A DNA stretch of 64,000 nt, from positions 3,534,001-3,598,000 of the forward strand of contig NZ_VMSF01000001.1 of the NCBI RefSeq assembly GCF_009765225.1, given 5' to 3'. This document shows, in pieces, positions 1 to 64,000 of this stretch (position 1 is the stretch's first letter; each line of letters opens with the position of its first letter). A program made the position numbers and the translations under genes. The stretch is from Leifsonia sp. AG29 (GTDB taxonomy: Bacteria > Actinomycetota > Actinomycetes > Actinomycetales > Microbacteriaceae). The notes beneath the pieces were generated by a model. The model saw nothing but the letters and a program-made list of their open reading frames with translations, did no database searches and was not told where the DNA came from.

Positions 1-303
1 CGCGAGCAGATGTCGTCGACCGCCTTCACGGATTCGCTGGCGGTGCCGCACGCGATGGACATGACCGCGAAACGGACCGCGATCGCGATCGTCGTCAACG
101 ACACCGCGATGGACTGGGGCGACGCCCGGGTCAACGTGATCGCGTTCATCGCCTTCTCAGCCGGGGGCCGGGCGTCGTTCCAGACGGTGTTCGATCAGTT
201 CGTCGAGGTCTTCTCCGATCGGGAGGCGGTGCTCGGCCTGATCCGGCGCGCCGACACGTTCACCGCCTTCATCGACGAACTCGTCCGCATGATCGACTCG
301 TAG
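1..303 (+). CDS. PTS EIIA (type 2, mannitol/fructose) domain protein, C-terminal fragment
   Basis: The reading frame is open from base 1, so the true start lies outside the window and only the last 100 residues are visible. The segment LAVPHAM matches the phosphorylated-histidine site of type-2 EIIA domains, and the following alpha/beta pattern ending near RADTFTAFIDEL fits the end of that domain. Such a domain can be a stand-alone EIIA (accepting phosphate from HPr) or the C-terminal module of a BglG/MtlR-type PRD regulator; the fragment cannot separate these. It is followed by a strong hairpin at 324-378. Confidence 0.8.
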   Translation, partial: REQMSSTAFTDSLAVPHAMDMTAKRTAIAIVVNDTAMDWGDARVNVIAFIAFSAGGRASFQTVFDQFVEVFSDREAVLGLIRRADTFTAFIDELVRMIDS

Positions 304-323
304 CCCCCCGCCTCCCCACCAGC

Positions 324-378
324 GAGTCCCCCAAGAGTTCCGCGCGCAACGCGGTTACCGTGCACTCTTGGGGGACTC
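324..378. terminator. Perfect 15-bp inverted repeat, probable bidirectional terminator
   Basis: GAGTCCCCCAAGAGT at 324-338 is exactly complementary to 364-378, with a 25-base loop. It lies between two converging genes (EIIA fragment and lipoprotein), as expected of a shared terminator. There is no U-tract, which is common for actinobacterial terminators. Confidence 0.7.
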
Positions 379-397
379 GATGGAGGGAGGGTGGGGG

Positions 398-844
398 TTA
401 GAGCGCGGTGACGTTGTAGGTCACGGCGACGCCGGGGGTGCCGACGGAGACCGTGTACTTGCCGTTCGTGTAGGTCGCCTTCGAGTCGGTCGCGCCGGGC
501 TGCTGGGTGTACCCGGCGGCCTCGAGCTTCGACTTCGCGTCGGCGAACCCGGTCTTGCCGGTCGGCTGCACGGTCACCGACCAGCCGTTGTCCTTGTCAC
601 CGCGGGCGACCAGGATCTTGCCGTCGACGATCGGGACGTCGCTCTTCGGGAAGTCCGACGGGAGCGTCTCGGACGAGCTGGACCCGCTCGCCGACTGGTC
701 GGACGAGCCGCCGGCCGACTGGCTGGCGGACGGCGTCTGCGGAGTCACGTAGTTGGAGTTGCCGTTGCTCGAGCAGCCGGCGAGCGATCCGATGGTCAGG
801 GCCGCGACGACGGCGGCGGGTACGAGCAGATGACGAGTGCGCAT
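398..844 (-). CDS. Small secreted lipoprotein of unknown function
   Basis: A 148-residue protein. The N-terminus MRTRH is followed by a hydrophobic stretch and the lipobox LAGC, so it should be a lipid-anchored extracytoplasmic protein. A Ser/Gly/Gln-rich linker (about residues 25-60) precedes a compact domain of about 85 residues with repeated Gly-Lys-Tyr strands. I chose the ATG at 844 over the ATG at 850, because an AGGA motif sits six bases before 844 and touches the other. No function can be assigned from sequence. Confidence 0.75.
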   Translation of the reverse strand: MRTRHLLVPAAVVAALTIGSLAGCSSNGNSNYVTPQTPSASQSAGGSSDQSASGSSSSETLPSDFPKSDVPIVDGKILVARGDKDNGWSVTVQPTGKTGFADAKSKLEAAGYTQQPGATDSKATYTNGKYTVSVGTPGVAVTYNVTAL

Positions 845-911
845 GATCATTCCTAGTGCTGTATTCGGTGCGTTATTGCAACGAACCAGCGTACTCGGGT
901 GCGCGCCCCGC

Positions 912-928
912 CGCCTCCTCGGGAGGCG
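912..928. terminator. Short GC hairpin after the HAD gene
   Basis: CGCCTCC (912-918) and GGAGGCG (922-928) form a perfect 7-bp stem with a 3-base loop just past the stop of the leftward HAD gene. This is a plausible terminator without a U-tract. Confidence 0.45.
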
Positions 929-937
929 ACGGCGTGG

Positions 938-1699
938 TCAGCCGAGCAGGAGGGAGCTGAGCTGGTCGGCCGAGTGCACGACGGCGATCGCCCCGGCGGC
1001 CTCGGCGGGCGAGCCGTAGCCCCACTCGACCATGATGGTCGGCAGGCCGTGGGCCGCCGCCCCCTCGACGTCGTAGCTGCGGTCGCCGACCATGACGGTG
1101 TGCGCGAGGTCGACCCCGCGCTCGCCGAGGCGGCGGAGGGCCTCGGCCACCACGTCGGCCTTGGCGCTGCGCACCTCGTCGTCGGTGGCGCCCGTGATCA
1201 CGTCGAAGTACTGGGCGAGGTCGAAGTGCTCGAGGATGCGCGTGGCCTGCCCCTCCGGCTTGCTCGTCGCGATCGAGAGCGGGATCCCGGCCGCGTGCAG
1301 CCGCTGGAGGAGGCCGCGGATGCCGGGGTACACGGCGCTGTCGAATGCCCCGTGCTCGGAGTAGTCGGCGCGGTACACCGTGAGCGCCTCGCGCGCCTGC
1401 GCCTCGCTCATCCCGCCGATGGTCTGCAGCGACTCGAGCAGGGGCGGCCCCACGTACTCCACGAGCTGCGCGGGTGACGGCACGGGCTGGCCGAGGCTCT
1501 CGAACATGCGGACCAGCGAGGAGGTGATGCCGGGGGCCGAGTCGGTGAGGGTCCCGTCGAGGTCGAACAGGACGCAGGTCCAGCTGCGCGTGACGATGGC
1601 CGGGGCGGGAGGCGCGTCGGTGCCGGCGGTGGGCGCGAGGGGTTCGGCGGCGGGCGCGGTGAGGGGAGCGGTCGGGGTGGTGTTCATGACGGGCTCCAT
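938..1699 (-). CDS. HAD-family phosphatase (phosphoglycolate phosphatase-like)
   Basis: A 253-residue protein with the HAD nucleophile motif DLDGTLTDS, the serine/threonine motif ATSKPEGQA, and the acidic motif VMVGDRSYDVEGA, so all catalytic motifs are present. The C1-type cap between the first and second motifs is typical of Gph/PGP and pyrophosphatase-like enzymes. It probably hydrolyses a small phosphorylated metabolite; the substrate is unknown. The first ~40 residues are an Ala/Pro/Thr-rich tail. I chose the ATG at 1699 because AGGAGG lies ten bases upstream. It follows the sseB-like gene by 26 bases and may be co-transcribed with it. Confidence 0.85.
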   Translation of the reverse strand: MEPVMNTTPTAPLTAPAAEPLAPTAGTDAPPAPAIVTRSWTCVLFDLDGTLTDSAPGITSSLVRMFESLGQPVPSPAQLVEYVGPPLLESLQTIGGMSEAQAREALTVYRADYSEHGAFDSAVYPGIRGLLQRLHAAGIPLSIATSKPEGQATRILEHFDLAQYFDVITGATDDEVRSAKADVVAEALRRLGERGVDLAHTVMVGDRSYDVEGAAAHGLPTIMVEWGYGSPAEAAGAIAVVHSADQLSSLLLG

Positions 1700-1725
1700 G
1701 CTATGTGAGCCTCCTGGGCGGCCGC

Positions 1726-2151
1726 TCACTGCTCGCCGAGAGCGGATTCGATGTGGGAGCGGGCGACCACCATGGTGTGCTCGGCTCCGGGATCGAACTG
1801 CACCGCGACGAAGTCGGCCGTGCGGATGAAGGCCAGCGCCTCGCGGGCCGGCACGACGACCGCCTGCACTCGTGCTCCCGAGCCCTTCGCGCTCGCCCCG
1901 ACCGCCGCGCGGAGCGCCTTCATCGAGCTGAACAGGGGCAGCACCGGCTCCCCGGTGGTCGAGCTGATGGTGCGGAGGCGCGTCTCCTCCGGCGTCGAGC
2001 CCGTCACGTCGACGACGAGGCCGCCCTGCGCCGCGGCGTCGAGCAGCGCCTCCAGGTTGGCGAGCGTGGGCTCGGCTGCGATGGTCGCAAGAGCCTTGCG
2101 GACGGGGACGTTCTCGTACGTCTGCGGGAAGCGGGGGCGCGGAGCGGCCAT
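1726..2151 (-). CDS. SseB-family protein
   Basis: A 141-residue soluble protein resembling the SseB N-terminal-domain family: a short helical opening, then strands around VLPLFSSMKAL and a QAVVVPAREALAFI segment. Its biochemical role is not established. Its ATG shares one base with the NucS stop codon (TGATG at 2149-2153), so it is almost certainly translated in coupling with nucS. This tight link is the main clue to its context. The start is fixed by that overlap. Confidence 0.75.
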   Translation of the reverse strand: MAAPRPRFPQTYENVPVRKALATIAAEPTLANLEALLDAAAQGGLVVDVTGSTPEETRLRTISSTTGEPVLPLFSSMKALRAAVGASAKGSGARVQAVVVPAREALAFIRTADFVAVQFDPGAEHTMVVARSHIESALGEQ

Positions 2152-2846
2152 CAGAAGAGCCGGCTCTCGCTGTCGTCGAGGCCGCGCATCGCGTCGTAGT
2201 CGAGCACCAGGCAGCGGATACCGCGGTCCTCGGCGAGGGTGCGCGCCTGCGGCTTGATCTCCTGCGCGGCGAACACCCCGCTGACGGGGGCGAGCAGCGG
2301 GTCGCGGTTCATCAGCTCGAGGTAGCGCGTCAGCTGCTCGACGCCGTCGATGTCGCCGCGCCGCTTCAGCTCGACCGCCACCGAGGCGCCGCTCGCGTCG
2401 CGCGCGAGGATGTCGACCGGTCCGATCGCCGTCATGTACTCGCGGCGGACGAGCACGTGGCCGTCGCCCAGCAGGTGGATCTGCTCGGCGAGCAGCTTCT
2501 GAAGGTGCGCCTCCACGCCGTCCTTCTGCAGGCCCGGGTCGATGCCCAGCTCGTGCGCGGTGTCGCTCAGGATCTCGTGGATGGAGACGACCAGCATGTC
2601 GGAGGTCTTCGCCTGCGTGACCCGCCAGACCTCGCGGATCCCCGCCTCCCGCTGCAGCTCGTCCGGCTCGTCGACCGTCAGCGTGCACGGCGGGCTCATC
2701 CAGTTGAGCGGCTTGTACGAGCCGCCGTCGGAGTGGACGAGGAGGCTGCCGTCGGCCTTGAGCATGAGGAGGCGCTTCGCGAGCGGGAGGTGAGCGCTCA
2801 GGCGTCCGGCGTAGTCGACGGAGCAGGTGGCAATGACGAGACGCAC
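2151..2846 (-). CDS. nucS: Mismatch-specific endonuclease NucS (EndoMS)
   Basis: A 231-residue enzyme that cuts both strands at mismatches and stands in for MutS/MutL repair in actinobacteria and many archaea. The N-terminal DNA-binding domain opens with [16 protein letters not shown]. The C-terminal nuclease carries the PD-(D/E)XK signature in VDILARD and VAVELKRRG. The protein ends in ESRLF, resembling the C-terminal beta-clamp-binding motif of NucS proteins. I chose the GTG at 2846: AGGA lies seven bases upstream and the protein then begins MRLV as in relatives. The first possible GTG (2852) is too close to the AGGA. Confidence 0.93.
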
Positions 2847-2914
2847 CGTCACATCCTAGGTGGTCGTCCCCGGGAGGGTTTCCGCTCCGGCGCGGCGCTG
2901 GGAGGATGGGCGGT

Positions 2915-3961
2915 ATGGCACGCGATCTCCTCATCGGCACCTATACGCAGCGGCTCCCGCACGTCGACGGGCACGCCGACGGCATCCTCTCCGCCCGACT
3001 CGACGGCGATGCGGTGGTCGACGTCGCGGTCGCCGCGAAGACCGTGAACCCGTCGTGGGTGGCCGTCTCGGCGGACGGCTCCGCCGTGTACGCGGTCGGC
3101 GAGACCGAGCCCGACGGGACGGTCTCCGCCTTCGCCCGCTCGGTGACCGGGGAGCTCACCCCGCTCGGCACGGTGCCGAGTGGAGGCGCGGCCCCCGCGC
3201 ACCTGTCGGTGCACCCCACCCGCCCGTTCCTGATCACCGGGACGTACGGCAGCGGCACGGTGTCCGTCTTCGCGCTGAACGCCGACGGTTCGATCGGGGA
3301 GCGGACCGCCTTCGTCGAGCACCACGGCCGCGGCCCGGTCGCCGGCCGGCAGGACTCGCCCCACGTGCACCAGCTCACCGTCGACCCGGTCAGCGGCGAT
3401 GCGGTCGTCGTCGATCTCGGCCTCGGCGAGATCAGCCGGTACCGCCTCGCACCCTCCGGTGCCCTGGAGCTGCGGGCGGACGCTACGCTGGTGCTCGGCT
3501 CCGCCGGCCCGCGGCACCTCGCCTACCACCCGGACGACCGGCACGCGCTCCTCGCCAACGAGCTCGACAGCACGGTGGACGTGCTGAGGCGCGACGGCGA
3601 CCGCTTCGTGGTCGCGCAGAGCGTCACGACCCGGGTGGAGGGGGCGACGGGCGAGAACAAGCCGGCCGCGGTCTGCATCTCGGCGGGCGGCCGCACCGTG
3701 CTCGTGTCGAACCGCGGCGACGACACCGTGGCCGTCTACGCGTTCGATCCCGACGCGTCCCGGCTCACGCTGGTGGACAGCGTGGCGGTGGGAGGCGCCT
3801 CCCCGCGCGACATGGTGATCAGCCCCGACGGGGACAGGGTGCTCGCGGCCTGCCAGGACAGCGACAGCGTCAGCGTGCTGGCCTTCGACGAGGAGGCGCG
3901 AACGCTGCGGCTGCTCGGCTCCTCCCCGGTGCCGACGCCCGTGTGCCTGACGTTCGTGTGA
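2915..3961 (+). CDS. Beta-propeller lactonase-family protein (6-phosphogluconolactonase-like)
   Basis: A 348-residue cytosolic protein built of repeated blades, each with a pattern such as PSWVAVSADGSAVYAVGE or PRDMVISPDGDRVLAACQ, as in the seven-bladed lactonase family (YbhE/Pgl). Members hydrolyse 6-phosphogluconolactone in the pentose phosphate pathway, but many paralogues have unknown substrates, so the exact reaction is uncertain. I chose the ATG at 2915 because GGAGG lies nine bases before it; the ATG at 2906 touches that GGAGG. It converges with the MFS gene that follows. Confidence 0.8.
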   Translation: MARDLLIGTYTQRLPHVDGHADGILSARLDGDAVVDVAVAAKTVNPSWVAVSADGSAVYAVGETEPDGTVSAFARSVTGELTPLGTVPSGGAAPAHLSVHPTRPFLITGTYGSGTVSVFALNADGSIGERTAFVEHHGRGPVAGRQDSPHVHQLTVDPVSGDAVVVDLGLGEISRYRLAPSGALELRADATLVLGSAGPRHLAYHPDDRHALLANELDSTVDVLRRDGDRFVVAQSVTTRVEGATGENKPAAVCISAGGRTVLVSNRGDDTVAVYAFDPDASRLTLVDSVAVGGASPRDMVISPDGDRVLAACQDSDSVSVLAFDEEARTLRLLGSSPVPTPVCLTFV

Positions 3962-3970
3962 GGCGGCCGG

Positions 3971-5233
3971 TCAGCGAGCCTCGGACACCGCGGCCGCCGG
4001 CGCGCGCCGCTCGGCGACCGGCCGCACCGACGGCGCCGCCAGGAACGACGCGATGAGCAGCACGAGGATGAGGTAGAGCGCGTTCAGGAGGCCGAACTCC
4101 TTGCCGAGGAAGCCGATGAGCGGCGGTCCGACGAGGAATGCGCAGTAGCCGATGATCGCCACCGCCGAGACGCGGGCCGCGGGGTTCTCGGCGCCGTCCG
4201 CGGCGGCCGACATGCCGAGCGGGAAGCCGAGGGAGACCCCGAAGCCCCACAGGACCGTGCCGATGACGACGACCCAGAGCGGGCCGCCGACGATGAACAT
4301 CACGAGTCCGGCCGCGCCCATCCCGGCGGTGATGCGGATGGCCGCCACGCGTCCGATGCGGTCGACGATCGGGCCGCCGAGCACCCGGCCGAGCGTCATC
4401 GCCGCGACGAAGAAGCCGAAGACGACCGCCCCGGTCGAGTTCTGCTGGCCGTGGCCGTCGACGACGGCGAGCGCGATCCAGTCGTTCGCCGAGCCCTCGC
4501 CGAACGCCATGCCGAGCATGACGACGCCGATGAGGATGAGCCGCCAGTCGGCCCAGACCGCGAGCGCCGTCCGCAGCCGCCGGCCGAACGGGAGGGACGG
4601 CTTCCCCTCCAGCTCGTCGCCGAGCTCGGCCTCCCGGGGGATGAACCGCACGGCGACCAGCGTCACGACCACGATGACCACGGCGATGCCGAGGAGGTGC
4701 CACGCCACCGCGACGTGCAGGGCGGCCGCGGCCGCACCGATCCCGGCGCCGATGACGGTGCCGAGGCTGAAGCACGCGTGCATGAGCGGCATCAGCGTCT
4801 TGCCGATCTCGCGCTCGACGGCGGTGCCCTCGACGTTCATCATCACGTCGACCATGCCGTTGCCGAAGCCGACCAGGATCAGGCCGATCGCGACGGCGGG
4901 AACGCTGTGGAGGAGGGTCGCACCGACCCCGAGCAGGGCGATGCCGACGGACGCGATGCCGAGCGCGCCGACCATCCCCTTGTGCGGCCCGAACCGGACG
5001 AGCACCGGGGAGGACAGAGCGAGGCCGGAGATCGCGCCGATCGACATGCCGAGGATGAGGAGTCCGACGGCGGAGGGGTCCTTGCCGAGGCCGAGGTCGT
5101 CGCGGACGCCGGGGATGCGCGCCACCCAGGTCGCGATGGCGAGGCCGCTCATGATGAAGACGACGAAGACGGCGTTGCGCCACGCGGTCAGCTCTCGGCG
5201 GCTGCGCGCGGTGGGCGTGGTCGGCTGTGACAT
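3971..5233 (-). CDS. MFS transporter (YbjJ-like)
   Basis: A 420-residue integral membrane protein with about 12 hydrophobic segments. The opening AWRNAVFVVFIMSGLAIATW and the loop VARIPGVRDDLG resemble the YbjJ/FucP-like branch of the major facilitator superfamily. The substrate is unknown. The LacI-type regulator encoded divergently suggests a carbohydrate or related ligand. I chose the ATG at 5233 (MSQPTTP); the open frame extends upstream, but that part would run through the operator region. Expression is probably controlled from the palindrome at 5291-5320. Confidence 0.85.
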   Translation of the reverse strand: MSQPTTPTARSRRELTAWRNAVFVVFIMSGLAIATWVARIPGVRDDLGLGKDPSAVGLLILGMSIGAISGLALSSPVLVRFGPHKGMVGALGIASVGIALLGVGATLLHSVPAVAIGLILVGFGNGMVDVMMNVEGTAVEREIGKTLMPLMHACFSLGTVIGAGIGAAAAALHVAVAWHLLGIAVVIVVVTLVAVRFIPREAELGDELEGKPSLPFGRRLRTALAVWADWRLILIGVVMLGMAFGEGSANDWIALAVVDGHGQQNSTGAVVFGFFVAAMTLGRVLGGPIVDRIGRVAAIRITAGMGAAGLVMFIVGGPLWVVVIGTVLWGFGVSLGFPLGMSAAADGAENPAARVSAVAIIGYCAFLVGPPLIGFLGKEFGLLNALYLILVLLIASFLAAPSVRPVAERRAPAAAVSEAR

Positions 5234-5290
5234 GGCGGTCCCGGGGCTGGTGAGGTGCGGACGGCGGGCGACCGACGGCCGGAACCGGCG

Positions 5291-5320
5291 GTCGAATCGT
5301 TTCGATCGAAACGATTCGAC
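5291..5320. promoter_or_regulatory. Perfect 30-bp palindrome, LacI-family operator
   Basis: Every base from 5291 to 5320 pairs with its mirror partner; the centre is TTTCGATCGAAA. It lies between the MFS gene and the regulator gene and ends exactly where the regulator's -10 element (TAAGCT, 5321-5326) begins, so it covers the -35 region. LacI-family regulators bind such CG-centred palindromes. Binding here should repress the regulator itself and probably the transporter. Confidence 0.8.
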
Positions 5321-5333
5321 TAAGCTATCACAC

Positions 5334-6401
5334 GTGACCGACGACAGCACAGCCTCCACGACGGCGCGACCCACCCTCGCGGCGGTCGCCCGTCTGGCCG
5401 GGGTCTCCAACTCGACCGCCTCCCTCGCCTTCTCGGGCACGGGGCCGGTCTCCGACGCGACGCGCGAACGCGTGCTCGCCGCCGCGCGTCAGCTCGACTA
5501 CGCGGGCCCGGACCCGCGGGCGCGGTCGCTGCGTCGCGGCCGCTCCGGCATCGTGGGCGTCGTGATGGAGGAGCGGGTCGCCGACGCCTTCCGCGACCCG
5601 ATCAAGATCGCCCTCCTCGACGGCATCACCGACGAGATCGCCGCGGTCGACGCCGGCGTCCTGATCCTCACCGACGCCGGCGAGGCCGCGCAGCGCATCG
5701 AGGACGCCCCGATGGACGCCGTCGTCCTCGTCGGCTGCAGCCCCCGGCTCGACGAGTCGGTCGCGACCCTCCGCCGGCGCGGCATCCCGCTGGTCGCGAT
5801 CGAGGGCGACCCGGCGGCCGGCGTCCCCACCATCGGGCAGGACAACCGGGAGGCGACCCGCCGCGCGGCCGAGCACCTCCGCGAGCTCGGGCATCGCGAC
5901 GTCGCCGTGGTGGCCCTCCCGCTGACGCGCGATCGCGCCCGCGGGCCGCTCACCGCCTCCCGCCGGAACCCGGGCAGCTCGACCACCGCGCTCGACCGCC
6001 TGGCCGGCGCGCGCGACGTCTTCCCCGGCGCGGGCGGGTGGACCACGCGCGGGTCGTTCGTCGAGGAGGGACGGATCGCCGGCGAGGCGCTCCTCGAGGA
6101 TCCGGCGACACGCCCCACCGCGATCATCGCCCAGAGCGACCTGCTCGCCGCCGGCGTGATCCGCGCGGCGGAGGAGCTCGGCCTCGACGTCCCCGGCGAC
6201 GTGAGCGTCGTCGGCTTCGACGGGGTCCGCGTCGACGGGCTGTGGCCGTACGACCTCACGACCCTCGTGCAACCGGCCGTCGAGAAGGGGCGCGCCGCCG
6301 GCCGCGCGATCGTCGACATGCTCGAGGGCGGCGAGCCGCACCCGACTGCGTTCACGAGCGTCTTCCACCGCGGGAACACGACGGCGCCGCCGTCGCGCTG
6401 A
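5334..6401 (+). CDS. LacI-family transcriptional regulator
   Basis: A 355-residue regulator. Residues ~13-60 hold the helix-turn-helix and hinge (TLAAVARLAGVSNSTASLAF, then PVSDATRERV and ARSLRRGRSGIVG). The rest is a periplasmic-binding-protein-like sensor domain, with PTAIIAQSDLLAAGVIRAAEELG near the end. It starts with GTG at 5334, seven bases after the -10 element TAAGCT (5321-5326), with no Shine-Dalgarno sequence, so the mRNA is probably leaderless. It is divergent from the MFS transporter and likely regulates it and itself. The ligand is unknown. Confidence 0.88.
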   Translation: MTDDSTASTTARPTLAAVARLAGVSNSTASLAFSGTGPVSDATRERVLAAARQLDYAGPDPRARSLRRGRSGIVGVVMEERVADAFRDPIKIALLDGITDEIAAVDAGVLILTDAGEAAQRIEDAPMDAVVLVGCSPRLDESVATLRRRGIPLVAIEGDPAAGVPTIGQDNREATRRAAEHLRELGHRDVAVVALPLTRDRARGPLTASRRNPGSSTTALDRLAGARDVFPGAGGWTTRGSFVEEGRIAGEALLEDPATRPTAIIAQSDLLAAGVIRAAEELGLDVPGDVSVVGFDGVRVDGLWPYDLTTLVQPAVEKGRAAGRAIVDMLEGGEPHPTAFTSVFHRGNTTAPPSR

Positions 6402-6437
6402 GCGGCGGCTGCGTTTCTCGGGCGCGGCTACGTCCCT

Positions 6438-6503
6438 CCGTCGAGGTGCTCGGAGGTGCGCGCGACACGCCGCGGGCGACCGCATGTGCGAGCACCCCGA
6501 CGG
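6438..6503. terminator. Inverted repeat after the LacI-type gene
   Basis: CCGTCGAGGTGCTCG (6438-6452) pairs with 6489-6503 in 14 of 15 positions. The 36-base loop is itself GC-rich. It lies in the 158-base gap between the regulator gene and the M20 gene and is the only clear structure there. Confidence 0.5.
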
Positions 6504-6559
6504 GGGCGGCGCGTCGCGACCGCGCGAGCGCGGCCCACGCGAATACGTAGGGTGGGTCC

Positions 6560-7768
6560 ATGGACCTTGAAGCCCTCTACCGCGACCTGCACGCCCACCC
6601 CGAGCTCTCCTTCTCCGAGCACCGCACAGCCGGCATCGTCGCCGACGCGCTGGCCGGGCTCGGCCTCGAGGTGCACTCCGGGATCGGCCGCACCGGTGTC
6701 GTCGGGGTGCTGCGCAACGGCGACGGCCCGACCGTCCTGCTGCGCGCCGACATGGACGCCCTCCCGGTGCGCGAGCTCACCGGCCTCCCCTGGGCGTCCA
6801 CCGACGTGGCGACGGACGACGCCGGCAACCCCGTCCCGGTCATGCACGCCTGCGGTCATGACATCCACATCACGTGCCTCCTCGGCGCCGTGGAGGCGCT
6901 GGCCGGCTCGCGCGACAGCTGGTCGGGCACGCTCGTGGCCGTGTTCCAGCCCGCGGAGGAGCACGGCGGCGGCGCGCAGGTCATGGTCGAGGACGGTCTC
7001 TTCGACCGCGTCCCCCGGCCGGACGTCGTGCTCGGGCAGCACGTGACCCCCTACCCGGCGGGCATGGCCGGTGCGCACCCCGGCCCGGCGATGGCGGCGG
7101 TCGACACCATGGAGGTGACCCTCCACGGTCGCGGCGGCCACGGTTCCCGCCCCGAGACGACGATCGACCCGGTCGTCATGGCCGCTTCGACCGTGATGCG
7201 GCTTCAGACCGTGGTGTCGCGGGAGGTCGCCGCCTCGGACACCGCGGTCGTCACGGTCGGCAGCCTCCACGCCGGCACGAAGAACAACATCATCCCGGCC
7301 GAGGCCACGCTCGGCATCAGCGTGCGCAGCTTCACCGAGGAGGTGCGCACGCGAGTCCTCGACGGCGTGCACCGGATCATCGCCGCCGAGGCGCAGGCCT
7401 CCGGCGCCACGAAGGCCCCCGACATGGAGTGGGGCGAACGGTACCCGGTCACGGTCAACGACCCGGAGGCCACCGCGCGTGTGAACGCCGCCTTCGCGGC
7501 CGAGTTCGGCGCCGAGCGCGTGCTGGCGCCGGGCGCCCTCTCCGGCAGCGAGGACGTCGGCAACCTGGCGACCGCCGTCGGTGCGCCGCTCGTCTACTGG
7601 ATGCTCGGCGGCGTCGAGCCGGAGCTCGTGCGCAGCGCGATGGAGGCGGGCGCGACCGAGACCGACATCCCCTCCAACCACTCGCCCTACTTCGCGCCCC
7701 TCCCGCAGCCGACGATCGACACCGGCGTGCGGGCGCTCGTGGTCGCTGCCCGGGAGTGGCTCGCGTAG
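6560..7768 (+). CDS. M20-family amidohydrolase/peptidase
   Basis: A 402-residue dinuclear-metal hydrolase. Visible metal-site motifs are MHACGHDIH, PAEEHGGGAQ (catalytic Glu and ligand) and HGRGGHGSRPE, and a final histidine lies in SNHSPYF. This arrangement is that of the IAA-amino-acid/hippurate hydrolase branch (M20D-like), which removes acyl groups from amino acids; the exact substrate is unknown. It has no signal peptide. The ATG at 6560 is preceded by TAGGGT (6548-6553) six bases away, indicating a leaderless transcript. Confidence 0.88.
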   Translation: MDLEALYRDLHAHPELSFSEHRTAGIVADALAGLGLEVHSGIGRTGVVGVLRNGDGPTVLLRADMDALPVRELTGLPWASTDVATDDAGNPVPVMHACGHDIHITCLLGAVEALAGSRDSWSGTLVAVFQPAEEHGGGAQVMVEDGLFDRVPRPDVVLGQHVTPYPAGMAGAHPGPAMAAVDTMEVTLHGRGGHGSRPETTIDPVVMAASTVMRLQTVVSREVAASDTAVVTVGSLHAGTKNNIIPAEATLGISVRSFTEEVRTRVLDGVHRIIAAEAQASGATKAPDMEWGERYPVTVNDPEATARVNAAFAAEFGAERVLAPGALSGSEDVGNLATAVGAPLVYWMLGGVEPELVRSAMEAGATETDIPSNHSPYFAPLPQPTIDTGVRALVVAAREWLA

Positions 7769-7771
7769 CCC

Positions 7772-9136
7772 TCAGACCGTCGCGCCCGCGCGCATCCAGA
7801 CCCGGCCCCGAACGCGGAGGCCGAGAGTGAGCGCGCGGGCGCCGAGGTAGCCGAACGTGAAAGCCGCGGTCAGCCAGGCCAGGCCGGACATGCCGGAGCC
7901 GGACATGCCCGATCCCGGCATGCCGGAGCCGGACCAGGCGAGCACGGCAGCGGCGAGCGGAGCTAAGACCGCGACATTGGCGAGTCCCGTCAGCGCCAGG
8001 TAGCGGGCGTCGCCGGCGCCGATCAGCACGCCGTCGAGCACGAATACGAAGCCGCCGAGCGGCGCGCCCAACCCGAGGAGAGCGAGAGGGAGCGGAAGCA
8101 GCGCGGCGACGGAGGCATCGCTGGTGAACAACCCCGCCGCGACAGGGCTGAGCACGATCGTGACCGCCCCGAGCACCGCTCCCGCGCCGACGCCCCACTG
8201 CAGGCACCGCCGGAGCACCGACCGCGCATCGTCGAGCGCATTCGCTCCGAGGTTCTTGCCGATGAGCGCCTGAGCGGCGATGGCCAGGGCGTCGAGCGCG
8301 AAGGCCAGGGTGGCGAAGACGGTCAGCGCGACCTGGAAGGCGGCGAGCTCGTCCGGCCCGAGGCGCGTCGCGGCGAACACAGCGAGCAGCATGGCGGCGC
8401 GCAGGCTCGCCGTCCGGAGGAACAGCCAGCCGCCCGAGCGAGCCGTCCGGCCGAGTCCGGCGCGGTGGGGGAGGAGCGGAGCGGCGACCCGGCGCGCGTG
8501 ACGCGCCACGATGACCGCGTACACCACGACCATGGCCCACTGGGCGGTGACCGTCCCGAGAGCCGATCCGGCGATCCCGAGTCCGGCCGCGTAGATGAAC
8601 CCGAGATTCAGGACGATGTTGGCGCCGAAGCCGCCGACGGCGACGGCGAGCGGGGTGCGGGTGTCCTGGAGGCCGCGGAGCAGACCGGTGGCGGCATAGA
8701 CGACGAGCATGGCGGGCAGGCCCGCCATCGAGAGCTCGAGGTACCGGGTCGCCTGCGCGGCGACCTCCTGCGACGGTCCGAACAGCGCGACCAGCGCCGG
8801 GGACGCGAACCAGCCGGCCACCGCGAGCACCACGCCCAGGCCGAGCGCCAGCCAGCAGCCGGCGACGCCGACCGCGATGGCGCCGCGCTCGTCCCCGGCC
8901 CCCAGGCGCCGGGCGACCGCCGGCGTCGTGCTGTAGGCGAGGAACACCATCAGGCCGACGATGCTCTGGAGGATCGCGCTCGCGATGCCCAGCCCGGCGA
9001 GCGGCGCCACACCGAGATGACCCACCAGGGCGGAGTCGGCGAGGAGGAACACCGGCTCTGCGACGAGCGCCCCGAAGGCGGGCACGGCGAGCCGCAGGAT
9101 GTCGCGGTCGACGGGGCGGCGCAGGGAGGGGATCAT
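7772..9136 (-). CDS. MATE-family efflux transporter (DinF-like)
   Basis: A 454-residue membrane protein with about 12 hydrophobic segments. The opening RDILRLAVPAFGALVAEPVF and the segment DSALVGHLG resemble the DinF branch of MATE exporters, which use an ion gradient to expel cationic compounds. Near the last loop three copies of GSGM(P/S) stand in tandem (7886-7930). GGGAGG lies very close to the ATG at 9136, and TAGCTT lies eight bases upstream, so the translation start is a little uncertain. It converges with the M20 gene, 3 bases away. Confidence 0.88.
   Translation of the reverse strand: MIPSLRRPVDRDILRLAVPAFGALVAEPVFLLADSALVGHLGVAPLAGLGIASAILQSIVGLMVFLAYSTTPAVARRLGAGDERGAIAVGVAGCWLALGLGVVLAVAGWFASPALVALFGPSQEVAAQATRYLELSMAGLPAMLVVYAATGLLRGLQDTRTPLAVAVGGFGANIVLNLGFIYAAGLGIAGSALGTVTAQWAMVVVYAVIVARHARRVAAPLLPHRAGLGRTARSGGWLFLRTASLRAAMLLAVFAATRLGPDELAAFQVALTVFATLAFALDALAIAAQALIGKNLGANALDDARSVLRRCLQWGVGAGAVLGAVTIVLSPVAAGLFTSDASVAALLPLPLALLGLGAPLGGFVFVLDGVLIGAGDARYLALTGLANVAVLAPLAAAVLAWSGSGMPGSGMSGSGMSGLAWLTAAFTFGYLGARALTLGLRVRGRVWMRAGATV
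7886..7930 (-). repeat. Three 15-bp in-frame repeats inside the MATE gene
   Basis: Codons for GSGMP, GSGMS and GSGMS follow each other in a predicted loop before the last transmembrane helix. The DNA copies are nearly identical, so copy number could change by slippage without a frameshift. Confidence 0.8.
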
Positions 9137-9201
9137 CGCCTCCCAAGCTAGTCGCCGCCCCCGACGCGGTCGGTGTCGGAGGCTGTCCGTACAGTGGTCG
9201 C

Positions 9202-9804
9202 ATGAGCCACCTGATGCCCGAGCTTCTCGCCACCTGGAGCTGGCGGCTGGAGCGCGTGCGGAACGGCCGCACCATGCTCACCCGCGGCCAGGCCCTCACA
9301 GCGCGGGCCGACCTCCTCCACGACCGTGCGCTCCGTCCGGCCGACTACGCCGGCTACGAAGAAGAGCATCAGGCCGCGGTCGACGCGCTGGAGGTGCTGG
9401 CCGGCCAGCAGAACAGGCACGACGACCTCCTCTCGGTCCTCGCGGCCGAGCGCCGCAGGGCCGGCGAGCGCGAGGCGCCGGTGGCGCCCGCCGTGGGCGT
9501 ACGCGGCCGCGCCTCCCTCGCCGCCGAGCACGATCGCGTGCCCGCCGGCCTTCCGGCGCAGCTCGACCAGTGGGTGCACCGGCTCATCCGCTACCGCAAC
9601 GGCGCCAAGCTGATCGCCCCGATCGAGGCGGCGCGCGCCGAGATCCGGCTGCGCAACGAGGCGGCTCTCGATCCGGGCGCTTACCGGAATGCCGCCGTCC
9701 GTCCCTACTTCGAGCGTGTCATCCGCGAGCTGGGCGAGATAGCGACCTCCCAGCGGCCCGGCCGGGCCGAGGCCCCGGGCCTGCGTCGCGGCATCTCGGC
9801 TTGA
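9202..9804 (+). CDS. Unknown soluble protein with an internal duplication
   Basis: A 200-residue, largely helical protein that I do not recognise. Residues 12-49 and 124-161 look like two copies of one unit: both carry W-x2-R-L-x-R-x-R-N-G, then an A-R helix, and end in A-L-x-P-x2-Y. A charged linker (about 60-115) joins them. No signal peptide or membrane segment is visible. The ATG at 9202 lies six bases after TACAGT (9190-9195), the window's leaderless-start pattern, which supports a real gene. It precedes the heme oxygenase gene by 58 bases. Confidence 0.7.
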   Translation: MSHLMPELLATWSWRLERVRNGRTMLTRGQALTARADLLHDRALRPADYAGYEEEHQAAVDALEVLAGQQNRHDDLLSVLAAERRRAGEREAPVAPAVGVRGRASLAAEHDRVPAGLPAQLDQWVHRLIRYRNGAKLIAPIEAARAEIRLRNEAALDPGAYRNAAVRPYFERVIRELGEIATSQRPGRAEAPGLRRGISA

Positions 9805-9862
9805 CCGGGGCGGTCCGATCGGGCAGGGTGAACGGATCCCCACCCGAGCCGAGGAGCGCTCC

Positions 9863-10513
9863 ATGACGCATCCGATGCCTTTCTCGCAGGCGCTCCGCGA
9901 GCGCACGAGATCGGTGCACGAGCAGAGCGAGGGCTCCTCCTTCGTGCAGGAGCTCATGGCCGGTGACGGCAGCCGCGACGACTACGTCGCGATGCTCGCG
10001 CAGCACTACTTCATCTACCGCGCCCTCGAGAACGGCGCCCTCACGATGGCGGCCGACCCGGTGGCGTCGCTGTTCCTCAGCCCCGAGCTCGACCGCCTCC
10101 CCGCCATCGAGGCTGATCTCGCCTTCCTCCTCGGGCCGGACTGGGCGGGGCGGATCGCGCCCCTGCCGAGCACCGCCCGGTACGCGGCCCGGATCGACGA
10201 GGTGGGAGAGAGCTGGCCCGGCGGCTTCGTCGCGCACCACTACACCCGATACCTCGGCGACCTGTCCGGCGGCCAGATCATCCGCACGATCCTGCAGCGC
10301 CAGTACGGCTTCGGGAGCGAAGGCGTCGGGTTCTACGCGTTCCCCGGCATCGCCAAGCCCAAGGCCTTCAAAGACGCGTACCGGGCACGCCTCGACGCGG
10401 TCGACTGGCCGGAGGACGAGCGCGACCGGGTCGTGGCGGAGGTCGGCCGGGCCTTCCGGTTCAACACCGACCTGTTCGTCGACCTCGCCCGGGCGAAGAG
10501 CGCGGCGGCCTGA
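9863..10513 (+). CDS. Heme oxygenase (biliverdin-producing)
   Basis: A 216-residue enzyme that opens heme to biliverdin, CO and iron. The proximal heme ligand is His19 in TRSVHEQSE. The distal helix carries YLGDLSGGQII, the flexible Gly-rich segment typical of HO-1/HmuO/BphO enzymes. It is soluble and about the usual length. GAGGAG lies seven bases before the ATG at 9863. It could supply iron from exogenous heme or tune heme levels alongside the heme synthesis cluster at 22-34 kb. The reductase partner is not visible nearby. Confidence 0.92.
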   Translation: MTHPMPFSQALRERTRSVHEQSEGSSFVQELMAGDGSRDDYVAMLAQHYFIYRALENGALTMAADPVASLFLSPELDRLPAIEADLAFLLGPDWAGRIAPLPSTARYAARIDEVGESWPGGFVAHHYTRYLGDLSGGQIIRTILQRQYGFGSEGVGFYAFPGIAKPKAFKDAYRARLDAVDWPEDERDRVVAEVGRAFRFNTDLFVDLARAKSAAA

Positions 10514-10569
10514 GCCGAGCAGCATCCTGCGGCCCGAACGGGGAGGGACGCCGCCCGGGCGGGGGCCGC

Positions 10570-10614
10570 TACGATGCGGTTCATGACTGTACCGCTCGGC
10601 GGCTGGGGGCCGCG

Positions 10615-10618
<4 letters not shown>
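10570..10618 (+). promoter_or_regulatory. Leaderless 11-codon minicistron before the J-like gene
   Basis: TACGAT (10570-10575) is followed seven bases later by ATG (10583), opening an 11-codon frame (MTVPLGGWGPR). Its TGA (10616-10618) overlaps the ATG (10615) of the next gene as ATGA. The arrangement fits a leaderless leader peptide whose translation delivers ribosomes to the main gene. This is an inference from spacing and overlap. Confidence 0.5.
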
Positions 10619-11457
<839 letters not shown>

Positions 11458-11491
11458 GAGCCGCCTCCGCCGACGCGCGGGACTTAGGTAC

Positions 11492-11521
11492 TTTCACAAA
11501 TTACTGAAAACGGCGTAGCAT
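11492..11521 (+). promoter_or_regulatory. Promoter with candidate operator for the ABC exporter operon
   Basis: An AT-rich island in the 72-base gap. TTTCACAAATTACTGAAA (11492-11509) has 5-bp mirrored ends. It lies just before a -10 element TAGCAT (11516-11521), eight bases from the ATG at 11530. The third gene of the operon encodes a GbsR/MarR-type repressor that could bind here. Confidence 0.5.
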
Positions 11522-11529
11522 TCGGGTCC

Positions 11530-12483
11530 ATGGACACAGTCAGCATGGACACCGTGATCAGCGCCGAGGGACTCCAGAAGCGCTTCGGCCGGGTCCGCGC
11601 CCTCGACGGGCTCGACCTCTCCGTCTCGGCGGGTGAGGTGCACGGCTTCCTCGGCCCGAACGGCGCCGGCAAGTCGACCACCATCCGCGTCCTGCTCGGA
11701 CTCGCCCGTGCCCACGGAGGCCGGGCCAGCGTCTTCGGCCGCGACCCGTGGAGGGACGCCGTCGACCTGCACCGGCGAATCGCCTACGTGCCCGGCGATG
11801 TGAACCTCTGGCCCAACCTCTCCGGGGGCGAGGCGATCGATCTTCTCGCGCGCCTCCGCGGCGGGACCGCCGACCGGACCGCCTACCGCGCGCGCAAGCA
11901 GCGACTCATCGACGTGTTCCAGCTCGATCCGACCAAGAAGGGACGCGCGTACTCGAAGGGCAACCGGCAGAAGGTGGCGCTCGTCGCCGCGCTGGCGACG
12001 CCGGCCGACCTCTACGTTCTCGACGAGCCGACGAGCGGCCTCGACCCGATCATGGAGGCGGTCTTCAACGCCGAGGTCGCCCGCGTCAAGAGCGAGGGGG
12101 CCACGATCCTCCTGTCGAGCCACATCCTCTCCGAGGTCGAGCAGTTGTGCGACCGGGTCACGATCATCCGCGAGGGACGCACGGTCGAGTCGGGCACCCT
12201 GGATCAGCTCCGCCATCTCACCCGCACGGAGATCTCGTTCGCCGCCGACGGGCACGACGAGCGCAGCCTCCAGGCCATCCCGCAGGCTCATGACGTGCAC
12301 GTCCGGGAGGGACGGGTCACCTTCACCGCCGACAGCGACCGGCTCGCCCCCGTCCTGGACGCCCTCGCGCGGATGGAGGTCACGGGCCTCACGGTCGCAC
12401 CCCCGTCCCTCGAGGAGCTGTTCCTCCGTCACTACGGCGACGAGCTCGGTGCGGAGACCGGCGAGGAGGCGAAGGCCCGATGA
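11530..12483 (+). CDS. ABC exporter ATP-binding protein
   Basis: A 317-residue ATPase. Walker A is GPNGAGKST (about residues 42-50), the signature is YSKGNRQK, and Walker B is LYVLDEPTSGLDP, followed by the switch histidine in LLSSHILSEVEQL. The C-terminal ~100 residues form the accessory domain seen in drug-export ATPases (DrrA/antibiotic exporter type). It acts as a dimer with the permease encoded next, overlapping by ATGA. An ATG at 11545 is an alternative start. A candidate operator precedes the gene. Confidence 0.9.
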   Translation: MDTVSMDTVISAEGLQKRFGRVRALDGLDLSVSAGEVHGFLGPNGAGKSTTIRVLLGLARAHGGRASVFGRDPWRDAVDLHRRIAYVPGDVNLWPNLSGGEAIDLLARLRGGTADRTAYRARKQRLIDVFQLDPTKKGRAYSKGNRQKVALVAALATPADLYVLDEPTSGLDPIMEAVFNAEVARVKSEGATILLSSHILSEVEQLCDRVTIIREGRTVESGTLDQLRHLTRTEISFAADGHDERSLQAIPQAHDVHVREGRVTFTADSDRLAPVLDALARMEVTGLTVAPPSLEELFLRHYGDELGAETGEEAKAR

Positions 12484-14204
12484 GCGCACCGACCGACACC
12501 ACCACGGCGCCCCGGCCGCCCGAGACGCGCCACCGGGGTCACGCCGGCGATGCGCCGAGCCGGCCCGCCGGTCGCGGCCACCTGCTCGCGGTGCTCGTCC
12601 GGCAGCGTCTCCGGAGGGACCGCTGGCAGCTGCTGACCTGGATCCTCTCCATCGGCCTGCTCGCCGCCTTCTCGGGCGCGGCGATTCTGCAGACGTACGC
12701 GTCCGAGGCGGGGCGCCTCGAGGTCATGCGGCTCGCGATCGCGAACCCGACGATCCTGATGCTCCGGGGCATCCCGCAGGGGACGAGCATCGCCGCGCTG
12801 ACCTTCTTCGAGATCTACACCTTCAACGCGGTGCTCGCGGGGCTGATGAACACGTTCCTCGCCGTCCGCCACTCCCGCGCTGAGGAGGAGACGGGGCGGG
12901 CCGAGCTGGTCGGCTCGACGCCGGCCGGCCGACTGCTCCCGACGACGGCCACCGTCATCCACGGCCTGATCGCGAACGTGCTGCTGGCGCTGGCGACCGC
13001 GCTCGGCTTCATGGCCGCCGGACTGCCGGCGTACGGCTCGCTCGTCGCCGGTGTCGCGACCGGAGGCGCCGGCGTGGCCTTCCTCGCCGTGGGCCTCGTC
13101 ATGGCGCAGTTCATGACCACGTCGCGGGGAGCCAACGGGTACGCCGCCGCGATCGTCATGCTGGCATACCTGCTCCGCGGCATCGGCGACGCAACGGGAA
13201 CCGTCTTCGGCGACGGCACGCACATGCACCCGGGGTGGGCGTCGTGGCTCAGTCCCATCGGCTGGGGCCAGCAGTTCGCGCCCTACACCGCGAACGACTG
13301 GAGGCCGCTGCTCCTCCAGCTCGGCTTCGCCGCGCTCCTCCTCGGGGTCGTCTTCGCCCTCCAGGCCGTGCGCGACTCCGGTGCGGGCATCGTCGGGCAG
13401 CGCGCGGGACGGCCGGCCGCCCGGCCGACGCTCAACGGGCCCCTGGGCCTGGCGTGGCGCCTCCAGTGGCCGACGATCCTCGGCTGGGTCATCGGAGGCG
13501 CGCTCACGGGCGCGCTCGCCGGCGCGCTCGGCAGCGCGGTCAACACCTCGATCGTGAACGACCCCTCCCTGAAGTCCATCCGCGAGGCGGTCGCCCGGAT
13601 CGGCTCGGGAGGGACGGGCTCCTTCACCCAGCTGTTCATCTCGGCCATCTTCACGATCGTCGGGGTGCTGGCCGCCGCCTGCGCGGTTCAGGCGGTCATC
13701 CGGCTGCGCCAGGAGGAGGCGAGCGGCTCGGCCGAGGTGATGATGTCGACCCCGCTGTCGCGCGTGCGCTGGCTGCTGGAGTTCCTCCTCGTCGGCGTCA
13801 TCGCGATCGTGCTGGTGCTGCTCGCCGCGGCGATCACGTCGGGACTGTCCGCCGTCGCGGCGGGAGACGACAACGCGCGCATCGGCGACTCGTTCACGGC
13901 CGCGTCCGCGCAGCTGCCGGTGGCGCTCGTCTATCTCGGCGTCCTCGCGCTCGTCTTCGTCGTCGCCCCGTCCTGGACCGTCCCGGTCGGCTGGGCGGGC
14001 CTCGGTCTCGGCGCGTTCGTCGGTGTGTTCGGCGCACTGGTGAACCTGCCCGACTGGATGCGCCACACCTCCCCGTTCGCGGACGCCCCCGTCGTGGTCG
14101 GCACGCCGGACTGGACCGGGGGATACTGGATGTTCGGCATAACGGTCGTCTCGATCGCGGCGGCGGCCGTCCTCATCCGGCGCCGGGACTTCGCGATCGG
14201 CTAG
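12480..14204 (+). CDS. ABC exporter permease (polyketide-antibiotic-exporter type)
   Basis: A 574-residue membrane protein with about 12 hydrophobic segments in two similar halves. The conserved block RAEEETGRAELVGSTPAGR is echoed in the second half by RQEEASGSAEVMMSTPLSR. This layout matches the family annotated as exporters of polyketide antibiotics. The substrate is unknown; self-resistance or multidrug export are both possible. Its start overlaps the ATPase stop (ATGA at 12480), and the regulator gene follows after 10 bases, so all three form one operon. Confidence 0.87.
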   Translation: MSAPTDTTTAPRPPETRHRGHAGDAPSRPAGRGHLLAVLVRQRLRRDRWQLLTWILSIGLLAAFSGAAILQTYASEAGRLEVMRLAIANPTILMLRGIPQGTSIAALTFFEIYTFNAVLAGLMNTFLAVRHSRAEEETGRAELVGSTPAGRLLPTTATVIHGLIANVLLALATALGFMAAGLPAYGSLVAGVATGGAGVAFLAVGLVMAQFMTTSRGANGYAAAIVMLAYLLRGIGDATGTVFGDGTHMHPGWASWLSPIGWGQQFAPYTANDWRPLLLQLGFAALLLGVVFALQAVRDSGAGIVGQRAGRPAARPTLNGPLGLAWRLQWPTILGWVIGGALTGALAGALGSAVNTSIVNDPSLKSIREAVARIGSGGTGSFTQLFISAIFTIVGVLAAACAVQAVIRLRQEEASGSAEVMMSTPLSRVRWLLEFLLVGVIAIVLVLLAAAITSGLSAVAAGDDNARIGDSFTAASAQLPVALVYLGVLALVFVVAPSWTVPVGWAGLGLGAFVGVFGALVNLPDWMRHTSPFADAPVVVGTPDWTGGYWMFGITVVSIAAAAVLIRRRDFAIG

Positions 14205-14214
14205 GAGGCAGGGC

Positions 14215-14721
14215 ATGGCGAAGGACGCGGCGGCGCTCGCCGAGGTGATGGAGCACTCGGCCGCCGTCCTCACGGCCGCCGGCTTCCCGCGCATGGCGGC
14301 TCGGGTGCTGATGGCGCTGACGGTGACGGAGACGCCCGGGCTCACCGCCTCGGAGCTCGCGGACCGGCTCGAGGCGAGCGCCGCGGGCATCTCGGGCGCC
14401 GTGCGCTACCTCCAGACGCTCGGCATCGTCCGCCGGGTCTCGCAGCCCGGCAGCCGGCGCGATCGCTACGAGATCCCGAGCGACTGGTACGCGCTCATGG
14501 TCCGGAACAGCCCGGTCTACGGCGTGCTCGCCGATCAGGCGGAGGCGGGACTCGCGGCCGTCGGCGACCCCGCATCGCCCGCGACGGAGCGCCTGCGCGA
14601 CATGGCCGGGTTCTACCGGTTCGTGCAGAGCCGCCTCCCGCAGCTCATCGCCGAGTGGGAGACCGTGCGCGCCGCTCGCGACGCCGCTGAGACCGCCGGG
14701 CCGGCCGCTCGGCGAGCCTAG
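14215..14721 (+). CDS. GbsR/MarR-family transcriptional regulator
   Basis: A 168-residue winged-helix protein. The recognition region is GLTASELADRLEASAAGISGAVRYLQTLGIVRRV, and the wing is QPGSRRDRYEI. C-terminal helices (about 105-160) should form the dimer. It is the last gene of the ABC exporter operon, with AGGAGG seven bases before its ATG. It most likely represses the operon from the palindromic site at 11492-11509 and is released by an exported compound. That link is inferred from position. Confidence 0.85.
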   Translation: MAKDAAALAEVMEHSAAVLTAAGFPRMAARVLMALTVTETPGLTASELADRLEASAAGISGAVRYLQTLGIVRRVSQPGSRRDRYEIPSDWYALMVRNSPVYGVLADQAEAGLAAVGDPASPATERLRDMAGFYRFVQSRLPQLIAEWETVRAARDAAETAGPAARRA

Positions 14722-14777
14722 CCGCGACCCGTCTCCGGCTCTGGCATCCTGGCCGGGTACAGACCCGGGGGACCGTC

Positions 14778-15224
14778 ATGCGCTTCACCACTCCCGCCCA
14801 GAAGGCGGTCGTCATCGCCGCACTCGTCGGCGTCTCGCTGCTGCTGACCCTCCTCCTCGACGCGATCCACTCCGAGCCGGGTTCCATCGTGCTCACCGTG
14901 CTGCAGGTCCTCGCCTGGTATCTCGCCTCGCGCATGTTCCGCGGCCCCGGCGAACCCGTGCAGGGCGCGCGCCCCTGGTGGCGGATGACGAACCGGCCGC
15001 TGCTCTCGGGTGTGCTGGCCGCCGTCTACGCCGCGACGGCGCTGGTGAATGTCGTGTTCAGCGCGGCCGGGTTCGGGTCCGCCGCGGGGTGGGTGTCGAT
15101 CGCGGCCGAGGTGCTCCTGGCGGCGCTGTTCGCCACCTCGTGGGTGCGCCTGCGCGCCCTGGCAACGCTCTCGGCCGAACCCGTAGGCTGGGCCCATGAC
15201 GCTCGCCTCCGGCATCCTCACTGA
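14778..15224 (+). CDS. Small four-helix membrane protein of unknown function
   Basis: A 148-residue protein with four hydrophobic segments (about residues 9-27, 34-51, 76-97 and 104-122) and a short loop GARPWWRM between the second and third. I do not recognise the family. The reading frame runs 29 bases past the start of the M13 peptidase gene, a larger overlap than usual for this window, so the last ~10 residues are translated in two frames. GGGGGA lies a few bases before the ATG at 14778. Confidence 0.65.
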   Translation: MRFTTPAQKAVVIAALVGVSLLLTLLLDAIHSEPGSIVLTVLQVLAWYLASRMFRGPGEPVQGARPWWRMTNRPLLSGVLAAVYAATALVNVVFSAAGFGSAAGWVSIAAEVLLAALFATSWVRLRALATLSAEPVGWAHDARLRHPH

Positions 15225-17169
15225 CGAACTCGATCCGGCTGTCCGTCCTCAGGACGACCTCTTCCGCCACGTGAACGGGCGCTGGCTGGAGCGCACCGAC
15301 ATCCCGGCCGACAAGGCCCGCTGGGGGTCGTTCATGATCCTCGCCGAGGAGGCCGAGGCGGCGGTGCGCGAGATCGTGGAGGCGGCACAGTCGGCCCCTG
15401 AGGGCACCGAGGAGCGGAAGTTCGGCGACCTCTTCACGAGCTTCATGGACGAGGAGCGCATCGAGGCGCTCGGCGTGAAGCCCGTGGAGGCTCAGCTCGC
15501 GCTCGCCTCGGACGTCCAGTCGGTCTCCGATCTGCTGGAGACGGTCGGCCGCCTCGAGCGGCACGGCATCGGCGGGTTCTTCCAGCTGTTCGTCGACAAC
15601 GACCCGGGCGACCCGGAGCGCTACCTGGTGTTCGTCGAGCAGGCGGGAATCTCCCTCCCCGACGAGTCGTACTTCCGCGAGGAGCGGTTCGCGCCCGTGC
15701 GCGAGGCGTTCGTCGCGCACATCCAGCGCATGTTCGAGCTCGCGGGGCTCGAGAACGCACCGGAGCGCGCACAGCGCGTGTTCGAGCTCGAGACCAGCAT
15801 CGCGGCCCAGCACTGGGACAACGTCCGCTCGCGTGACTCCGAGAAGACGTACAACCTCTACTCGTGGGGCGACGCCGAGAAGCTCTTCACGGCGGCGGAG
15901 GCGCGCGACGGCGACGGGCTGGCGATCTGGGCGAAGGCGCTGGGCGCGCCCGAGGGGGCGCTGGCCGAGGTGGTCCTCCGGCAGCCGTCGTTCACGTCGG
16001 GCCTCGCCGAGCTGCTGACCGAGAGCCGCCTCGAGGCGTGGAAGGACTGGCTGGCCTGGCAGATCATCCACGGGACGGCGCCGTACCTCAGCGGCGACTT
16101 CGTCGAGGCCAACTTCGAGTTCTACGGCCGCACGCTCACCGGCACCCCGGAGATGCGGGCGCGTTGGAAGCGCGGCATCTCGCTGGTCGAGGGCGCCATG
16201 GGCGAGGCGGTCGGCCGGATCTACGTCGAGAAGCACTTCCCGCCCGCGGCGAAGCAGCAGATGGACGAGCTCGTCGCCAATCTCATCGAGGCCTACCGCC
16301 AGAGCATCTCCACGCTCGAGTGGATGGGCGAGGAGACGCGGAAGCGCGCCCTCGACAAGCTCGAGAAGTTCACCCCGAAGATCGGCTACCCCGTGAAGTG
16401 GCGCGACTACTCGGCGCTCGCCATCGATCCCACGGATCTCGTCGGCAACGTGCGCGCCGCCGCGCTCTTCGAGTTCAACCGCGAGCTCGGCAAGATCGGC
16501 AAGCCGATCGACCGCGACGAATGGTTCATGACGCCGCAGACGATCAACGCCTACTACAACCCCGGCTTCAACGAGATCGTGTTCCCCGCCGCGATCCTGC
16601 AGTTCCCGTTCTTCGACCCCGAGCGCGACGCGGCCGCGAACTACGGCGCGATCGGTGCGGTGATCGGTCACGAGATCGGTCACGGCTTCGACGACCAGGG
16701 CTCGAAGTTCGACGGCGACGGGCGCCTCCAGGACTGGTGGACGGCCGACGACCGCGCCGCCTTCGAGGAGCGCACGCGGACCCTGATCGAGCAGTACGAC
16801 GCACTCGCTCCGGCGCAGGTGCCCGAGCACCACGTCAACGGCGCTCTGACGATCGGCGAGAACATCGGTGACCTCGGCGGCCTCGGCATCGCCTGGAAGG
16901 CGTACCTCCTGTCGCTGAACGGGGAGGAGCCTCCCGTGATCGACGGCCTGAGCGGCGCCGAGCGCTTCTTCCTGTCGTGGGCGCAGGCCTGGCAGCAGAA
17001 GGGCCGCGACGCGGAGGTCATCCGCCTCCTCGCGATCGACCCGCACTCGCCGAACGAGTTCCGCTGCAACCAGATCGTCCGGAACATCGACGCCTTCTAC
17101 GAGACGTTCGGACTCACCGAGTCCGATCGGCTGTGGCTGGCGCCGGAGGAGCGCGTCAGCATCTGGTGA
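15196..17169 (+). CDS. M13-family zinc metallopeptidase (neprilysin/PepO type)
   Basis: A 657-residue peptidase. The zinc site is HEIGH at residues 492-496 with the third ligand Glu555 in GENIGDLGG. The N-terminal helical domain opens with DDLFRHVNGRWLERTDIP. The length fits the family, which cleaves small peptides. There is no signal peptide or transmembrane anchor, so it should act in the cytoplasm, unlike animal neprilysin. The ATG at 15196 lies six bases after TAGGCT (15184-15189) without a Shine-Dalgarno sequence, suggesting a leaderless mRNA starting inside the preceding gene. Confidence 0.93.
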   Translation: MTLASGILTDELDPAVRPQDDLFRHVNGRWLERTDIPADKARWGSFMILAEEAEAAVREIVEAAQSAPEGTEERKFGDLFTSFMDEERIEALGVKPVEAQLALASDVQSVSDLLETVGRLERHGIGGFFQLFVDNDPGDPERYLVFVEQAGISLPDESYFREERFAPVREAFVAHIQRMFELAGLENAPERAQRVFELETSIAAQHWDNVRSRDSEKTYNLYSWGDAEKLFTAAEARDGDGLAIWAKALGAPEGALAEVVLRQPSFTSGLAELLTESRLEAWKDWLAWQIIHGTAPYLSGDFVEANFEFYGRTLTGTPEMRARWKRGISLVEGAMGEAVGRIYVEKHFPPAAKQQMDELVANLIEAYRQSISTLEWMGEETRKRALDKLEKFTPKIGYPVKWRDYSALAIDPTDLVGNVRAAALFEFNRELGKIGKPIDRDEWFMTPQTINAYYNPGFNEIVFPAAILQFPFFDPERDAAANYGAIGAVIGHEIGHGFDDQGSKFDGDGRLQDWWTADDRAAFEERTRTLIEQYDALAPAQVPEHHVNGALTIGENIGDLGGLGIAWKAYLLSLNGEEPPVIDGLSGAERFFLSWAQAWQQKGRDAEVIRLLAIDPHSPNEFRCNQIVRNIDAFYETFGLTESDRLWLAPEERVSIW

Positions 17170-17178
17170 GGCCGCGCC

Positions 17179-17206
17179 GGGCGCGATCCCATCCCCCATC
17201 GCGCCC
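17179..17206 (+). terminator. Terminator hairpin after the M13 peptidase gene
   Basis: GGGCGCGAT (17179-17187) and ATCGCGCCC (17198-17206) form a perfect 9-bp stem with a 10-base loop, ten bases after the stop codon. A possible -10 element TACGAT (17219-17224) for the next gene follows. Confidence 0.65.
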
Positions 17207-17320
17207 GTTCCGGGGGTACGATCGAACCTGTCGTCTGCGGGGCCGTCCGGCCCGGCGGCCGACGGCGGCCCGGGGGGACCGCCCGTACCGTCCGTCTTCC
17301 GGAAGGATCCCTCGATCACC

Positions 17321-18226
17321 GTGACGACCCAGCTCCAGGAGTCCGAACGCCGCAGCCGGCAGAGCGCGCGCCGTGCCCGGCATCGCGGACCGGGATCGTC
17401 CGAGAGCTTCGAGCGCGGGTTCGAGGCCCTCGCCCGGCTCGCCGTGTCGGGGGTGCAGGTGTCCGCCCGGGCGACCGATCTGACGACGGGCGCGGTGCTG
17501 TTCTCGGTCGATGACCACGTGGTCATGCCGACGGCCAGCATCGGCAAGGTGCTCCTCCTCGTCGAGGTGGCGGCGCGCCTCCAGTCGGGGCAGCTGAGTC
17601 CGCTCGCGCACCTCGATCGCGACGCCCGCGACATCGCCGGCGACTCGGGCATCTGGCAGCACCTCCATGTGCCGTCGCTGCCCGTCGCCGACCTGGCCGC
17701 GCTCGTCGGCGCCACCAGCGACAACCTGGCCACGAACGTGCTCCTCCGCCGCGTCGGCCTGGAGGCGGTGAGCGCCCGCACGGAGTCGCTCGGCCTGACC
17801 CGGACGGCGCTGCTGGACCTGGTCCGCGACCATCGCGGCCCCGACGACGCGCCCCAGCTCTCGGTCGGCAGCGCCAACGAGCTCACCTGGCTCTTCTCGG
17901 CGCTCGCTCGCGGCGAGATCGTCAACCCGGCGACCAGCCAGCGCGTCATCTCCTGGCTCTCGCTGAACAGCGACTTCTCGCTCGTGTCGAGCGCGTTCGG
18001 CCTCGACCCGCACTCCCACCGGCACCCCGAGCACGGCATCCTGCTCGTCAACAAGACGGGCACCGACGCCGGCGTCCGCAGCGAGGTGGGCGTGCTGCGC
18101 GGCCCCCGCGCCGGCGTGACCTACGCGGTGTCGACGTACTTCGACGACACCGACCTGCCGAGCCGCCTGGCTGTCATCGACGGGATGCGCGCGGTCGGTC
18201 TGGACCTGCTCGAGTACGTCTTCTAG
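17321..18226 (+). CDS. Serine hydrolase with class A beta-lactamase fold
   Basis: A 301-residue protein keeping three catalytic motifs of class A beta-lactamases: S73-I-G-K76, S133-D-N135 and K245-T-G247. The first 30 residues are Arg/Ser-rich and hydrophilic, so no signal peptide is visible and export is not evident. Bacterial beta-lactamases act outside the membrane; a cytosolic one would need another substrate. It could be a peptidase or esterase-like relative, or the start may be wrong. The GTG at 17321 is preceded by GGAAGGA at a longish distance. It converges with the epimerase gene. Confidence 0.8.
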   Translation: MTTQLQESERRSRQSARRARHRGPGSSESFERGFEALARLAVSGVQVSARATDLTTGAVLFSVDDHVVMPTASIGKVLLLVEVAARLQSGQLSPLAHLDRDARDIAGDSGIWQHLHVPSLPVADLAALVGATSDNLATNVLLRRVGLEAVSARTESLGLTRTALLDLVRDHRGPDDAPQLSVGSANELTWLFSALARGEIVNPATSQRVISWLSLNSDFSLVSSAFGLDPHSHRHPEHGILLVNKTGTDAGVRSEVGVLRGPRAGVTYAVSTYFDDTDLPSRLAVIDGMRAVGLDLLEYVF

Positions 18227-18229
18227 CCG

Positions 18230-19294
18230 CTACCGCTGCCTCCCGTCGAGGTACGCGTCCTCGTCGTCGTAGGCGAACCAACGGTCCGACTCGGCTCGCT
18301 CGACGAGCCCCGGGAACACCGCCTCCCAGCCGTTGCCGGCACGCTCCGCCGCTCGCACCTCCCGCACCGCCCAGTCGACCGTGGCACCGACCGCCTCCGC
18401 GTAACCCACCGGCTGGTGGTAGCCGAGCTCGACGGTGGCGCGGGCCATGCTGAGGAGGAGCGGGTGCGCGACCGTCCACGGGGTGCCCCCGACGCCCTCC
18501 ACCGGCGGCCCCGGGAACGTGACGATCTCGACCGACCGGCCGAGTGCGCGGTAGACGGCCGTGGCGATCTCCGCGACGCTCAGCGCGTCGCCGTCGACGG
18601 CGTTGAGCACTCGTCTGCCCGGCTGGTCGGCGCACAGGGCCACGAGCTCGGCGATGTTGGCCGTCGAGGAGGTGCTGAAGCGATTCGTGCCGCCGTCCGA
18701 GAGCACGACCCGGCGCCTCCCGTCGAGCGCGCGCTTGATGAAGTACCACTCCCGCAGCGCCGGGCTGAACGGCCCGTGGATCGCGCCGGGACGCAGGATG
18801 GTCACGGGGAGGCCCTCCGCGGCCAGCAGCCGGCGCTCCATGGCCGCCTTGAGCGGCGAGTAGGTGCGCTCCGCGTTGTCGACGGTCGGATCGGTCTCGC
18901 GCAGGGGGAGCGGGTAGTCGGGGAAGTCGCCCGGTCCGGTCACGATGTCGAGGTAGCCGCCTCCCTCGCCGAGGTAGACCGAGCCGGTCGAGATCACCAC
19001 GAGCGACTCGACCTCCCCGGCGAGGCCGGCGAGCTGGTCGGCGTGGCGCGGCTCGTACGCGACGGTGTCGAGCACGAGGTCGTGCCCGCGGGCCCGGGCG
19101 AGCAGCGCCTCCGTGTCGTCGCGGTCGAGGCGGATGCTCGTCACGTCGAGGTCGGCCAGCTCCGGGTCGCCGCGATGCGAGCCGCGGTGGGCCACGAGCG
19201 CCGACCAGCCGTCCACGGCGAGTCGCCGCGCCACCGCCGAGCCGATCTGCCCGGTGCCCCCGATGATCATCGCCGTGCGTCTGCGCTCGCTCAC
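18230..19294 (-). CDS. NAD-dependent epimerase/dehydratase-family protein
   Basis: A 354-residue short-chain-dehydrogenase-like protein. The dinucleotide-binding loop is IIGGTGQIGSAVARRL. A Y-x3-K pair appears in TYSPLKAAMERRL and the substrate-side block is ILRPGAIHGPF. Members act on nucleotide sugars or similar metabolites; the substrate is unknown. The GTG at 19294 lies six bases from TACGGT (19301-19306 on the minus strand), a leaderless arrangement; an internal ATG eight codons later is an alternative. Confidence 0.85.
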   Translation of the reverse strand: MSERRRTAMIIGGTGQIGSAVARRLAVDGWSALVAHRGSHRGDPELADLDVTSIRLDRDDTEALLARARGHDLVLDTVAYEPRHADQLAGLAGEVESLVVISTGSVYLGEGGGYLDIVTGPGDFPDYPLPLRETDPTVDNAERTYSPLKAAMERRLLAAEGLPVTILRPGAIHGPFSPALREWYFIKRALDGRRRVVLSDGGTNRFSTSSTANIAELVALCADQPGRRVLNAVDGDALSVAEIATAVYRALGRSVEIVTFPGPPVEGVGGTPWTVAHPLLLSMARATVELGYHQPVGYAEAVGATVDWAVREVRAAERAGNGWEAVFPGLVERAESDRWFAYDDEDAYLDGRQR

Positions 19295-19369
19295 GCGCCC
19301 ACCGTACGCCCCGCCGGGCAGTGGGCGCTCGGCGCGATCCAGCGGCCGGTCAGGGCGAACGGCTACCGC

Positions 19370-20251
19370 TCAGTGCCCGCGGCTGAGGTGCTGGCGCGTC
19401 AGCTCCTCCATCTGCTCGTCCGTGAGCTCGTCGAGCTGCTTGCCCTCGCGGCGGTCGAGGCGCATCCACCGGACGAACAGGAGCACCAGCACCGGCACGT
19501 CGGCGACCTCGGCGATGAACCACAGGAGGTCGCCCGAGAGGTGCTGGTCGTGGAGGGGCGTCGGGAACCAGAACGGCACGCGCCCGGCGAGCGACGGCGC
19601 GTGGTCGAGCACCGCGTCGTTCAGCCGGAGCAGGAGGCCGGGGATGGCGTCGAGGAGGAGCGCCACGAACGCGAGGAGGAACTCGACCGTAATGAAGAAG
19701 CTCGTGCGCACCACCGAGTGGGCGGCGATGGGGAGGACCATGAGCAGTCCCACCAGCGGCGTCAGCACCGAGATGGTCCACTCGGACCAGGGGGAGTCGC
19801 GGAGGATCGCGGCGACCGGCGTGAGGAACACCAGGAAGGCGGCGCAGGCGAAGATCGTCGCGAAGATCGCGTTCCCGAACAGCCGGACCGGCCACGATCC
19901 CATGAAGCGGTCGGTCCGGGAGCGGCCGGCGGGGTCGAGCGCCACCCGGGCGAGAGCGATCGGCCGTCCCAGGCTGACGAGGGCCGGGACGACGAACAGG
20001 AGGAGCGCGATCCGGGTCGTGAAGGCCCAGCGCAGCTCGCTGCTCTCGGCCCCCAGGAAGCCGAACGAGATGACGGCGTACGAGCCGAGCCCGAGCAGCA
20101 GGTAGGCGGCCGTCAGCCGGCGGGGCCAGCGGTGGCCGTGCCTCCGGAGCCGGATGACGCCCGCCAGGTACAGCGCGGCGGCCGCGACGAGCACCGCGGC
20201 GGCCGCCGGGTCGAACGACCAGGTGGTGAGGAAGACGCTGAGCGGGGGCGT
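19370..20251 (-). CDS. CtaG-like cytochrome c oxidase assembly membrane protein
   Basis: A membrane protein of about 293 residues with some seven hydrophobic segments, resembling the caa3-type CtaG family used in copper-dependent oxidase assembly. Its C-terminal tail is charged (LTDEQMEELTRQHL). The start is odd: the frame is open back to the glyS stop with no ATG, GTG or TTG before GTG 20194, which would cut the first helix in half. An ACG at 20251 sits seven bases after AGGAG and gives TPPLSVFLTTWSFDP, matching family N-termini. I therefore give 20251 as the likely start, with GTG 20194 the fallback (274 residues). Confidence 0.78.
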   Translation of the reverse strand, partial: TPPLSVFLTTWSFDPAAAAVLVAAAALYLAGVIRLRRHGHRWPRRLTAAYLLLGLGSYAVISFGFLGAESSELRWAFTTRIALLLFVVPALVSLGRPIALARVALDPAGRSRTDRFMGSWPVRLFGNAIFATIFACAAFLVFLTPVAAILRDSPWSEWTISVLTPLVGLLMVLPIAAHSVVRTSFFITVEFLLAFVALLLDAIPGLLLRLNDAVLDHAPSLAGRVPFWFPTPLHDQHLSGDLLWFIAEVADVPVLVLLFVRWMRLDRREGKQLDELTDEQMEELTRQHLSRGH

Positions 20252-20261
20252 GGCGGTACTC

Positions 20262-21650
20262 CTAGAACTCCTTGAGGCGCTCCGCCAGGTAGCGGTCGAG
20301 ACCCTCGAGGGGGATGCGCTCCTGCTGCATCGAGTCGCGGTCGCGGACGGTCACGGCGTCGTCCTCCAGGGAGTCGAAGTCGACGGTGACCGCGAACGGC
20401 GTGCCGATCTCATCCTGGCGACGGTAGCGGCGGCCGATCGCGCCCGAGTCGTCGAAGTCGACGTTGCGGCGCTTGCGGAGCCGGTCGGCCAGCGACCGAG
20501 CGAGCGGCGACAGGGCCTCGTTGCGCGACAGCGGGAGCACGGCCACCTTGACCGGCGCGAGCCGCGGGTCGAGGTGCAGCACGGTGCGCTTGTCGGTGCC
20601 GCCCTTGGCGTTCGGGACCTGCTCCTCGTCGTAGGCGTCGACGAGGAAGGCCATGAGCGCCCGGGTGAGGCCGAAGGACGGCTCGATCACGTAGGGGACG
20701 TAGCGCTCGTTCTTGTTCTGGTCGAAGAAGCTCAGGTCTTTGCCGGAGTGCTCGATGTGGGTGCGGAGGTCGTAGTCGGTGCGGTTGGCGACGCCCATCA
20801 GCTCGCCCCACTCGCTGCCGGCGAACTCGAACCGGTACTCGATGTCGATCGTGCGCTTCGAGTAGTGGGCGAGCTTGCCCTTCTCGTGCTCGAACCGGCG
20901 GATGTTGCCGGGCCGGATGCCGAGGTCGACGAACCAGTCCCAGCACAGGTCGATCCAGGTCTGGAACCACTCGTCGTCGGTGCCCGGCTCGACGAAGTAC
21001 TCGATCTCCATCTGCTCGAACTCCCGGGTCCGGAAGATGAAGTTGCCCGGCGTGATCTCGTTCCGGAACGCCTTGCCGATCTGGCCGATGCCGAACGGCG
21101 GCTTCTTGCGCGAGGTCTGCAGCACGGCCGCGAAGTCGGTGAAGATGCCCTGCGCCGTCTCGGGCCGCATGTAGTGGAGGCCCGACTCGTCGTCGACCAC
21201 GCCGAGGAAGGTCTTCATGAGACCGGAGAACTGGCGGATGGGCGTCCACTGACCGACCTTGTCCGGGTGGTCCGGGTCGGGGATGTCGGCGAGGCCGTTC
21301 TCGGGCGCGTGGCCGTGCTCGGCCTCGTACGCCTCGAACAGGTGGTCGGCGCGGTAGCGCTTGTGCGTGATGAGCGACTCGGTCAGCGGGTCGCTGAACA
21401 CCTGGACGTGACCGGACGCCTCCCACACGGGCGTCGGGAGGATGATCGCCGAGTCGAGACCCACCATGTCGCCGCGGCCGCGCACGAAGGTGTTCCACCA
21501 CTCGCGCTTGATGTTCTCCTTCAGCTCGACGCCGAGGGGGCCGTAGTCCCACGCGGAGCGCGTGCCGCCGTAGATGTCGCCGGAGGGGAAGACGAATCCG
21601 CGGTGCTGCGCCAGCGTGATGACGGAATCCAGTCTCGACGGTGCGGCCAT
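20262..21650 (-). CDS. glyS: Glycine--tRNA ligase, single-chain type
   Basis: A 462-residue class II synthetase that charges tRNA-Gly. The opening motif [21 protein letters not shown] and the block [30 protein letters not shown] (motif 2) are characteristic of the alpha2-type enzyme. Motif 3 lies near the [14 protein letters not shown] segment. The length is normal. The 75-base upstream gap contains a TAGGAT -10 element (minus strand, about 21694-21699) but is too short for a T-box, so tRNA-sensing control is unlikely. The CtaG-like gene follows closely. Confidence 0.96.
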
Positions 21651-21725
21651 GGTGCTCCCTGTGGTCCGGGTGGTGTGGTGGGGACCCGTCCATCCTATCG
21701 AGCGCGCGCGGCGGCGCCCCGCGGG

Positions 21726-22355
21726 TCAGGGACGGGAGCGGAACTCGTCCTCGAGGATGGCGTAGACCGCCGTGTCCGACCATTCGCCGCGGAAGATCTC
21801 GGTCTGCCGCAGCAGCGCCTCCTGCCGCATGCCCAGCTTCTCGCAGAGGCGCGCCGACGTCTCGTTGCGCGCGTCCAGCTGGGCGAAGACGCGATGCCCG
21901 CGGAGGCCGTCGAAGCAGAGCTCGAGGATGCGCGTGGTCGCCTCGGTGGCGTAGCCGCGGCCGTGCACGGCCGGGTGGAACACCCACCCCATCTCGAACT
22001 TGCCCCAGTTGGCGGACTTCAGGAACAGGCTGACGTGGCCGATGACCCGGGTGTGGCCGCCCTCCGGGTCGGGGAGCTCGACGGCGTAGACGATGCCGTC
22101 GCCGTCGTGCGCGAGCCGGTTCATGGCGATGCGCTTCCGGAGGTGCTCCGCCGACTCGTCGTGGTCGTGCACCTCCCAGAAGAGGTAGCGGGCGACGTCC
22201 TTCAGGCGCTCGTACTCGTGCGCGTTCTCGAGGTCGCCGCTGTTGAGCGGCCGCAGGAGGAGGCGCTCGGTGCGCAGCTCCTGCGCCTTGTACGGCAGGT
22301 TCTCGGCGCCGTGGGGCGCGACGGTGTCGGCGGGGATGGTGGCCTCGTCGCTCAC
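21726..22355 (-). CDS. GNAT-family acetyltransferase (RimJ/RimL-like)
   Basis: A 209-residue N-acetyltransferase. The family pattern is visible in RTERLLLRPLNSGDLENA, the strand-turn block GWVFHPAVHGRGYATEAT (acetyl-CoA pyrophosphate loop, with H-G-R-G-Y-A) and ARLCEKLGMRQEA. It may acetylate ribosomal proteins, an antibiotic or a small metabolite; the sequence does not tell. The GTG at 22355 has GAGGAGG four bases upstream. It lies between hemA and glyS on the same strand. Confidence 0.85.
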   Translation of the reverse strand: MSDEATIPADTVAPHGAENLPYKAQELRTERLLLRPLNSGDLENAHEYERLKDVARYLFWEVHDHDESAEHLRKRIAMNRLAHDGDGIVYAVELPDPEGGHTRVIGHVSLFLKSANWGKFEMGWVFHPAVHGRGYATEATTRILELCFDGLRGHRVFAQLDARNETSARLCEKLGMRQEALLRQTEIFRGEWSDTAVYAILEDEFRSRP

Positions 22356-22393
22356 GTGTCCTCCTCGGTCGGTGCTGTCGGGTGTCTGGTGGG

Positions 22394-23710
22394 TCAGGAG
22401 GCTTCGCTCTGGTCGTCGGCCCGGCGGAGCGCGGGGCGCAGGGTCTCGACGGCGCCCTCGGTCTCCGGCCGGATGCCGAAGAGGGCCTCGGCCGCGTCGA
22501 TGAAGGCCTGCGCCTCGCCCTCGCGTGCGAGCTCGCGGGCGCGCACCGACGGCGTGTGGAGGAGGACCCCGGCGAGGTGGCGGAGCGCCGCCTCGGTCCG
22601 GTCGTTGGAGTCGCCGCGGCGGCGGGCGCGCTCGATCTCGGCGTCGAGCACGTCGAAGACGTGCTTGCGCAAGGCGACGAGCGCCGGGGTGACGGCCTGC
22701 TCCGCCGTCTGCGCCCGGTACTCGGCCGCCGCCTGGTCGACGATGCTGCGCGCGTCGTCGGCGGCGTTCAGCTCCTCCAGGGGCGCGTGGATGCTGATGG
22801 TCTCCAGGTCGAGCAGCTCGACGCCGGCGAGCCCGGCGACCGCGGGGTCGACGTTGCGGGGGAGGCCGAGGTCGACGATGAGGCGGCGCTCCACGGCGCC
22901 GGGAAGTCCGAGCGCGTCGGAGAGGAGGGGGACCGTGACCACGTGATCGGTAACGGCCGAGCAGGTGACCACGAGGTCGCTGGCGGCCAGCGCCTCGACG
23001 AGGCCCGGCGCCTCCACGGGCTCGATGTCGTGCGAACGGGCGAACCGGGCGGCGCGGCCCGAGGGCGAGAAGACCCGAACGTCGGTCGCGCCGCGGTCGC
23101 GGAGGGCCGCGAGGCTGGCGCCCGCGTACTTGCCGGTGCCGACGAGGAGCACGCGGGTGCCGCCCCAGTCGCTCACGCGGCTCTCGGCGAGATCGAGCGC
23201 GAGCCGCACCAGGGAGCGCCCGGCCTGCATGATGCCGGTCCGGTTCTTGACGCCCCGGGAGGTGCGCGCCGCGACCTGGAACACGCGCTCCAGCTCGCTC
23301 GTGACCGTGCCCGCCGCGCGGGCCGACTCGAGGGCGCGGCGCACCTGTCCGGCGATCTCACCCTCGCCCACGACGACCGACTCGAGGCCGCTCGACACCG
23401 CGAACAGGTGCTCGGCGACGGCGTGGTCGCTGTAGACGGCGCTGGAGGCGCGGAGCACGTCGGGCGCGATGCCCGTGGCCGAGCTCACGGCGTCGATCAC
23501 GGCCTCGGCGGAGACGGCGCGGGCCGCGGGCAGGGGCTCGTCGATCTCGACGTAGGCCTCGAACCGGTTGCAGGTGGCGAGCACCACCGATCCGCTGACG
23601 ATGTCGGAGTGCTCCGCGAGTGCCTCGGTGACGGCCGGAGCATGACGCTCGAGCCGTTCGAGGAGGTCGAAGTCCGCCGTCCGGTGGCTCGACGAGAAGC
23701 ACAGAAGCAC
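22394..23710 (-). CDS. hemA: Glutamyl-tRNA reductase
   Basis: A 438-residue enzyme for the first committed step of C5-pathway tetrapyrrole synthesis: glutamyl-tRNA to glutamate-1-semialdehyde, which HemL then converts to 5-aminolevulinate. The catalytic cysteine is in [10 protein letters not shown]. The NADPH-binding region shows [21 protein letters not shown], and the C-terminal helices form the dimer. The start is GTG 23710 ([14 protein letters not shown]), seven bases after TAGGCT (23718-23723 minus strand), so it is probably leaderless. The frame is open further upstream but that part is not conserved-looking. It is divergent from hemE. Confidence 0.95.
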
Positions 23711-23780
23711 GACGGAAAGCCTACGCTCGTGCCCGCCCGAGTTCGAATCGAGGAGGCCGCCCTGTGCGCCTCCGCAAACG

Positions 23781-23817
23781 ATTGGCAGGGTATTGGCAGA
23801 TTCCGCCCTGGCAGAAT
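23781..23817 (+). promoter_or_regulatory. hemE promoter with direct repeats
   Basis: Two exact ATTGGCAG copies (23781-23788 and 23792-23799) lie 11 bp apart, one helical turn, and a third partial copy TGGCAG is at 23809-23814. A weak -10 element CAGAAT (23812-23817) stands six bases before the hemE GTG. The repeats would cover the -35 region, where a regulator could bind. Confidence 0.4.
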
Positions 23818-23823
23818 CGTCGG

Positions 23824-24978
23824 GTGACCTCCCTCCACTCCGGCCATCCGCTCGCCGCCGGCCGTACTGCCGGCAGCCGTCTCGTCCGCTCCTACCAGGG
23901 CGAACGGCAGGAGGTGACACCGGTCTGGTTCATGCGGCAGGCGGGCCGCTCGCTCCCCGAGTACCGCGAGCTGCGCGTCGGCACGCGCATGCTCGACGCC
24001 TGCCTCGACCCGGCGATGGCGAGCGAGATCACCCTCCAGCCGGTGCGCCGCCACGGCGTCGATGCGGGCATCTTCTTCAGCGACATCGTCGTCCCGCTGA
24101 AGCTCGCGGGCGTGGCGGTGGAGATCCAGCCGGGCAAGGGGCCCGTCTTCGAGCACGCCGTCCGCACGGCCGACGACGTGTCGCGGCTGGAGGAGACCGA
24201 TCCGGCCTCGCTCGGCGACGACACGTTCGCGGCGATCGCCGAGGCCGTCCGCCTCACCACGGCCGAGCTGGGCGACACCCCCTTGATCGGTTTCGCCGGC
24301 GCTCCGTTCACGCTCGCGGCCTACCTCGTCGAGGGCGGTCCGTCGAAGGACCACATCCGCGCCCGGACCCTCATGCACGCCGACCCGGAGGCGTGGGCCC
24401 GGCTCATGGCCTGGACGGCCGACGTCAGCGGGGCGTTCCTGCGGGCGCAGGTGCTGGCGGGAGCCAGCGCGGCGCAGCTCTTCGACTCGTGGGCCGGGTC
24501 CCTGTCGCTCGCCGACTACGCGGAGCATGTCGCTCCGGCGTCGGCCCGGGCGCTCTCGCACGTCCGCGACCTGACGTACGAGGTCGCGGAGGCGCCCGGA
24601 GCGGGGGGGTCGGAGGCAGCGGAAGCGGGCGAGCCCGACACCCGCAACGTCCCCCTCGTCCACTTCGGCGTCGGGACGGGCGAGCTGCTCAAGGCGATGC
24701 ACGACGTCGGCGCGGACGCGGTGGGCGTCGACTACCGCATCCCCCTCGACGAGGCGAGCCGCCGGCTCGGCCACGTGGTGCCCGTCCAGGGCAACGTCGA
24801 CCCCGCGATGCTCGACGCCCCGTGGCCGGTCCTCGAGGCGCACGTCCGCGACGTGCTGCGCCGCGGTCTGGAGGCGCCCGCGCATGTCCTGAACCTCGGC
24901 CACGGAGTCCCGCCCGAGACCGACCCCACCGTGCTCACCCGGGTGGTCGAGCTGGTGCACGCCTGGCGGGCCGCGTGA
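23824..24978 (+). CDS. hemE: Uroporphyrinogen decarboxylase
   Basis: A 384-residue enzyme that converts uroporphyrinogen III to coproporphyrinogen III. The family signature [17 protein letters not shown] is near the N-terminus, and [17 protein letters not shown] and the final [15 protein letters not shown] block are intact. I chose the GTG at 23824, with CAGAAT six bases upstream; the frame is open from 23764. The stop overlaps the hemY start (GTGA), so the two are translated together. In actinobacteria its product goes to the coproporphyrin branch encoded just downstream. Confidence 0.95.
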
Positions 24979-26486
24979 GCGACGACCGCCTCGCCGACGA
25001 GATCCGGCACGCCGTCGAGGCGCCGCCGACGCGCATCGTCGTGATCGGCGGAGGGTTCGCCGGTCTCGTCGTCGCCCGGGAGTGCTCGCGGCCGGGCTTC
25101 GAGGTCACGCTGCTCGAGGCCTCCGGTCGCGTGGGAGGCTCGGTGGCTCCGCTCGAGATCGCGGGCATGACGCTCGACGCCGGCGCGGAGAGCTTCGCGA
25201 CCCGCGGCGGCCACGTCGCCGAACTGCTCGGCCAGCTCGGCCTCGAGGGCGACATCGTGCAGCCGAACCCGGCCGGCGCGTGGGTGCGCCACGGCAGCCG
25301 CTCTGTGCCGCTGCCGAAGGCGGGACTGCTCGGCATCCCGTCTTCTCCGCTCGCGACCGATGTCATCGCCGCGATCGGGTGGGGAGGCGCCCTCCGCGCC
25401 TACGCCGACCGGCTCCTCCCCGTGCTGAAGATCGGCCAGGAGCGCCGGCTGGGTGCGCTCGTCCGCAAGCGCATGGGCGCCCGGGTGCTCGACCTCCTGG
25501 TGGCGCCGGTCGCCACGGGCGTGTACTCCGCGTCTCCCGACGAGCTCGACGTCGACGTCGTCGCCCCCGGTCTGAATGCCGCGCTCACGCGGCAGGGGTC
25601 GCTCTCCGGGGCGGTGGGCGAGTTGCGCGCCGCCTCCAAGGCCGGCAGCGCCGTGGGCGGCATCAGAGGAGGCATGTGGCGCCTCCCGCAGGCGCTCGCC
25701 GACGACGTGCGGCGGCGTGGAGGAACCGTCCGCACCGGGTCGGCGGCGGTCACGATCGAGCAGTGGCAGGAGCCGGAGCCCGGCGATGACGAGGCCGGCC
25801 GGCCCGCTCGCTGGGTGATCCGCCTCGCAGACGGCGAGACCATCGACACGGACGCGGTGGTGATCGCCTGCCCGGCCGACCAGGCGCTGCCCCTGCTGGC
25901 GGGCCTCGGCGAGGGCCTCGACGAGCTGATGCGGCTGGACTGGCCCGCCGCCTCCAGCGTCGAGCTCGTGACGCTCGTGGTCGACGACGACCGCCTGGCG
26001 GAGGCGCCGGTCGGCACGGGCGTGCTCGTCGCCGACGTCGCGGGTACCGACGTGCGCGCCAAGGCGATGACCCACTCGAGCGCCAAGTGGGACTGGGTCG
26101 CCGAGGCCGCCGGGGCCGGGAGGCACGTGGTGCGCCTGTCGTACGGGCGCGCCGGGCGCCCCGCGGAGACCCCGTCCCTGTCCGACGACGAGCTCCGGAG
26201 CCTCGCCGCGCGCGACGCCGCGCTCCTCCTCAATATTCCGTTCCCGGAATCCGCCGTCGTCGGGTTCGCACGCACCCCCTGGACGAACGCCCTGCCGTAT
26301 GCAACAGTGGGGCAGCGGGAGCGCATCCAAGCGGTCCGCACAGCGGCCGACGGCGTCGATGGCCTCGAGGTCACCGGTTCGTGGCTGACGGGCACGGGCC
26401 TCGCCTCGGTCATCCCGGACGCGCGCCGGGTGGCCGAACGAGTGCGAGGTCTACGCTGGAGGGCACTGACCGACAACCTGCAGTAA
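24975..26486 (+). CDS. hemY: Coproporphyrinogen III oxidase / protoporphyrinogen oxidase (HemY/CgoX)
   Basis: A 503-residue FAD enzyme. The dinucleotide-binding motif is [16 protein letters not shown], followed by [14 protein letters not shown]-terminal FAD-contact block is [28 protein letters not shown]. In Gram-positive bacteria this protein oxidises coproporphyrinogen III to coproporphyrin III, with HemQ and CpfC finishing the pathway; both are encoded downstream, which supports that role here. It overlaps hemE by GTGA. A linker around residue 260 ([12 protein letters not shown]) looks like a lineage-specific insertion. Confidence 0.93.
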
Positions 26487-26496
26487 AGGGGATCGA

Positions 26497-26814
26497 ATGC
26501 GCGGGAAGCTGATCTTCGCGGCGGGCGCCGCCGTGGGCTACGTCCTCGGGACGCGCGCCGGGCGCGAGCGGTACGAGCAGATCCGGGCGGCCGCCTCCCG
26601 GGTGTGGGAGTCGCCGGTCGTCCAGGACCAGGTGCACGCCGTCGAGGAGTTCGTCTCCCAGACCGTCGGGGACCTGCCCGACACCGTCTACGTCACCGCC
26701 AAGCGCTTCGCCGGTCGCGCCGCGCAGCGTCGGCGCGAGGCCCGCGGCTACCGCACCATGCGGCCTGCCGAGCCCGCCCCGACCGCCGCCGGCCCGGACG
26801 CCGCGTCATCCTGA
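26497..26814 (+). CDS. Small YtxH-like protein in the heme operon
   Basis: A 105-residue protein. The N-terminal segment LIFAAGAAVGYVLGTRAGRERYEQI is a short Gly-rich hydrophobic helix followed by the TRAGRERY block seen in YtxH-like stress proteins. The rest is amphipathic and basic. It starts 10 bases after hemY on the same strand and is followed by the Holin-X-type and DUF3618 genes, so it belongs to the heme transcription unit. Its role is unknown; a membrane-surface or envelope-stress function is a guess from the family. Confidence 0.75.
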   Translation: MRGKLIFAAGAAVGYVLGTRAGRERYEQIRAAASRVWESPVVQDQVHAVEEFVSQTVGDLPDTVYVTAKRFAGRAAQRRREARGYRTMRPAEPAPTAAGPDAASS

Positions 26815-26825
26815 GGGAGGGCGAC

Positions 26826-27251
26826 ATGACCGATCGGGAGCCCACGGCCGACGACAGGGCGCGAGCCCGCTCGCTCGGGCAGCTGGTCAGCGACCTGCCG
26901 CGGCTCGTCGCCGAGCTCGCCAAGGCCGAGCTCGCGCACCTCAAGCAGGAGTTCGCGGAGAAGGCGAAGTATGCCGGGATCGGCATAGGGCTGTTCGCGG
27001 CCGCCGCGTTCCTCCTCTTCTTCGCCTTCGGTGTGCTGATCGCCGCCGCCGTCCTCGGGCTCGCGATCGTGCTCCCCGCGTGGGCGGCCGCCCTGATCGT
27101 CTTCGGCGTCCTCGTGGTGATCGCGGTGGTGCTGGCCCTGGTCGGCCGCTCGTCGCTGAAGCGCGTGGACGGCGTCGCTCCGTCGAAGACGATCGACAGC
27201 ATCAAGGAGGACGCGGACGCACTGAAGGGACTGGGGAAATATGACAACTGA
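26826..27251 (+). CDS. Holin-X-type (phage_holin_3_6-like) membrane protein
   Basis: A 141-residue protein. An N-terminal amphipathic helix ([27 protein letters not shown]) is followed by two transmembrane helices (about residues 49-72 and 77-101) and a charged tail. This is the layout of the actinobacterial Holin-X family. Despite the family name there are no other phage genes here, so lysis is unlikely. GGAGGG precedes the ATG at 26826. It overlaps the DUF3618 gene by 11 bases and sits in the heme operon. Confidence 0.82.
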
Positions 27252-27456
27252 CCGCACCGACGTCGACCGCGCCCGGGCCGAGCTCGCCGCCACGCTCAAC
27301 GCGATCGAGTACCGGCTCAACGTCCCCAAGCGCGCCACCGAGCGCGTCCGCCGGCTCAGCGAGGAGAACCCGCTGGCGCTGGGCGCGATCGCGGCCGCGG
27401 CCGCTGCGGTCGTCGGCGCATTCGTCTGGCTCACCGTCCGGCTCGTCCGGCGCTGA
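27241..27456 (+). CDS. DUF3618-family small membrane protein
   Basis: A 71-residue protein. The opening [26 protein letters not shown] is the DUF3618 pattern, and one C-terminal transmembrane helix ([19 protein letters not shown]) is followed by Arg-rich residues. The function is unknown. In actinobacteria this family is often next to Holin-X-like and YtxH-like genes, as here. The start overlaps the preceding gene by 11 bases. Confidence 0.8.
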
Positions 27457-27493
27457 GCGCGCTTTTGGCCTTCTCAGCATTCGGAGGGAGACT

Positions 27494-28231
27494 GTGGGTA
27501 TGAGCACCCCGGCTGCCGTACCGGCAGAGTCCTCCACCCCCGAAACCCCCGACGCCGTCCCGACCGGATTCACCCTGTGGGCGGTGCTGCGCCGTGACCC
27601 TGCGCGCCCCGACGACCTGGACGGCACGGATGTTCCGAAGGCCGTCCAGGAGCTCGAGGGCGTCATCGCCGACATCGAGCTGCAGGGCGTCACCACCCGC
27701 GGACTCTACGACGTCTCCGGCCTGCGCGCCGACGCCGACCTCATGATCTGGCTGCACGGCCCCGAGGCCGAGGGCCTGCAGTGGGGCCTGCGGCAGCTGC
27801 GGCGCACCCGGCTCCTGAAGGCGCTCCTCCCCACCTGGAACGCCATGGGCGTGCACCGCGACGCCGAGTTCAACAAGGCGCACGTCCCCGGCTTCCTGCG
27901 CGGCAAGGCCGCCAAGGGCTGGCTCTGCGTCTATCCGTTCGTGCGCAGCTACGAGTGGTACCTCCTCCCCGACGAGGAGCGCGGCCGGATGCTCGCCGAG
28001 CACGGCCGGAAGGGTGCCGCCTTCCGCTCGGTCCTCGCCAACACCGTGGCGTCCTTCGCGCTCGGCGACTACGAGTGGATCCTCCCGATGGAGGCCGACG
28101 AGCTCACCGATCTGGTCGACATGATGCGCGAGCTCCGCTACACCGACGCTCGCCGCCACGTGCGCGAGGAGGTCCCGTTCTTCACGGGCCGCCGCATCCA
28201 GCCCGCCGAGCTCGTGGAGGTCCTCCAGTGA
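27494..28231 (+). CDS. hemQ: HemQ, coproheme decarboxylase (chlorite dismutase family)
   Basis: A protein of 243-245 residues that turns coproheme into heme b by two oxidative decarboxylations in the last step of the coproporphyrin pathway. Family features are the central [28 protein letters not shown] region, which includes the proximal heme histidine and a tyrosine-rich stretch, and the final [10 protein letters not shown] block. It is probably cytosolic. Start: GTG 27494 lies six bases after GGAGG; ATG 27500 is equally possible. The stop overlaps the cpfC start (GTGA). Confidence 0.93.
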
Positions 28232-29409
28232 CCGAGGCAAGGACCGACCAGCGCGTGCTCGGCGCGACGCCGGCCGCCGCCTCCGGGCCGGAGCACGTGA
28301 CCGAGCCGGTCGCCTACGACGCGATCCTCCTCGCCGGGTTCGGCGGCCCCGAGGGCCAGGACGACGTCATCCCCTTCCTGCGGAACGTCACGCGCGGTCG
28401 CGGCATCCCGGAGGAGCGCCTCGAGGAGGTCGCGCACCACTACCGCCACTTCGGCGGCGTGAGCCCGATCAACGACCAGAACCGCGAACTCAAGGCGGCA
28501 CTGGAGGCCGAGCTCGCCTCCCGCGGCATCGACCTGCCCGTGCTGTGGGGCAACCGCAACTGGGACCCGTACCTCGACGACGCGCTGAGGGAGGCGAACG
28601 AGCGCGGCTTCACCAAGCTGATCGCGATCGCCACCAGCGCCTACTCGTCGTACTCGAGCTGCCGCCAGTACCGTGAGGACTTCGCGCGGGCCCTCGCCGA
28701 CACCGGCCTCGAGGGGACCATCGCCATCGACAAGGTGCGCCAGTTCTTCGATCACCCCGGTTTCGTCGAGCCGTTCATCGAGGGCGTGCGCGACGCGCTC
28801 GCCGAGATCGAGCGCCGGCTGCCCGGCATCGACCCGGCGACCGAGGTGCGGATCCTGTACTCGACGCACTCGATCCCGTCGTCGGACGCCGACCGCTCCG
28901 GGCCCCCCGAGCGGGGCTTCGGCGAGGGAGGCGCGTACGCCGCCCAGCACCTCGCGGTGGCCGAGGTCGTGTCGCACGCCGCGACCGGCGGCACGGTCGC
29001 GTGGGACCTCGTCTTCCAGTCGCGGTCCGGTCCCCCCTCCATGCCGTGGCTCGAGCCGGACATCAACGACCGCATCGCCGAGCTCCCGGAGCTCGGCGTC
29101 AAGGCGGTCGTCATCGTCCCGCTGGGCTTCGTGAGCGACCACATGGAGGTCCTCTGGGACCTGGACAACGAGGCGATGGAGACCAGCGAGGAGCACGGCC
29201 TCGTCGCCGTGCGCGTCCCGACGCCCGGCACGCACGCAGCGTACGTGAAGGGCCTGGTCGACCTGGTGCTCGAGCGCCGCGACGGCGTGCCCACCGAGGA
29301 CCGTCCCGCGGTGACCCCGCTCGGGCCCTGGTACGACGTGTGCCGCCCCGGCTGTTGCGAGAACGTCCGGCTCGGCTTCAAACCGGCCGCTGCGGGGCTC
29401 GCCCCGTGA
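28228..29409 (+). CDS. cpfC: Coproporphyrin III ferrochelatase
   Basis: A 393-residue enzyme inserting Fe2+ into coproporphyrin III. Conserved elements are [10 protein letters not shown] near the start, the metal-site histidine in LYSTHSIP, and [15 protein letters not shown]. Cysteines in SSYSSCRQY and the C-terminal [12 protein letters not shown] fit the [2Fe-2S] cluster found in actinobacterial ferrochelatases. Older annotation would call it hemH. Start GTG 28228 overlaps hemQ and its stop overlaps hemC (GTGA each time), so hemQ-cpfC-hemC are translated in tandem. Confidence 0.94.
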
Positions 29410-30407
29410 GCGGAGCCGTGACCCGCGTCGACGGCCCGGCCGAGCGCCGGGACGGCGTGCTCCGCGTCGGCACGCGCGGGAGCGCCCTCGCGGTCGCCCA
29501 GACGACCGCCGTGGCCGAGGCGATGGCCCGCGCCACGGGGACGGACGTCGAGCTCGTCACGGTGACCACCCACGGCGACACCTCGCGGGAGTCGCTCTCG
29601 GAACTCGGAGGCACCGGTGTCTTCGCGACCGCGCTGCGCGACGCTCTCCGCGCCGACGAGGTCGACATCATCGTCCACTCCCTCAAAGACCTGCCGACCG
29701 CTCCGGCTCCCGGGCTCGTCGTCGGCGCGGTGCCGAAGCGCGCCGACGCCCGCGACGCGCTGTGTGCCCGGGACGACCTGACGCTCGAGACGCTCCCCGA
29801 GGGCGCCCGGGTGGGAACCGGATCGCCTCGCCGGGTCGCCCAGCTCACCTCGCAGCGCCCCGACCTCGATGTTGTCGACCTGCGCGGCAACGTCGACTCC
29901 CGGCTCGGCCGGGTGGCGAGCGGCGACCTCGACGCGGTCGTGCTGGCCGCCGCGGGCCTCGGCCGCCTCGGCCGTCTCGACGCGGTCACCGAGTACTTCT
30001 CGCTCTCGCTCATGCCGACGGCGCCCGGCCAGGGCGCTCTCGCCCTGGAGGCGCGCTCCGGCGACGAGCAGGGGCGGGGCGCCGTCGCGCGCGCCCTCCG
30101 AGCCGTCGACCATGTGACGACGAACGCCTGCGCGGCCGCCGAACGGGAGGTGCTGGCCGGCCTCCAGGCGGGCTGCGCCGCGCCGATCGGCGCCTCCGCC
30201 CTGGTCGACGACGGCCTGCTCTTCCTGACGGCGACGGTGTACCGGCCCGACGGCACCGAGCGGCTGACCGCCTCCCACGCCGCGACCCCCGACTCGCTGG
30301 GTGCAGCGCACCTCCACGAGGCCGCCCGCGAGGTCGGAGCGCGCGTCGTCGCCGAGCTGCTGCAGGCCGGCGCCGGCGATCTCGCGCCGCTGGGGAGCAC
30401 GCGATGA
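29406..30407 (+). CDS. hemC: Hydroxymethylbilane synthase (porphobilinogen deaminase)
   Basis: A 333-residue enzyme that joins four porphobilinogens. The dipyrromethane cofactor cysteine is in QAGCAAPIGA, and substrate-binding blocks VGTRGSALAVAQT, HSLKDLPT and GTGSPRRVAQL are intact. The stop codon overlaps the hemD ATG (ATGA at 30404). The 17-residue N-terminal extension before RVGTRGSAL is slightly longer than in many homologues, but GTG 29406 is fixed by the overlap with cpfC. Confidence 0.95.
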   Translation: MSGAVTRVDGPAERRDGVLRVGTRGSALAVAQTTAVAEAMARATGTDVELVTVTTHGDTSRESLSELGGTGVFATALRDALRADEVDIIVHSLKDLPTAPAPGLVVGAVPKRADARDALCARDDLTLETLPEGARVGTGSPRRVAQLTSQRPDLDVVDLRGNVDSRLGRVASGDLDAVVLAAAGLGRLGRLDAVTEYFSLSLMPTAPGQGALALEARSGDEQGRGAVARALRAVDHVTTNACAAAEREVLAGLQAGCAAPIGASALVDDGLLFLTATVYRPDGTERLTASHAATPDSLGAAHLHEAAREVGARVVAELLQAGAGDLAPLGSTR

Positions 30408-31189
30408 CGAGCGCCGCCTCCACCCCGAAACCGCTCACCGGCTGGCGGGTCCTCGTCCCGCGCGGCGGCCCGTGGGGGGACTCCGTCGCGGCCGATCTCC
30501 GCGCCCGGGGTGCGTCGCCCGTGGTGGCGCCCATGATCAACTTCGCGCCCACAGCCGACGCGCCGGCGCTGGAGCGGGCGCTCGCGCGCCTGGCCGCGGG
30601 CGAGTTCGACTGGATGACCGTCACGAGCGCGACCACCGTGGACGTCCTGAGCGCGCAGCGCGCCGTCGTCCCTCCCACCACCCGGGTGGCGGCCGTCGGC
30701 GAGACCACGGCGGCGGCGCTCGCGGCGGCCGGCTACAAGGTCGACCTCGTCCCCTCGGAGGACAACTCCGCTCGCGGTCTGCTCGCCGAGTGGGAGGCCG
30801 CGACGCAGGGCGTCGTGCCGCTCCGCGTGCTGACGCTGCGCTCCGAGATCGCGAAGCCCCTCCTGACCGAGGGGCTGCGCCGTATCGGGCACGACGTCGA
30901 GTCCGTCGTCGCCTACCGCACGGTCGGCGTCGCGGTGCCGGAGAACGTCGTATCGGATGTGCGCGACGGTCTCGTCCAGGCGATCCTCGTCACGAGCGGG
31001 TCCGTCGCCGAGCAGGTGCAGCAGCAGCTGGGCCCCATCCCCGAGTCGACCCTGGTCGCGGCCATCGGGCCGCAGACGGCGCGGGACGCTTCGGGCTTCG
31101 GCCTCCGCGTCGACGTCGTCGCGACGGAGCGCACGGCGGCCTCGCTGATCGAGGCCGTGGTCGGCGCCGCCCTCGAACGCGCCTCCTGA
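30404..31189 (+). CDS. hemD: Uroporphyrinogen-III synthase
   Basis: A 261-residue enzyme closing hydroxymethylbilane into uroporphyrinogen III with inversion of ring D. Sequence conservation in this family is weak; recognisable parts are WRVLVPRGGPWGDSVA, DWMTVTSATTVDVL, RVAAVGETTAAAL and the late ILVTSGSVAEQV and IGPQTA blocks. It is the last gene of the hemE-to-hemD run. The next heme gene (hemB) follows 583 bases later after a repeat-rich gap with its own promoter. Confidence 0.92.
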   Translation: MTSAASTPKPLTGWRVLVPRGGPWGDSVAADLRARGASPVVAPMINFAPTADAPALERALARLAAGEFDWMTVTSATTVDVLSAQRAVVPPTTRVAAVGETTAAALAAAGYKVDLVPSEDNSARGLLAEWEAATQGVVPLRVLTLRSEIAKPLLTEGLRRIGHDVESVVAYRTVGVAVPENVVSDVRDGLVQAILVTSGSVAEQVQQQLGPIPESTLVAAIGPQTARDASGFGLRVDVVATERTAASLIEAVVGAALERAS

Positions 31190-31375
31190 CCTCGCGCCTC
31201 CTGACCCCGCGCCGACCTCGCGTGTCCCGCGCCTTTCGCGCTGCCGCGCCCTGCGTGCCTCGCACCTCCGCGCCTCGGCGTCTGCGCCCCTCTGTGCCTC
31301 GCACCTCGCACCTCTCGCCTCGCACCTCCCACCCCGCACCTCCCACCCCGCACCTCCCACCTCGCACCTCCCACC
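31190..31375. repeat. Repeat-rich gap after hemD with four 14-bp tandem repeats
   Basis: This GC-rich, pyrimidine-rich stretch has no credible gene. From 31321 to 31375 a 14-bp unit (CGCACCTCCCACCC) is repeated four times, the last copy incomplete. The bases before it (31190-31320) are degenerate versions of CGC-CTC-type units. It leads directly into the palindromic-motif array. Confidence 0.75.
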
Positions 31376-31378
31376 GAG

Positions 31379-31632
31379 ATTCGTGCCGAATGACGCTCCT
31401 GCCAGCGCCATACTCGACATTCGTGCCGAATCCTGGAGGGGCCGCCGCCGCGCCTCCCGGTCCGCGCCTCCCGTCCCACGCCGCATTCGTGCCGAATGAC
31501 GCTCATACCAGCGCCATACTCAACATTCGTGCCGAATCCTGGAGGGGCGTCGCCGCGGCGCCTCGTGAACCCGGCCGAGATTCGTGCTGAATGAGGCGTT
31601 TGACGGGGCGATACTCGACATTCGTGCCGAAT
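31379..31632. repeat. Palindromic-motif array A: three units of two 13-bp motifs
   Basis: Six copies of ATTCG-TGC-CGAAT: 31379-31391, 31419-31431, 31485-31497, 31525-31537, 31580-31592 (TGCTGAAT variant) and 31620-31632. In each of three units the two motifs start exactly 40 bp apart. The bases between them are partly shared (GACGCTC...CAGCGCCATACTC), and CTGGAGG follows the second motif. Units start 106 and 95 bp apart. The array lies in the hemD-hemB gap. Confidence 0.9.
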
Positions 31633-31633
31633 C

Positions 31634-31757
31634 TGGAGGCGCGGCGCGAGCAGCGCGAGCGGCGCGAGCAGCGCCAGCGCAGCGTGAGCAGGGCCAGCGC
31701 AGCGCCAGCGCAGCGCAAGCAGCGCCAGCGCCGCCAGGCGACGCCCAGCGCAGCGGG
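31634..31757. repeat. Degenerate GCGCCAGCGCAG low-complexity tract
   Basis: A GC-rich tract built of many AGCGC/CAGCG units (for example GCGCCAGCGCAGCG recurring). I see no gene in it. It separates the palindromic array from the hemB -10 element at 31760. Confidence 0.65.
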
Positions 31758-31759
31758 CG

Positions 31760-31765
31760 TAGGGT
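31760..31765 (+). promoter_or_regulatory. -10 element of hemB, leaderless
   Basis: TAGGGT ends seven bases before the hemB GTG (31773), so transcription should begin at or near the start codon. This gives hemB-hemL a promoter separate from the upstream heme operon. Confidence 0.6.
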
Positions 31766-31772
31766 TGACAGA

Positions 31773-32753
31773 GTGAGTGAGCTCCATCCCGTCATCCGTC
31801 CCCGGCGGCTCCGCCAGTCCCCGGCGATGCGTCGTCTGACCGCCGAGACGCGCCTCCACCCGGCCGAGCTGATCCTCCCCGTGTTCGTCCGCGAGGGCGC
31901 CTCCGAGCCCGTGCCGATCGCCTCCATGCCGGGCGTGGCGCAGCACAGCATCGACTCCCTGAAGCGCGCGGCCGTCGAGGCGGCCGAGGCCGGGATCGGC
32001 GGCATCATGCTGTTCGGCGTGCCCGAGACCCGCGACGCGGTCGGGTCGGCGGCGACCGATCCCGACGGCATCCTCAACGTCGCGACCGCCGCCGTAGCGG
32101 CTGAGGTCGGTGACGCCATCGTCGTTCAGACCGACCTCTGCCTCGACGAGTTCACCGACCACGGCCACTGCGGTGTCCTCGACGGCGCGGGCCACGTCGA
32201 CAACGATGCGACACTCCTCCGATACCGCGACATGGCGCTCGCTCAGGCCGAGGCCGGGTCGCAGCTGCTCGGTCTCAGCGGCATGATGGACGGTCAGGTG
32301 GCCGCCGTGCGCGAGGCCCTCGACGACGCCGGCCGCACCGACGTGGTCCTTCTGGCCTACTCGGCCAAGTACGCCTCCGGCTTCTACGGCCCGTTCCGCG
32401 AGGCCGTCGACTCGCAGCTCTCCGGCGACCGCCGCGCCTACCAGCAGGACCCGGCGAACCGGCGGGAGGGGCTGCGCGAGGCTCGGCTCGATCTCGACGA
32501 GGGCGCCGACATCGTCATGGTGAAGCCCGCCCTGTCCTACCTCGACGTGTTGAGCGACGTCGCCGCCATCAGTGACGTGCCCGTCTGGGCCTACCAGGTC
32601 TCCGGCGAGTACGCGATGGTCGAGGCGGCGGCCGCGAACGGCTGGATCGACCGCGAGCGCATCATCGAGGAGACCCTCGTCGGCGCGCGGCGGGCGGGGG
32701 CCGATGCCGTCATGACCTACTGGGCCGTCGAGGTCGCGGGGTGGCTCCGATGA
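31773..32753 (+). CDS. hemB: Porphobilinogen synthase (5-aminolevulinate dehydratase)
   Basis: A 326-residue enzyme condensing two 5-aminolevulinates. The two Schiff-base lysines lie in [15 protein letters not shown] and [12 protein letters not shown]. The metal loop reads [14 protein letters not shown]: in zinc-type enzymes three cysteines occur here, and the middle one is Asp in this protein, giving a mixed site. I chose GTG 31773 ([17 protein letters not shown]); the frame is open upstream only through the repeat tract. The stop overlaps hemL (ATGA). Confidence 0.95.
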
Positions 32754-34102
32754 CCGGCGAGACCTCCGACCTGCAGGCCGTCGCCGACGGCGCCGCCATC
32801 GGCGACGTCAACCTCGCGCAGTTCGAGCGCGCGCAGCGCGTCATCCCCGGAGGCGTCAACTCGCCCGTCCGCGCCTTCCGGTCGGTGGGAGGCACGCCAC
32901 GCTTCCTCGTGTCCGCGAGCGGCCCGTACGTGACCGACGCGCAGGGCCGCCGGTACGTCGACCTCGTCGCCTCGTGGGGCCCGGCGATCCTCGGCCACGC
33001 GCACCCGGCCGTCGTGGCGGCCGTACAGGAGGCGGCTGCCCGCGGGCTCTCGTTCGGCGCCTCCACCCCCGCGGAGACCGAGCTGGCGGAGGCGGTCATC
33101 GCCCGGGTGCCGCTCATCGAGAAGCTGCGGCTCGTCTCCACCGGCACGGAGGCGACGATGAGTGCGATCCGGCTGGCTCGCGGCTATACCGGGCGTCCGC
33201 TCCTGATCAAGTTCGCGGGGCACTACCACGGGCACTCCGACGGCCTCCTCGCCGAGGCCGGCTCGGGGCTCGCGACGCTCGCCCTCCCGGGCTCGGCCGG
33301 CGTCACCGAGGCGACCGCCGCGCAGACGATCGTGCTGCCGTACAACGATCTGGAGGCGGTCCGCGCGGTCTTCGAGGCGCAGGGGCCGGACATCGCCGCC
33401 GTCATCACCGAGGCCGCCGCCGCCAACATGGGCGTTGTCCCGCCGGACCCGGGGTTCAACGCCGCGCTGACCGACCTCGCGCACGAGTACGGCGCGCTCC
33501 TCATCCTCGACGAGGTGCTGACCGGGTTCCGTGTCGGCGAGGCGGGTTACTGGGGCCTCGACCGCGGTTACGCGCCGGACCTCTTCACGTTCGGCAAGGT
33601 CGTCGGAGGCGGCATGCCGCTCGCCGCACTCGGCGGCCGCGCGGAGCTCATGGACTTCCTCGCTCCGACCGGGCCCGTGTACCAGGCGGGCACCCTCTCC
33701 GGCAACCCGGTCGCCGTCGCCGCGGGTCTCGCGACGCTCGCGCTCGCCGACGAAGCGGTCTACGACCGGCTCGACGTCGTGGCCGATGCGATCTCGTCGG
33801 GAGTGTCGGAGGCCCTCAGCGTCGCCGGTGTCGCGCACCGCGTGCAGCGCGCCGGCAACCTGTTCAGTTTCGTCTTCGGCGAGTACGACACCGCTCCGCG
33901 GACCTACGCCGACGTCCAGCGGCAGGAGGCCTACCGGTACCGCGCGTTCTTCCACGCGATGCTGGACGCCGGGGTGTCCCTCCCGCCGAGCGTCTTCGAG
34001 GCGTGGTTCGTCACGGCCGCGCACGACGACGTCGCGGTCGGCCGCATCCTCGAGGCGCTCCCGGCCGCGGCACGAGCGGCGGCCGCAGCCCTGCCCGCCT
34101 AG
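32750..34102 (+). CDS. hemL: Glutamate-1-semialdehyde 2,1-aminomutase
   Basis: A 450-residue PLP enzyme making 5-aminolevulinate from the HemA product. The PLP lysine is in [12 protein letters not shown], and conserved blocks are [23 protein letters not shown] and [12 protein letters not shown] chose ATG 32750, whose bases overlap the hemB stop (ATGA). GTG 32741 in the same frame is less likely. Together with hemA, hemB and hemC-E it completes the route from glutamyl-tRNA to coproporphyrinogen within this window. Confidence 0.95.
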
Positions 34103-34115
34103 GGGAGCGTCCGGC

Positions 34116-34352
34116 TCACTCGTCCGAGACGGACGGGGCGCGCGACAGCGACTCGACGTACGTGTAGGTCGCCGAACCGGGCCAGCCGTCGGCGTCCAGC
34201 AGGGCGTACACGTCGAACATGAGGGTCCCGCCTCCGCCCGCCGGCCGCCGCAGGGTCCGGGGAGGCGAGTCGGAGGCGGATCTCACCGTGACCGTCTGCG
34301 GCTCGGTGCCGGCGCGCAGCAGCCGGGCGCGGAAGGTGGTCGTGCGGGTCAC
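34116..34352 (-). CDS. Small hypothetical protein
   Basis: A 78-residue protein from GTG 34352 (MTRTTTFRARLL). It has an Arg-rich N-terminal strand region, a GGGGTLMFDVYALLDADGWPGSATYTYV segment and no membrane helix or signal peptide. I do not recognise it. The frame also allows an earlier GTG at 34370. It converges with hemL (14 bases apart) and lies downstream of the sugar ABC operon, separated by strong hairpins, so it should have its own promoter. It may not be a real gene. Confidence 0.45.
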   Translation of the reverse strand: MTRTTTFRARLLRAGTEPQTVTVRSASDSPPRTLRRPAGGGGTLMFDVYALLDADGWPGSATYTYVESLSRAPSVSDE

Positions 34353-34388
34353 CTCTCCACACTCCCACACGCCGCCCGCACAGCGAAG

Positions 34389-34489
34389 AGCGCCCCCTCG
34401 CCGCCGGACCGCTGAGCCGGACTGCGGAGCCGGCGTGCGGCGCCGAGGGGGCGCTCCTGCTGTGCCAGCCCCCTTCGGGTCGGGGCTGG
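34389..34489. terminator. Two hairpins after the sugar ABC operon
   Basis: AGCGCCCCCTCG (34389-34400) pairs perfectly with 34443-34454. CCAGCCCC (34465-34472) pairs with GGGGCTGG (34482-34489) around a CTTCGGGTC loop. The second hairpin lies 14 bases past the stop of the leftward permease gene. Neither has a U-tract. Confidence 0.65.
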
Positions 34490-34502
34490 AGCGGGCGGGT
34501 CG

Positions 34503-35756
34503 CTAGGCCTGCCCGTGCGACTCCCGCGACCGCCGCGACAGCGAGTCGATGATCACGGCGAGCAGCAGCACCGCGCCCGTGATCATGAAGCGGTAGGAGG
34601 AGTCGAGGTTCAGCAGCGTGAGGCCGTTCGAGATGGACTGGATCACGAGGATGCCGAGGAGGGCCGACCACGCCGAGCCGCGTCCGCCGAACAGGCTCGT
34701 CCCGCCGATGACCGCCGCCGCGATCGCGTTGAGGTTGGTGTCCGTGCCTCCCGAGCCGGCGCCCACGGAGGCGAGCCGGGCCGCCGCCAGGATGCCGCCG
34801 ACCGCCGCGAACGTCGAGCAGAGGATGAAGACGCTGATGAACACGCGGTTCACCTTGATGCCGGCGCGGCGTGCGGCCTCCACCGACCCGCCGACCGCGA
34901 AGACCGAACGGCCCCAGCGGGTGCGGGTGAGGAGGAAGTTCATCACGATGACGAGGATCACGAAGAACAGGAACATGGCCCCCGTGCCGCGGTCGGTGGA
35001 CAGGTACCAGACGCTGATGCACAGCCCGATGAGGAGGAGGACGGCCTTGATCAGCACGAGCGTCATCGAGCCCTCGGAGAGCCCGGCCTTGCGGCGGCGC
35101 GCGTTCCGGCGCCAGTCCGACCAGAACATGCCGCCCGCGGCGATGACCGCCAGGGCGTAGGCCGCCCACGGCGGGAGGAACATCTGCTGGGCGAACTGGA
35201 CGATCCAGGAGTCGTACGGGAGGTTGATCGAGCTGTTCGGGCCGAGGATCCACAGCTGGACCCCGAGGAACCCGAGGAGGCCGGCGAGCGTGATCACGAA
35301 GCTCGGCACGCCGAACCGCGTGAAGAGGAAGCCGTACAGCAGGCCGATGGCGCTGCCCGCGAGGATCGCGACGATGAGGGTCAGCGCGAGCGGCCAGTGC
35401 AGCTGGGTGAAACCGACGCCCAGGATCGCCGCGGCCACGCCGCTGACGGAGCCGACCGACAGGTCGATCTGGCCGAGCAGCAGCACGAGCACGATGCCGA
35501 TCGAGATGGTGCCGATCGCGGCGCACTGGAGGGTCAGGTTGACCAGGTTGTTGGCGCTCAGGAAGTTGGGGTTCAGGAGCTGGAACACGACCCAGATCAC
35601 GATCAGGCCGACGACGACCGGGAGGGATCCGAGGTCGCCGCCGCGCACGCGGCGACCGAACCCGCGGACCGCGCCTCGCAGTCCCTCCTCGCGGATCAGC
35701 CGCTCGTCCTGGAGGTCGGCCGCCAACTCGGCCGGGGTCTCTGCTGCCTTGGTCAT
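34503..35756 (-). CDS. Sugar ABC transporter permease (XylH/FrcC-like)
   Basis: A 417-residue membrane protein of the ribose/xylose permease family. The region IDLSVGSVSGVAAAILGV and the later block AVIGGTSLFGGRGSAWSALLGILVI are the family landmarks. About 10-11 hydrophobic segments are present, with an insertion of about 60 residues after the GPNSS loop (WSDWRRNARRRKAG) as in xylose-type permeases. The ATG at 35756 overlaps the ATPase stop (ATGA). It works with the ATPase and binding protein encoded upstream. Confidence 0.9.
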   Translation of the reverse strand: MTKAAETPAELAADLQDERLIREEGLRGAVRGFGRRVRGGDLGSLPVVVGLIVIWVVFQLLNPNFLSANNLVNLTLQCAAIGTISIGIVLVLLLGQIDLSVGSVSGVAAAILGVGFTQLHWPLALTLIVAILAGSAIGLLYGFLFTRFGVPSFVITLAGLLGFLGVQLWILGPNSSINLPYDSWIVQFAQQMFLPPWAAYALAVIAAGGMFWSDWRRNARRRKAGLSEGSMTLVLIKAVLLLIGLCISVWYLSTDRGTGAMFLFFVILVIVMNFLLTRTRWGRSVFAVGGSVEAARRAGIKVNRVFISVFILCSTFAAVGGILAAARLASVGAGSGGTDTNLNAIAAAVIGGTSLFGGRGSAWSALLGILVIQSISNGLTLLNLDSSYRFMITGAVLLLAVIIDSLSRRSRESHGQA

Positions 35757-36589
35757 GCTTCCGGGCTCCGTTCGGGTGCTTCTTCGGCTTCCATGAGCCG
35801 CTCGGCGCGCCGGACCACGACGTTGTCGGTGGCGCCGGTGATCGCCGAGATGATCTCCTCGTAGCTGACATCGGGGACGCGGAAGTCCCCGTTGTTGCGG
35901 CCGAGCCGCAGCACCGCCACCCGGTCGGCGACGGCCTGCACGTCGGCCATGTTGTGACTGATCAGGATCACGCCGAGCCCGCGCTCGCGCAGCCGCTCGA
36001 TGAGGTTCAGCACCTCGGCGGTCTGGGCGACGCCCAGGGCGGCGGTCGGCTCGTCCAGGATGACGACGCGCGGGTCGCCGATGAGCGAGCGCGCGATCGC
36101 GACGGTCTGCCGCTGGCCGCCCGAGAGGGAGGCGACGGCGATGCGGACCGAGGGGATGCGCGCGGACAGCTGCCGGAGCAGGCTCCAGGAGCGCTTCTCC
36201 ATCTCCTCCTCGTCGAGCGTCCCGCGGCTGATCTCGCGGCCGAGGAAGAGGTTCGAGACGACGTCGAGGTTGTCGCACAGGGCGAGGTCCTGGAACACGG
36301 TCGCGATGCCGAGCTCGCGCGACGCCGAGGGGGAGGCGATGCTCACCTCCTGGCCGTCGAAGGTGATGGTGCCGGTGTCCTGCGGGTGCACGCCCGCAAG
36401 GATCTTGACGAGGGTCGACTTGCCGGCGCCGTTGTCGCCGACGAGCGCGACCACCTCGCCGGGGTAGACGTCGAGGTGGATGTCGGTGAGCGCCTGCACG
36501 GCGCCGAAGCCCTTCGAGATGCCCTTGAGGGACAGGACGGGCTGGCGGGCTGACCTCTCCTGTTCCGCGATCGCGGATTCCATGGTCAC
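35753..36589 (-). CDS. Sugar ABC transporter ATP-binding protein, single-domain (FrcA-like)
   Basis: A 278-residue ATPase. Walker A is GDNGAGKSTLVK, the signature is SLSGGQRQTVAIAR, and Walker B is VVILDEPTAALG. Ribose-type systems usually have a fused double ATPase near 500 residues; this single domain resembles fructose-type FrcA. I chose GTG 36589, six bases after AAGGAG; ATG 36583 is an alternative. A stable hairpin separates it from the binding-protein gene upstream and may lower its expression relative to that gene. Confidence 0.9.
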   Translation of the reverse strand: MTMESAIAEQERSARQPVLSLKGISKGFGAVQALTDIHLDVYPGEVVALVGDNGAGKSTLVKILAGVHPQDTGTITFDGQEVSIASPSASRELGIATVFQDLALCDNLDVVSNLFLGREISRGTLDEEEMEKRSWSLLRQLSARIPSVRIAVASLSGGQRQTVAIARSLIGDPRVVILDEPTAALGVAQTAEVLNLIERLRERGLGVILISHNMADVQAVADRVAVLRLGRNNGDFRVPDVSYEEIISAITGATDNVVVRRAERLMEAEEAPERSPEA

Positions 36590-36658
36590 GGCGTTCTCCT
36601 TCGAGCTGTGTGGATCGGTGGTGTTTCGCCCTGCTGGTCCAAGGCTACGGCGGAACCA

Positions 36659-36696
36659 TCCGGCCCGGGATGCGCGATCTCGCACCCCGGGCCGGA
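36659..36696 (-). terminator. Intercistronic hairpin between binding protein and ATPase genes
   Basis: TCCGGCCCGGG (36659-36669) is exactly complementary to 36686-36696, and the inner bases TGCG/CGCA (36671-36674 and 36681-36684) extend the stem after one mismatch. Such stems after binding-protein genes usually attenuate or stabilise the transcript, so that the binding protein is made in excess. Confidence 0.7.
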
Positions 36697-36706
36697 CGGT
36701 CTGGTG

Positions 36707-37828
36707 TTACTTGATGCCGTACTTGTCGCACGCCGCCTTGTAGTCCGGGGTGCAGATCTTCGAGACGGAGTCGGGGCCGTAGAACTGGTCCTTGACGACC
36801 GTCGACTCGATGTTGTCGGTGGTCACCGCGACCGGCGTCAGGAGGATCGACGCGATCTTCGCGCCGCCCGCCGTCTGGACGTCCGTGGTCTGCTCGGACG
36901 GCTTCTGGCCCTTGGTCAGAGCGATGGCGAGCGTGGCCGCCTGCTCCGCCTCCGGCTTCAGCGCCTTGTAGACGGTCATGTACTGGTCGCCGGCGAGGAT
37001 CCGCTGGATGCCCGCGAGCTCAGCGTCCTGACCCGTGACCGGGGGGAGCGGGCTGACGTTGGCCGCCTTCATGGCCGCGATCGCGCCACCGCCGGTGCCG
37101 TCGTTCGCGGCGTAGACGCCCTTGATCTGGTCCTTGAACTGCGAGACCTGGCCGGACACCCAGTCCTGGGCCTTCGCGGGGTCCCATCCTGGGGTGTCGA
37201 ACTCGGCGAGCACCTTGTAGCCGCTGGAGTCGATGACGCTGTGCGCGCCCTTCTTGAACAGGGTGGCGTTGTTGTCCGTCGGCGAGCCGTTGACCATCAG
37301 GATGCCGCTGCCCGAGGCCACGCCGTCCTTCTTCAGCTTGTCGACCAGCGCGGTCGCCTGCAGCTTGCCGACCTTCTCGTTGTCGAACGAGATGTAGTAG
37401 TTCAGGTCGGGGCTGTTGATGAGGCGGTCGTAGGAGATGACCGGGACCTTCTTGGCCTTCGCCTCGCCGACGATCGAGGCCGCGGCCTCACCGTCGAACG
37501 GGTCGAGGACGAGGACCTTCACGCCCTGGGTCAGCATGGACTCGGCCTGCTGCTGCTGCTTGCTGGCGTCGCCGTCGGCGTTCGCGTAGAGGACCTTGCA
37601 GCCGGAGCAGAGCTCCTTGACCTTGGCCTCGAAGAACGGCTTGTCGGCCGATTCGTACCGGGCGGTGACGGAGTCGGGGAGGAGGAGCCCGATCTGCGCG
37701 GTCGACGCGCCGGACGTGTTGTTCCCCGAGCTGCTGTTGCCGGACCCGTTCGAACAGGCTGTGAGGGTGACGGCGGTGAGCAGGATCGCTGCGGATGCGA
37801 TGACCGCTCTCTTGGTGGCGATCTTCAT
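36707..37828 (-). CDS. Sugar ABC transporter substrate-binding lipoprotein (XylF-like)
   Basis: A 373-residue lipoprotein with signal peptide and lipobox LTAC near residue 25. The mature part is a type-1 periplasmic-binding fold (IGLLLPDSVTARYESADKPFF, VLVLDPFDGEAAASIVGEA, VPVISYDRLI, GVYAANDGTGGGAIAAMKAA). The SYDRLI and ANDGTGGG blocks resemble xylose-binding proteins. Xylose or another pentose/hexose is likely; the ligand is not proved. GGAGG lies nine bases before the ATG at 37828. Confidence 0.92.
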   Translation of the reverse strand: MKIATKRAVIASAAILLTAVTLTACSNGSGNSSSGNNTSGASTAQIGLLLPDSVTARYESADKPFFEAKVKELCSGCKVLYANADGDASKQQQQAESMLTQGVKVLVLDPFDGEAAASIVGEAKAKKVPVISYDRLINSPDLNYYISFDNEKVGKLQATALVDKLKKDGVASGSGILMVNGSPTDNNATLFKKGAHSVIDSSGYKVLAEFDTPGWDPAKAQDWVSGQVSQFKDQIKGVYAANDGTGGGAIAAMKAANVSPLPPVTGQDAELAGIQRILAGDQYMTVYKALKPEAEQAATLAIALTKGQKPSEQTTDVQTAGGAKIASILLTPVAVTTDNIESTVVKDQFYGPDSVSKICTPDYKAACDKYGIK

Positions 37829-37873
37829 TGAAAAACCTCCGATTCGGGACCGCCTTCGTTGGCGGCTGGGTTG

Positions 37874-37932
37874 AGTGTGTCAGTTCGGAGAATTGGCGTC
37901 AAGACTTGAATTCAACAGTTTCGATAACGGTT
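37874..37932 (-). promoter_or_regulatory. Promoter and operators of the sugar ABC operon
   Basis: On the minus strand TTGACG (37902-37897) and CACACT (37879-37874) are 17 bases apart. Just upstream are the palindrome TTGAATTCAA (37906-37915) and an AACCGTTATCG element (37922-37932), whose mirror-image half recurs at the ROK gene promoter (39184-39194). These are candidate ROK repressor sites. Confidence 0.55.
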
Positions 37933-37975
37933 CGTCACGCTTTCGGGGGGCGGCCCGCGCGGGTGCCGGGCGCGG

Positions 37976-39160
37976 TCAGGCCGAGACGGCGGCGGTCGGG
38001 GTCACCGACACGCAGTCGACCGCGTACGCGACGGCGCCGAGCGCCGCCGCACGGGGCCCCAGCTGGGCCTGCACGATGTCCGGCATGAGGTCCTGGTTCA
38101 CGATGATCGAGCGCTCGACGGCGTGCCGGAGCGGCCCGAGGAGGAGCTCACCGGCCCGCGAGAGCTCGCCGGCGACGATCACGCGCTCGGGGTCGATGAG
38201 GTTGCAGAGGTTGGCCGTCGCGACCCCGATGTGCCGCCCGGCGTCGGCGATGGCCCGGATGCACCGGGCGTCGCCCGCCATGGCCTGGATGACGACGTCG
38301 CCGAGCTTGAGGCTGCCGAGGTGGTCGCGCAGCTCGTCGAGGATCGCGGGGCCGCCGGCGATCGCCTCCAGGCAGCCGCGGTTGCCGCAGCGGCACAGGG
38401 GGCCGTTCTCGCGGATCGTCGTGTGGCCGAACTCGCCGGCCACCCCGTTGGTGCCGCGGAACAGCTGGCCGTTCAGGAGGAGCCCGGCGCCGATGCCGTC
38501 GCCGATGTCGAGCGTCACCGTGGTGCGCTTCCCGCGCCCGGCCCCGAACCGCGACTCGGCGAGAGCGGTCAGGTTGGCGGCGTTGTCGACGAAGACCGGC
38601 CGCTTCACACGGCGCTCCATGGCGTCCGCCACGACGACGCCGTCCCACCCGCGCATGATCCCGCTGCGCGCCGTCGTGCCGGTCGCACGGTCGACCGGAG
38701 CGGGGAGCGCGATGCCGACGGCGAGCAGGTCGTCGCGGGTCGCATCCACCGAGTCGAGCATGTCCGTGAGCAGCATCGAGACCTTGTCGAGCTCGTTGTC
38801 GGCCCGGTGGTCCTTGGCGAGGGGCATGTGATTCTCGGCGACCACCGTGTGGGCGACATCGGCGAGGGCGACGCGCAGGTGCCGGGTCGAGAAGTGGACG
38901 CCGACGACGAGCCCGAGCGCGTGGGCCAGCGTGACGTGCTGGGCGCGCCTCCCGCTGCGGATGCTCTGCGTGGTGTGCAGGACGCCGGAGCCGGACAGCT
39001 CCTTCACGATGTTGGAGACGGTGGCGGGGGAGAGGCCCGTCGCCCCCGCGAGCTCGACCTGCGTCAGGCCGCCGTGCTTCTTGATGGCGTCGACGATGCG
39101 GGCCCGGTTGGCTTCACGAAGTGAAGTCTGCGAGCCCGGAGTTCGCCGCTGCGTTGCCAC
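37976..39160 (-). CDS. ROK-family transcriptional repressor
   Basis: A 394-residue regulator. An N-terminal winged helix (GGLTQVELAGATGLSPATVSNIVKEL) is followed by a sugar-kinase-like ROK domain containing the zinc motif CRCGNRGCLEAIAGG. This XylR/NagC/Mlc-type protein lies directly upstream of the sugar ABC operon and most likely represses it until the sugar binds. GTG 39160 follows TATCCT (39173-39168 minus strand) by seven bases, so it is probably leaderless. A half-site shared with the operon promoter overlaps its -35 region, suggesting autoregulation. Confidence 0.92.
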   Translation of the reverse strand: MATQRRTPGSQTSLREANRARIVDAIKKHGGLTQVELAGATGLSPATVSNIVKELSGSGVLHTTQSIRSGRRAQHVTLAHALGLVVGVHFSTRHLRVALADVAHTVVAENHMPLAKDHRADNELDKVSMLLTDMLDSVDATRDDLLAVGIALPAPVDRATGTTARSGIMRGWDGVVVADAMERRVKRPVFVDNAANLTALAESRFGAGRGKRTTVTLDIGDGIGAGLLLNGQLFRGTNGVAGEFGHTTIRENGPLCRCGNRGCLEAIAGGPAILDELRDHLGSLKLGDVVIQAMAGDARCIRAIADAGRHIGVATANLCNLIDPERVIVAGELSRAGELLLGPLRHAVERSIIVNQDLMPDIVQAQLGPRAAALGAVAYAVDCVSVTPTAAVSA

Positions 39161-39247
39161 GAGCAGAAGGATACATGCAGCCCAACGGTTATCGGTTTGT
39201 GAGGTTCACCGGTCCCCGCGCACGCGGCCGCTTGGCAGGATAGAGGT

Positions 39248-39634
39248 ATGGCCGACCTTCACGTTCACCCGGACCGCTTGGAGATCCATCTGACGCCGGC
39301 CGAGAAGGTGCTCGCCTTCAAACGCGAAGACCTCGTGATCGATCGCGACGCGATCAAGTCGGTCGCCATCACCGAGGACCCGTGGATCTGGATCCGCGGC
39401 ATCCGGGCGCCGGGCGCCGCCGTGCCGCTGACGCTCTCGGTGGGCACCTGGAAGTTCCACGGCGGCAAGGACTTCCTGGTGATCAAGGGCAAGCAGCGTC
39501 CCGCGGTCGTGATCGACCTCGAGGGCTCCGAGTACTCGCGGGTGATCGTCTCGACCACCCACGCGGCCCGCCTCATCGAGGCGCTGCGGGTCGACGTGAG
39601 CGAGATCCCCGCGGATGGCGAGATCATCGACTGA
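39248..39634 (+). CDS. Hypothetical 128-residue PH-like beta protein
   Basis: A soluble, mostly beta-strand protein (HVHPDRLEIHLTPAEKVLAF, VAITEDPWIWIRGIRAPG, VIDLEGSEYSRVIVSTTHAARLIEAL) whose pattern resembles bacterial PH-like domain proteins of unknown function. It has no signal peptide. The ATG at 39248 lies six bases after CAGGAT (39236-39241), a weak form of the leaderless-start pattern. It converges with the DUF1304 gene. The function is unknown. Confidence 0.72.
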   Translation: MADLHVHPDRLEIHLTPAEKVLAFKREDLVIDRDAIKSVAITEDPWIWIRGIRAPGAAVPLTLSVGTWKFHGGKDFLVIKGKQRPAVVIDLEGSEYSRVIVSTTHAARLIEALRVDVSEIPADGEIID

Positions 39635-39655
39635 CGCCGCGCGGGCGCGGGTTGC

Positions 39656-40036
39656 TCAGCTGAGCAGCATGAGCACGATGCCGGCGAGCGGGAGCACACC
39701 CTGCACGATGGCGGGGCGGAGGTAGCCGCGCCCCGTCGTCACCAGCACCACGGCGGCGGCGGCCATGCTCGCCATCGCGAACAGGATGAGCGCGAGGCCC
39801 GGGCCGCGCATGCCGACGCCGTAGAGCACCAGGCCGATGATCGCGCCGACGGCGAGGAACAGGTTGTAGAACCCCTGGTTGTACGCCATCGGCCGGAGGG
39901 TGTCCGCGGCGGCCTGACCGGGGACGTTGAAGCGCCTCCACACCGACGGACGCGTCCACGCCACGCTCTCGAGGAAGAAGATGACGACGTGGAGCACCGC
40001 CGCGAGGGTGACCACGACCGTGGCGAGGACGATCAT
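39656..40036 (-). CDS. DUF1304-family membrane protein
   Basis: A 126-residue protein with four transmembrane helices. The conserved DUF1304 pattern is visible in HVVIFFLESVAW near the N-terminus and AYNQGFYNLFLAVGAIIGL in the middle. The function is unknown. The ATG at 40036 lies six bases after TATGCT (40048-40043 minus strand), one of the clearest leaderless starts in the window. Confidence 0.87.
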   Translation of the reverse strand: MIVLATVVVTLAAVLHVVIFFLESVAWTRPSVWRRFNVPGQAAADTLRPMAYNQGFYNLFLAVGAIIGLVLYGVGMRGPGLALILFAMASMAAAAVVLVTTGRGYLRPAIVQGVLPLAGIVLMLLS

Positions 40037-40066
40037 GCGGTCAGCATAGCGACCGGGCGGCGGCTG

Positions 40067-41089
40067 TCAGGCGCGCACATCGATCACGGTCCGGCCGCGC
40101 AGCCGTCCCGCCAGGATGTCCTCCGCCGCGGGGATCGCGTCCGCCAACGGGAGGAACGAGGTCATCGCGGCGAGCGCCTCCTCGTCGAGCGAGTCGCCCA
40201 GCCGGCGCCAGGCCGTGTCGCGCAGGGCGGCCGGCGCCTCCACGGAGTTGATCCCGACGAGTGTGACGGCCCGCAGGATGAACGGCATCACGGTGGCCGG
40301 GAGGTCGGGGCCGGCCGCGAGACCGCAGGCGGCGACCACGCCGCCGTACCGGGTCTGCGCCAGCGCGTTCGCGAGGGTGTGGCTGCCGACGGAGTCGACC
40401 ACGGCCGCCCAGCGCTGCTGCTGGAGGGGCCGGCCCGGGTCGGCGAGCTCCTCCCGATCGATGATCGCCTCGGCGCCGAGGTCCGTCAGGTAGTCGCCCT
40501 GCTCCTCCGCGCGACCGGTGGAGGCGGTGACCGGGTACCCGAGGCCCGCCAGGAGGGCGACGGCTACCGACCCGACGCCGCCGGCGGCACCCGTGACGAG
40601 CACGCTGGTGCCGCTGGCGCGCACCTCCGCAGGGTCGAGCCCGTGGCGTTCCAGCGCGAGGACGGCGAGCATGGCCGTGAACCCGGCGGTCCCGATCGCC
40701 GCCGCCTGCGCACTGGTCAGCGAGTCCGGCACCCGGACGAGGGCGTCGCCGCGGACCCGGGCCCGCTCGGCCAGGCCGCCGTGGTGCTTCTCGCCGATGC
40801 CGTCCCCGTTGAGCACGACGCGGTCGCCGGGACGCCACCGCGGGTCGTCCGAGGCCTCGACGGTGCCGACCAGGTCGATCCCGGGGATGAGCGGCGAGGT
40901 GCGGGCCACGCCGGGACGCCCGGCGATCGCGAGGCCGTCCTTGTAGTTGAGATCTGAGTATTCGACCGCGACGGTGACATCGCCCGGCATCAGGAAGTCG
41001 TCGGCGACCCTCCTGACCTCGGCTGTGTGGGCGGTGACCCGCCCTCCCTCGATCTCCTGCTCGATGACAATCGCCCGGAAGTCGCCCAT
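40067..41089 (-). CDS. MDR-family oxidoreductase, YhdH/AcuI type (acryloyl-CoA reductase-like)
   Basis: A 340-residue NADPH-dependent medium-chain reductase without zinc motifs. Characteristic blocks are VEYSDLNYKDGLAIAG, LIPGIDLVGTVEAS, GEKHHGGLAERARV and the cofactor loop VTGAAGGVGSVAVALLAGLG. Relatives (YhdH, AcuI) reduce acryloyl-CoA; other quinone or enoyl substrates are possible. The ATG at 41089 lies six bases after TAGGGT (41101-41096 minus strand). The first palindromic motif of locus B begins 22 bases upstream of that -10 element. Confidence 0.9.
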   Translation of the reverse strand: MGDFRAIVIEQEIEGGRVTAHTAEVRRVADDFLMPGDVTVAVEYSDLNYKDGLAIAGRPGVARTSPLIPGIDLVGTVEASDDPRWRPGDRVVLNGDGIGEKHHGGLAERARVRGDALVRVPDSLTSAQAAAIGTAGFTAMLAVLALERHGLDPAEVRASGTSVLVTGAAGGVGSVAVALLAGLGYPVTASTGRAEEQGDYLTDLGAEAIIDREELADPGRPLQQQRWAAVVDSVGSHTLANALAQTRYGGVVAACGLAAGPDLPATVMPFILRAVTLVGINSVEAPAALRDTAWRRLGDSLDEEALAAMTSFLPLADAIPAAEDILAGRLRGRTVIDVRA

Positions 41090-41123
41090 GCGCTCACCCT
41101 ACGCTCGCCCCTCGGGGTGCGAG

Positions 41124-41176
41124 ATTCGTGCCGAATGTGGGGCTGCGAGGCGCACAGCGCAACATTCAGCACGAAT
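41124..41176. repeat. Palindromic-motif pair B1, inverted
   Basis: ATTCGTGCCGAAT (41124-41136) and ATTCAGCACGAAT (41164-41176) start 40 bp apart. The second is the inverse of the TGCTGAAT variant, so the pair can fold into one long hairpin with one mismatch in the outer 15 bp. Confidence 0.88.
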
Positions 41177-41217
41177 GCGTCGTTGCGCCCGCGCTCGCCG
41201 TGCTCCGGAGGTGTGAG

Positions 41218-41270
41218 ATTCGTGCCGAATGTGGGGCTGGGAGGTGCGCAAAGCGACATTCAGCACGAAT
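41218..41270. repeat. Palindromic-motif pair B2, inverted
   Basis: ATTCGTGCCGAAT (41218-41230) and ATTCAGCACGAAT (41258-41270), again 40 bp apart and inverted. It is nearly a copy of pair B1; the sequence between the motifs (GTGGGGCTG, GAGG, GCGCA) is also alike. A short ACGAGGCACAAG-type tandem tract follows at about 41289-41332. Confidence 0.88.
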
Positions 41271-41336
41271 GTTGCCCCCGCGCCAGCGGCACGAGGCACG
41301 AGGCACAAGCACGAGGCACAAGCACGAGGCACCGCC

Positions 41337-42113
41337 TCAGGTCAGCACCTGCGTCCCCTCGGGGAGGCTCCCCCCGGCGTACAGTGCGTGTGCCGTCTCG
41401 AGCAGTGCCGTGAGCGCCACCCGCTGCGTCCACGGCCCGTACGAGACCCGAGCGACGCCGAGCTCCTGGAGGCGCGCCGGCGGGAGGGACCCGGGGACGG
41501 CGATGACGCTGAGCCGGCGCTCGCCGAGGCCTCCGACCAGCCGCTGCACCGTCCGCTCGTCGAGCCTGCCGGGCACGAACACGCAGGTGGCGCCCTCGTC
41601 GAGGAAGGCGCGGCCGCGGCGCACCGCCTCCTCGATCTTCTCGTCGTCGGTGGGGAACGCGTCGCGCAGGAAGACGTCGGTCCGAGCGTTGAGCGCGAAG
41701 GGGACGCCCTCGGCGGCGGCGGCCGAGACAGCGGCACGCACGGCGGCGACGGCCTCGTCGAAGGGCTTCATCTGGTCCTCGAGGTTCGCGCCGACGACGC
41801 CCACGTCGATCGCGCGCCGGATGGTCTCGCCGGCGTCGCCGTAGCCGGCCTCGAGGTCGGCGCTGACCGGGAGGTCCGTGACGGCGACGATGCGACCCAC
41901 CATGTCGAGCATCAGGTCGAGCGGGATGCGCTCCCCGTCGGGGTAGCCGAGCGTCGCGGCGATGGAGTGGCTCGCCGTGGCGAGCGCGCGGGTCTCGGGA
42001 ACCTGCGCGACGACGCGGGCGCTGATCGCGTCCCAGACGTTGACGACCTGCAGGAGTTCGGGGGCTTCGTGGAGGCGCCGGAGCTCGGCGCCGCGCTCGC
42101 GGATGTCCGTCAT
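41337..42113 (-). CDS. Isocitrate lyase/PEP-mutase superfamily enzyme
   Basis: A 258-residue (beta/alpha)8 enzyme. Family landmarks are VVNVWDAISARVV, the metal-site region VSADLEAGYGD, GANLEDQM and ALNARTDVFL. The KKCGH-type catalytic loop of true isocitrate and methylisocitrate lyases is absent, so it belongs to the PEP-mutase/oxaloacetate-decarboxylase-like branch; the reaction is unknown. The ATG at 42113 lies six bases after TAGTGT (42125-42120 minus strand), a leaderless start. Motif pair C lies just upstream. Confidence 0.87.
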   Translation of the reverse strand: MTDIRERGAELRRLHEAPELLQVVNVWDAISARVVAQVPETRALATASHSIAATLGYPDGERIPLDLMLDMVGRIVAVTDLPVSADLEAGYGDAGETIRRAIDVGVVGANLEDQMKPFDEAVAAVRAAVSAAAAEGVPFALNARTDVFLRDAFPTDDEKIEEAVRRGRAFLDEGATCVFVPGRLDERTVQRLVGGLGERRLSVIAVPGSLPPARLQELGVARVSYGPWTQRVALTALLETAHALYAGGSLPEGTQVLT

Positions 42114-42119
42114 CCCCCC

Positions 42120-42222
42120 ACACTACGACCGCGCACCGGTGCGAGATTCGTGCTGAATGTGGGCTCTCAGGCGCGGAAAGCGACATTCAGCACGAATGTG
42201 GCGCCCCGGCGCGCCGTACGAT
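42120..42222. promoter_or_regulatory. Divergent leaderless promoters enclosing motif pair C
   Basis: The leftward -10 element TAGTGT (42125-42120) and the rightward -10 element TACGAT (42217-42222) stand six bases from their start codons. The palindromic motifs at 42146-42158 and 42185-42197 fall where both -35 regions should be. The layout suggests that one DNA-binding protein could control both genes. Confidence 0.55.
42146..42197. repeat. Palindromic-motif pair C, inverted
   Basis: ATTCGTGCTGAAT (42146-42158) and ATTCAGCACGAAT (42185-42197) are exact inverses, 39 bp apart; with flanking GT/AC the perfect arms are 15 bp long. This is the cleanest pair in the window. Confidence 0.9.
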
Positions 42223-42228
42223 GTGCCC

Positions 42229-43659
42229 ATGTCCGAGACGAACGGGCCCGTCGACGTCCCGAAGACGCGGTCGGCGAAGGCGCGGAGGGTGCCGATCAGC
42301 GCCGTCGTCGACTACGCCTTCTTCGTCTTCGGGGGGATCGCCGCCATCTGGCTCGCGTGGCTGGTGATCACCGAGAGCTTCTCGTGGGGCTGGTTCCTCG
42401 TCCTGTTCTTCCTGCTGTTCTGGGTGCTGCTCGCCTATCTGGTGCTCCCGCGCCTCCACCGGATCCTCACCGAGATCTACGTGCCCGATTACTTCATCGG
42501 GCGCGCGCGGACCAGCGACGGCCTGCTCGGCGACCCGATCAACCTGGCGGCCGTGGGGACGGAGGCGCAACTCGACAAGGCCATGAGGGAGGCGGGCTGG
42601 ACCCGGGCGGATGCCATCACGCTCCGCACCAGCTGGCTCATCATCGCCTCCACGCTGCTCCGCCGCAGCTACGACGAGGCCCCCGTCAGCCCGCTGTTCC
42701 TGTTCGGCCGCCAGCAGGACGTCGCCTACCAGCAGGAGGTGGAGGGGAACCCGGCGAAGCGGCACCACGTCCGCTTCTGGCGCTGCCCCGACGGCTGGCT
42801 GCTGCCCGGTGGCCACGGGGTCGACTGGCTCGCGGCCGGCACCTTCGACCGTTCCGTCGGCTTCTCGCTGTTCACGCTGCAGATCACCCACAAGATCGAC
42901 GCGAACACCGATGTCGAGCGGGACCACGTCGTCGCGACGCTGAAGCACGCCGACGTCGGTGTCGACGTCTCGACCATCAAGGACTTCTCGACCGGCTACC
43001 ACGCGCGCAACGGGGGAGGCGACAGCATCGAGACGGACGGCGACCTGCCGATCATCGACCTGAGCGCCGTGTCGACGGACGCGCGAGCCGACGCCGTCGC
43101 CGAGGACGCCGTTGCGCGCCGGATCGCCCTCGCGGAGCGCCGGCCGGTCCCGACCGCGCTCGGCGTCCTTCTGATGTTCCTCCGGGTCATCGCGGGCGTG
43201 GTCTATCTCGCCCTGACGGTTTCCGACTGGAACGGATTCGTGAGCAGCCAGCTCGCCGAATCGACGACGACGCTCGACCCCCGGGAGCAGACGCTGGCGG
43301 CCGTAGCGCTCGCGGTGGTCATGGCCCTGTTCGGTGCGGGGCTGGTCATCTACTCCCTCCTGGCGCTGCTCATTCTCTTCGGCAGCAACTGGGCCCGCGT
43401 GGCCGCGATGTCGTACAGCACCTTCCTGATCGTGCTGACGGCGATCGACTTCTTCGACGGCGGGAAGCAGGTCTCGCTGCGGAACAACCTCCTCGGGCTG
43501 CCGCTCGACATCCTCGTCGTGATCGCGCTGTCCGCGCAGAGCGCCAGCCTGTGGGCGCGCCGGCCGCGCGCCTACTCGGGCAGGCGCGGAGAGCGCCTCC
43601 TCAACCCCGCGGCGGTCGCGGCGGTCCGGGCGCCCGCGGACGACACCACGCTGAGCTGA
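42229..43659 (+). CDS. LssY C-terminal-domain membrane protein
   Basis: A 476-residue protein. Two transmembrane helices (about residues 29-70) precede a ~190-residue domain with DGLLGDPINLAAVGTEAQL, TLLRRSYDEAPVSPLFLFGR, KRHHVRFWRCPDGWLLPGG and TLQITHKIDANTDVERD, which I recognise as the LssY_C pattern. Three or four more hydrophobic segments follow. The biochemical role of LssY_C is unknown; in other proteins it is linked to PAP2 phosphatases or DedA-type proteins. The ATG at 42229 is preceded by TACGAT (42217-42222). It is convergent with the antiporter gene. Confidence 0.82.
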   Translation: MSETNGPVDVPKTRSAKARRVPISAVVDYAFFVFGGIAAIWLAWLVITESFSWGWFLVLFFLLFWVLLAYLVLPRLHRILTEIYVPDYFIGRARTSDGLLGDPINLAAVGTEAQLDKAMREAGWTRADAITLRTSWLIIASTLLRRSYDEAPVSPLFLFGRQQDVAYQQEVEGNPAKRHHVRFWRCPDGWLLPGGHGVDWLAAGTFDRSVGFSLFTLQITHKIDANTDVERDHVVATLKHADVGVDVSTIKDFSTGYHARNGGGDSIETDGDLPIIDLSAVSTDARADAVAEDAVARRIALAERRPVPTALGVLLMFLRVIAGVVYLALTVSDWNGFVSSQLAESTTTLDPREQTLAAVALAVVMALFGAGLVIYSLLALLILFGSNWARVAAMSYSTFLIVLTAIDFFDGGKQVSLRNNLLGLPLDILVVIALSAQSASLWARRPRAYSGRRGERLLNPAAVAAVRAPADDTTLS

Positions 43660-43663
43660 GCGC

Positions 43664-45259
43664 TCACATCATCGACTTGCGGCCACCCGGACCGGAGGAC
43701 TTCAGCGCCGCCTCCTCGGCGTCGAGGAAGGCGAGCACCGAGCGGACGGCGGGCTCCTGGTAGCGGCCCTCGGCCCGGGCCGCGAGCACCGCCTCCCGCT
43801 CGGCCGAGATCATGGACCGCCGCAGCCGCTGGTACTCGATCGGGGCGTCCTCGTGGTCCTCGGGCGTGGGGTTCTCGAGGGCCTCCGACAGGAACACGGC
43901 GTTGATGCGGAGGCGTTCGATGACGCGCTCGTCCTCGTCGCCGGTGACCTTCGACTCGAGGTGCTCCAGCCCCGCCGACTGGGCTTCGGCGAGCAGGCGC
44001 TGCATCTCGCTGGCCTCCTGCGCGAAGTCGGGAGGCGGCAGCCGCAGCCGGCGGATCACCCAGGGCAGGGCGAGCCCCTCGAGCAGGGTCGCGACGACGA
44101 CCACGAAGGCGAGGAACTGCAGGAACTCCCGGTGCGGCGTCGACGCCGGCAGGAGGAAGGCCGCGGCCAGGGTGACCACCCCGCGGATCCCGGCGAACGA
44201 GACGGCGATGCCGGTCGGCCAGGACCAGCGGCGCTCGCGCAGCCGCTCGGGCCCGTACCGGTACAGGGCCGTGGTCATCACCATCCAGGCGAACCGTGCG
44301 AGCACGAGTGCGATGAGCACCACGACGCTGATCCCGATGGTCTGCGGAACGGTGATGCCGGAGGTGAACGCACCGGAGAGGATCGTCCTCAGCTCGAGGC
44401 CGATGAAGAGGAACACGGCGTTCTCGAGCAGGAAGCTGACCGTGCGCCAGTTGATCGTCTCGGCGATGCGCGCCTCCGCCGTCTGGATCGTCGGCGAGCG
44501 GAAACCCAGGTAGAGACCGGCCGAGACGACCGCGAGCACCCCCGAGCCGTGGAGGAACTGCGAGGGGATGAAGGCGAGGTACGGCGTGATGAGGGCGAGG
44601 GAGGTGTCGAGCACGGGCGAGCGCAGCCGCTTCCGGACCTGCGCGACGATCCACGCGACGGCGAGCCCGACGCCGGAGCCGACGACGACCGCCAGGACGA
44701 AGTCGCCGGCGATCGACCACGGGTTGACGACGCTGACGATGGCCGCGATGCTCGCGTTCAGCGCCACCAGCGCGGTCGCGTCGTTGAGCAGGCTCTCGCC
44801 CTCCAGCAGGGTCACGAGGCGTCGGGGGAGATGCACGCGGCCGGCGACCGCCGTCACGGCCACGGTGTCGGTCGGCGCGACCACGGCCCCGAAGGCGAAG
44901 GCCGCCGCCACCGTGATCGCGGGGACGACCAGCCACGTCGCGAAGCCGACGACCAGCACGGTGAAGGCGACGAGACCGACCGAGAGGAGGAGGATGCCGT
45001 CACGCCTCGCCCGGACGTCGACGATCGAGGTCTGGATCGCGGCGGCGAAGAGCAGCGGAGGGAGCAGGCCGTACAGCACCAGTTCCGGCTCCAGCTGCAC
45101 CTCCGGGACGCCCGGGATGAAGGAGGCGGCCGCCCCGACCGCGACCAGCACGACCGGAGCCGACCAGCCCACCCGCCGCGACAGGCCGGTGACGACGACC
45201 GTGACCAGGACGAACGACACGATCCAGACGATGGTGATGACCGGATCCATGATGCTCAT
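43664..45259 (-). CDS. Na+/H+ antiporter, CPA1 family (NhaP-like)
   Basis: A 531-residue membrane protein with about 12 hydrophobic segments, then a ~130-residue cytoplasmic tail ([24 protein letters not shown]). Ion-binding landmarks are [14 protein letters not shown] and [17 protein letters not shown]. It exchanges Na+ (or K+) for H+. Its ATG at 45259 overlaps the trhO stop (ATGA), so it is the second gene of that operon. A second ATG at 45250 is possible but less supported. Confidence 0.92.
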
Positions 45260-46176
45260 GATGGTCGCAACGGCGCAGCGGCAGCAATGCTTCCGGCGTG
45301 ACGCTCACAGACGGTCCCGCCGCACGCCTCGCACACGACGAGCTGCTCGCGACAGCTCGGATCGGCGCAGTTCCGCATCCGGCTCGTCGCGTCGCCGCAG
45401 ACCGCGCAGTGCCCGATCGTCGCGGGGGTGCCGCTGAAGGACACCGAGCCGCGGCCGTCGAACACGTACAGCGACCCCTCCCACAGGCCCGCGTCGCCGA
45501 AGCGCTCGCCGTAGCGGACGATCCCGCCGTCGAGCTGGTAGACCTCGCCGAAGCCGCGGCTCCGCATGAGACCCGATAGCACTTCGCACCGGATGCCGCC
45601 CGTGCAGTAGGTGACGACGGGCTTGTCCTTCAGGTGGTCGTAGCGCCCGCTGTCGAGTTCGGCGACGAAGTCGCGCGTGGTGGAGACGTCCGGCACGACG
45701 GCTCCGCGGAACCGTCCGATCTCCGCCTCGAAGCGGTTGCGGCCGTCGAACAGGACGACGTCGTCGCGCTCGGAGAGGAGCCGGTGGAGGTCGTCGGGGG
45801 CGAGGCGCGTGCCCCCGCCGACGACGCCGCCGTCGTCGACCTCGAGCTCGTCGGGGGCGCCGAACGAGACGATCTCGTCGCGCACCTTCACCGACAGCTT
45901 CGGGAAGTCGACGCTGCGTCCCTCCTCGTCGAGCCCGGTGCCCTCGCTCCACTTCACGTCGAGTTCCCGGAAGCCCGGGTACTCCCTGGTCCGGCGGACG
46001 TACCGCTTCACTGCGGCGAGCTCGCCGCCCAGCGTGCCATTGATGCCGTGCGGCGAGAGGAGGATCCGGCCGCGGAGGCCGAGGCCCTCGCAGAGCTCTC
46101 GCTGCCAGAGCCGGACGGCCTCCGGGTCGCTCAGCGGGGTGAACGCATAGAAGAGGAGAACCTTCGGCACGGCCAT
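45256..46176 (-). CDS. trhO: tRNA uridine(34) hydroxylase TrhO (YceA, rhodanese-like)
   Basis: A 306-residue enzyme that hydroxylates U34 of certain tRNAs with O2. The N-terminal ferredoxin-like domain ([28 protein letters not shown]) precedes a rhodanese domain with the catalytic cysteine in [17 protein letters not shown]. The C-terminal Cys-rich part ([28 protein letters not shown]) looks like a zinc-binding extension. I chose ATG 46176, six bases after TACCAT (46188-46183 minus strand); the longer frame upstream is not needed. Confidence 0.92.
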
Positions 46177-46300
46177 CGGACCATGGTAGGCGAGCCGCGT
46201 CCGGGACGCGCCGGCCGCGGGACGGCGCCCCTCGCTGCGAGTCCCGGAAGAATCGTTAGTCTGCCGTTCAGCAGAATGGGGCATCGTAGAGGTAGCGTCC

Positions 46301-47131
46301 GTGAGACCTGAGGGGCGCCGGCAGCGGCAGAAGGGCGGGTCCTTGCGAACCCTGGTCATCATCCCCACCTACAACGAGCGGGAGAACATCGGCCCGATCG
46401 TGGGACGGCTGCGTGCGTCGGTGCCCGAGGCCGATGTGTTGATCGTGGATGACGGGTCGCCGGATGGGACCGGTGAGCTGGCGGATGCGCTCGCGGCGAC
46501 CGACGGGAACGTGTTCGTCCTGCATCGCACGGCGAAGGAGGGGCTCGGCGCCGCGTACCGGGAGGGGATCCGCTGGGCGCTCGATGCCGGGTACGACGCC
46601 GTGGTCGAGATGGACGCGGATGGTTCGCACCAGCCCGAGCAGCTGCCGCGGCTGCTGGACGCGGTCCGCGGTCACGATGCGGCAGACCCGACGGCCGGCG
46701 CGGATCTGGTCCTGGGCTCCCGATGGGTGCCGGGCGGCAGCGTGGTCAACTGGCCGGCGTCGCGGCGACTGATCTCGCGTGGCGGGAGCACCTACTCGCG
46801 GCTGATGCTCGGCGTGCCGATCCGGGACATCACCGGAGGGTACCGGGTGTTCACCGCCGAGGCGCTGCGCCGGATCCGGTTCGAGCAGACCGAGAGCCAG
46901 GGGTACTGCTTCCAGATCGACATGGCCCGCCGTGCCTATGAGGCCGGTCTTGCGGTCGCGGAGGTGCCGATCACGTTCGTCGAGCGCGAGCGCGGCTCCT
47001 CCAAGATGAGCAGCGGAATCGTCGTGGAGGCGATGGCCCGGGTGACCCTGTGGGGCATCACCGGGCTGCCGCACCGGTTCCGCCACCGCGAACCCGTCCA
47101 GGTGGTGAGCGAGCCGGCACAGGGGGCGTAG
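46301..47131 (+). CDS. Polyprenol monophosphomannose synthase-like glycosyltransferase (GT2)
   Basis: A glycosyltransferase of about 276 residues. The GT2 nucleotide site is [10 protein letters not shown] and VDDGSPDGT, and the metal motif is [14 protein letters not shown]. The later [18 protein letters not shown] and [11 protein letters not shown] blocks match polyprenol-phosphate mannose synthases (Ppm1 catalytic domain). It would transfer mannose from GDP-mannose to polyprenyl phosphate for lipoglycan or protein glycosylation. It has no C-terminal transmembrane or fused Lnt domain. Start uncertain: GTG 46301 or TTG 46343 (MRTLVII). Confidence 0.88.
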
Positions 47132-47140
47132 GTTGACGTC

Positions 47141-47671
47141 ATGAGCGAAGACCCCCTGGCGCGCTTCGGCGCCGTGCCCCAGTTCACCCTGACCAGCGAC
47201 GACGTCGCCGACGACCGTCCGCTCTCCCGCGAGCAGTGGGGAGCCGGCGGCGGTGGCGGCGACATCTCGCCCCAGCTGTCGTGGAGCGGCTTCCCGGCTG
47301 AGACGAAGAGCTTCGCCGTGACCATCCACGACCCCGACGCCCCGACCGGTTCCGGCTTCTGGCACTGGGCCGTCTACAACATCCCGGCGTCGGTCACCTC
47401 GCTGCCCGCGAACGCCGGTGCCGAGGGAGGCGCGAACCTCCCGCAGGGCGCCGCGATGCTGTCGAACGAGCTCGGCTCGAAGAGCTTCACCGGAGCCGGC
47501 CCTCCTCCCGGGACGGGCACGCACCACTACCACATCGTCGTGCACGCCCTCGATGTGGACCACCTCGACCTCGACCCGGCGTCGACGCCCGCGGTGCTCG
47601 GCTTCAACGCGCACTTCCACACGCTCGCCCGTGCCGTGCTCACACCGGTGGCGACGGCCGGCGACATCTGA
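47141..47671 (+). CDS. YbhB/YbcL-family PEBP-like protein
   Basis: A 176-residue phosphatidylethanolamine-binding-protein-fold protein. The ligand-pocket signature is FAVTIHDPDAPTGSGFWHWAVYNIP, followed by the GAGPPPGTGTHHYHIVVHALD segment. It has no signal peptide. The bacterial role is poorly defined. The ATG at 47141 lies six bases after TAGGTT (47129-47134), a leaderless start. It is convergent with the LysE gene. Confidence 0.9.
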   Translation: MSEDPLARFGAVPQFTLTSDDVADDRPLSREQWGAGGGGGDISPQLSWSGFPAETKSFAVTIHDPDAPTGSGFWHWAVYNIPASVTSLPANAGAEGGANLPQGAAMLSNELGSKSFTGAGPPPGTGTHHYHIVVHALDVDHLDLDPASTPAVLGFNAHFHTLARAVLTPVATAGDI

Positions 47672-47728
47672 TCGGACGACGGGCGGGGCGACGCGCCAGG
47701 TGGCACGCGCCGCTCGGCGCCGCACGGA

Positions 47729-48364
47729 TCAGTGCTTCGCGCCGGTGAGCGCCAGCACGCCTCCCAGGCCGATCATGAGCGCCCCGCCCGTCGCGCCGAG
47801 CCGCTCCACCCGCTTCGGCGAGCGTCCGAACCACTCGCGCGCCGTCCCGGCGACGAGCGCCCAGACGCTGTCGGAGATCAGCGCGAGGGCGAGGAACACC
47901 AGCCCGAGCTCCAGGAGCTGCAGCGGGATCGACCCGGCGTGGTAGTCGACGAACTGGGGGAGCACGGCCACGAAGAACACGAGCGACTTCGGGTTCGTCA
48001 GACCGACGATGAAGCCCTCGCCGAGGATCCGCCAGGGTGAGCGATACAGCACCGCCTCGTGCGTCACCGCGGTGTGCCTGCGGTGCCGGATGGCCTGGAT
48101 CCCGAGGTAGACGAGGTAGGCGGCGCCGGCGAACTTGATGATCGTGAACAGGACGAGCGACTGCGCGACGACGGCTCCGATCCCGATCGCCACCGCCGCG
48201 ATGAGCGGGAGCATCCCGATCGCGTTGCCCACGACGCTGAGGAGGCCGCCGAGCCTCCCGAGCGCCAGCGACCGGCCGATCACGAAGAGCACGCTCGGGC
48301 CGGGCACGACGATGAGGGCCAGCGACGCGAGCGCGAAGGCGAGCAGCGACTCGGCGGGGACCAT
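47729..48364 (-). CDS. LysE/RhtB-family amino acid exporter
   Basis: A 211-residue membrane protein with six hydrophobic segments. The LysE-family signature is VVPGPSVLFVIGRSLALGRLGGLLSVVGNAIG, and GLTNPKSLVFFVAVLPQF is also typical. It exports an amino acid or similar small molecule; the substrate is unknown. The ATG at 48364 lies six bases after TACGCT (48376-48371 minus strand). Its promoter overlaps that of prpD, which starts only 31 bases away on the other strand. Confidence 0.9.
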   Translation of the reverse strand: MVPAESLLAFALASLALIVVPGPSVLFVIGRSLALGRLGGLLSVVGNAIGMLPLIAAVAIGIGAVVAQSLVLFTIIKFAGAAYLVYLGIQAIRHRRHTAVTHEAVLYRSPWRILGEGFIVGLTNPKSLVFFVAVLPQFVDYHAGSIPLQLLELGLVFLALALISDSVWALVAGTAREWFGRSPKRVERLGATGGALMIGLGGVLALTGAKH

Positions 48365-48370
48365 GTCGGC

Positions 48371-48389
48371 AGCGTAGGGGAGGTAGGTT
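48371..48389. promoter_or_regulatory. Overlapping divergent -10 elements of lysE-like gene and prpD
   Basis: TACGCT (48376-48371, leftward) and TAGGTT (48384-48389, rightward) are only seven bases apart, each six bases from its own start codon. Each promoter's -35 region would lie in the other gene's first codons, so two polymerases could hardly bind at once. Confidence 0.55.
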
Positions 48390-48395
48390 CGATAC

Positions 48396-49967
48396 GTGAA
48401 GCTCCACGACGTCCGTGTCCATAGAAGCGACGAGAACCTCGCCCGGGAGGACCAGCTCGCGTGGTCGATCGCCCGGGTCGCGGCCGATCCCGTGGAGGTG
48501 GACTCCGACGTCGTCGACATGGTGGTCAACCGGGTGATCGACAATGCCGCCGTGGCCGCCGCCTCCCTCACCCGCCGGCCCGTCGTGTCGGCCCGCTCGC
48601 AGGCGCTGGCGCACCCGCTGCCGGTCCGCGAGCTGGAGGAGCTCACCGCGAGCACCGATCATCCGCAGGACGGCTCGACCGTCTTCGGCGAGCGCCCCGA
48701 GGTGCGCGTCTCGCCGGAGTGGGCGGCCTGGGCGAACGGCGTGGCGGTGCGCGAGCTCGACTTCCACGACACCTTCCTGGCGGCCGAGTACTCGCACCCG
48801 GGTGACAACATCCCGCCGGTCACCGCTGTCGCCCAGCACGCCGCGCGAGCCTTCGGGCTGACCGGTCGCGACCTGATCCGCGGCATCGCCACCGGCTACG
48901 AGATCCAGATCGACCTGGCGCGCGCGATCAGCCTCCACAAGCACAAGATCGACCACGTCGCCCATCTGGGACCGTCGGCCGCGGCGGGCATCGGGACGCT
49001 GCTGCACCTCCCGCCCGAGGTGATCTTCCAGGCGATCGGGCAGGCCCTCCACACGACCACCGCCACCCGCCAGTCGCGCAAGGGTGAGATCTCGAGCTGG
49101 AAGGCGCACGCCCCGGCCTTCGCCGGCAAGATGGCCGTGGAGGCGATCGACCGGGCGATGCGCGGCGAGACCAGCCCGACCCCGATCTACGAGGGCGAGG
49201 ACGGCGTCATCGCCTGGCTGCTCGATGGTCCGGAGGCGTCGTACCGGGTCCCGCTGCCGGAGCCGGGGGAGCCGAAGCGCGCCATCCTCGACTCGTACAC
49301 CAAGGAGCACTCGGCCGAGTATCAGGCGCAGGCGTGGATCGACCTCGCCCGCAAGCTGCACCGCGAGCACCCGGAGGCGGCCGACCCGTCGCGCGTGGAG
49401 AGCATCGTCATCCACACCTCGCACCACACCCACTACGTGATCGGCTCGGGGGCGAACGACCCGCAGAAATACGATCCGACCGCCTCGCGCGAGACCCTCG
49501 ACCACAGCATCCCGTACATCTTCACCGTCGCCCTGCAGGACGGCGGCTGGCACCACGTCGAGTCGTACCTGCCGTCGCGCGCGGGCCGCCCCGACACGGT
49601 GGCGCTCTGGCGCAAGGTCACGACGACCGAGGACGCCGAGTGGACGCGTCGCTACCACTCGACCGATCCCGCGGAGCAGGCGTTCGGCGGCCGCGTGGTG
49701 ATCACGCTCACCGACGGCCGCGTCATCGCCGACGAGATCGCCGTGGCGGACGCCCACCCGCTCGGTGCCCGGCCGTTCGCGCGCGCCGACTACGTCGCGA
49801 AGTTCCGGACCCTCGCCGCCGACGCGCTCGAGGAGGCGGAGATCGAGCGGTTCCTCGCGGTCGCCGAGCGCCTCCCGGAGCTCACCGCCGCCGAGCTCGG
49901 CGGCCTCACCATCACCGCGCGCCCGGGGCTGCTCGCCGGCTCGCCCGCGCCGAAGGGACTGTTCTGA
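48396..49967 (+). CDS. prpD: 2-methylcitrate dehydratase
   Basis: A 523-residue enzyme of the MmgE/PrpD family, dehydrating 2-methylcitrate in the methylcitrate cycle for propionyl-CoA use. Recognisable segments are [44 protein letters not shown] and [18 protein letters not shown] 48396 follows TAGGTT by six bases, so the mRNA is probably leaderless. Its stop shares one base with the prpB start (TGATG at 49965-49969). No PrpR regulator is adjacent. Confidence 0.93.
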
Positions 49968-50866
49968 TGCTGTACTCCTCCCTCCCCGCCCACGAGAAGC
50001 GCGCAGCGTTCCGTGCCCGGCTGGCCTCCGGCGAGCTCGTGCGGATGCCCGGCGCGTTCAACCCGCTGAGCGCCCGGCTGATCGAGCGCAAGGGCTTCGA
50101 GGGCGTCTACATCTCGGGCGCCGTGCTCTCGGCCGACCTCGGGCTGCCGGACATCGGCCTCACCACGCAGACCGAGGTCGCGGGCCGCTCGGCCCAGATC
50201 GCGCGCATGACGGACCTCCCCGCGCTCGTCGACGCCGACACCGGCTTCGGCGAGCCCATGAACGTCGCCCGCACCGTGCAAGCGCTGGAAGACGCCGGCG
50301 TGGCCGGCCTCCACATCGAGGACCAGGTCAACCCCAAGCGGTGCGGCCACCTCGACGGCAAGCAGGTCGTCGACGAGGAAACCGCGCTCAAGCGCATCCG
50401 GTCGGCCGCCGACGCCCGCCGCGACGCGAATCTCCTCATCATGGCGCGCACCGACATCCGCGCGGTCGAGGGCCTGGAGGCGGCGATCGACCGGGCGAAG
50501 GCCCTCGTCGACGCGGGCGCCGACGCGATCTTCCCGGAGGCGATGGCCGACCTCGCCGAGTTCGAGGCCGTGCGCCAGGCGGTCGACGTGCCGATCCTCG
50601 CCAACATGACCGAGTTCGGGAAGAGCGACCTCTTCACCGTCGACCAGCTGCGCGACGTCGGGGTGAACATCGTCATCTGGCCGGTGTCGCTCCTCCGCTT
50701 GGCCATGGGCGCCGCCGAGCGCGGGCTCGACCAGCTCGTCTCGGGTGGAACGCTCGAGCCGATGCTCGGCGACATGCAGCATCGCGCCGACCTCTACGAC
50801 CTGATTGACTACGAGGGGTACACCGCGTTCGACACGTCGGTGTACAACTTCGAGGTCCGGCGCTAG
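49967..50866 (+). CDS. prpB: Methylisocitrate lyase
   Basis: A 299-residue enzyme splitting 2-methylisocitrate into pyruvate and succinate. The catalytic loop NPKRCGHLDGK is intact. The metal-site segments VDADTGFGEP and HIEDQVNPKRCG are present, and MARTDIRAVEG is conserved. The start overlaps prpD by one base. It lies between prpD and prpC in a three-gene operon. Confidence 0.95.
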   Translation: MLYSSLPAHEKRAAFRARLASGELVRMPGAFNPLSARLIERKGFEGVYISGAVLSADLGLPDIGLTTQTEVAGRSAQIARMTDLPALVDADTGFGEPMNVARTVQALEDAGVAGLHIEDQVNPKRCGHLDGKQVVDEETALKRIRSAADARRDANLLIMARTDIRAVEGLEAAIDRAKALVDAGADAIFPEAMADLAEFEAVRQAVDVPILANMTEFGKSDLFTVDQLRDVGVNIVIWPVSLLRLAMGAAERGLDQLVSGGTLEPMLGDMQHRADLYDLIDYEGYTAFDTSVYNFEVRR

Positions 50867-50915
50867 TCCGCCGGGCCCCTCCCATCACGAGCCAGCAGCG
50901 AAGGAGCGCCGAGCC

Positions 50916-52043
50916 ATGACCGACCCCGAGATCCACAGGGGCCTCGCCGGGGTGGTCGTCGACACGACCACCATCTCGTCCGTGAACCCCGAGACCAACT
51001 CGCTGCTGTACCGCGGGTACCCCGTGCAGGAGCTCGCGAAGAACTGCTCCTTCGAGGAGGTCGCCTACCTCCTCTGGCACGGCGAGCTGCCCTCGACGGA
51101 CGAGCTCATCGCGTTCGAGGCGCAGGAGCGCTCGCTCCGCGTCCTCGATGAGCGGACCCGCCGCGCCATCGACGACGTCCCGGCGTCCGCCCACCCGATG
51201 GACGCCCTCCGCACCGCGGTGAGCGAGCTCGGCGCCCTGGACGAGACCCTCCAGCAGCCCGGCGCGATCCTCGACCCGGAGCTGAACCAGACCCGGGCCG
51301 TCCACCTGCTGGCGCAGCTGCCGACGATCGTCGCCTACGTCCAGCGCCGCGGTCGCGGCCTCGAGGCCGTCGAACCGCGCGACGACCTCGACTACGCGCG
51401 CAACTTCCTCTACATGACCTTCGGCGAGGTGCCGGACGACGTGGTCGTCGACGCCTTCCGGGTGTCGCTCGTGCTCTACGCGGAGCACTCGTTCAACGCC
51501 TCCACCTTCACGGCCCGCGTCATCGCCTCGACGCTCTCCGACGTCTACTCGGCGGTCACCGGGGCGATCGGCGCGCTGAAGGGTCCGCTGCACGGCGGCG
51601 CCAACGAGGCGGTCATGCACGCCTTCGACGAGATCGGCTCCGCCGACCGTGCGGAGCCGTGGCTCGACGAGGCCCTCGCCGCGAAGCGGAAGATCATGGG
51701 CTTCGGCCACCGGGTCTACAAGCACGGCGACTCGCGGGTCCCGACCATGCGCGCCTCCCTGGTCGACCTCGTCGAGCACTACGACCGTCAGGAGCTCCTC
51801 GACCTCTACGAGGCCCTCGAGAACGCGATGGCCGAGCGCAAGAACATCAAGCCCAACCTCGACTACCCGTCGGGCCCGGCCTACAGCCTCATGGGGTTCG
51901 ACACCGAGACGTTCACGCCCCTCTTCGCGGCCGCTCGCGTGACCGGCTGGACGGCCCACGTGTTCGAGCAGTACGCCGCGAACTCGCTGATCCGGCCGCT
52001 CTCGCAGTACACCGGGCCCGCGGAGCGCCACCTGGCGCGCTGA
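50916..52043 (+). CDS. prpC: 2-methylcitrate synthase / citrate synthase
   Basis: A 375-residue enzyme condensing propionyl-CoA (or acetyl-CoA) with oxaloacetate. Active-site segments are KGPLHGGANEAVM (substrate histidine), MGFGHRVYKHGDSR (second histidine) and the aspartate in FDTETFTPLF. Its place after prpD-prpB supports the methylcitrate role, though dual activity is common in actinobacteria. AAGGAG lies nine bases before the ATG at 50916. A terminator hairpin follows at 52057-52089. Confidence 0.93.
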   Translation: MTDPEIHRGLAGVVVDTTTISSVNPETNSLLYRGYPVQELAKNCSFEEVAYLLWHGELPSTDELIAFEAQERSLRVLDERTRRAIDDVPASAHPMDALRTAVSELGALDETLQQPGAILDPELNQTRAVHLLAQLPTIVAYVQRRGRGLEAVEPRDDLDYARNFLYMTFGEVPDDVVVDAFRVSLVLYAEHSFNASTFTARVIASTLSDVYSAVTGAIGALKGPLHGGANEAVMHAFDEIGSADRAEPWLDEALAAKRKIMGFGHRVYKHGDSRVPTMRASLVDLVEHYDRQELLDLYEALENAMAERKNIKPNLDYPSGPAYSLMGFDTETFTPLFAAARVTGWTAHVFEQYAANSLIRPLSQYTGPAERHLAR

Positions 52044-52056
52044 GCCCCCACACCGA

Positions 52057-52089
52057 GAAGCGCCCGGAGCCGACGGCCCCGGGCGCTTC
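52057..52089. terminator. Terminator between prpC and the thiolase gene
   Basis: GAAGCGCCCGG (52057-52067) and CCGGGCGCTTC (52079-52089) form a perfect 11-bp stem with an 11-base loop. It lies between converging genes and can serve both. Confidence 0.8.
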
Positions 52090-52114
52090 CGTGTCATAGA
52101 CACTGTCGACGCGG

Positions 52115-53302
52115 TCAGCGCCAGAGGAGCAGCGCCTCGCCCTGGCCGCCGCCGCCGCAGAGAGCGACGGCCGCGCGGCCGGAACCGCGCCGCGCGAGCT
52201 CGTGAGCCGCATGCCCCGCGAGCCGAGCACCCGAGGCGCCGATAGGGTGGCCGAGCGCGATCGCGCCCCCGTGCAGGTTGACCTTCTCGTCGCTGAGGCC
52301 GAGGTCGGCCATCGACTGCAGGGCAACGGCCGCGAACGCCTCGTTGATCTCGACGAAGTCGAGGTCGCCGACCGTCCAGTCGGTGCGGGCGAGCGCCGCG
52401 GTGATCGCGTTCGAGGGCTGCGAGTGGAGGGAGTTGTCGGGCCCCGCGACTTGGCCGGGAGCCCCGACGAACGCCAGCCAGTCGAGCCCGAGCCGCTCGG
52501 CGTTCTCGCGGCTGGTGAGCACGAGCGCGGCGGCGCCGTCGCTCAGCGGCGACGAGTTGCCCGCGGTGAGCGTGCCTCCCTCGGCGAAGCTCGGTCGGAG
52601 GGTCGCCAGGGACTCCGGCGTCGAGTTCGGCCGGACGCCCTCGTCGGCGTTGACCACGACCGGGTCGCCCTTGCGCTGCGGGATCGTCACCGGTGCGATC
52701 TCGTCCGCGAAGACCCCGGAGGCGGTGGCCGCGCCGGCGCGCTGGTGCGAGCCCGCCGCGAACGCATCCTGCGCCTCCCGAGTGAGGCCGAGCTTCTCGG
52801 TGTACTGCTCCGTGGAGGCGCCCATCGAGATCCCGTCGAAGGCGTCGGTGAGCCCGTCGTGAGCGGCCGAGTCGAGCGCCTGGATCGAGCCGTACGACCA
52901 GCCGAGGCGCGAGCCCGGGAGGACGTGCGGTGCGTTCGTCATCGACTCCTGGCCCCCGGCCACGACGACCGTCGCCTCGTTGGAGCGGATCAGGCGGGCG
53001 GCGTCGGTGACCGCCGCGAGGCCGGAGAGGCACACCTTGTTGATCGTTGTCGCAGGCACGTTCCACCCGATGCCGGCGGCGATGGCGGTCTGCCGCGCCG
53101 GGTTCTGGCCGGCCCCGGCCTGCAGCACCTGGCCGAAGATGACGGCGTCGACGTCGGCGGCGCTCACCCCCGACTGCTCGATTGCGCGCTTGAGTGCAAC
53201 AGTGCCCAGCTGCACCGCGGTCAGCGATGCGAGCGAGCCCTTGATCTTGCCGAACGGGGTGCGGGCGGCCGAGAGGATGACGACCTCGGTGGTCGGAGAC
53301 AT
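52115..53302 (-). CDS. Acetyl-CoA acetyltransferase (thiolase)
   Basis: A 395-residue thiolase. The acylated cysteine is in INKVCLSGLAA, the histidine in GGAIALGHPIGASGAR, and the second cysteine in ALCGGGGQGEALLL. NEAFAAVALQ is also conserved. It interconverts two acetyl-CoA and acetoacetyl-CoA, for fatty acid, isoprenoid or polyester metabolism. AAAGGAG lies seven bases before the ATG at 53302. Confidence 0.94.
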   Translation of the reverse strand: MSPTTEVVILSAARTPFGKIKGSLASLTAVQLGTVALKRAIEQSGVSAADVDAVIFGQVLQAGAGQNPARQTAIAAGIGWNVPATTINKVCLSGLAAVTDAARLIRSNEATVVVAGGQESMTNAPHVLPGSRLGWSYGSIQALDSAAHDGLTDAFDGISMGASTEQYTEKLGLTREAQDAFAAGSHQRAGAATASGVFADEIAPVTIPQRKGDPVVVNADEGVRPNSTPESLATLRPSFAEGGTLTAGNSSPLSDGAAALVLTSRENAERLGLDWLAFVGAPGQVAGPDNSLHSQPSNAITAALARTDWTVGDLDFVEINEAFAAVALQSMADLGLSDEKVNLHGGAIALGHPIGASGARLAGHAAHELARRGSGRAAVALCGGGGQGEALLLWR

Positions 53303-53347
53303 GGCGACACTCCTTTATGTCAGGGGTGCCTCCATTGTGTCACCGGC

Positions 53348-54676
53348 CTACGGGGTGAGGCGGGTGGGGCCGCGGAAGAGGTAGGTCGTCTCGCGCAGGT
53401 TCGACAGGTGCAGCATGAGCATGAGCACGCGCGCGAGCCCCATGCCGAAGCCGCCGTGCGGCGGGATGCCGTACCGGAACGTGGCGAGCACGTCCTCCAG
53501 CTCCTCCACCGACAGGCCCTTCTCGACGGCCTGCTTCTCGAGGATGTCGACGCGGTGCTCGCGCTGCGCGCCCGTGGAGATCTCGACGCCGTTGAAGATG
53601 AGGTCGTAGCTCTTGGTGAGCGACGGGTTCTCCTCGTAGCGCATGTGGTAGTACGGGCGGATGCTCGCCGCGTAGTCGGTGAGGAACACGAACTCGTGCC
53701 CGTACTGCTCCTTCACGTACGCGGAGATCCGGCGCTCGCCCTCCGGGTCCATGTCGTCGTCCTCGCGCGGGACCTCGTAGCCGCCCTCGGCCACGATGCG
53801 CTTCGCCTCGGCGAGCGGGATGCGCGGGAACGGCGTCGACGGGACGGTGACCTCGACGCCGAACAGCGCCTCGATCTCCTCGCCGTGCTTCTCCTTGACG
53901 GCGGTGAAGCCGGCGACCAGCAGCTCCTCGTGCACCTTCATGACGTCCTCGTGGCTGTCGATCCAGCTCAGCTCGGTGTCGATGCTGGTGAACTCCGTGG
54001 CGTGGCGGCTCGTGAAGCTCGGGTCGGCGCGGAACGCCGGGCCGATCTCGAACACGCGACCGAAACCGGCGGCCTGTGCCATCTGCTTGAAGATCTGCGG
54101 GCTCTGCGCGAGGTAGGCGGTGGTGTCGAAGTACGGCAGCTCGAACAGCTCGGCGCGCGACTCGGAGGCGGACGCCATGAGCTTCGGGGTGTGGATCTCG
54201 ACGAAGCCGTTCTCGACCCAGTACTGGCGGAGGGCGTGCTCGAACGTGGTCTGCACGCGGAAGATGAGGTTGTGCTTCGGCTCGCGGAGGTCGAGGAAGC
54301 GCCAGTCCATGCGCTTGTCGATGCCGCTGTCGGCGGCGATCGGCGTCTCGGGGATCGCGGCGGTCTCGACCGTGAGCGATTCGATCCGGATCTCGATGCC
54401 GCCGAGCTTCACGCGCTCGTCGTGCTTGAGCTGGCCGGTGACACGCACGAACGAACCCTGAGAGAGTCCGGAGATGGTGGTGGCGGGCTCGTCCGCGACG
54501 ACGGTGCCGTCCTCCGCGGTGGTGCGGGGGTTCACGAGCTGGACCGCGCCCGACTCGTCGCGCAGCACGACGAACTGCACCTTCTTCTGATCGCGGACGG
54601 TCTCGACCCATCCGGCGACACTGACGGGGCCGTCGGTGCGGGCGGCGAGGTCCTTGATCAATACGCGTGAAGTCAC
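53348..54676 (-). CDS. aspS: Aspartate--tRNA ligase, archaeal/short type (possibly non-discriminating)
   Basis: A 442-residue class II synthetase. The OB-fold domain (SVAGWVETVRDQKKVQFVVLRD) is followed by the catalytic core with motif 2 (FEIGPAFRADPSFTSRHATEFTSID) and motif 3 (GGFGMGLARVLMLML). It lacks the ~120-residue GAD insertion of ordinary bacterial AspRS (~590 residues), so it is of the archaeal/eukaryotic type. Such enzymes may also charge tRNA-Asn for the GatCAB route; this is not provable here. I chose GTG 54676, with TAGGCT eight bases upstream; GTG 54682 is possible. Confidence 0.93.
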   Translation of the reverse strand: MTSRVLIKDLAARTDGPVSVAGWVETVRDQKKVQFVVLRDESGAVQLVNPRTTAEDGTVVADEPATTISGLSQGSFVRVTGQLKHDERVKLGGIEIRIESLTVETAAIPETPIAADSGIDKRMDWRFLDLREPKHNLIFRVQTTFEHALRQYWVENGFVEIHTPKLMASASESRAELFELPYFDTTAYLAQSPQIFKQMAQAAGFGRVFEIGPAFRADPSFTSRHATEFTSIDTELSWIDSHEDVMKVHEELLVAGFTAVKEKHGEEIEALFGVEVTVPSTPFPRIPLAEAKRIVAEGGYEVPREDDDMDPEGERRISAYVKEQYGHEFVFLTDYAASIRPYYHMRYEENPSLTKSYDLIFNGVEISTGAQREHRVDILEKQAVEKGLSVEELEDVLATFRYGIPPHGGFGMGLARVLMLMLHLSNLRETTYLFRGPTRLTP

Positions 54677-54784
54677 GGTCACCTAGCCTACCGCCCGCGA
54701 TTCGGCCGGGCACCGGGTCCGCGGGCCGCGACGAGGGAGGCGCGCTCAGTGAATTCAAGGGATGCGGCTCCGTAGACTGTGACG

Positions 54785-55504
54785 GTGGTAGCAAGCCAGG
54801 TTCATCTCGTCCGTCACGGCGAGGTGTTCAATCCCGACGGCATCCTGTACGGCAGGCTGCCGGGCTTCGGCCTCTCCAAACTCGGGCACCGGATGGCTCA
54901 GGCGGCCGCCGACGAGCTGGCGGCCCGCGGCCGCCCCATCACCTCCCTCCGGGTGTCGCCCCTCCAGCGCACCCGCGAGTCGGCCGCCCCGATCGCCCGG
55001 GTCACGGGCCTCGACCCCGTGATCGACGATCGCATCATCGAGCCGACGAACCACTTCGAGGGCACGGTGATGCGGCGCGCGCTGAAGCGCCCCGTCAACT
55101 GGCCCTTCGTCGTCAACCCGCTGCGGCCGAGCTGGGGCGAGCCCTACCGCAGCATCGAGAAGCGCATGCTCGCCGCCGTCGAGGAGGCGTTCGACTCGGT
55201 CGACGACGGAGACGTCGTCCTCGTCAGCCACCAGCTGCCCATCTGGGTCACGCACCTCTCCGTCGCCGGCGAGCGGCTCTGGCACGACCCGCGCAGCCGG
55301 CGCTGCGCACTGTCCAGCATCACGACGTTCGAGCGGGTGGCCGTTCCGGTGGAGGCGCCGGCGTCCGACGCGGCTCCGGCCGCTCCGGCGGGGGCCGTCC
55401 CCGCCGCCGAACCCGCCGCCCCGGCGCACCGGCTGATCGAGGTCGGCTACGTCGAACCGGCGAGCTCGCTGCAGGCGGCCGCCACCGATGTGGGGGCCGT
55501 GTGA
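54785..55504 (+). CDS. Histidine phosphatase-family protein at the head of the ccs operon
   Basis: A 239-residue protein of the phosphoglycerate-mutase-like fold. The phospho-histidine motif is LVRHGEVFNPDGILYGRLPG, the second histidine is in VVLVSHQLPIWV, and VSPLQRTRESA is conserved. The C-terminal ~50 residues are Ala/Pro-rich. Its substrate is unknown. Its stop shares a base with the tlpA-like start (TGATG at 55502-55506). GTG 54785 lies six bases after TAGACT (54773-54778), a leaderless start; GTG 54779 is unlikely because it touches that element. Confidence 0.85.
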   Translation: MVASQVHLVRHGEVFNPDGILYGRLPGFGLSKLGHRMAQAAADELAARGRPITSLRVSPLQRTRESAAPIARVTGLDPVIDDRIIEPTNHFEGTVMRRALKRPVNWPFVVNPLRPSWGEPYRSIEKRMLAAVEEAFDSVDDGDVVLVSHQLPIWVTHLSVAGERLWHDPRSRRCALSSITTFERVAVPVEAPASDAAPAAPAGAVPAAEPAAPAHRLIEVGYVEPASSLQAAATDVGAV

Positions 55505-56130
55505 TGAGAGCTCGTCCTCGCGGCCGCACGCTCCGGGCGCGGCTCGCCGTCCCGGCGGTCGCCCTCGCGGCGACCGCTGCGCTCCTCCTGTCGGGCTGCT
55601 CCTCCAACGACAGCCTCGCCAGCCAGTACCGCTCCGGCAGCGGCCAGAACTACATCGCCGGCGACGGCACCGTCAGCGAGTTCGCGGCCGCGAGCCGCGG
55701 GAGCGCCGTGACGTTCTCCGGCACGCTCGCCGACGGAACGCCGGTCTCGTCGAAGGACTACGCGGGCAAAGTGCTCGTCGTCAACTTCTGGTACGCGGGC
55801 TGCCCGCCGTGCCGGGTGGAGGCGCCCGAGCTCGAAAAGCTCTATCAGAAGTACGGTCCGCAGGGCGTCGCCTTCCTCGGGGTCAACCTCTACGACACGG
55901 CCAGCACGGCGGCCAGCTTCGAGCACGACAAGGGGGTCACCTACCCCTCGGTGCTCGACCGCGACACCGGGTCGGTCCTGCTCGCCTTCAGCAAGACGGT
56001 CCCGCCGAAGGCGACGCCGACCACGCTCGTCGTCGACAAGCAGGGCCGTGTCGCCGCGCGCATCCTCGGAGCGCTCCCCGACGCGAGCATCCTCGACTCG
56101 CTCATCTCCGACGCCGTGGCCGAGCACTGA
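55504..56130 (+). CDS. TlpA/ResA-like thioredoxin lipoprotein
   Basis: A 208-residue extracytoplasmic thiol-disulfide protein. An Arg-rich N-terminus, hydrophobic stretch and lipobox LSGC anchor it in the membrane. The thioredoxin fold has the active site WYAGCPPCRVEAPEL and the cis-Pro region KATPTTLVVDKQGRV. It should keep apocytochrome c cysteines reduced before heme attachment by ResB-CcsB, with electrons from CcdA, all encoded downstream. It overlaps the phosphatase gene by one base. Confidence 0.92.
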   Translation: MRARPRGRTLRARLAVPAVALAATAALLLSGCSSNDSLASQYRSGSGQNYIAGDGTVSEFAAASRGSAVTFSGTLADGTPVSSKDYAGKVLVVNFWYAGCPPCRVEAPELEKLYQKYGPQGVAFLGVNLYDTASTAASFEHDKGVTYPSVLDRDTGSVLLAFSKTVPPKATPTTLVVDKQGRVAARILGALPDASILDSLISDAVAEH

Positions 56131-56131
56131 C

Positions 56132-56872
56132 GTGGGCGGCGTCGGACAGATCGTGTTCAGCGGCCAGCTCCTCCTGGCCCTGCCCATCGCCCTCCTCGCG
56201 GGCCTCGTCTCGTTCGCGTCGCCGTGCGTGCTGCCCCTGGTGCCGGGCTACCTGGCCTACGTCGGCGGCATGAGCGACCCGGGCGCCAAGCGCGATCGTT
56301 CGCGCGTGCTGACCGGCGTCGCTCTGTTCGTCCTCGGCTTCGCGGTCGTGTTCATCGCCTACGGTGCGGCCTTCGGTGCGCTCGGCCTCTGGCTGGTGCG
56401 CTGGCAGGAGGTCGTCATCCGGGTCCTCGGGGTGCTCGTCATCCTCATGGGCCTCGTCTTCATCGGGCAGTTCTCGTTCCTGCAGCGCACGATCAAGCCC
56501 GGCTGGAGGCCCGCGACCGGCCTCATCGGGGCGCCCCTCCTCGGCATCGTGTTCGGCCTCGGCTGGACGCCGTGCATCGGCCCGACCCTCGCCGCGATCA
56601 GCGCCCTCAGCGTCGGAAGCGGCTCGCCGTGGCGCGGTGCGCTCCTCGGGCTCTTCTACTGCATCGGCCTCGGCATCCCGTTCCTCCTCGTCGCCCTCGG
56701 CTTCGACTGGGTGGCGGGCTCCGTCGCCTTCCTCAAGCGGCACATCCGGGCCATCAACATCATCGGCGGCGTCCTCCTCGTCGTCATCGGCGTCCTCATG
56801 GCCACCGGCCTGTGGAGTCAGCTCATGTCGCAGTTCCTGGGGGTGATCCAAGGTTTTGAGCCGGCCCTCTGA
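56132..56872 (+). CDS. ccdA: CcdA-like thiol-disulfide transmembrane transporter
   Basis: A 246-residue membrane protein with six transmembrane helices. The two redox cysteines are in LVSFASPCVLPLVPGYLAYVGG and FGLGWTPCIGPTLAAI, the classic CcdA pair. It carries reducing power from cytoplasmic thioredoxin across the membrane to the TlpA-like protein. It begins with GTG 56132, two bases after the tlpA stop. Its end overlaps the resB start by 17 bases. Confidence 0.94.
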   Translation: MGGVGQIVFSGQLLLALPIALLAGLVSFASPCVLPLVPGYLAYVGGMSDPGAKRDRSRVLTGVALFVLGFAVVFIAYGAAFGALGLWLVRWQEVVIRVLGVLVILMGLVFIGQFSFLQRTIKPGWRPATGLIGAPLLGIVFGLGWTPCIGPTLAAISALSVGSGSPWRGALLGLFYCIGLGIPFLLVALGFDWVAGSVAFLKRHIRAINIIGGVLLVVIGVLMATGLWSQLMSQFLGVIQGFEPAL

Positions 56873-58484
56873 TCACATCGAGGCGGCGCCTCCCGTCGAG
56901 GACGCCGACGTCGTCCAGCCCAAGCTCGGCCCGCTGGGGTGGGTCCGCTGGTTCTGGCGTCAGCTCACGAGCATGCGGACCGCCCTGTTCCTGCTGCTGC
57001 TTTTGGCCATCGCCGCGGTCCCGGGCTCGCTGGTGCCGCAGCGCAGCTCCGACCCCAACGGCGTCACCAAGTACTTCACGGACAACCCGTCGCTCGCGCC
57101 GATCCTCGACAAGCTGCAGTTCTTCGACGTGTACACGTCGGTGTGGTTCTCGGCGATCTACCTGCTGCTGTTCGCCTCCCTGATCGGCTGCATCATCCCG
57201 CGCACGAAGCACCACTTCGAGGCGATGCGGGCGAAGCCGCCGCGCACGCCCGCCCGGCTCACCCGGATGGCGGGGTTCCAGGCCCGGATCCTGCCGGCGG
57301 AGCTGAGGGGCCGCGGCCGCGACCCGATCGATGCCGCCCGGGAGGTGCTGCGCGCCTCCCGCTACCGGGTCGCCCTCTACCAGGACGCCCGCTCGGTCTC
57401 CGTCTCGGCCGAGCGCGGTTACCTCCGCGAGACCGGGAACCTCGTGTTCCACATCGCGCTGCTGGGGGTCCTGGTGGCGATCGGCGTCGGCGGCGGCTTC
57501 GGGTACACCGGCCAGAAGATCGTCGTGGAGGGGCAGAGCTTCGTCAACAGCCTCCCGTCGTACAACTCGTTCAACCCGGGCCGCTTCTTCAGCGACTCGG
57601 CGCTCGCGCCGTTCTCGATCACGGTCGACAAGCTCGCGGTGTCGTACGAGACGCGCAACAAGAACGGGCTCGGAACCCCGCTCGACTACACGGCGCACGT
57701 GACGACGGTCGGGCCGGGCGACAGCCGCGACAAGACCGTCATCAAGGTGAACGATCCGCTCCCCATCGGCGGGACGAACGTGTACCTCCTCGGCAACGGC
57801 TACGCGCCGACGATCACGGTGCGCGACACGAAGGGGCACGTCGTCTTCAGCGACTCCGTCCCGTTCATCCCGCAGGCCGATCCGAACCTCACCTCGCTCG
57901 GGTTCGTGAAGGTGCCCGACGGGCTCTCGCGCCAGGTCGGCATGATCGGCTTCTTCTACCCGACGGTCACGAGCAGCTCGGTGGGGCACGGCGCCCTGGC
58001 GTCGAAGTTCCCGGATCTGCGCGATCCGGTGCTGAGCCTCAACGTGTACTCCGGCGACCTCGGCGTCGACAGCGGGGTCCCGCAGTCCGTCTACGCGCTC
58101 AACACCGATCACCTCAAGCAGCTGGCCGGCCCCGGAACCGACACGAAGGCGCTCGAGCTCCGCCCCGGTCAGACGGTGGCGCTCCCGAGCGGCCTCGGCA
58201 CGATCACGCTCGAGGGCGTGAAACGCTTCGCGACCCTGGAGGTGCACCACGATCCCGCCCAGGGCTGGGTGCTCGTGTTCGCGGTGCTCATCCTCGGCGG
58301 CCTGCTCACATCGCTCTTCGTCCCGCGCCGCCGCATCTGGGTGAAGGCCGTCGAGAACGACGACGGCTCGCTCACCCTCGAGTACGCCGGCCTCGCCCGC
58401 GGTGAGGACCCGAACCTCCTCCCCGCCATCCGCGCCGTCGCCGACGAGCACGCGGCCCTCCTAACCCGACCCGAGAAGACTTAG
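56856..58484 (+). CDS. resB: Cytochrome c biogenesis protein ResB
   Basis: A 542-residue component of the System II heme lyase. It has three N-terminal transmembrane helices (MRTALFLLLLLAIAAVPGSL; a second near SVWFSAIYLLLFASLIGCII; a third near LVFHIALLGVLVAIGVGGGF), a large extracytoplasmic domain and a last helix (VLVFAVLILGGLLTSLFV). It acts with CcsB to carry and attach heme. The start is a TTG (56856, MSRPSDHIEAAPP) after AAGG, inside the end of ccdA. Confidence 0.93.
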   Translation: MSRPSDHIEAAPPVEDADVVQPKLGPLGWVRWFWRQLTSMRTALFLLLLLAIAAVPGSLVPQRSSDPNGVTKYFTDNPSLAPILDKLQFFDVYTSVWFSAIYLLLFASLIGCIIPRTKHHFEAMRAKPPRTPARLTRMAGFQARILPAELRGRGRDPIDAAREVLRASRYRVALYQDARSVSVSAERGYLRETGNLVFHIALLGVLVAIGVGGGFGYTGQKIVVEGQSFVNSLPSYNSFNPGRFFSDSALAPFSITVDKLAVSYETRNKNGLGTPLDYTAHVTTVGPGDSRDKTVIKVNDPLPIGGTNVYLLGNGYAPTITVRDTKGHVVFSDSVPFIPQADPNLTSLGFVKVPDGLSRQVGMIGFFYPTVTSSSVGHGALASKFPDLRDPVLSLNVYSGDLGVDSGVPQSVYALNTDHLKQLAGPGTDTKALELRPGQTVALPSGLGTITLEGVKRFATLEVHHDPAQGWVLVFAVLILGGLLTSLFVPRRRIWVKAVENDDGSLTLEYAGLARGEDPNLLPAIRAVADEHAALLTRPEKT

Positions 58485-58494
58485 GCTGGTTCCC

Positions 58495-59577
58495 GTGACC
58501 GAAACCCTGGCTCAACTCTCGACCGTGTTCCTCTACGCGGCGATGGGCCTGTACGCCGCGGCGTTCATCGCCTTCGCCCTCGACCTCGCCCGCCGGGGCG
58601 CGCGGGCGACGGCGGCCGAGGCGGCCGTGGTCCCCAGCGCCGTCGCGCGCCGGGCCGCCGCAGCGGCGAACAGCTCCGGCGCCCCGACCACCACCCTGAC
58701 CGTCGAGGGCGGCCCCGGCGGGGAGGCGCCCCCGCCCCCGCCCCCGCCGTCGTCGGCGCTCGGCCGGCTCTCCTCGCGCATCAGCGAACGCGTCGAGGAC
58801 GACGTCATGAACGGCGGAGGCACGGCCTCCCTGCGCTGGGCGTTCGGCTTCACCATCGTCGGATTCGCTGTGCAGCTGGTGGCCGTGGTCCTCCGCGGCA
58901 TCGCCGCCGCCCGCGTGCCGTGGGCCAACATGTGGGAGTTCTCGATGACGGGCACCCTCGTCATCATCGGGGTGTTCCTCCTGGCCAACCTCAAGTGGGA
59001 CATCAAGTACGTGGGCACGTTCGTGCTGGGGCTCGTGCTGGTGCTGCAAGGCATCGCGCTATTGCGGTACTACGTGCCGGTGGTCCCCCTCCAGCCGGCG
59101 TTGCAGTCGTACTGGCTGGTCATCCACATCATCGTCGCCGTGCTCGGCACGGCGTTCTTCGCCCTCGGATTCGCGCTCTCCGGGCTGCAACTGCTGCAGT
59201 ACCGGCGCGAACGGCAGGTCGCCGAGTCGCGTCCTCAGCAGTTCCGGTTCCTGCAGACCCTCCCCGGCTCGGTCGTGCTCGAGAACCTCGCCTACCGGAT
59301 CAACATCGTCGGCTTCATCGCCTGGACCTTCACCCTGATCGCGGGGGCCATCTGGGCCGAGAAGGCGTGGGGCCGGTACTGGGGGTGGGACACCAAGGAG
59401 GTCTGGACCTTCATCATCTGGGTGATCTACGCCGGGTACATCCACGCGCGCGCCACCCGCGGCTGGCGCGGTTCCCGCTCCGCGTGGCTCGCGATCATCG
59501 GATTCGCCGCGGTGCTCTTCAACTTCGGCATCGTGAACGTGTTCTTCCACGGGCTGCACGCGTACTCCGGACTCTGA
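58495..59577 (+). CDS. ccsB: Cytochrome c biogenesis protein CcsB (CcsA-type)
   Basis: A 360-residue membrane protein with about eight helices. The heme-binding WWD-type motif is WGRYWGWDTKEVWTFIIWVIYAGYIHARAT, and flanking histidines (VIHIIVAVLG, FHGLHAYSG) can bind heme. A Pro/Gly-rich cytoplasmic insert of about 60 residues follows the first helix. GTG 58495 lies seven bases after TAGGCT (58482-58487), so this last gene also has its own leaderless promoter, although only 10 bases follow resB. A terminator lies at 59597-59625. Confidence 0.94.
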   Translation: MTETLAQLSTVFLYAAMGLYAAAFIAFALDLARRGARATAAEAAVVPSAVARRAAAAANSSGAPTTTLTVEGGPGGEAPPPPPPPSSALGRLSSRISERVEDDVMNGGGTASLRWAFGFTIVGFAVQLVAVVLRGIAAARVPWANMWEFSMTGTLVIIGVFLLANLKWDIKYVGTFVLGLVLVLQGIALLRYYVPVVPLQPALQSYWLVIHIIVAVLGTAFFALGFALSGLQLLQYRRERQVAESRPQQFRFLQTLPGSVVLENLAYRINIVGFIAWTFTLIAGAIWAEKAWGRYWGWDTKEVWTFIIWVIYAGYIHARATRGWRGSRSAWLAIIGFAAVLFNFGIVNVFFHGLHAYSGL

Positions 59578-59596
59578 TCGCGGTCGCTCTCCGCTG

Positions 59597-59629
59597 AGAC
59601 CCCTCGGGCTGACGCTCGGGGGGTCTTTC
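59597..59629 (+). terminator. Rho-independent-like terminator after ccsB
   Basis: AGACCCCTCG (59597-59606) pairs with CGGGGGGTCT (59616-59625) with one imperfect pair, and TTTC follows. It is the most classical terminator in the window, 19 bases after the ccsB stop. Confidence 0.8.
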
Positions 59630-59639
59630 GCGTATCGGG

Positions 59640-59740
59640 GGCGTCGTCGCGCCTCGGGGTGTCGCGCCGCGTGCCGCCGCGCCGCGGGCCGCGGCACCTC
59701 GGGGTGTCGCGCCTCGGGCCGCCGTGCCGCCTCCCGCTGG
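59640..59740. repeat. Gene-free GC tract with 16-bp direct repeats
   Basis: CTCGGGGTGTCGCGCC occurs at 59653-59668 and again at 59698-59713, within a CG-rich stretch of CGCGCC/GCCGC units. I see no gene here. It lies between the ccsB terminator and motif array D. Confidence 0.55.
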
Positions 59741-59745
59741 CCCAT

Positions 59746-59977
59746 ATTCGTGCCGAATGAGCCGCACGCGGTGCCGGCGAGGCCGAGATTCGTGCCGAAT
59801 GCAGCGCAAGAGTCGCTCCTTCCCCAGATTCGTCACGAATGTGCTTCCCCCGTCGCCCGACCCTCGAGCGCGGTTCCCGCCATTCGTCACGAATGTTGCC
59901 GGGGGTGCTCGCGGGAGCTGCATTTGTCACGAATGCGGCGAGCGGCTCCATGGAGGAGCGCGACATTCGTCACGAAT
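59746..59977. repeat. Palindromic-motif array D beside the rRNA operon
   Basis: Six motifs: ATTCGTGCCGAAT at 59746-59758 and 59788-59800; ATTCGTCACGAAT at 59828-59840, 59882-59894 and 59965-59977; and ATTTGTCACGAAT at 59922-59934. Starts are 42, 40, 54, 40 and 43 bp apart. The centre changes from TGC to TCA part-way through; TCA copies occur only here. It lies between ccsB and the rRNA promoters. Confidence 0.88.
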
Positions 59978-60096
59978 GCAGCGCCTCCGGGGGTGAGCAT
60001 CCGCCGGTCCCAGGGGTGCCCGACGTGCTCACGCGGGGGAACATCCGCGTGATTCCGCGGAAGTCAAGCGCGACACGCCCGGGATGCGGGCCAGAT

Positions 60097-60125
60097 TTGC
60101 GACGCTCTGGGGGCCTGCGTAAAGT
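60097..60125 (+). promoter_or_regulatory. rRNA promoter P1
   Basis: TTGCGA (60097-60102), 17 bases, TAAAGT (60120-60125). It is the first of three candidate promoters in the ~500 bases before the 16S gene. Confidence 0.6.
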
Positions 60126-60214
60126 ACTTACTTGTCACCCCAAAGGTGCGGGAGAGCGGAAGAGCTCCCCGGCCTCAAGCGGGACCAAATCCCAAGCCTA
60201 GCGGCAAACTGAAC

Positions 60215-60244
60215 TTGAATAAGTTCGCTTGCTGCGCTTAGGAT
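60215..60244 (+). promoter_or_regulatory. rRNA promoter P2
   Basis: TTGAAT (60215-60220), 18 bases, TAGGAT (60239-60244). Confidence 0.55.
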
Positions 60245-60336
60245 TAACACCCCACTCACTGAGCAGGTCTAACCGGTTCGGATCGTGTGATTCGGTTGTG
60301 CCCACTAAGGGCCGACGAGGAACGCGAAACGCCGAC

Positions 60337-60364
60337 TTGACAAACTGACTGAGAGTGGTAAGGT
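60337..60364 (+). promoter_or_regulatory. rRNA promoter P3
   Basis: TTGACA (60337-60342, consensus), 16 bases, TAAGGT (60359-60364). It is the best-matching promoter of the three and lies about 270 bases before the 16S gene. Confidence 0.7.
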
Positions 60365-60420
60365 AGAGAAGTTGCCTCGCAGAGCAGCCCGAGAGGGCGA
60401 AAGGCGAGAGCGTCCGATCC

Positions 60421-60435
60421 TTGAGAACTCAACAG
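60421..60435 (+). promoter_or_regulatory. Leader element shared with the 16S-23S spacer
   Basis: TTGAGAACTCAACAG here and TTGAGAACTACACAG at 62438-62452 agree in 13 of 15 bases. One copy before each rRNA fits a boxA-like antitermination or processing signal of the rRNA operon. The assignment is inferred from position and duplication. Confidence 0.55.
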
Positions 60436-60634
60436 CGTGCACAATGTCAAATGCCAAAAACCTCGGCATCGACGTGAAGACTTCGGTCGACAAGTCGATG
60501 CAAGAGATTCCTTTGGATTAGATATACGAATGTCAGACATTCGAAACTAGTCAAGACAAACTCGCAGTGAGAAGAGATATTCCTCTCCGATCCTGCACTA
60601 TGTTTCCAGTCGCTTGCGACTTGGAGCTAAACAT

Positions 60635-64000
<3,366 letters not shown>

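Follow-up and report, generated by a model that had tools for sequence, protein, structure and literature searches.

Noc sites, matS and SlmA sites are short palindromes scattered over the chromosome, and the KorB operators of IncP plasmids are 13-bp palindromes read by a helix-turn-helix dimer. The paired palindromes of Leifsonia described here share the 13-bp palindrome with KorB operators, but are chromosomal, reach up to hundreds of copies and have no KorB-like paralogue that tracks them. Unlike Noc, matS and SlmA sites, they form strict 40-bp pairs in clusters at gene ends, with no clear origin or terminus bias and no tracking extra ParB-type protein.

REP/BIME elements (GTAG and CGTC superfamilies) are described in the excerpted text of PMC3733652 as short palindromes, often paired and often downstream of genes. 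The Leifsonia units resemble this description in all three respects; unlike these elements, they show no Y1 transposase, no common element body, whole-turn phasing and central-base dialects. The DNA uptake sequences of Neisseriaceae, according to the passages available of PMC3630211, combine a clade-specific short motif with species dialects and terminator-associated inverted pairs. Clade specificity, dialects and inverted pairs recur in Leifsonia, whereas the Leifsonia motif is palindromic, almost never in genes, far less numerous and arranged in phased arrays. A CRP target between convergent genes drives a hidden small gene (PMC4892627, in the portion available); the likeness is that of a (putative) protein site between convergent genes, but that case concerns one target and the Leifsonia units a genome-wide array family. 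No account of these units was found among the papers listed by our literature searches for Leifsonia palindromic intergenic repeats, and searches with four dialect sequences returned only papers with unrelated titles. Leifsonia is unmentioned in the excerpts seen of RepRanger (PMC12306157), the GTAG/CGTC REP paper (PMC3733652) and PMC5217627. This outcome fits the word 'undescribed' used for the family in an earlier reading made from the letters alone (the sequence-only reading).

Paired palindromes and their helical arrangement

The window is the whole 64-kb stretch of DNA analysed. Allowing at most one mismatch, ATTCG-N3-CGAAT was matched 19 times in the window versus 1.09 expected by shuffling; shuffled windows held a maximum of four matches and 0 of 100 shuffles reached 19. 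Eighteen matches fall into four intergenic clusters of 6, 4, 2 and 6 copies, in agreement, also in their coordinates, with the sequence-only reading, which had claimed at least 18 copies at four intergenic sites. Its statement that none lies inside genes holds for these 18 but not for the nineteenth, an isolated one-mismatch copy at 54379 within a called gene, which looks like a chance match. The eight pair spacings that it gave are all correct (40 bp in seven, 39 bp at 42146/42185). The features of the window are given below; no strand is assigned to the units, and genes were called with a codon-usage script, not taken from published annotation.

30404..31189, + strand, hemD-like gene (uroporphyrinogen-III synthase), gene call, upstream of the 31.4-kb cluster; the one HEM4 match among the scanned flanking proteins is presumably this gene
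31379..31431, 53-bp unit, palindromes at 31379 and 31419, cores TGC and TGC
31485..31537, 53-bp unit, palindromes at 31485 and 31525, starting 106 bp (about 10 turns) past the start at 31379
31580..31632, 53-bp unit, palindromes at 31580 (one mismatch) and 31620, starting 95 bp (about 9 turns) past 31485
31827..32753, + strand, hemB-like gene (delta-aminolevulinate dehydratase), gene call, downstream of the 31.4-kb cluster; the one ALAD match among the scanned flanking proteins is presumably this gene
40067..41089, − strand, reductase gene, open reading frame and gene call, which we take to be acuI/YhdH-like, with the 41.1-kb cluster upstream of the start
41124..41176, 53-bp unit, palindromes at 41124 and 41164 (one mismatch)
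41218..41270, 53-bp unit, palindromes at 41218 and 41258 (one mismatch), starting 94 bp (about 9 turns) past 41124
41337..42113, − strand, PEP-mutase-family gene, open reading frame and gene call (the flanking proteins scanned include one PEP_mutase match); the 41.1-kb cluster lies past its stop and the 42.1-kb unit ahead of its start
42146..42197, 52-bp unit, palindromes at 42146 and 42185, spacing 39 bp, one mismatch each
58495..59577, + strand, gene upstream of the 59.7-kb cluster, presumably ccsB/resC-like
about 59598–59629, separate GC hairpin with a T-run (by eye), between the preceding gene and the 59.7-kb cluster
59746..59758, single palindrome, 42 bp ahead of the next
59788..59840, 53-bp unit, palindromes at 59788 (TGC) and 59828 (TCA)
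59882..59934, 53-bp unit, palindromes at 59882 (TCA) and 59922 (one mismatch), starting 94 bp (about 9 turns) past 59788
59965..59977, single palindrome, TCA, 43 bp past the preceding palindrome
60635..62158, + strand, 16S rRNA gene, Rfam match, downstream of the 59.7-kb cluster

At gathering scores, Rfam matched only 16S and 23S rRNA in the window. The palindromes at 42146 and 42185 are exact reverse complements, so that their mismatches match on both arms. The left flank GGTGCGAG is common to the units at 42146 and 41124, and GGTGTGAG stands at the unit at 41218.

The genome of the window holds 271 matches with at most one mismatch, a clear excess over the five obtained with a reversed-motif control. 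Spacings were taken from 223 of the 271 sites, in 39 clusters (48 sites were left out); 102 of the 183 neighbouring sites in this set that are at most 130 bp apart are separated by exactly 40 bp. The paired-palindrome observation is thereby confirmed, and the refutation proposed in the sequence-only reading (counts at the level of base composition, or no surplus of spacings near 40 bp) fails. The typical unit has 53 bp, with two 13-bp palindromes whose starts are 40 bp apart flanking a 27-bp middle. The extended palindrome has the consensus CGAC-ATTCG-TGM-CGAAT-GTCG, with CGAC/GTCG as the flanks, at the place where a GTAG or CGTC tag adjoins the stem in REP/BIME elements; the GAG and GAC described as frequent before left and right motifs precede six and four of the eight, respectively. 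Centres do vary, as had been noted, and are mainly TGC/GCA and TGA/TCA in proportions that depend on the genome.

The 40-bp spacing had been equated with four helical turns, but corresponds to about 3.8; the distance between pairs, not within them, tends to whole turns. Repeated spacings within a cluster were dropped from these sets, and the test on the window's genome and the named species was limited to 60–125 bp. Successive pairs in the window's genome are mostly 7, 8, 9 or 10 turns apart, with a best period of 10.5 bp (n = 40, R = 0.62, reached by 0 of 2000 jittered sets), and 29 of the 40 distances deviate by no more than 1.5 bp from a whole number of 10.5-bp turns. The spacings of genomes G006 and G007 (n = 28; those of G007 from the places listed only, with its five-fold tandem array counted once) have a period of 10.0 bp (R = 0.84, 0 of 2000 jittered sets). 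Helical phasing, as in dispersed protein-binding arrays, was thus found in these three genomes. The other named species, pooled without CL147, show no phasing (n = 19, R = 0.3, matched by 1356 of 2000 jittered sets), and the arrays of CL147 advance in steps of 40 and 80 bp, which are not whole multiples of the 10.5-bp turn. The consensus and AT-triplet analyses and the covariation test on the pooled aquatica group were made with loci L036, L090 and L117 left out. Units of the L. aquatica group have AT triplets in the middle as well, at a distance of 10 bp from the palindromes' own (AT fraction 0.89–1.0 versus 0.03–0.21 in between); outside this group a third palindrome is found, centred 20 bp away.

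Placement, distribution and turnover

Units lie mostly after stop codons (median distance 16–18 bp over the loci of all species), show a bias towards convergent genes and seldom occur at divergent promoters; in the window's genome, one of 208 sites is inside a gene. A recount of regions of at least 53 bp gave 58, 41 and 8, versus 60, 43 and 8 at any length. Loci L031–L150 were chosen for holding pairs, which inflates the class fractions but should have little effect on the comparison between classes; L036 (Microbacterium), L090 (Bacteroidia) and loci shorter than 3000 bases were excluded from the placement and hairpin counts. A classical operator role, as in the regulon suggested by the sequence-only reading, is unlikely because the units are mostly located after stop codons and rarely between divergent genes.

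The sequence-only reading had also suggested a nucleoid or segregation site. A segregation or origin role is without support: sites are spread over most of the chromosome, and no additional protein of ParB type follows the motif. The listed exact sites leave the interval from 3.241 to 3.565 Mb empty; dnaA, at 3.424 Mb, lies within it. We estimate that a gap of this size is expected about once given some 36 clusters on 3.64 Mb, and sites are also present near the presumed terminus; we therefore claim no origin or terminus bias. ParB_N was matched once in each of the motif-rich genomes G000, G008 and G022, four, four and three times in the motif-rich G007, G023 and G001, and four times in the motif-less G014, so that among these genomes its counts do not follow the motif. 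With no dedicated paralogue accompanying the motif, a site for a Noc/KorB-like ParB paralogue is unlikely.

Exact 40-bp pairs were found in 22 of 28 Leifsonia genomes and in no control genome. Among relatives the number of pairs ranges from 0 to 326, with three in G011 and 11–18 in several others; because some genomes hold so few, the units probably do not serve an essential function. Among 299 genomes of the family (85 genera, six of the genomes Leifsonia), only Leifsonia rose above background (22–459 exact single motifs versus 0–7), and in a phylum-level sample of 396 genomes pairs occurred in the window's genome and in none of the other 395. The trait is genus-specific in the samples searched. 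The pair pattern was found in 0 viral contigs, and a phage origin was rejected on this ground. The central bases form genome-wide dialects: TGA:TGC counts are 456:0, 226:2, 148:1, 80:2 and 22:0 in five genomes and 0:57 and 0:54 in two, and are mixed in 15 others.

The 27-bp middles of different clusters in the window's genome differ by a median of 14 positions, which equals the column-shuffled null, versus 7 within clusters; between clusters, middles with at most seven differences are in slight excess (19 of 4638, 0.41% versus 0.16% in the null). The window's 41–42-kb units are present in none of 24 full-length or near-full-length orthologous loci, so sites are gained quickly; the units at the PEP-mutase locus are recent gains. 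Fourteen orthologous unit pairs (one of them at icd, and with unit L053 used twice) were compared without gaps; they were picked for exact palindromes in both species, so that the comparison measures conservation only at bases other than ATTCG/CGAAT. Changes number 7/84 in the core, 135/308 in the flank at 5–15 bp and 38/190 in the middle outside the inner flanks, also counted as 13/84 for WWW and 25/182 for the rest. A CL147 unit with a switched core at the L. virtsii position was not borne out; the units of L032 are found about 700 bp beyond that place.

RNA hairpins, mobile DNA and other readings

On one alternative the palindromes would be the arms of a long RNA hairpin that ends upstream transcription, their sequence being an accident of common origin. 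Besides the short distance to stop codons, this is favoured by the icd locus, where 15 of 28 genomes carry a unit or derivative and 13 another GC hairpin (by eye, an ordinary terminator). Thirteen of the 22 predicted pairs of the icd hairpin are changed on both sides, and three icd units fold with z scores of −8.3 to −9.2; the icd unit thus replaces an ordinary terminator and evolves as an RNA hairpin, so that exaptation of units as terminators is possible. Of four window units, two also fold better than shuffles (z = −2.7 and −3.7) and two do not (z = +0.24 and −0.93); the matching mismatches on both arms of the 42146 unit favour a hairpin as well. Outside icd, left–right covariation in the middle, computed with near-duplicate middles dropped, is not significant in the genomes and groups tested (CL147, p = 0.95; window's genome, p = 0.66), with a weak trend to complementarity in DSM 20146 (p = 0.07), 71-9 (p = 0.08) and the pooled aquatica group (p = 0.054). 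A hairpin would not be expected to have palindromes within its arms, dialects or phasing, and the 59.7-kb cluster lies behind the separate hairpin with a T-run seen by eye. A hairpin with a T-run occurs at 5 of 99 convergent ends with units versus 9 of 98 without, and at 2 of 34 tandem ends with units versus 8 of 209 without; the U-tract of an intrinsic terminator is thus rare at unit-bearing ends. These similar frequencies also led us to reject the idea that units fill in for missing canonical terminators. As a general account, termination by RNA hairpins is unlikely.

A non-autonomous mobile or selfish repeat, of the REP/BIME or MITE kind and tolerated at the ends of genes, would be consistent with the range of 0 to 326 pairs among relatives, the recent gains at the PEP-mutase locus, the flanking bases common to the 41.1- and 42.1-kb units, the intergenic placement and the slight excess of close middles between clusters. 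Against it, Y1_Tnp (PF01797, RAYT) was matched in 0 of 28 Leifsonia genomes (5 of 14 control genomes were positive), middles of different loci are on median no closer than the null, and helical phasing and genome-wide dialects are not expected. REP/BIME elements with a RAYT were rejected, with no Y1_Tnp and no element sequence common to the loci. The REP-like repeat offered by the sequence-only reading is in its RAYT form largely refuted, and we consider the mobile reading as a whole improbable.

Slightly less probable still is that gyrase or a general nucleoid protein wraps these sites and relieves supercoils between convergent genes. The convergent bias, AT triplets every 10 bp and whole-turn phasing would suit wrapping, but a 10-base palindrome that hardly varies, together with the switching of dialects, better suits a specific reader, and the motif is genus-restricted, unlike gyrase, which is universal. 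A DNA-uptake-type sequence with species dialects, as in Neisseriaceae, is very improbable: the genus-specific short motif, dialects, inverted pairs and one terminator-like case recall it, but one of 208 sites lies in a gene, copies number hundreds at most rather than thousands (highest exact count 459) and the arrays are helically phased.

A candidate DNA-binding protein

The reading that we favour, and hold to be somewhat more probable than not, is that the palindromes are sites of a dimeric sequence-specific DNA-binding protein of a Leifsonia clade, arrayed on one face of the helix. Restriction to the genus, phasing, dialects, the unrelated middles of different loci, conservation of orthologous units, the AT triplets or third palindrome in the middle, the lack of significant covariation in the genomes and groups tested and the placement after stop codons all argue for protein binding, and the pairs look like docking sites for such a candidate protein rather than jumping DNA. 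The protein-site idea of the sequence-only reading gains from the helical phasing, dialects and conservation of orthologous units; the genes scanned yielded no binder. Also weighing against it are the ParB_N counts, the unphased spacings of the other named species, the 40- and 80-bp steps of CL147, the hairpin-like evolution at icd, the weak trends to complementarity, the low pair numbers of some genomes and the quick gain of sites. The 72 flanking genes listed for the window's genome (70 distinct) were scanned as sets of 60 and 10. Within the 25 most shared of 123 families in the set of 60, GntR was the only DNA-binding family in more than one member (two of 60), and the further 10 included a single regulator of AsnC type. 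Genes that have a unit at most 400 bp upstream number 83, and 56 of them were scanned; no family occurred in more than three members, and no helix-turn-helix family was among those in at least two. An autoregulated binder adjoining a unit was not singled out among these flanking and downstream genes.

Separately, a REase_MTES_1575-type protein was matched five times in 1140 called proteins, four of the matches adjoining units; those at L051, L060 and L147 appear to be one orthologous locus.

In the favoured reading, each 13-bp palindrome would be the site of one dimeric protein found in part of the genus, and the 53-bp unit would join two such sites at a spacing of 40 bp, with a third, weaker or degenerate, centred midway between them. 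Tandem duplication would multiply units locally; in the window's genome they would mostly be held on one helix face, 7–10 turns apart, where bound complexes could contact each other and form an array. With less assurance, we suggest that an array past a stop codon blocks read-through and convergent transcription, or fixes local chromosome structure; at icd, one unit has become an RNA-hairpin terminator. The full version, a 3′-boundary element in which a phased protein array past stop codons insulates often convergent neighbours and co-evolves with its site dialects, single units being convertible into RNA terminators as at icd, is put forward only tentatively.

In bacteria, the ending of transcription is usually attributed to RNA hairpins or to Rho. 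If true, the boundary reading would add an unusual protein-based gene boundary in bacteria, genus-wide, dialect-bearing and phased, at 3′ ends. The TGC-only, TGA-only, mixed and pair-free species form a natural series in which binder and sites may have changed together, and icd is a locus that allows a unit to be compared directly with an ordinary terminator. The spread of site families without a known transposase would thereby become testable.

Structure, abundance and placement of the units

The repeated unit spans 53 bp and consists of two copies of the 13 bp palindrome ATTCG-N3-CGAAT (P1), with starts 40 bp apart, enclosing a 27 bp middle. With at most one mismatch allowed, P1 has 19 matches in the window against 1.09 expected. 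The sequence-only reading had placed it in four clusters, and 18 of the 19 lie there, at the coordinates it reported; the other, a lone one-mismatch match within a gene (54379-54391), was taken as chance. The relevant features are as follows.

About 31.4 kb, P1 cluster; tandem repeats at 31297-31375 and 31639-31755
About 41.1 kb, P1 cluster; tandem repeat at 41288-41332
41337-42113 (-), PEP-mutase-family gene
About 42.1 kb, P1 cluster
About 59.7 kb, P1 cluster; tandem repeat at 59645-59721

The tandem repeats, which are GC-rich and of low complexity, adjoin three of the four clusters and suggest growth of the spacers concerned by slippage.

The own genome (3.68 Mb), in which the window occupies C1:3534001-3598000, contains 271 matches with at most one mismatch (5 for the reversed control). 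Exact copies of the asymmetric form ATTCGTGMCGAAT number 88 on the forward and 75 on the reverse strand, against 0. Clusters lie at positions between 155 kb and 3.59 Mb. A 324 kb stretch containing dnaA and parB (C1:3241491-3565379) holds no listed exact site, which on a rough estimate is not significant. The proposed 40 bp spacing was borne out in 102 of 183 neighbour distances of up to 130 bp in this genome, and across 81 sources it was exact for 166 of 206 distances of less than 200 bp between neighbours. P1 is weakly extended to CGAC-ATTCG-N3-CGAAT-GTCG, and the middle varies with lineage. In Leifsonia shinshuensis, TF02-11 and one uncultured relative it often includes ATTCGTGSCACGAAT as a third palindrome, which places centres at 20 bp intervals; in the L. 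aquatica group, positions 20-22 and 32-34 are AT triplets (AT 0.89-1.0, n = 38) surrounded by GC-rich sequence. Leifsonia sp. CL147 has long runs, often with P1 repeated at 40 bp intervals.

Of 208 own-genome sites, one lies inside a gene. Called genes contain 9 of the 399 exact motifs in other species' loci plus the window. Among spacers there that measure 53 bp or more, units are present in 58/105 convergent, 41/245 tandem and 8/157 divergent ones; the first motif begins a median of 16-18 bp past the stop, and tandem spacers have the unit closer to the upstream gene's stop in 36 of 43 cases. The own-genome figures are 17/23, 17/43 and 2/20, with the unit closer to the stop in 16 of 17 tandem spacers and longer stop-to-motif distances (medians 53 and 66 bp). 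The flanking genes are diverse, many of them metabolic. REase_MTES_1575-type genes adjoin units at four loci (L051:2829-3740, L060:6810-7595, L217:1803-2105 and L036:5582-6403), representing few independent cases.

Core bases, helical phasing and the icd terminator

Conservation was assessed in 14 pairs of orthologous units, with one unit serving in two pairs and one pair coming from icd, aligned without gaps; exact P1 arms were required and hence not counted. Changes numbered 7/84 in the central three bases (core), 12/112 in the inner flanks, 13/84 in the AT-triplet positions and 25/182 in the rest of the middle, and 27/112 in the outer four and 135/308 in the next eleven bases, the outer figures being raised because ungapped comparison counts indels. 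The core differs by genome: TGA:TGC is 456:0, 226:2, 148:1, 80:2 and 22:0 in the TGA-rich G022, G016, G008, G023 and G011, and 0:57 and 0:54 in G019 and G021, while 15 further genomes are mixed. The chi-square is 1297 (21 df), to which non-independent tandem copies contribute. Unlinked loci thus prefer the same core bases, which points to a reader acting in trans.

Pair-to-pair distances in the own genome, each value counted once per cluster (n = 40), group at 74-75, 83-85, 94-97 and 106-107 bp, or seven to ten turns. The best period was 10.5 (R = 0.62, reached by 0 of 2000 jittered sets), and 29 of the 40 distances lie within 1.5 bp of whole 10.5 bp turns. Inter-pair spacings alone gave 10.9 (R = 0.67, n = 48; 0/2000 under both nulls). 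TGA copies in G006 and G007 (the latter among the matches listed), with spacings of 25 and 35-38 bp, gave 10.0 (R = 0.84, n = 28; 0/2000). Phasing was absent from the other named species pooled without CL147 (n = 19); CL147 arrays are spaced at 80 bp. Phasing of this kind relates to duplex DNA, and an RNA-based explanation for it is difficult.

RNA terminators remain a rival. Downstream of icd, 15 of 28 Leifsonia genomes carry the unit or a derivative (both P1 intact in eight, one in three, none in four), and 13, including the own genome, carry another GC hairpin that by eye is an ordinary terminator. In the 15-sequence alignment, 13 of 22 predicted base pairs have both sides changed in at least one sequence; the palindrome-pair hairpin has drifted with compensatory changes. 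Three folded units gave z-scores of -9.2, -9.1 and -8.3. The otherwise TGA-only G008 has a single exact TGC copy genome-wide, and its icd locus has one TGC. Judged from these sequences, the icd unit appears to have turned into an RNA terminator that no longer needs P1. We infer that it displaced the ordinary terminator, rather than the other way round, because all pair-free genomes have that terminator. Elsewhere, covariation between left and right middles within genomes was not significant, so the icd terminator looks like an exaptation and not the rule.

Distribution and relatedness of the copies

The exact pair pattern was found in at least 120 stretches of genome contigs; the matches listed comprise 118 from Leifsonia, one from Microbacterium and one from Bacteroidia. 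Pairs occur in 22 of 28 Leifsonia genomes (3 to 326 each). Among 299 family genomes only Leifsonia (six sampled) rose above background, a phylum-wide sample of 396 genomes yielded the pair only in the window's genome, and a scan of IMG/VR found none. The single pair in Microbacterium sp. 18062 (L036:6636-6688), with long complementary arms and 28 bp past a called gene end, could be either a hairpin that arose by chance or the result of transfer.

The six pair-free genomes have the lowest PEP-mutase match identities (70-78%, with three of these matches partial; every other genome reaches at least 80%), and all fall within one half of the icd gene tree, in which many branches are weak. L. aquatica and three more pair carriers share that half, so the tree is compatible with either gain or loss of pairs. 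At the PEP-mutase locus itself, none of the 24 orthologous loci of full or nearly full length contains the motif (at most one mismatch), and one of three partial matches has a single copy. The window has 247 bp between this gene and the next, against 14-164 bp in 23 relatives with a pattern-found start; the window's units there are therefore probably recent gains.

Mobile repeats also stand as a rival. The RAYT domain Y1_Tnp, expected if the family were REP-like, one of the options first offered, was found in 0 of 28 genomes. Middles were compared for 98 own pairs in 35 clusters against a column-shuffled null. Those of different clusters were no closer than shuffled ones (median 14 of 27 differences in both, minimum 6), although 19 of 4638 comparisons showed at most seven differences (0.41% against 0.16%), leaving room for slight relatedness. 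The missing domain and the unrelated middles rule against any known type of mobile element. Middles within a cluster differ at a median of only seven positions, indicating tandem duplication; arrays also grow between species (one pair in L066, four in its homologue L113). Gyrase wrapping and uptake sequences are the other rivals.

No earlier description of this family was found in the literature searched. As read from sequence, the evidence points to the palindromes as putative sites, arrayed within 3' spacers, for a dimeric DNA-binding protein that acts in trans. Going by their placement, the arrays would either separate transcription units, as a boundary or a roadblock, or contribute to local chromosome structure.
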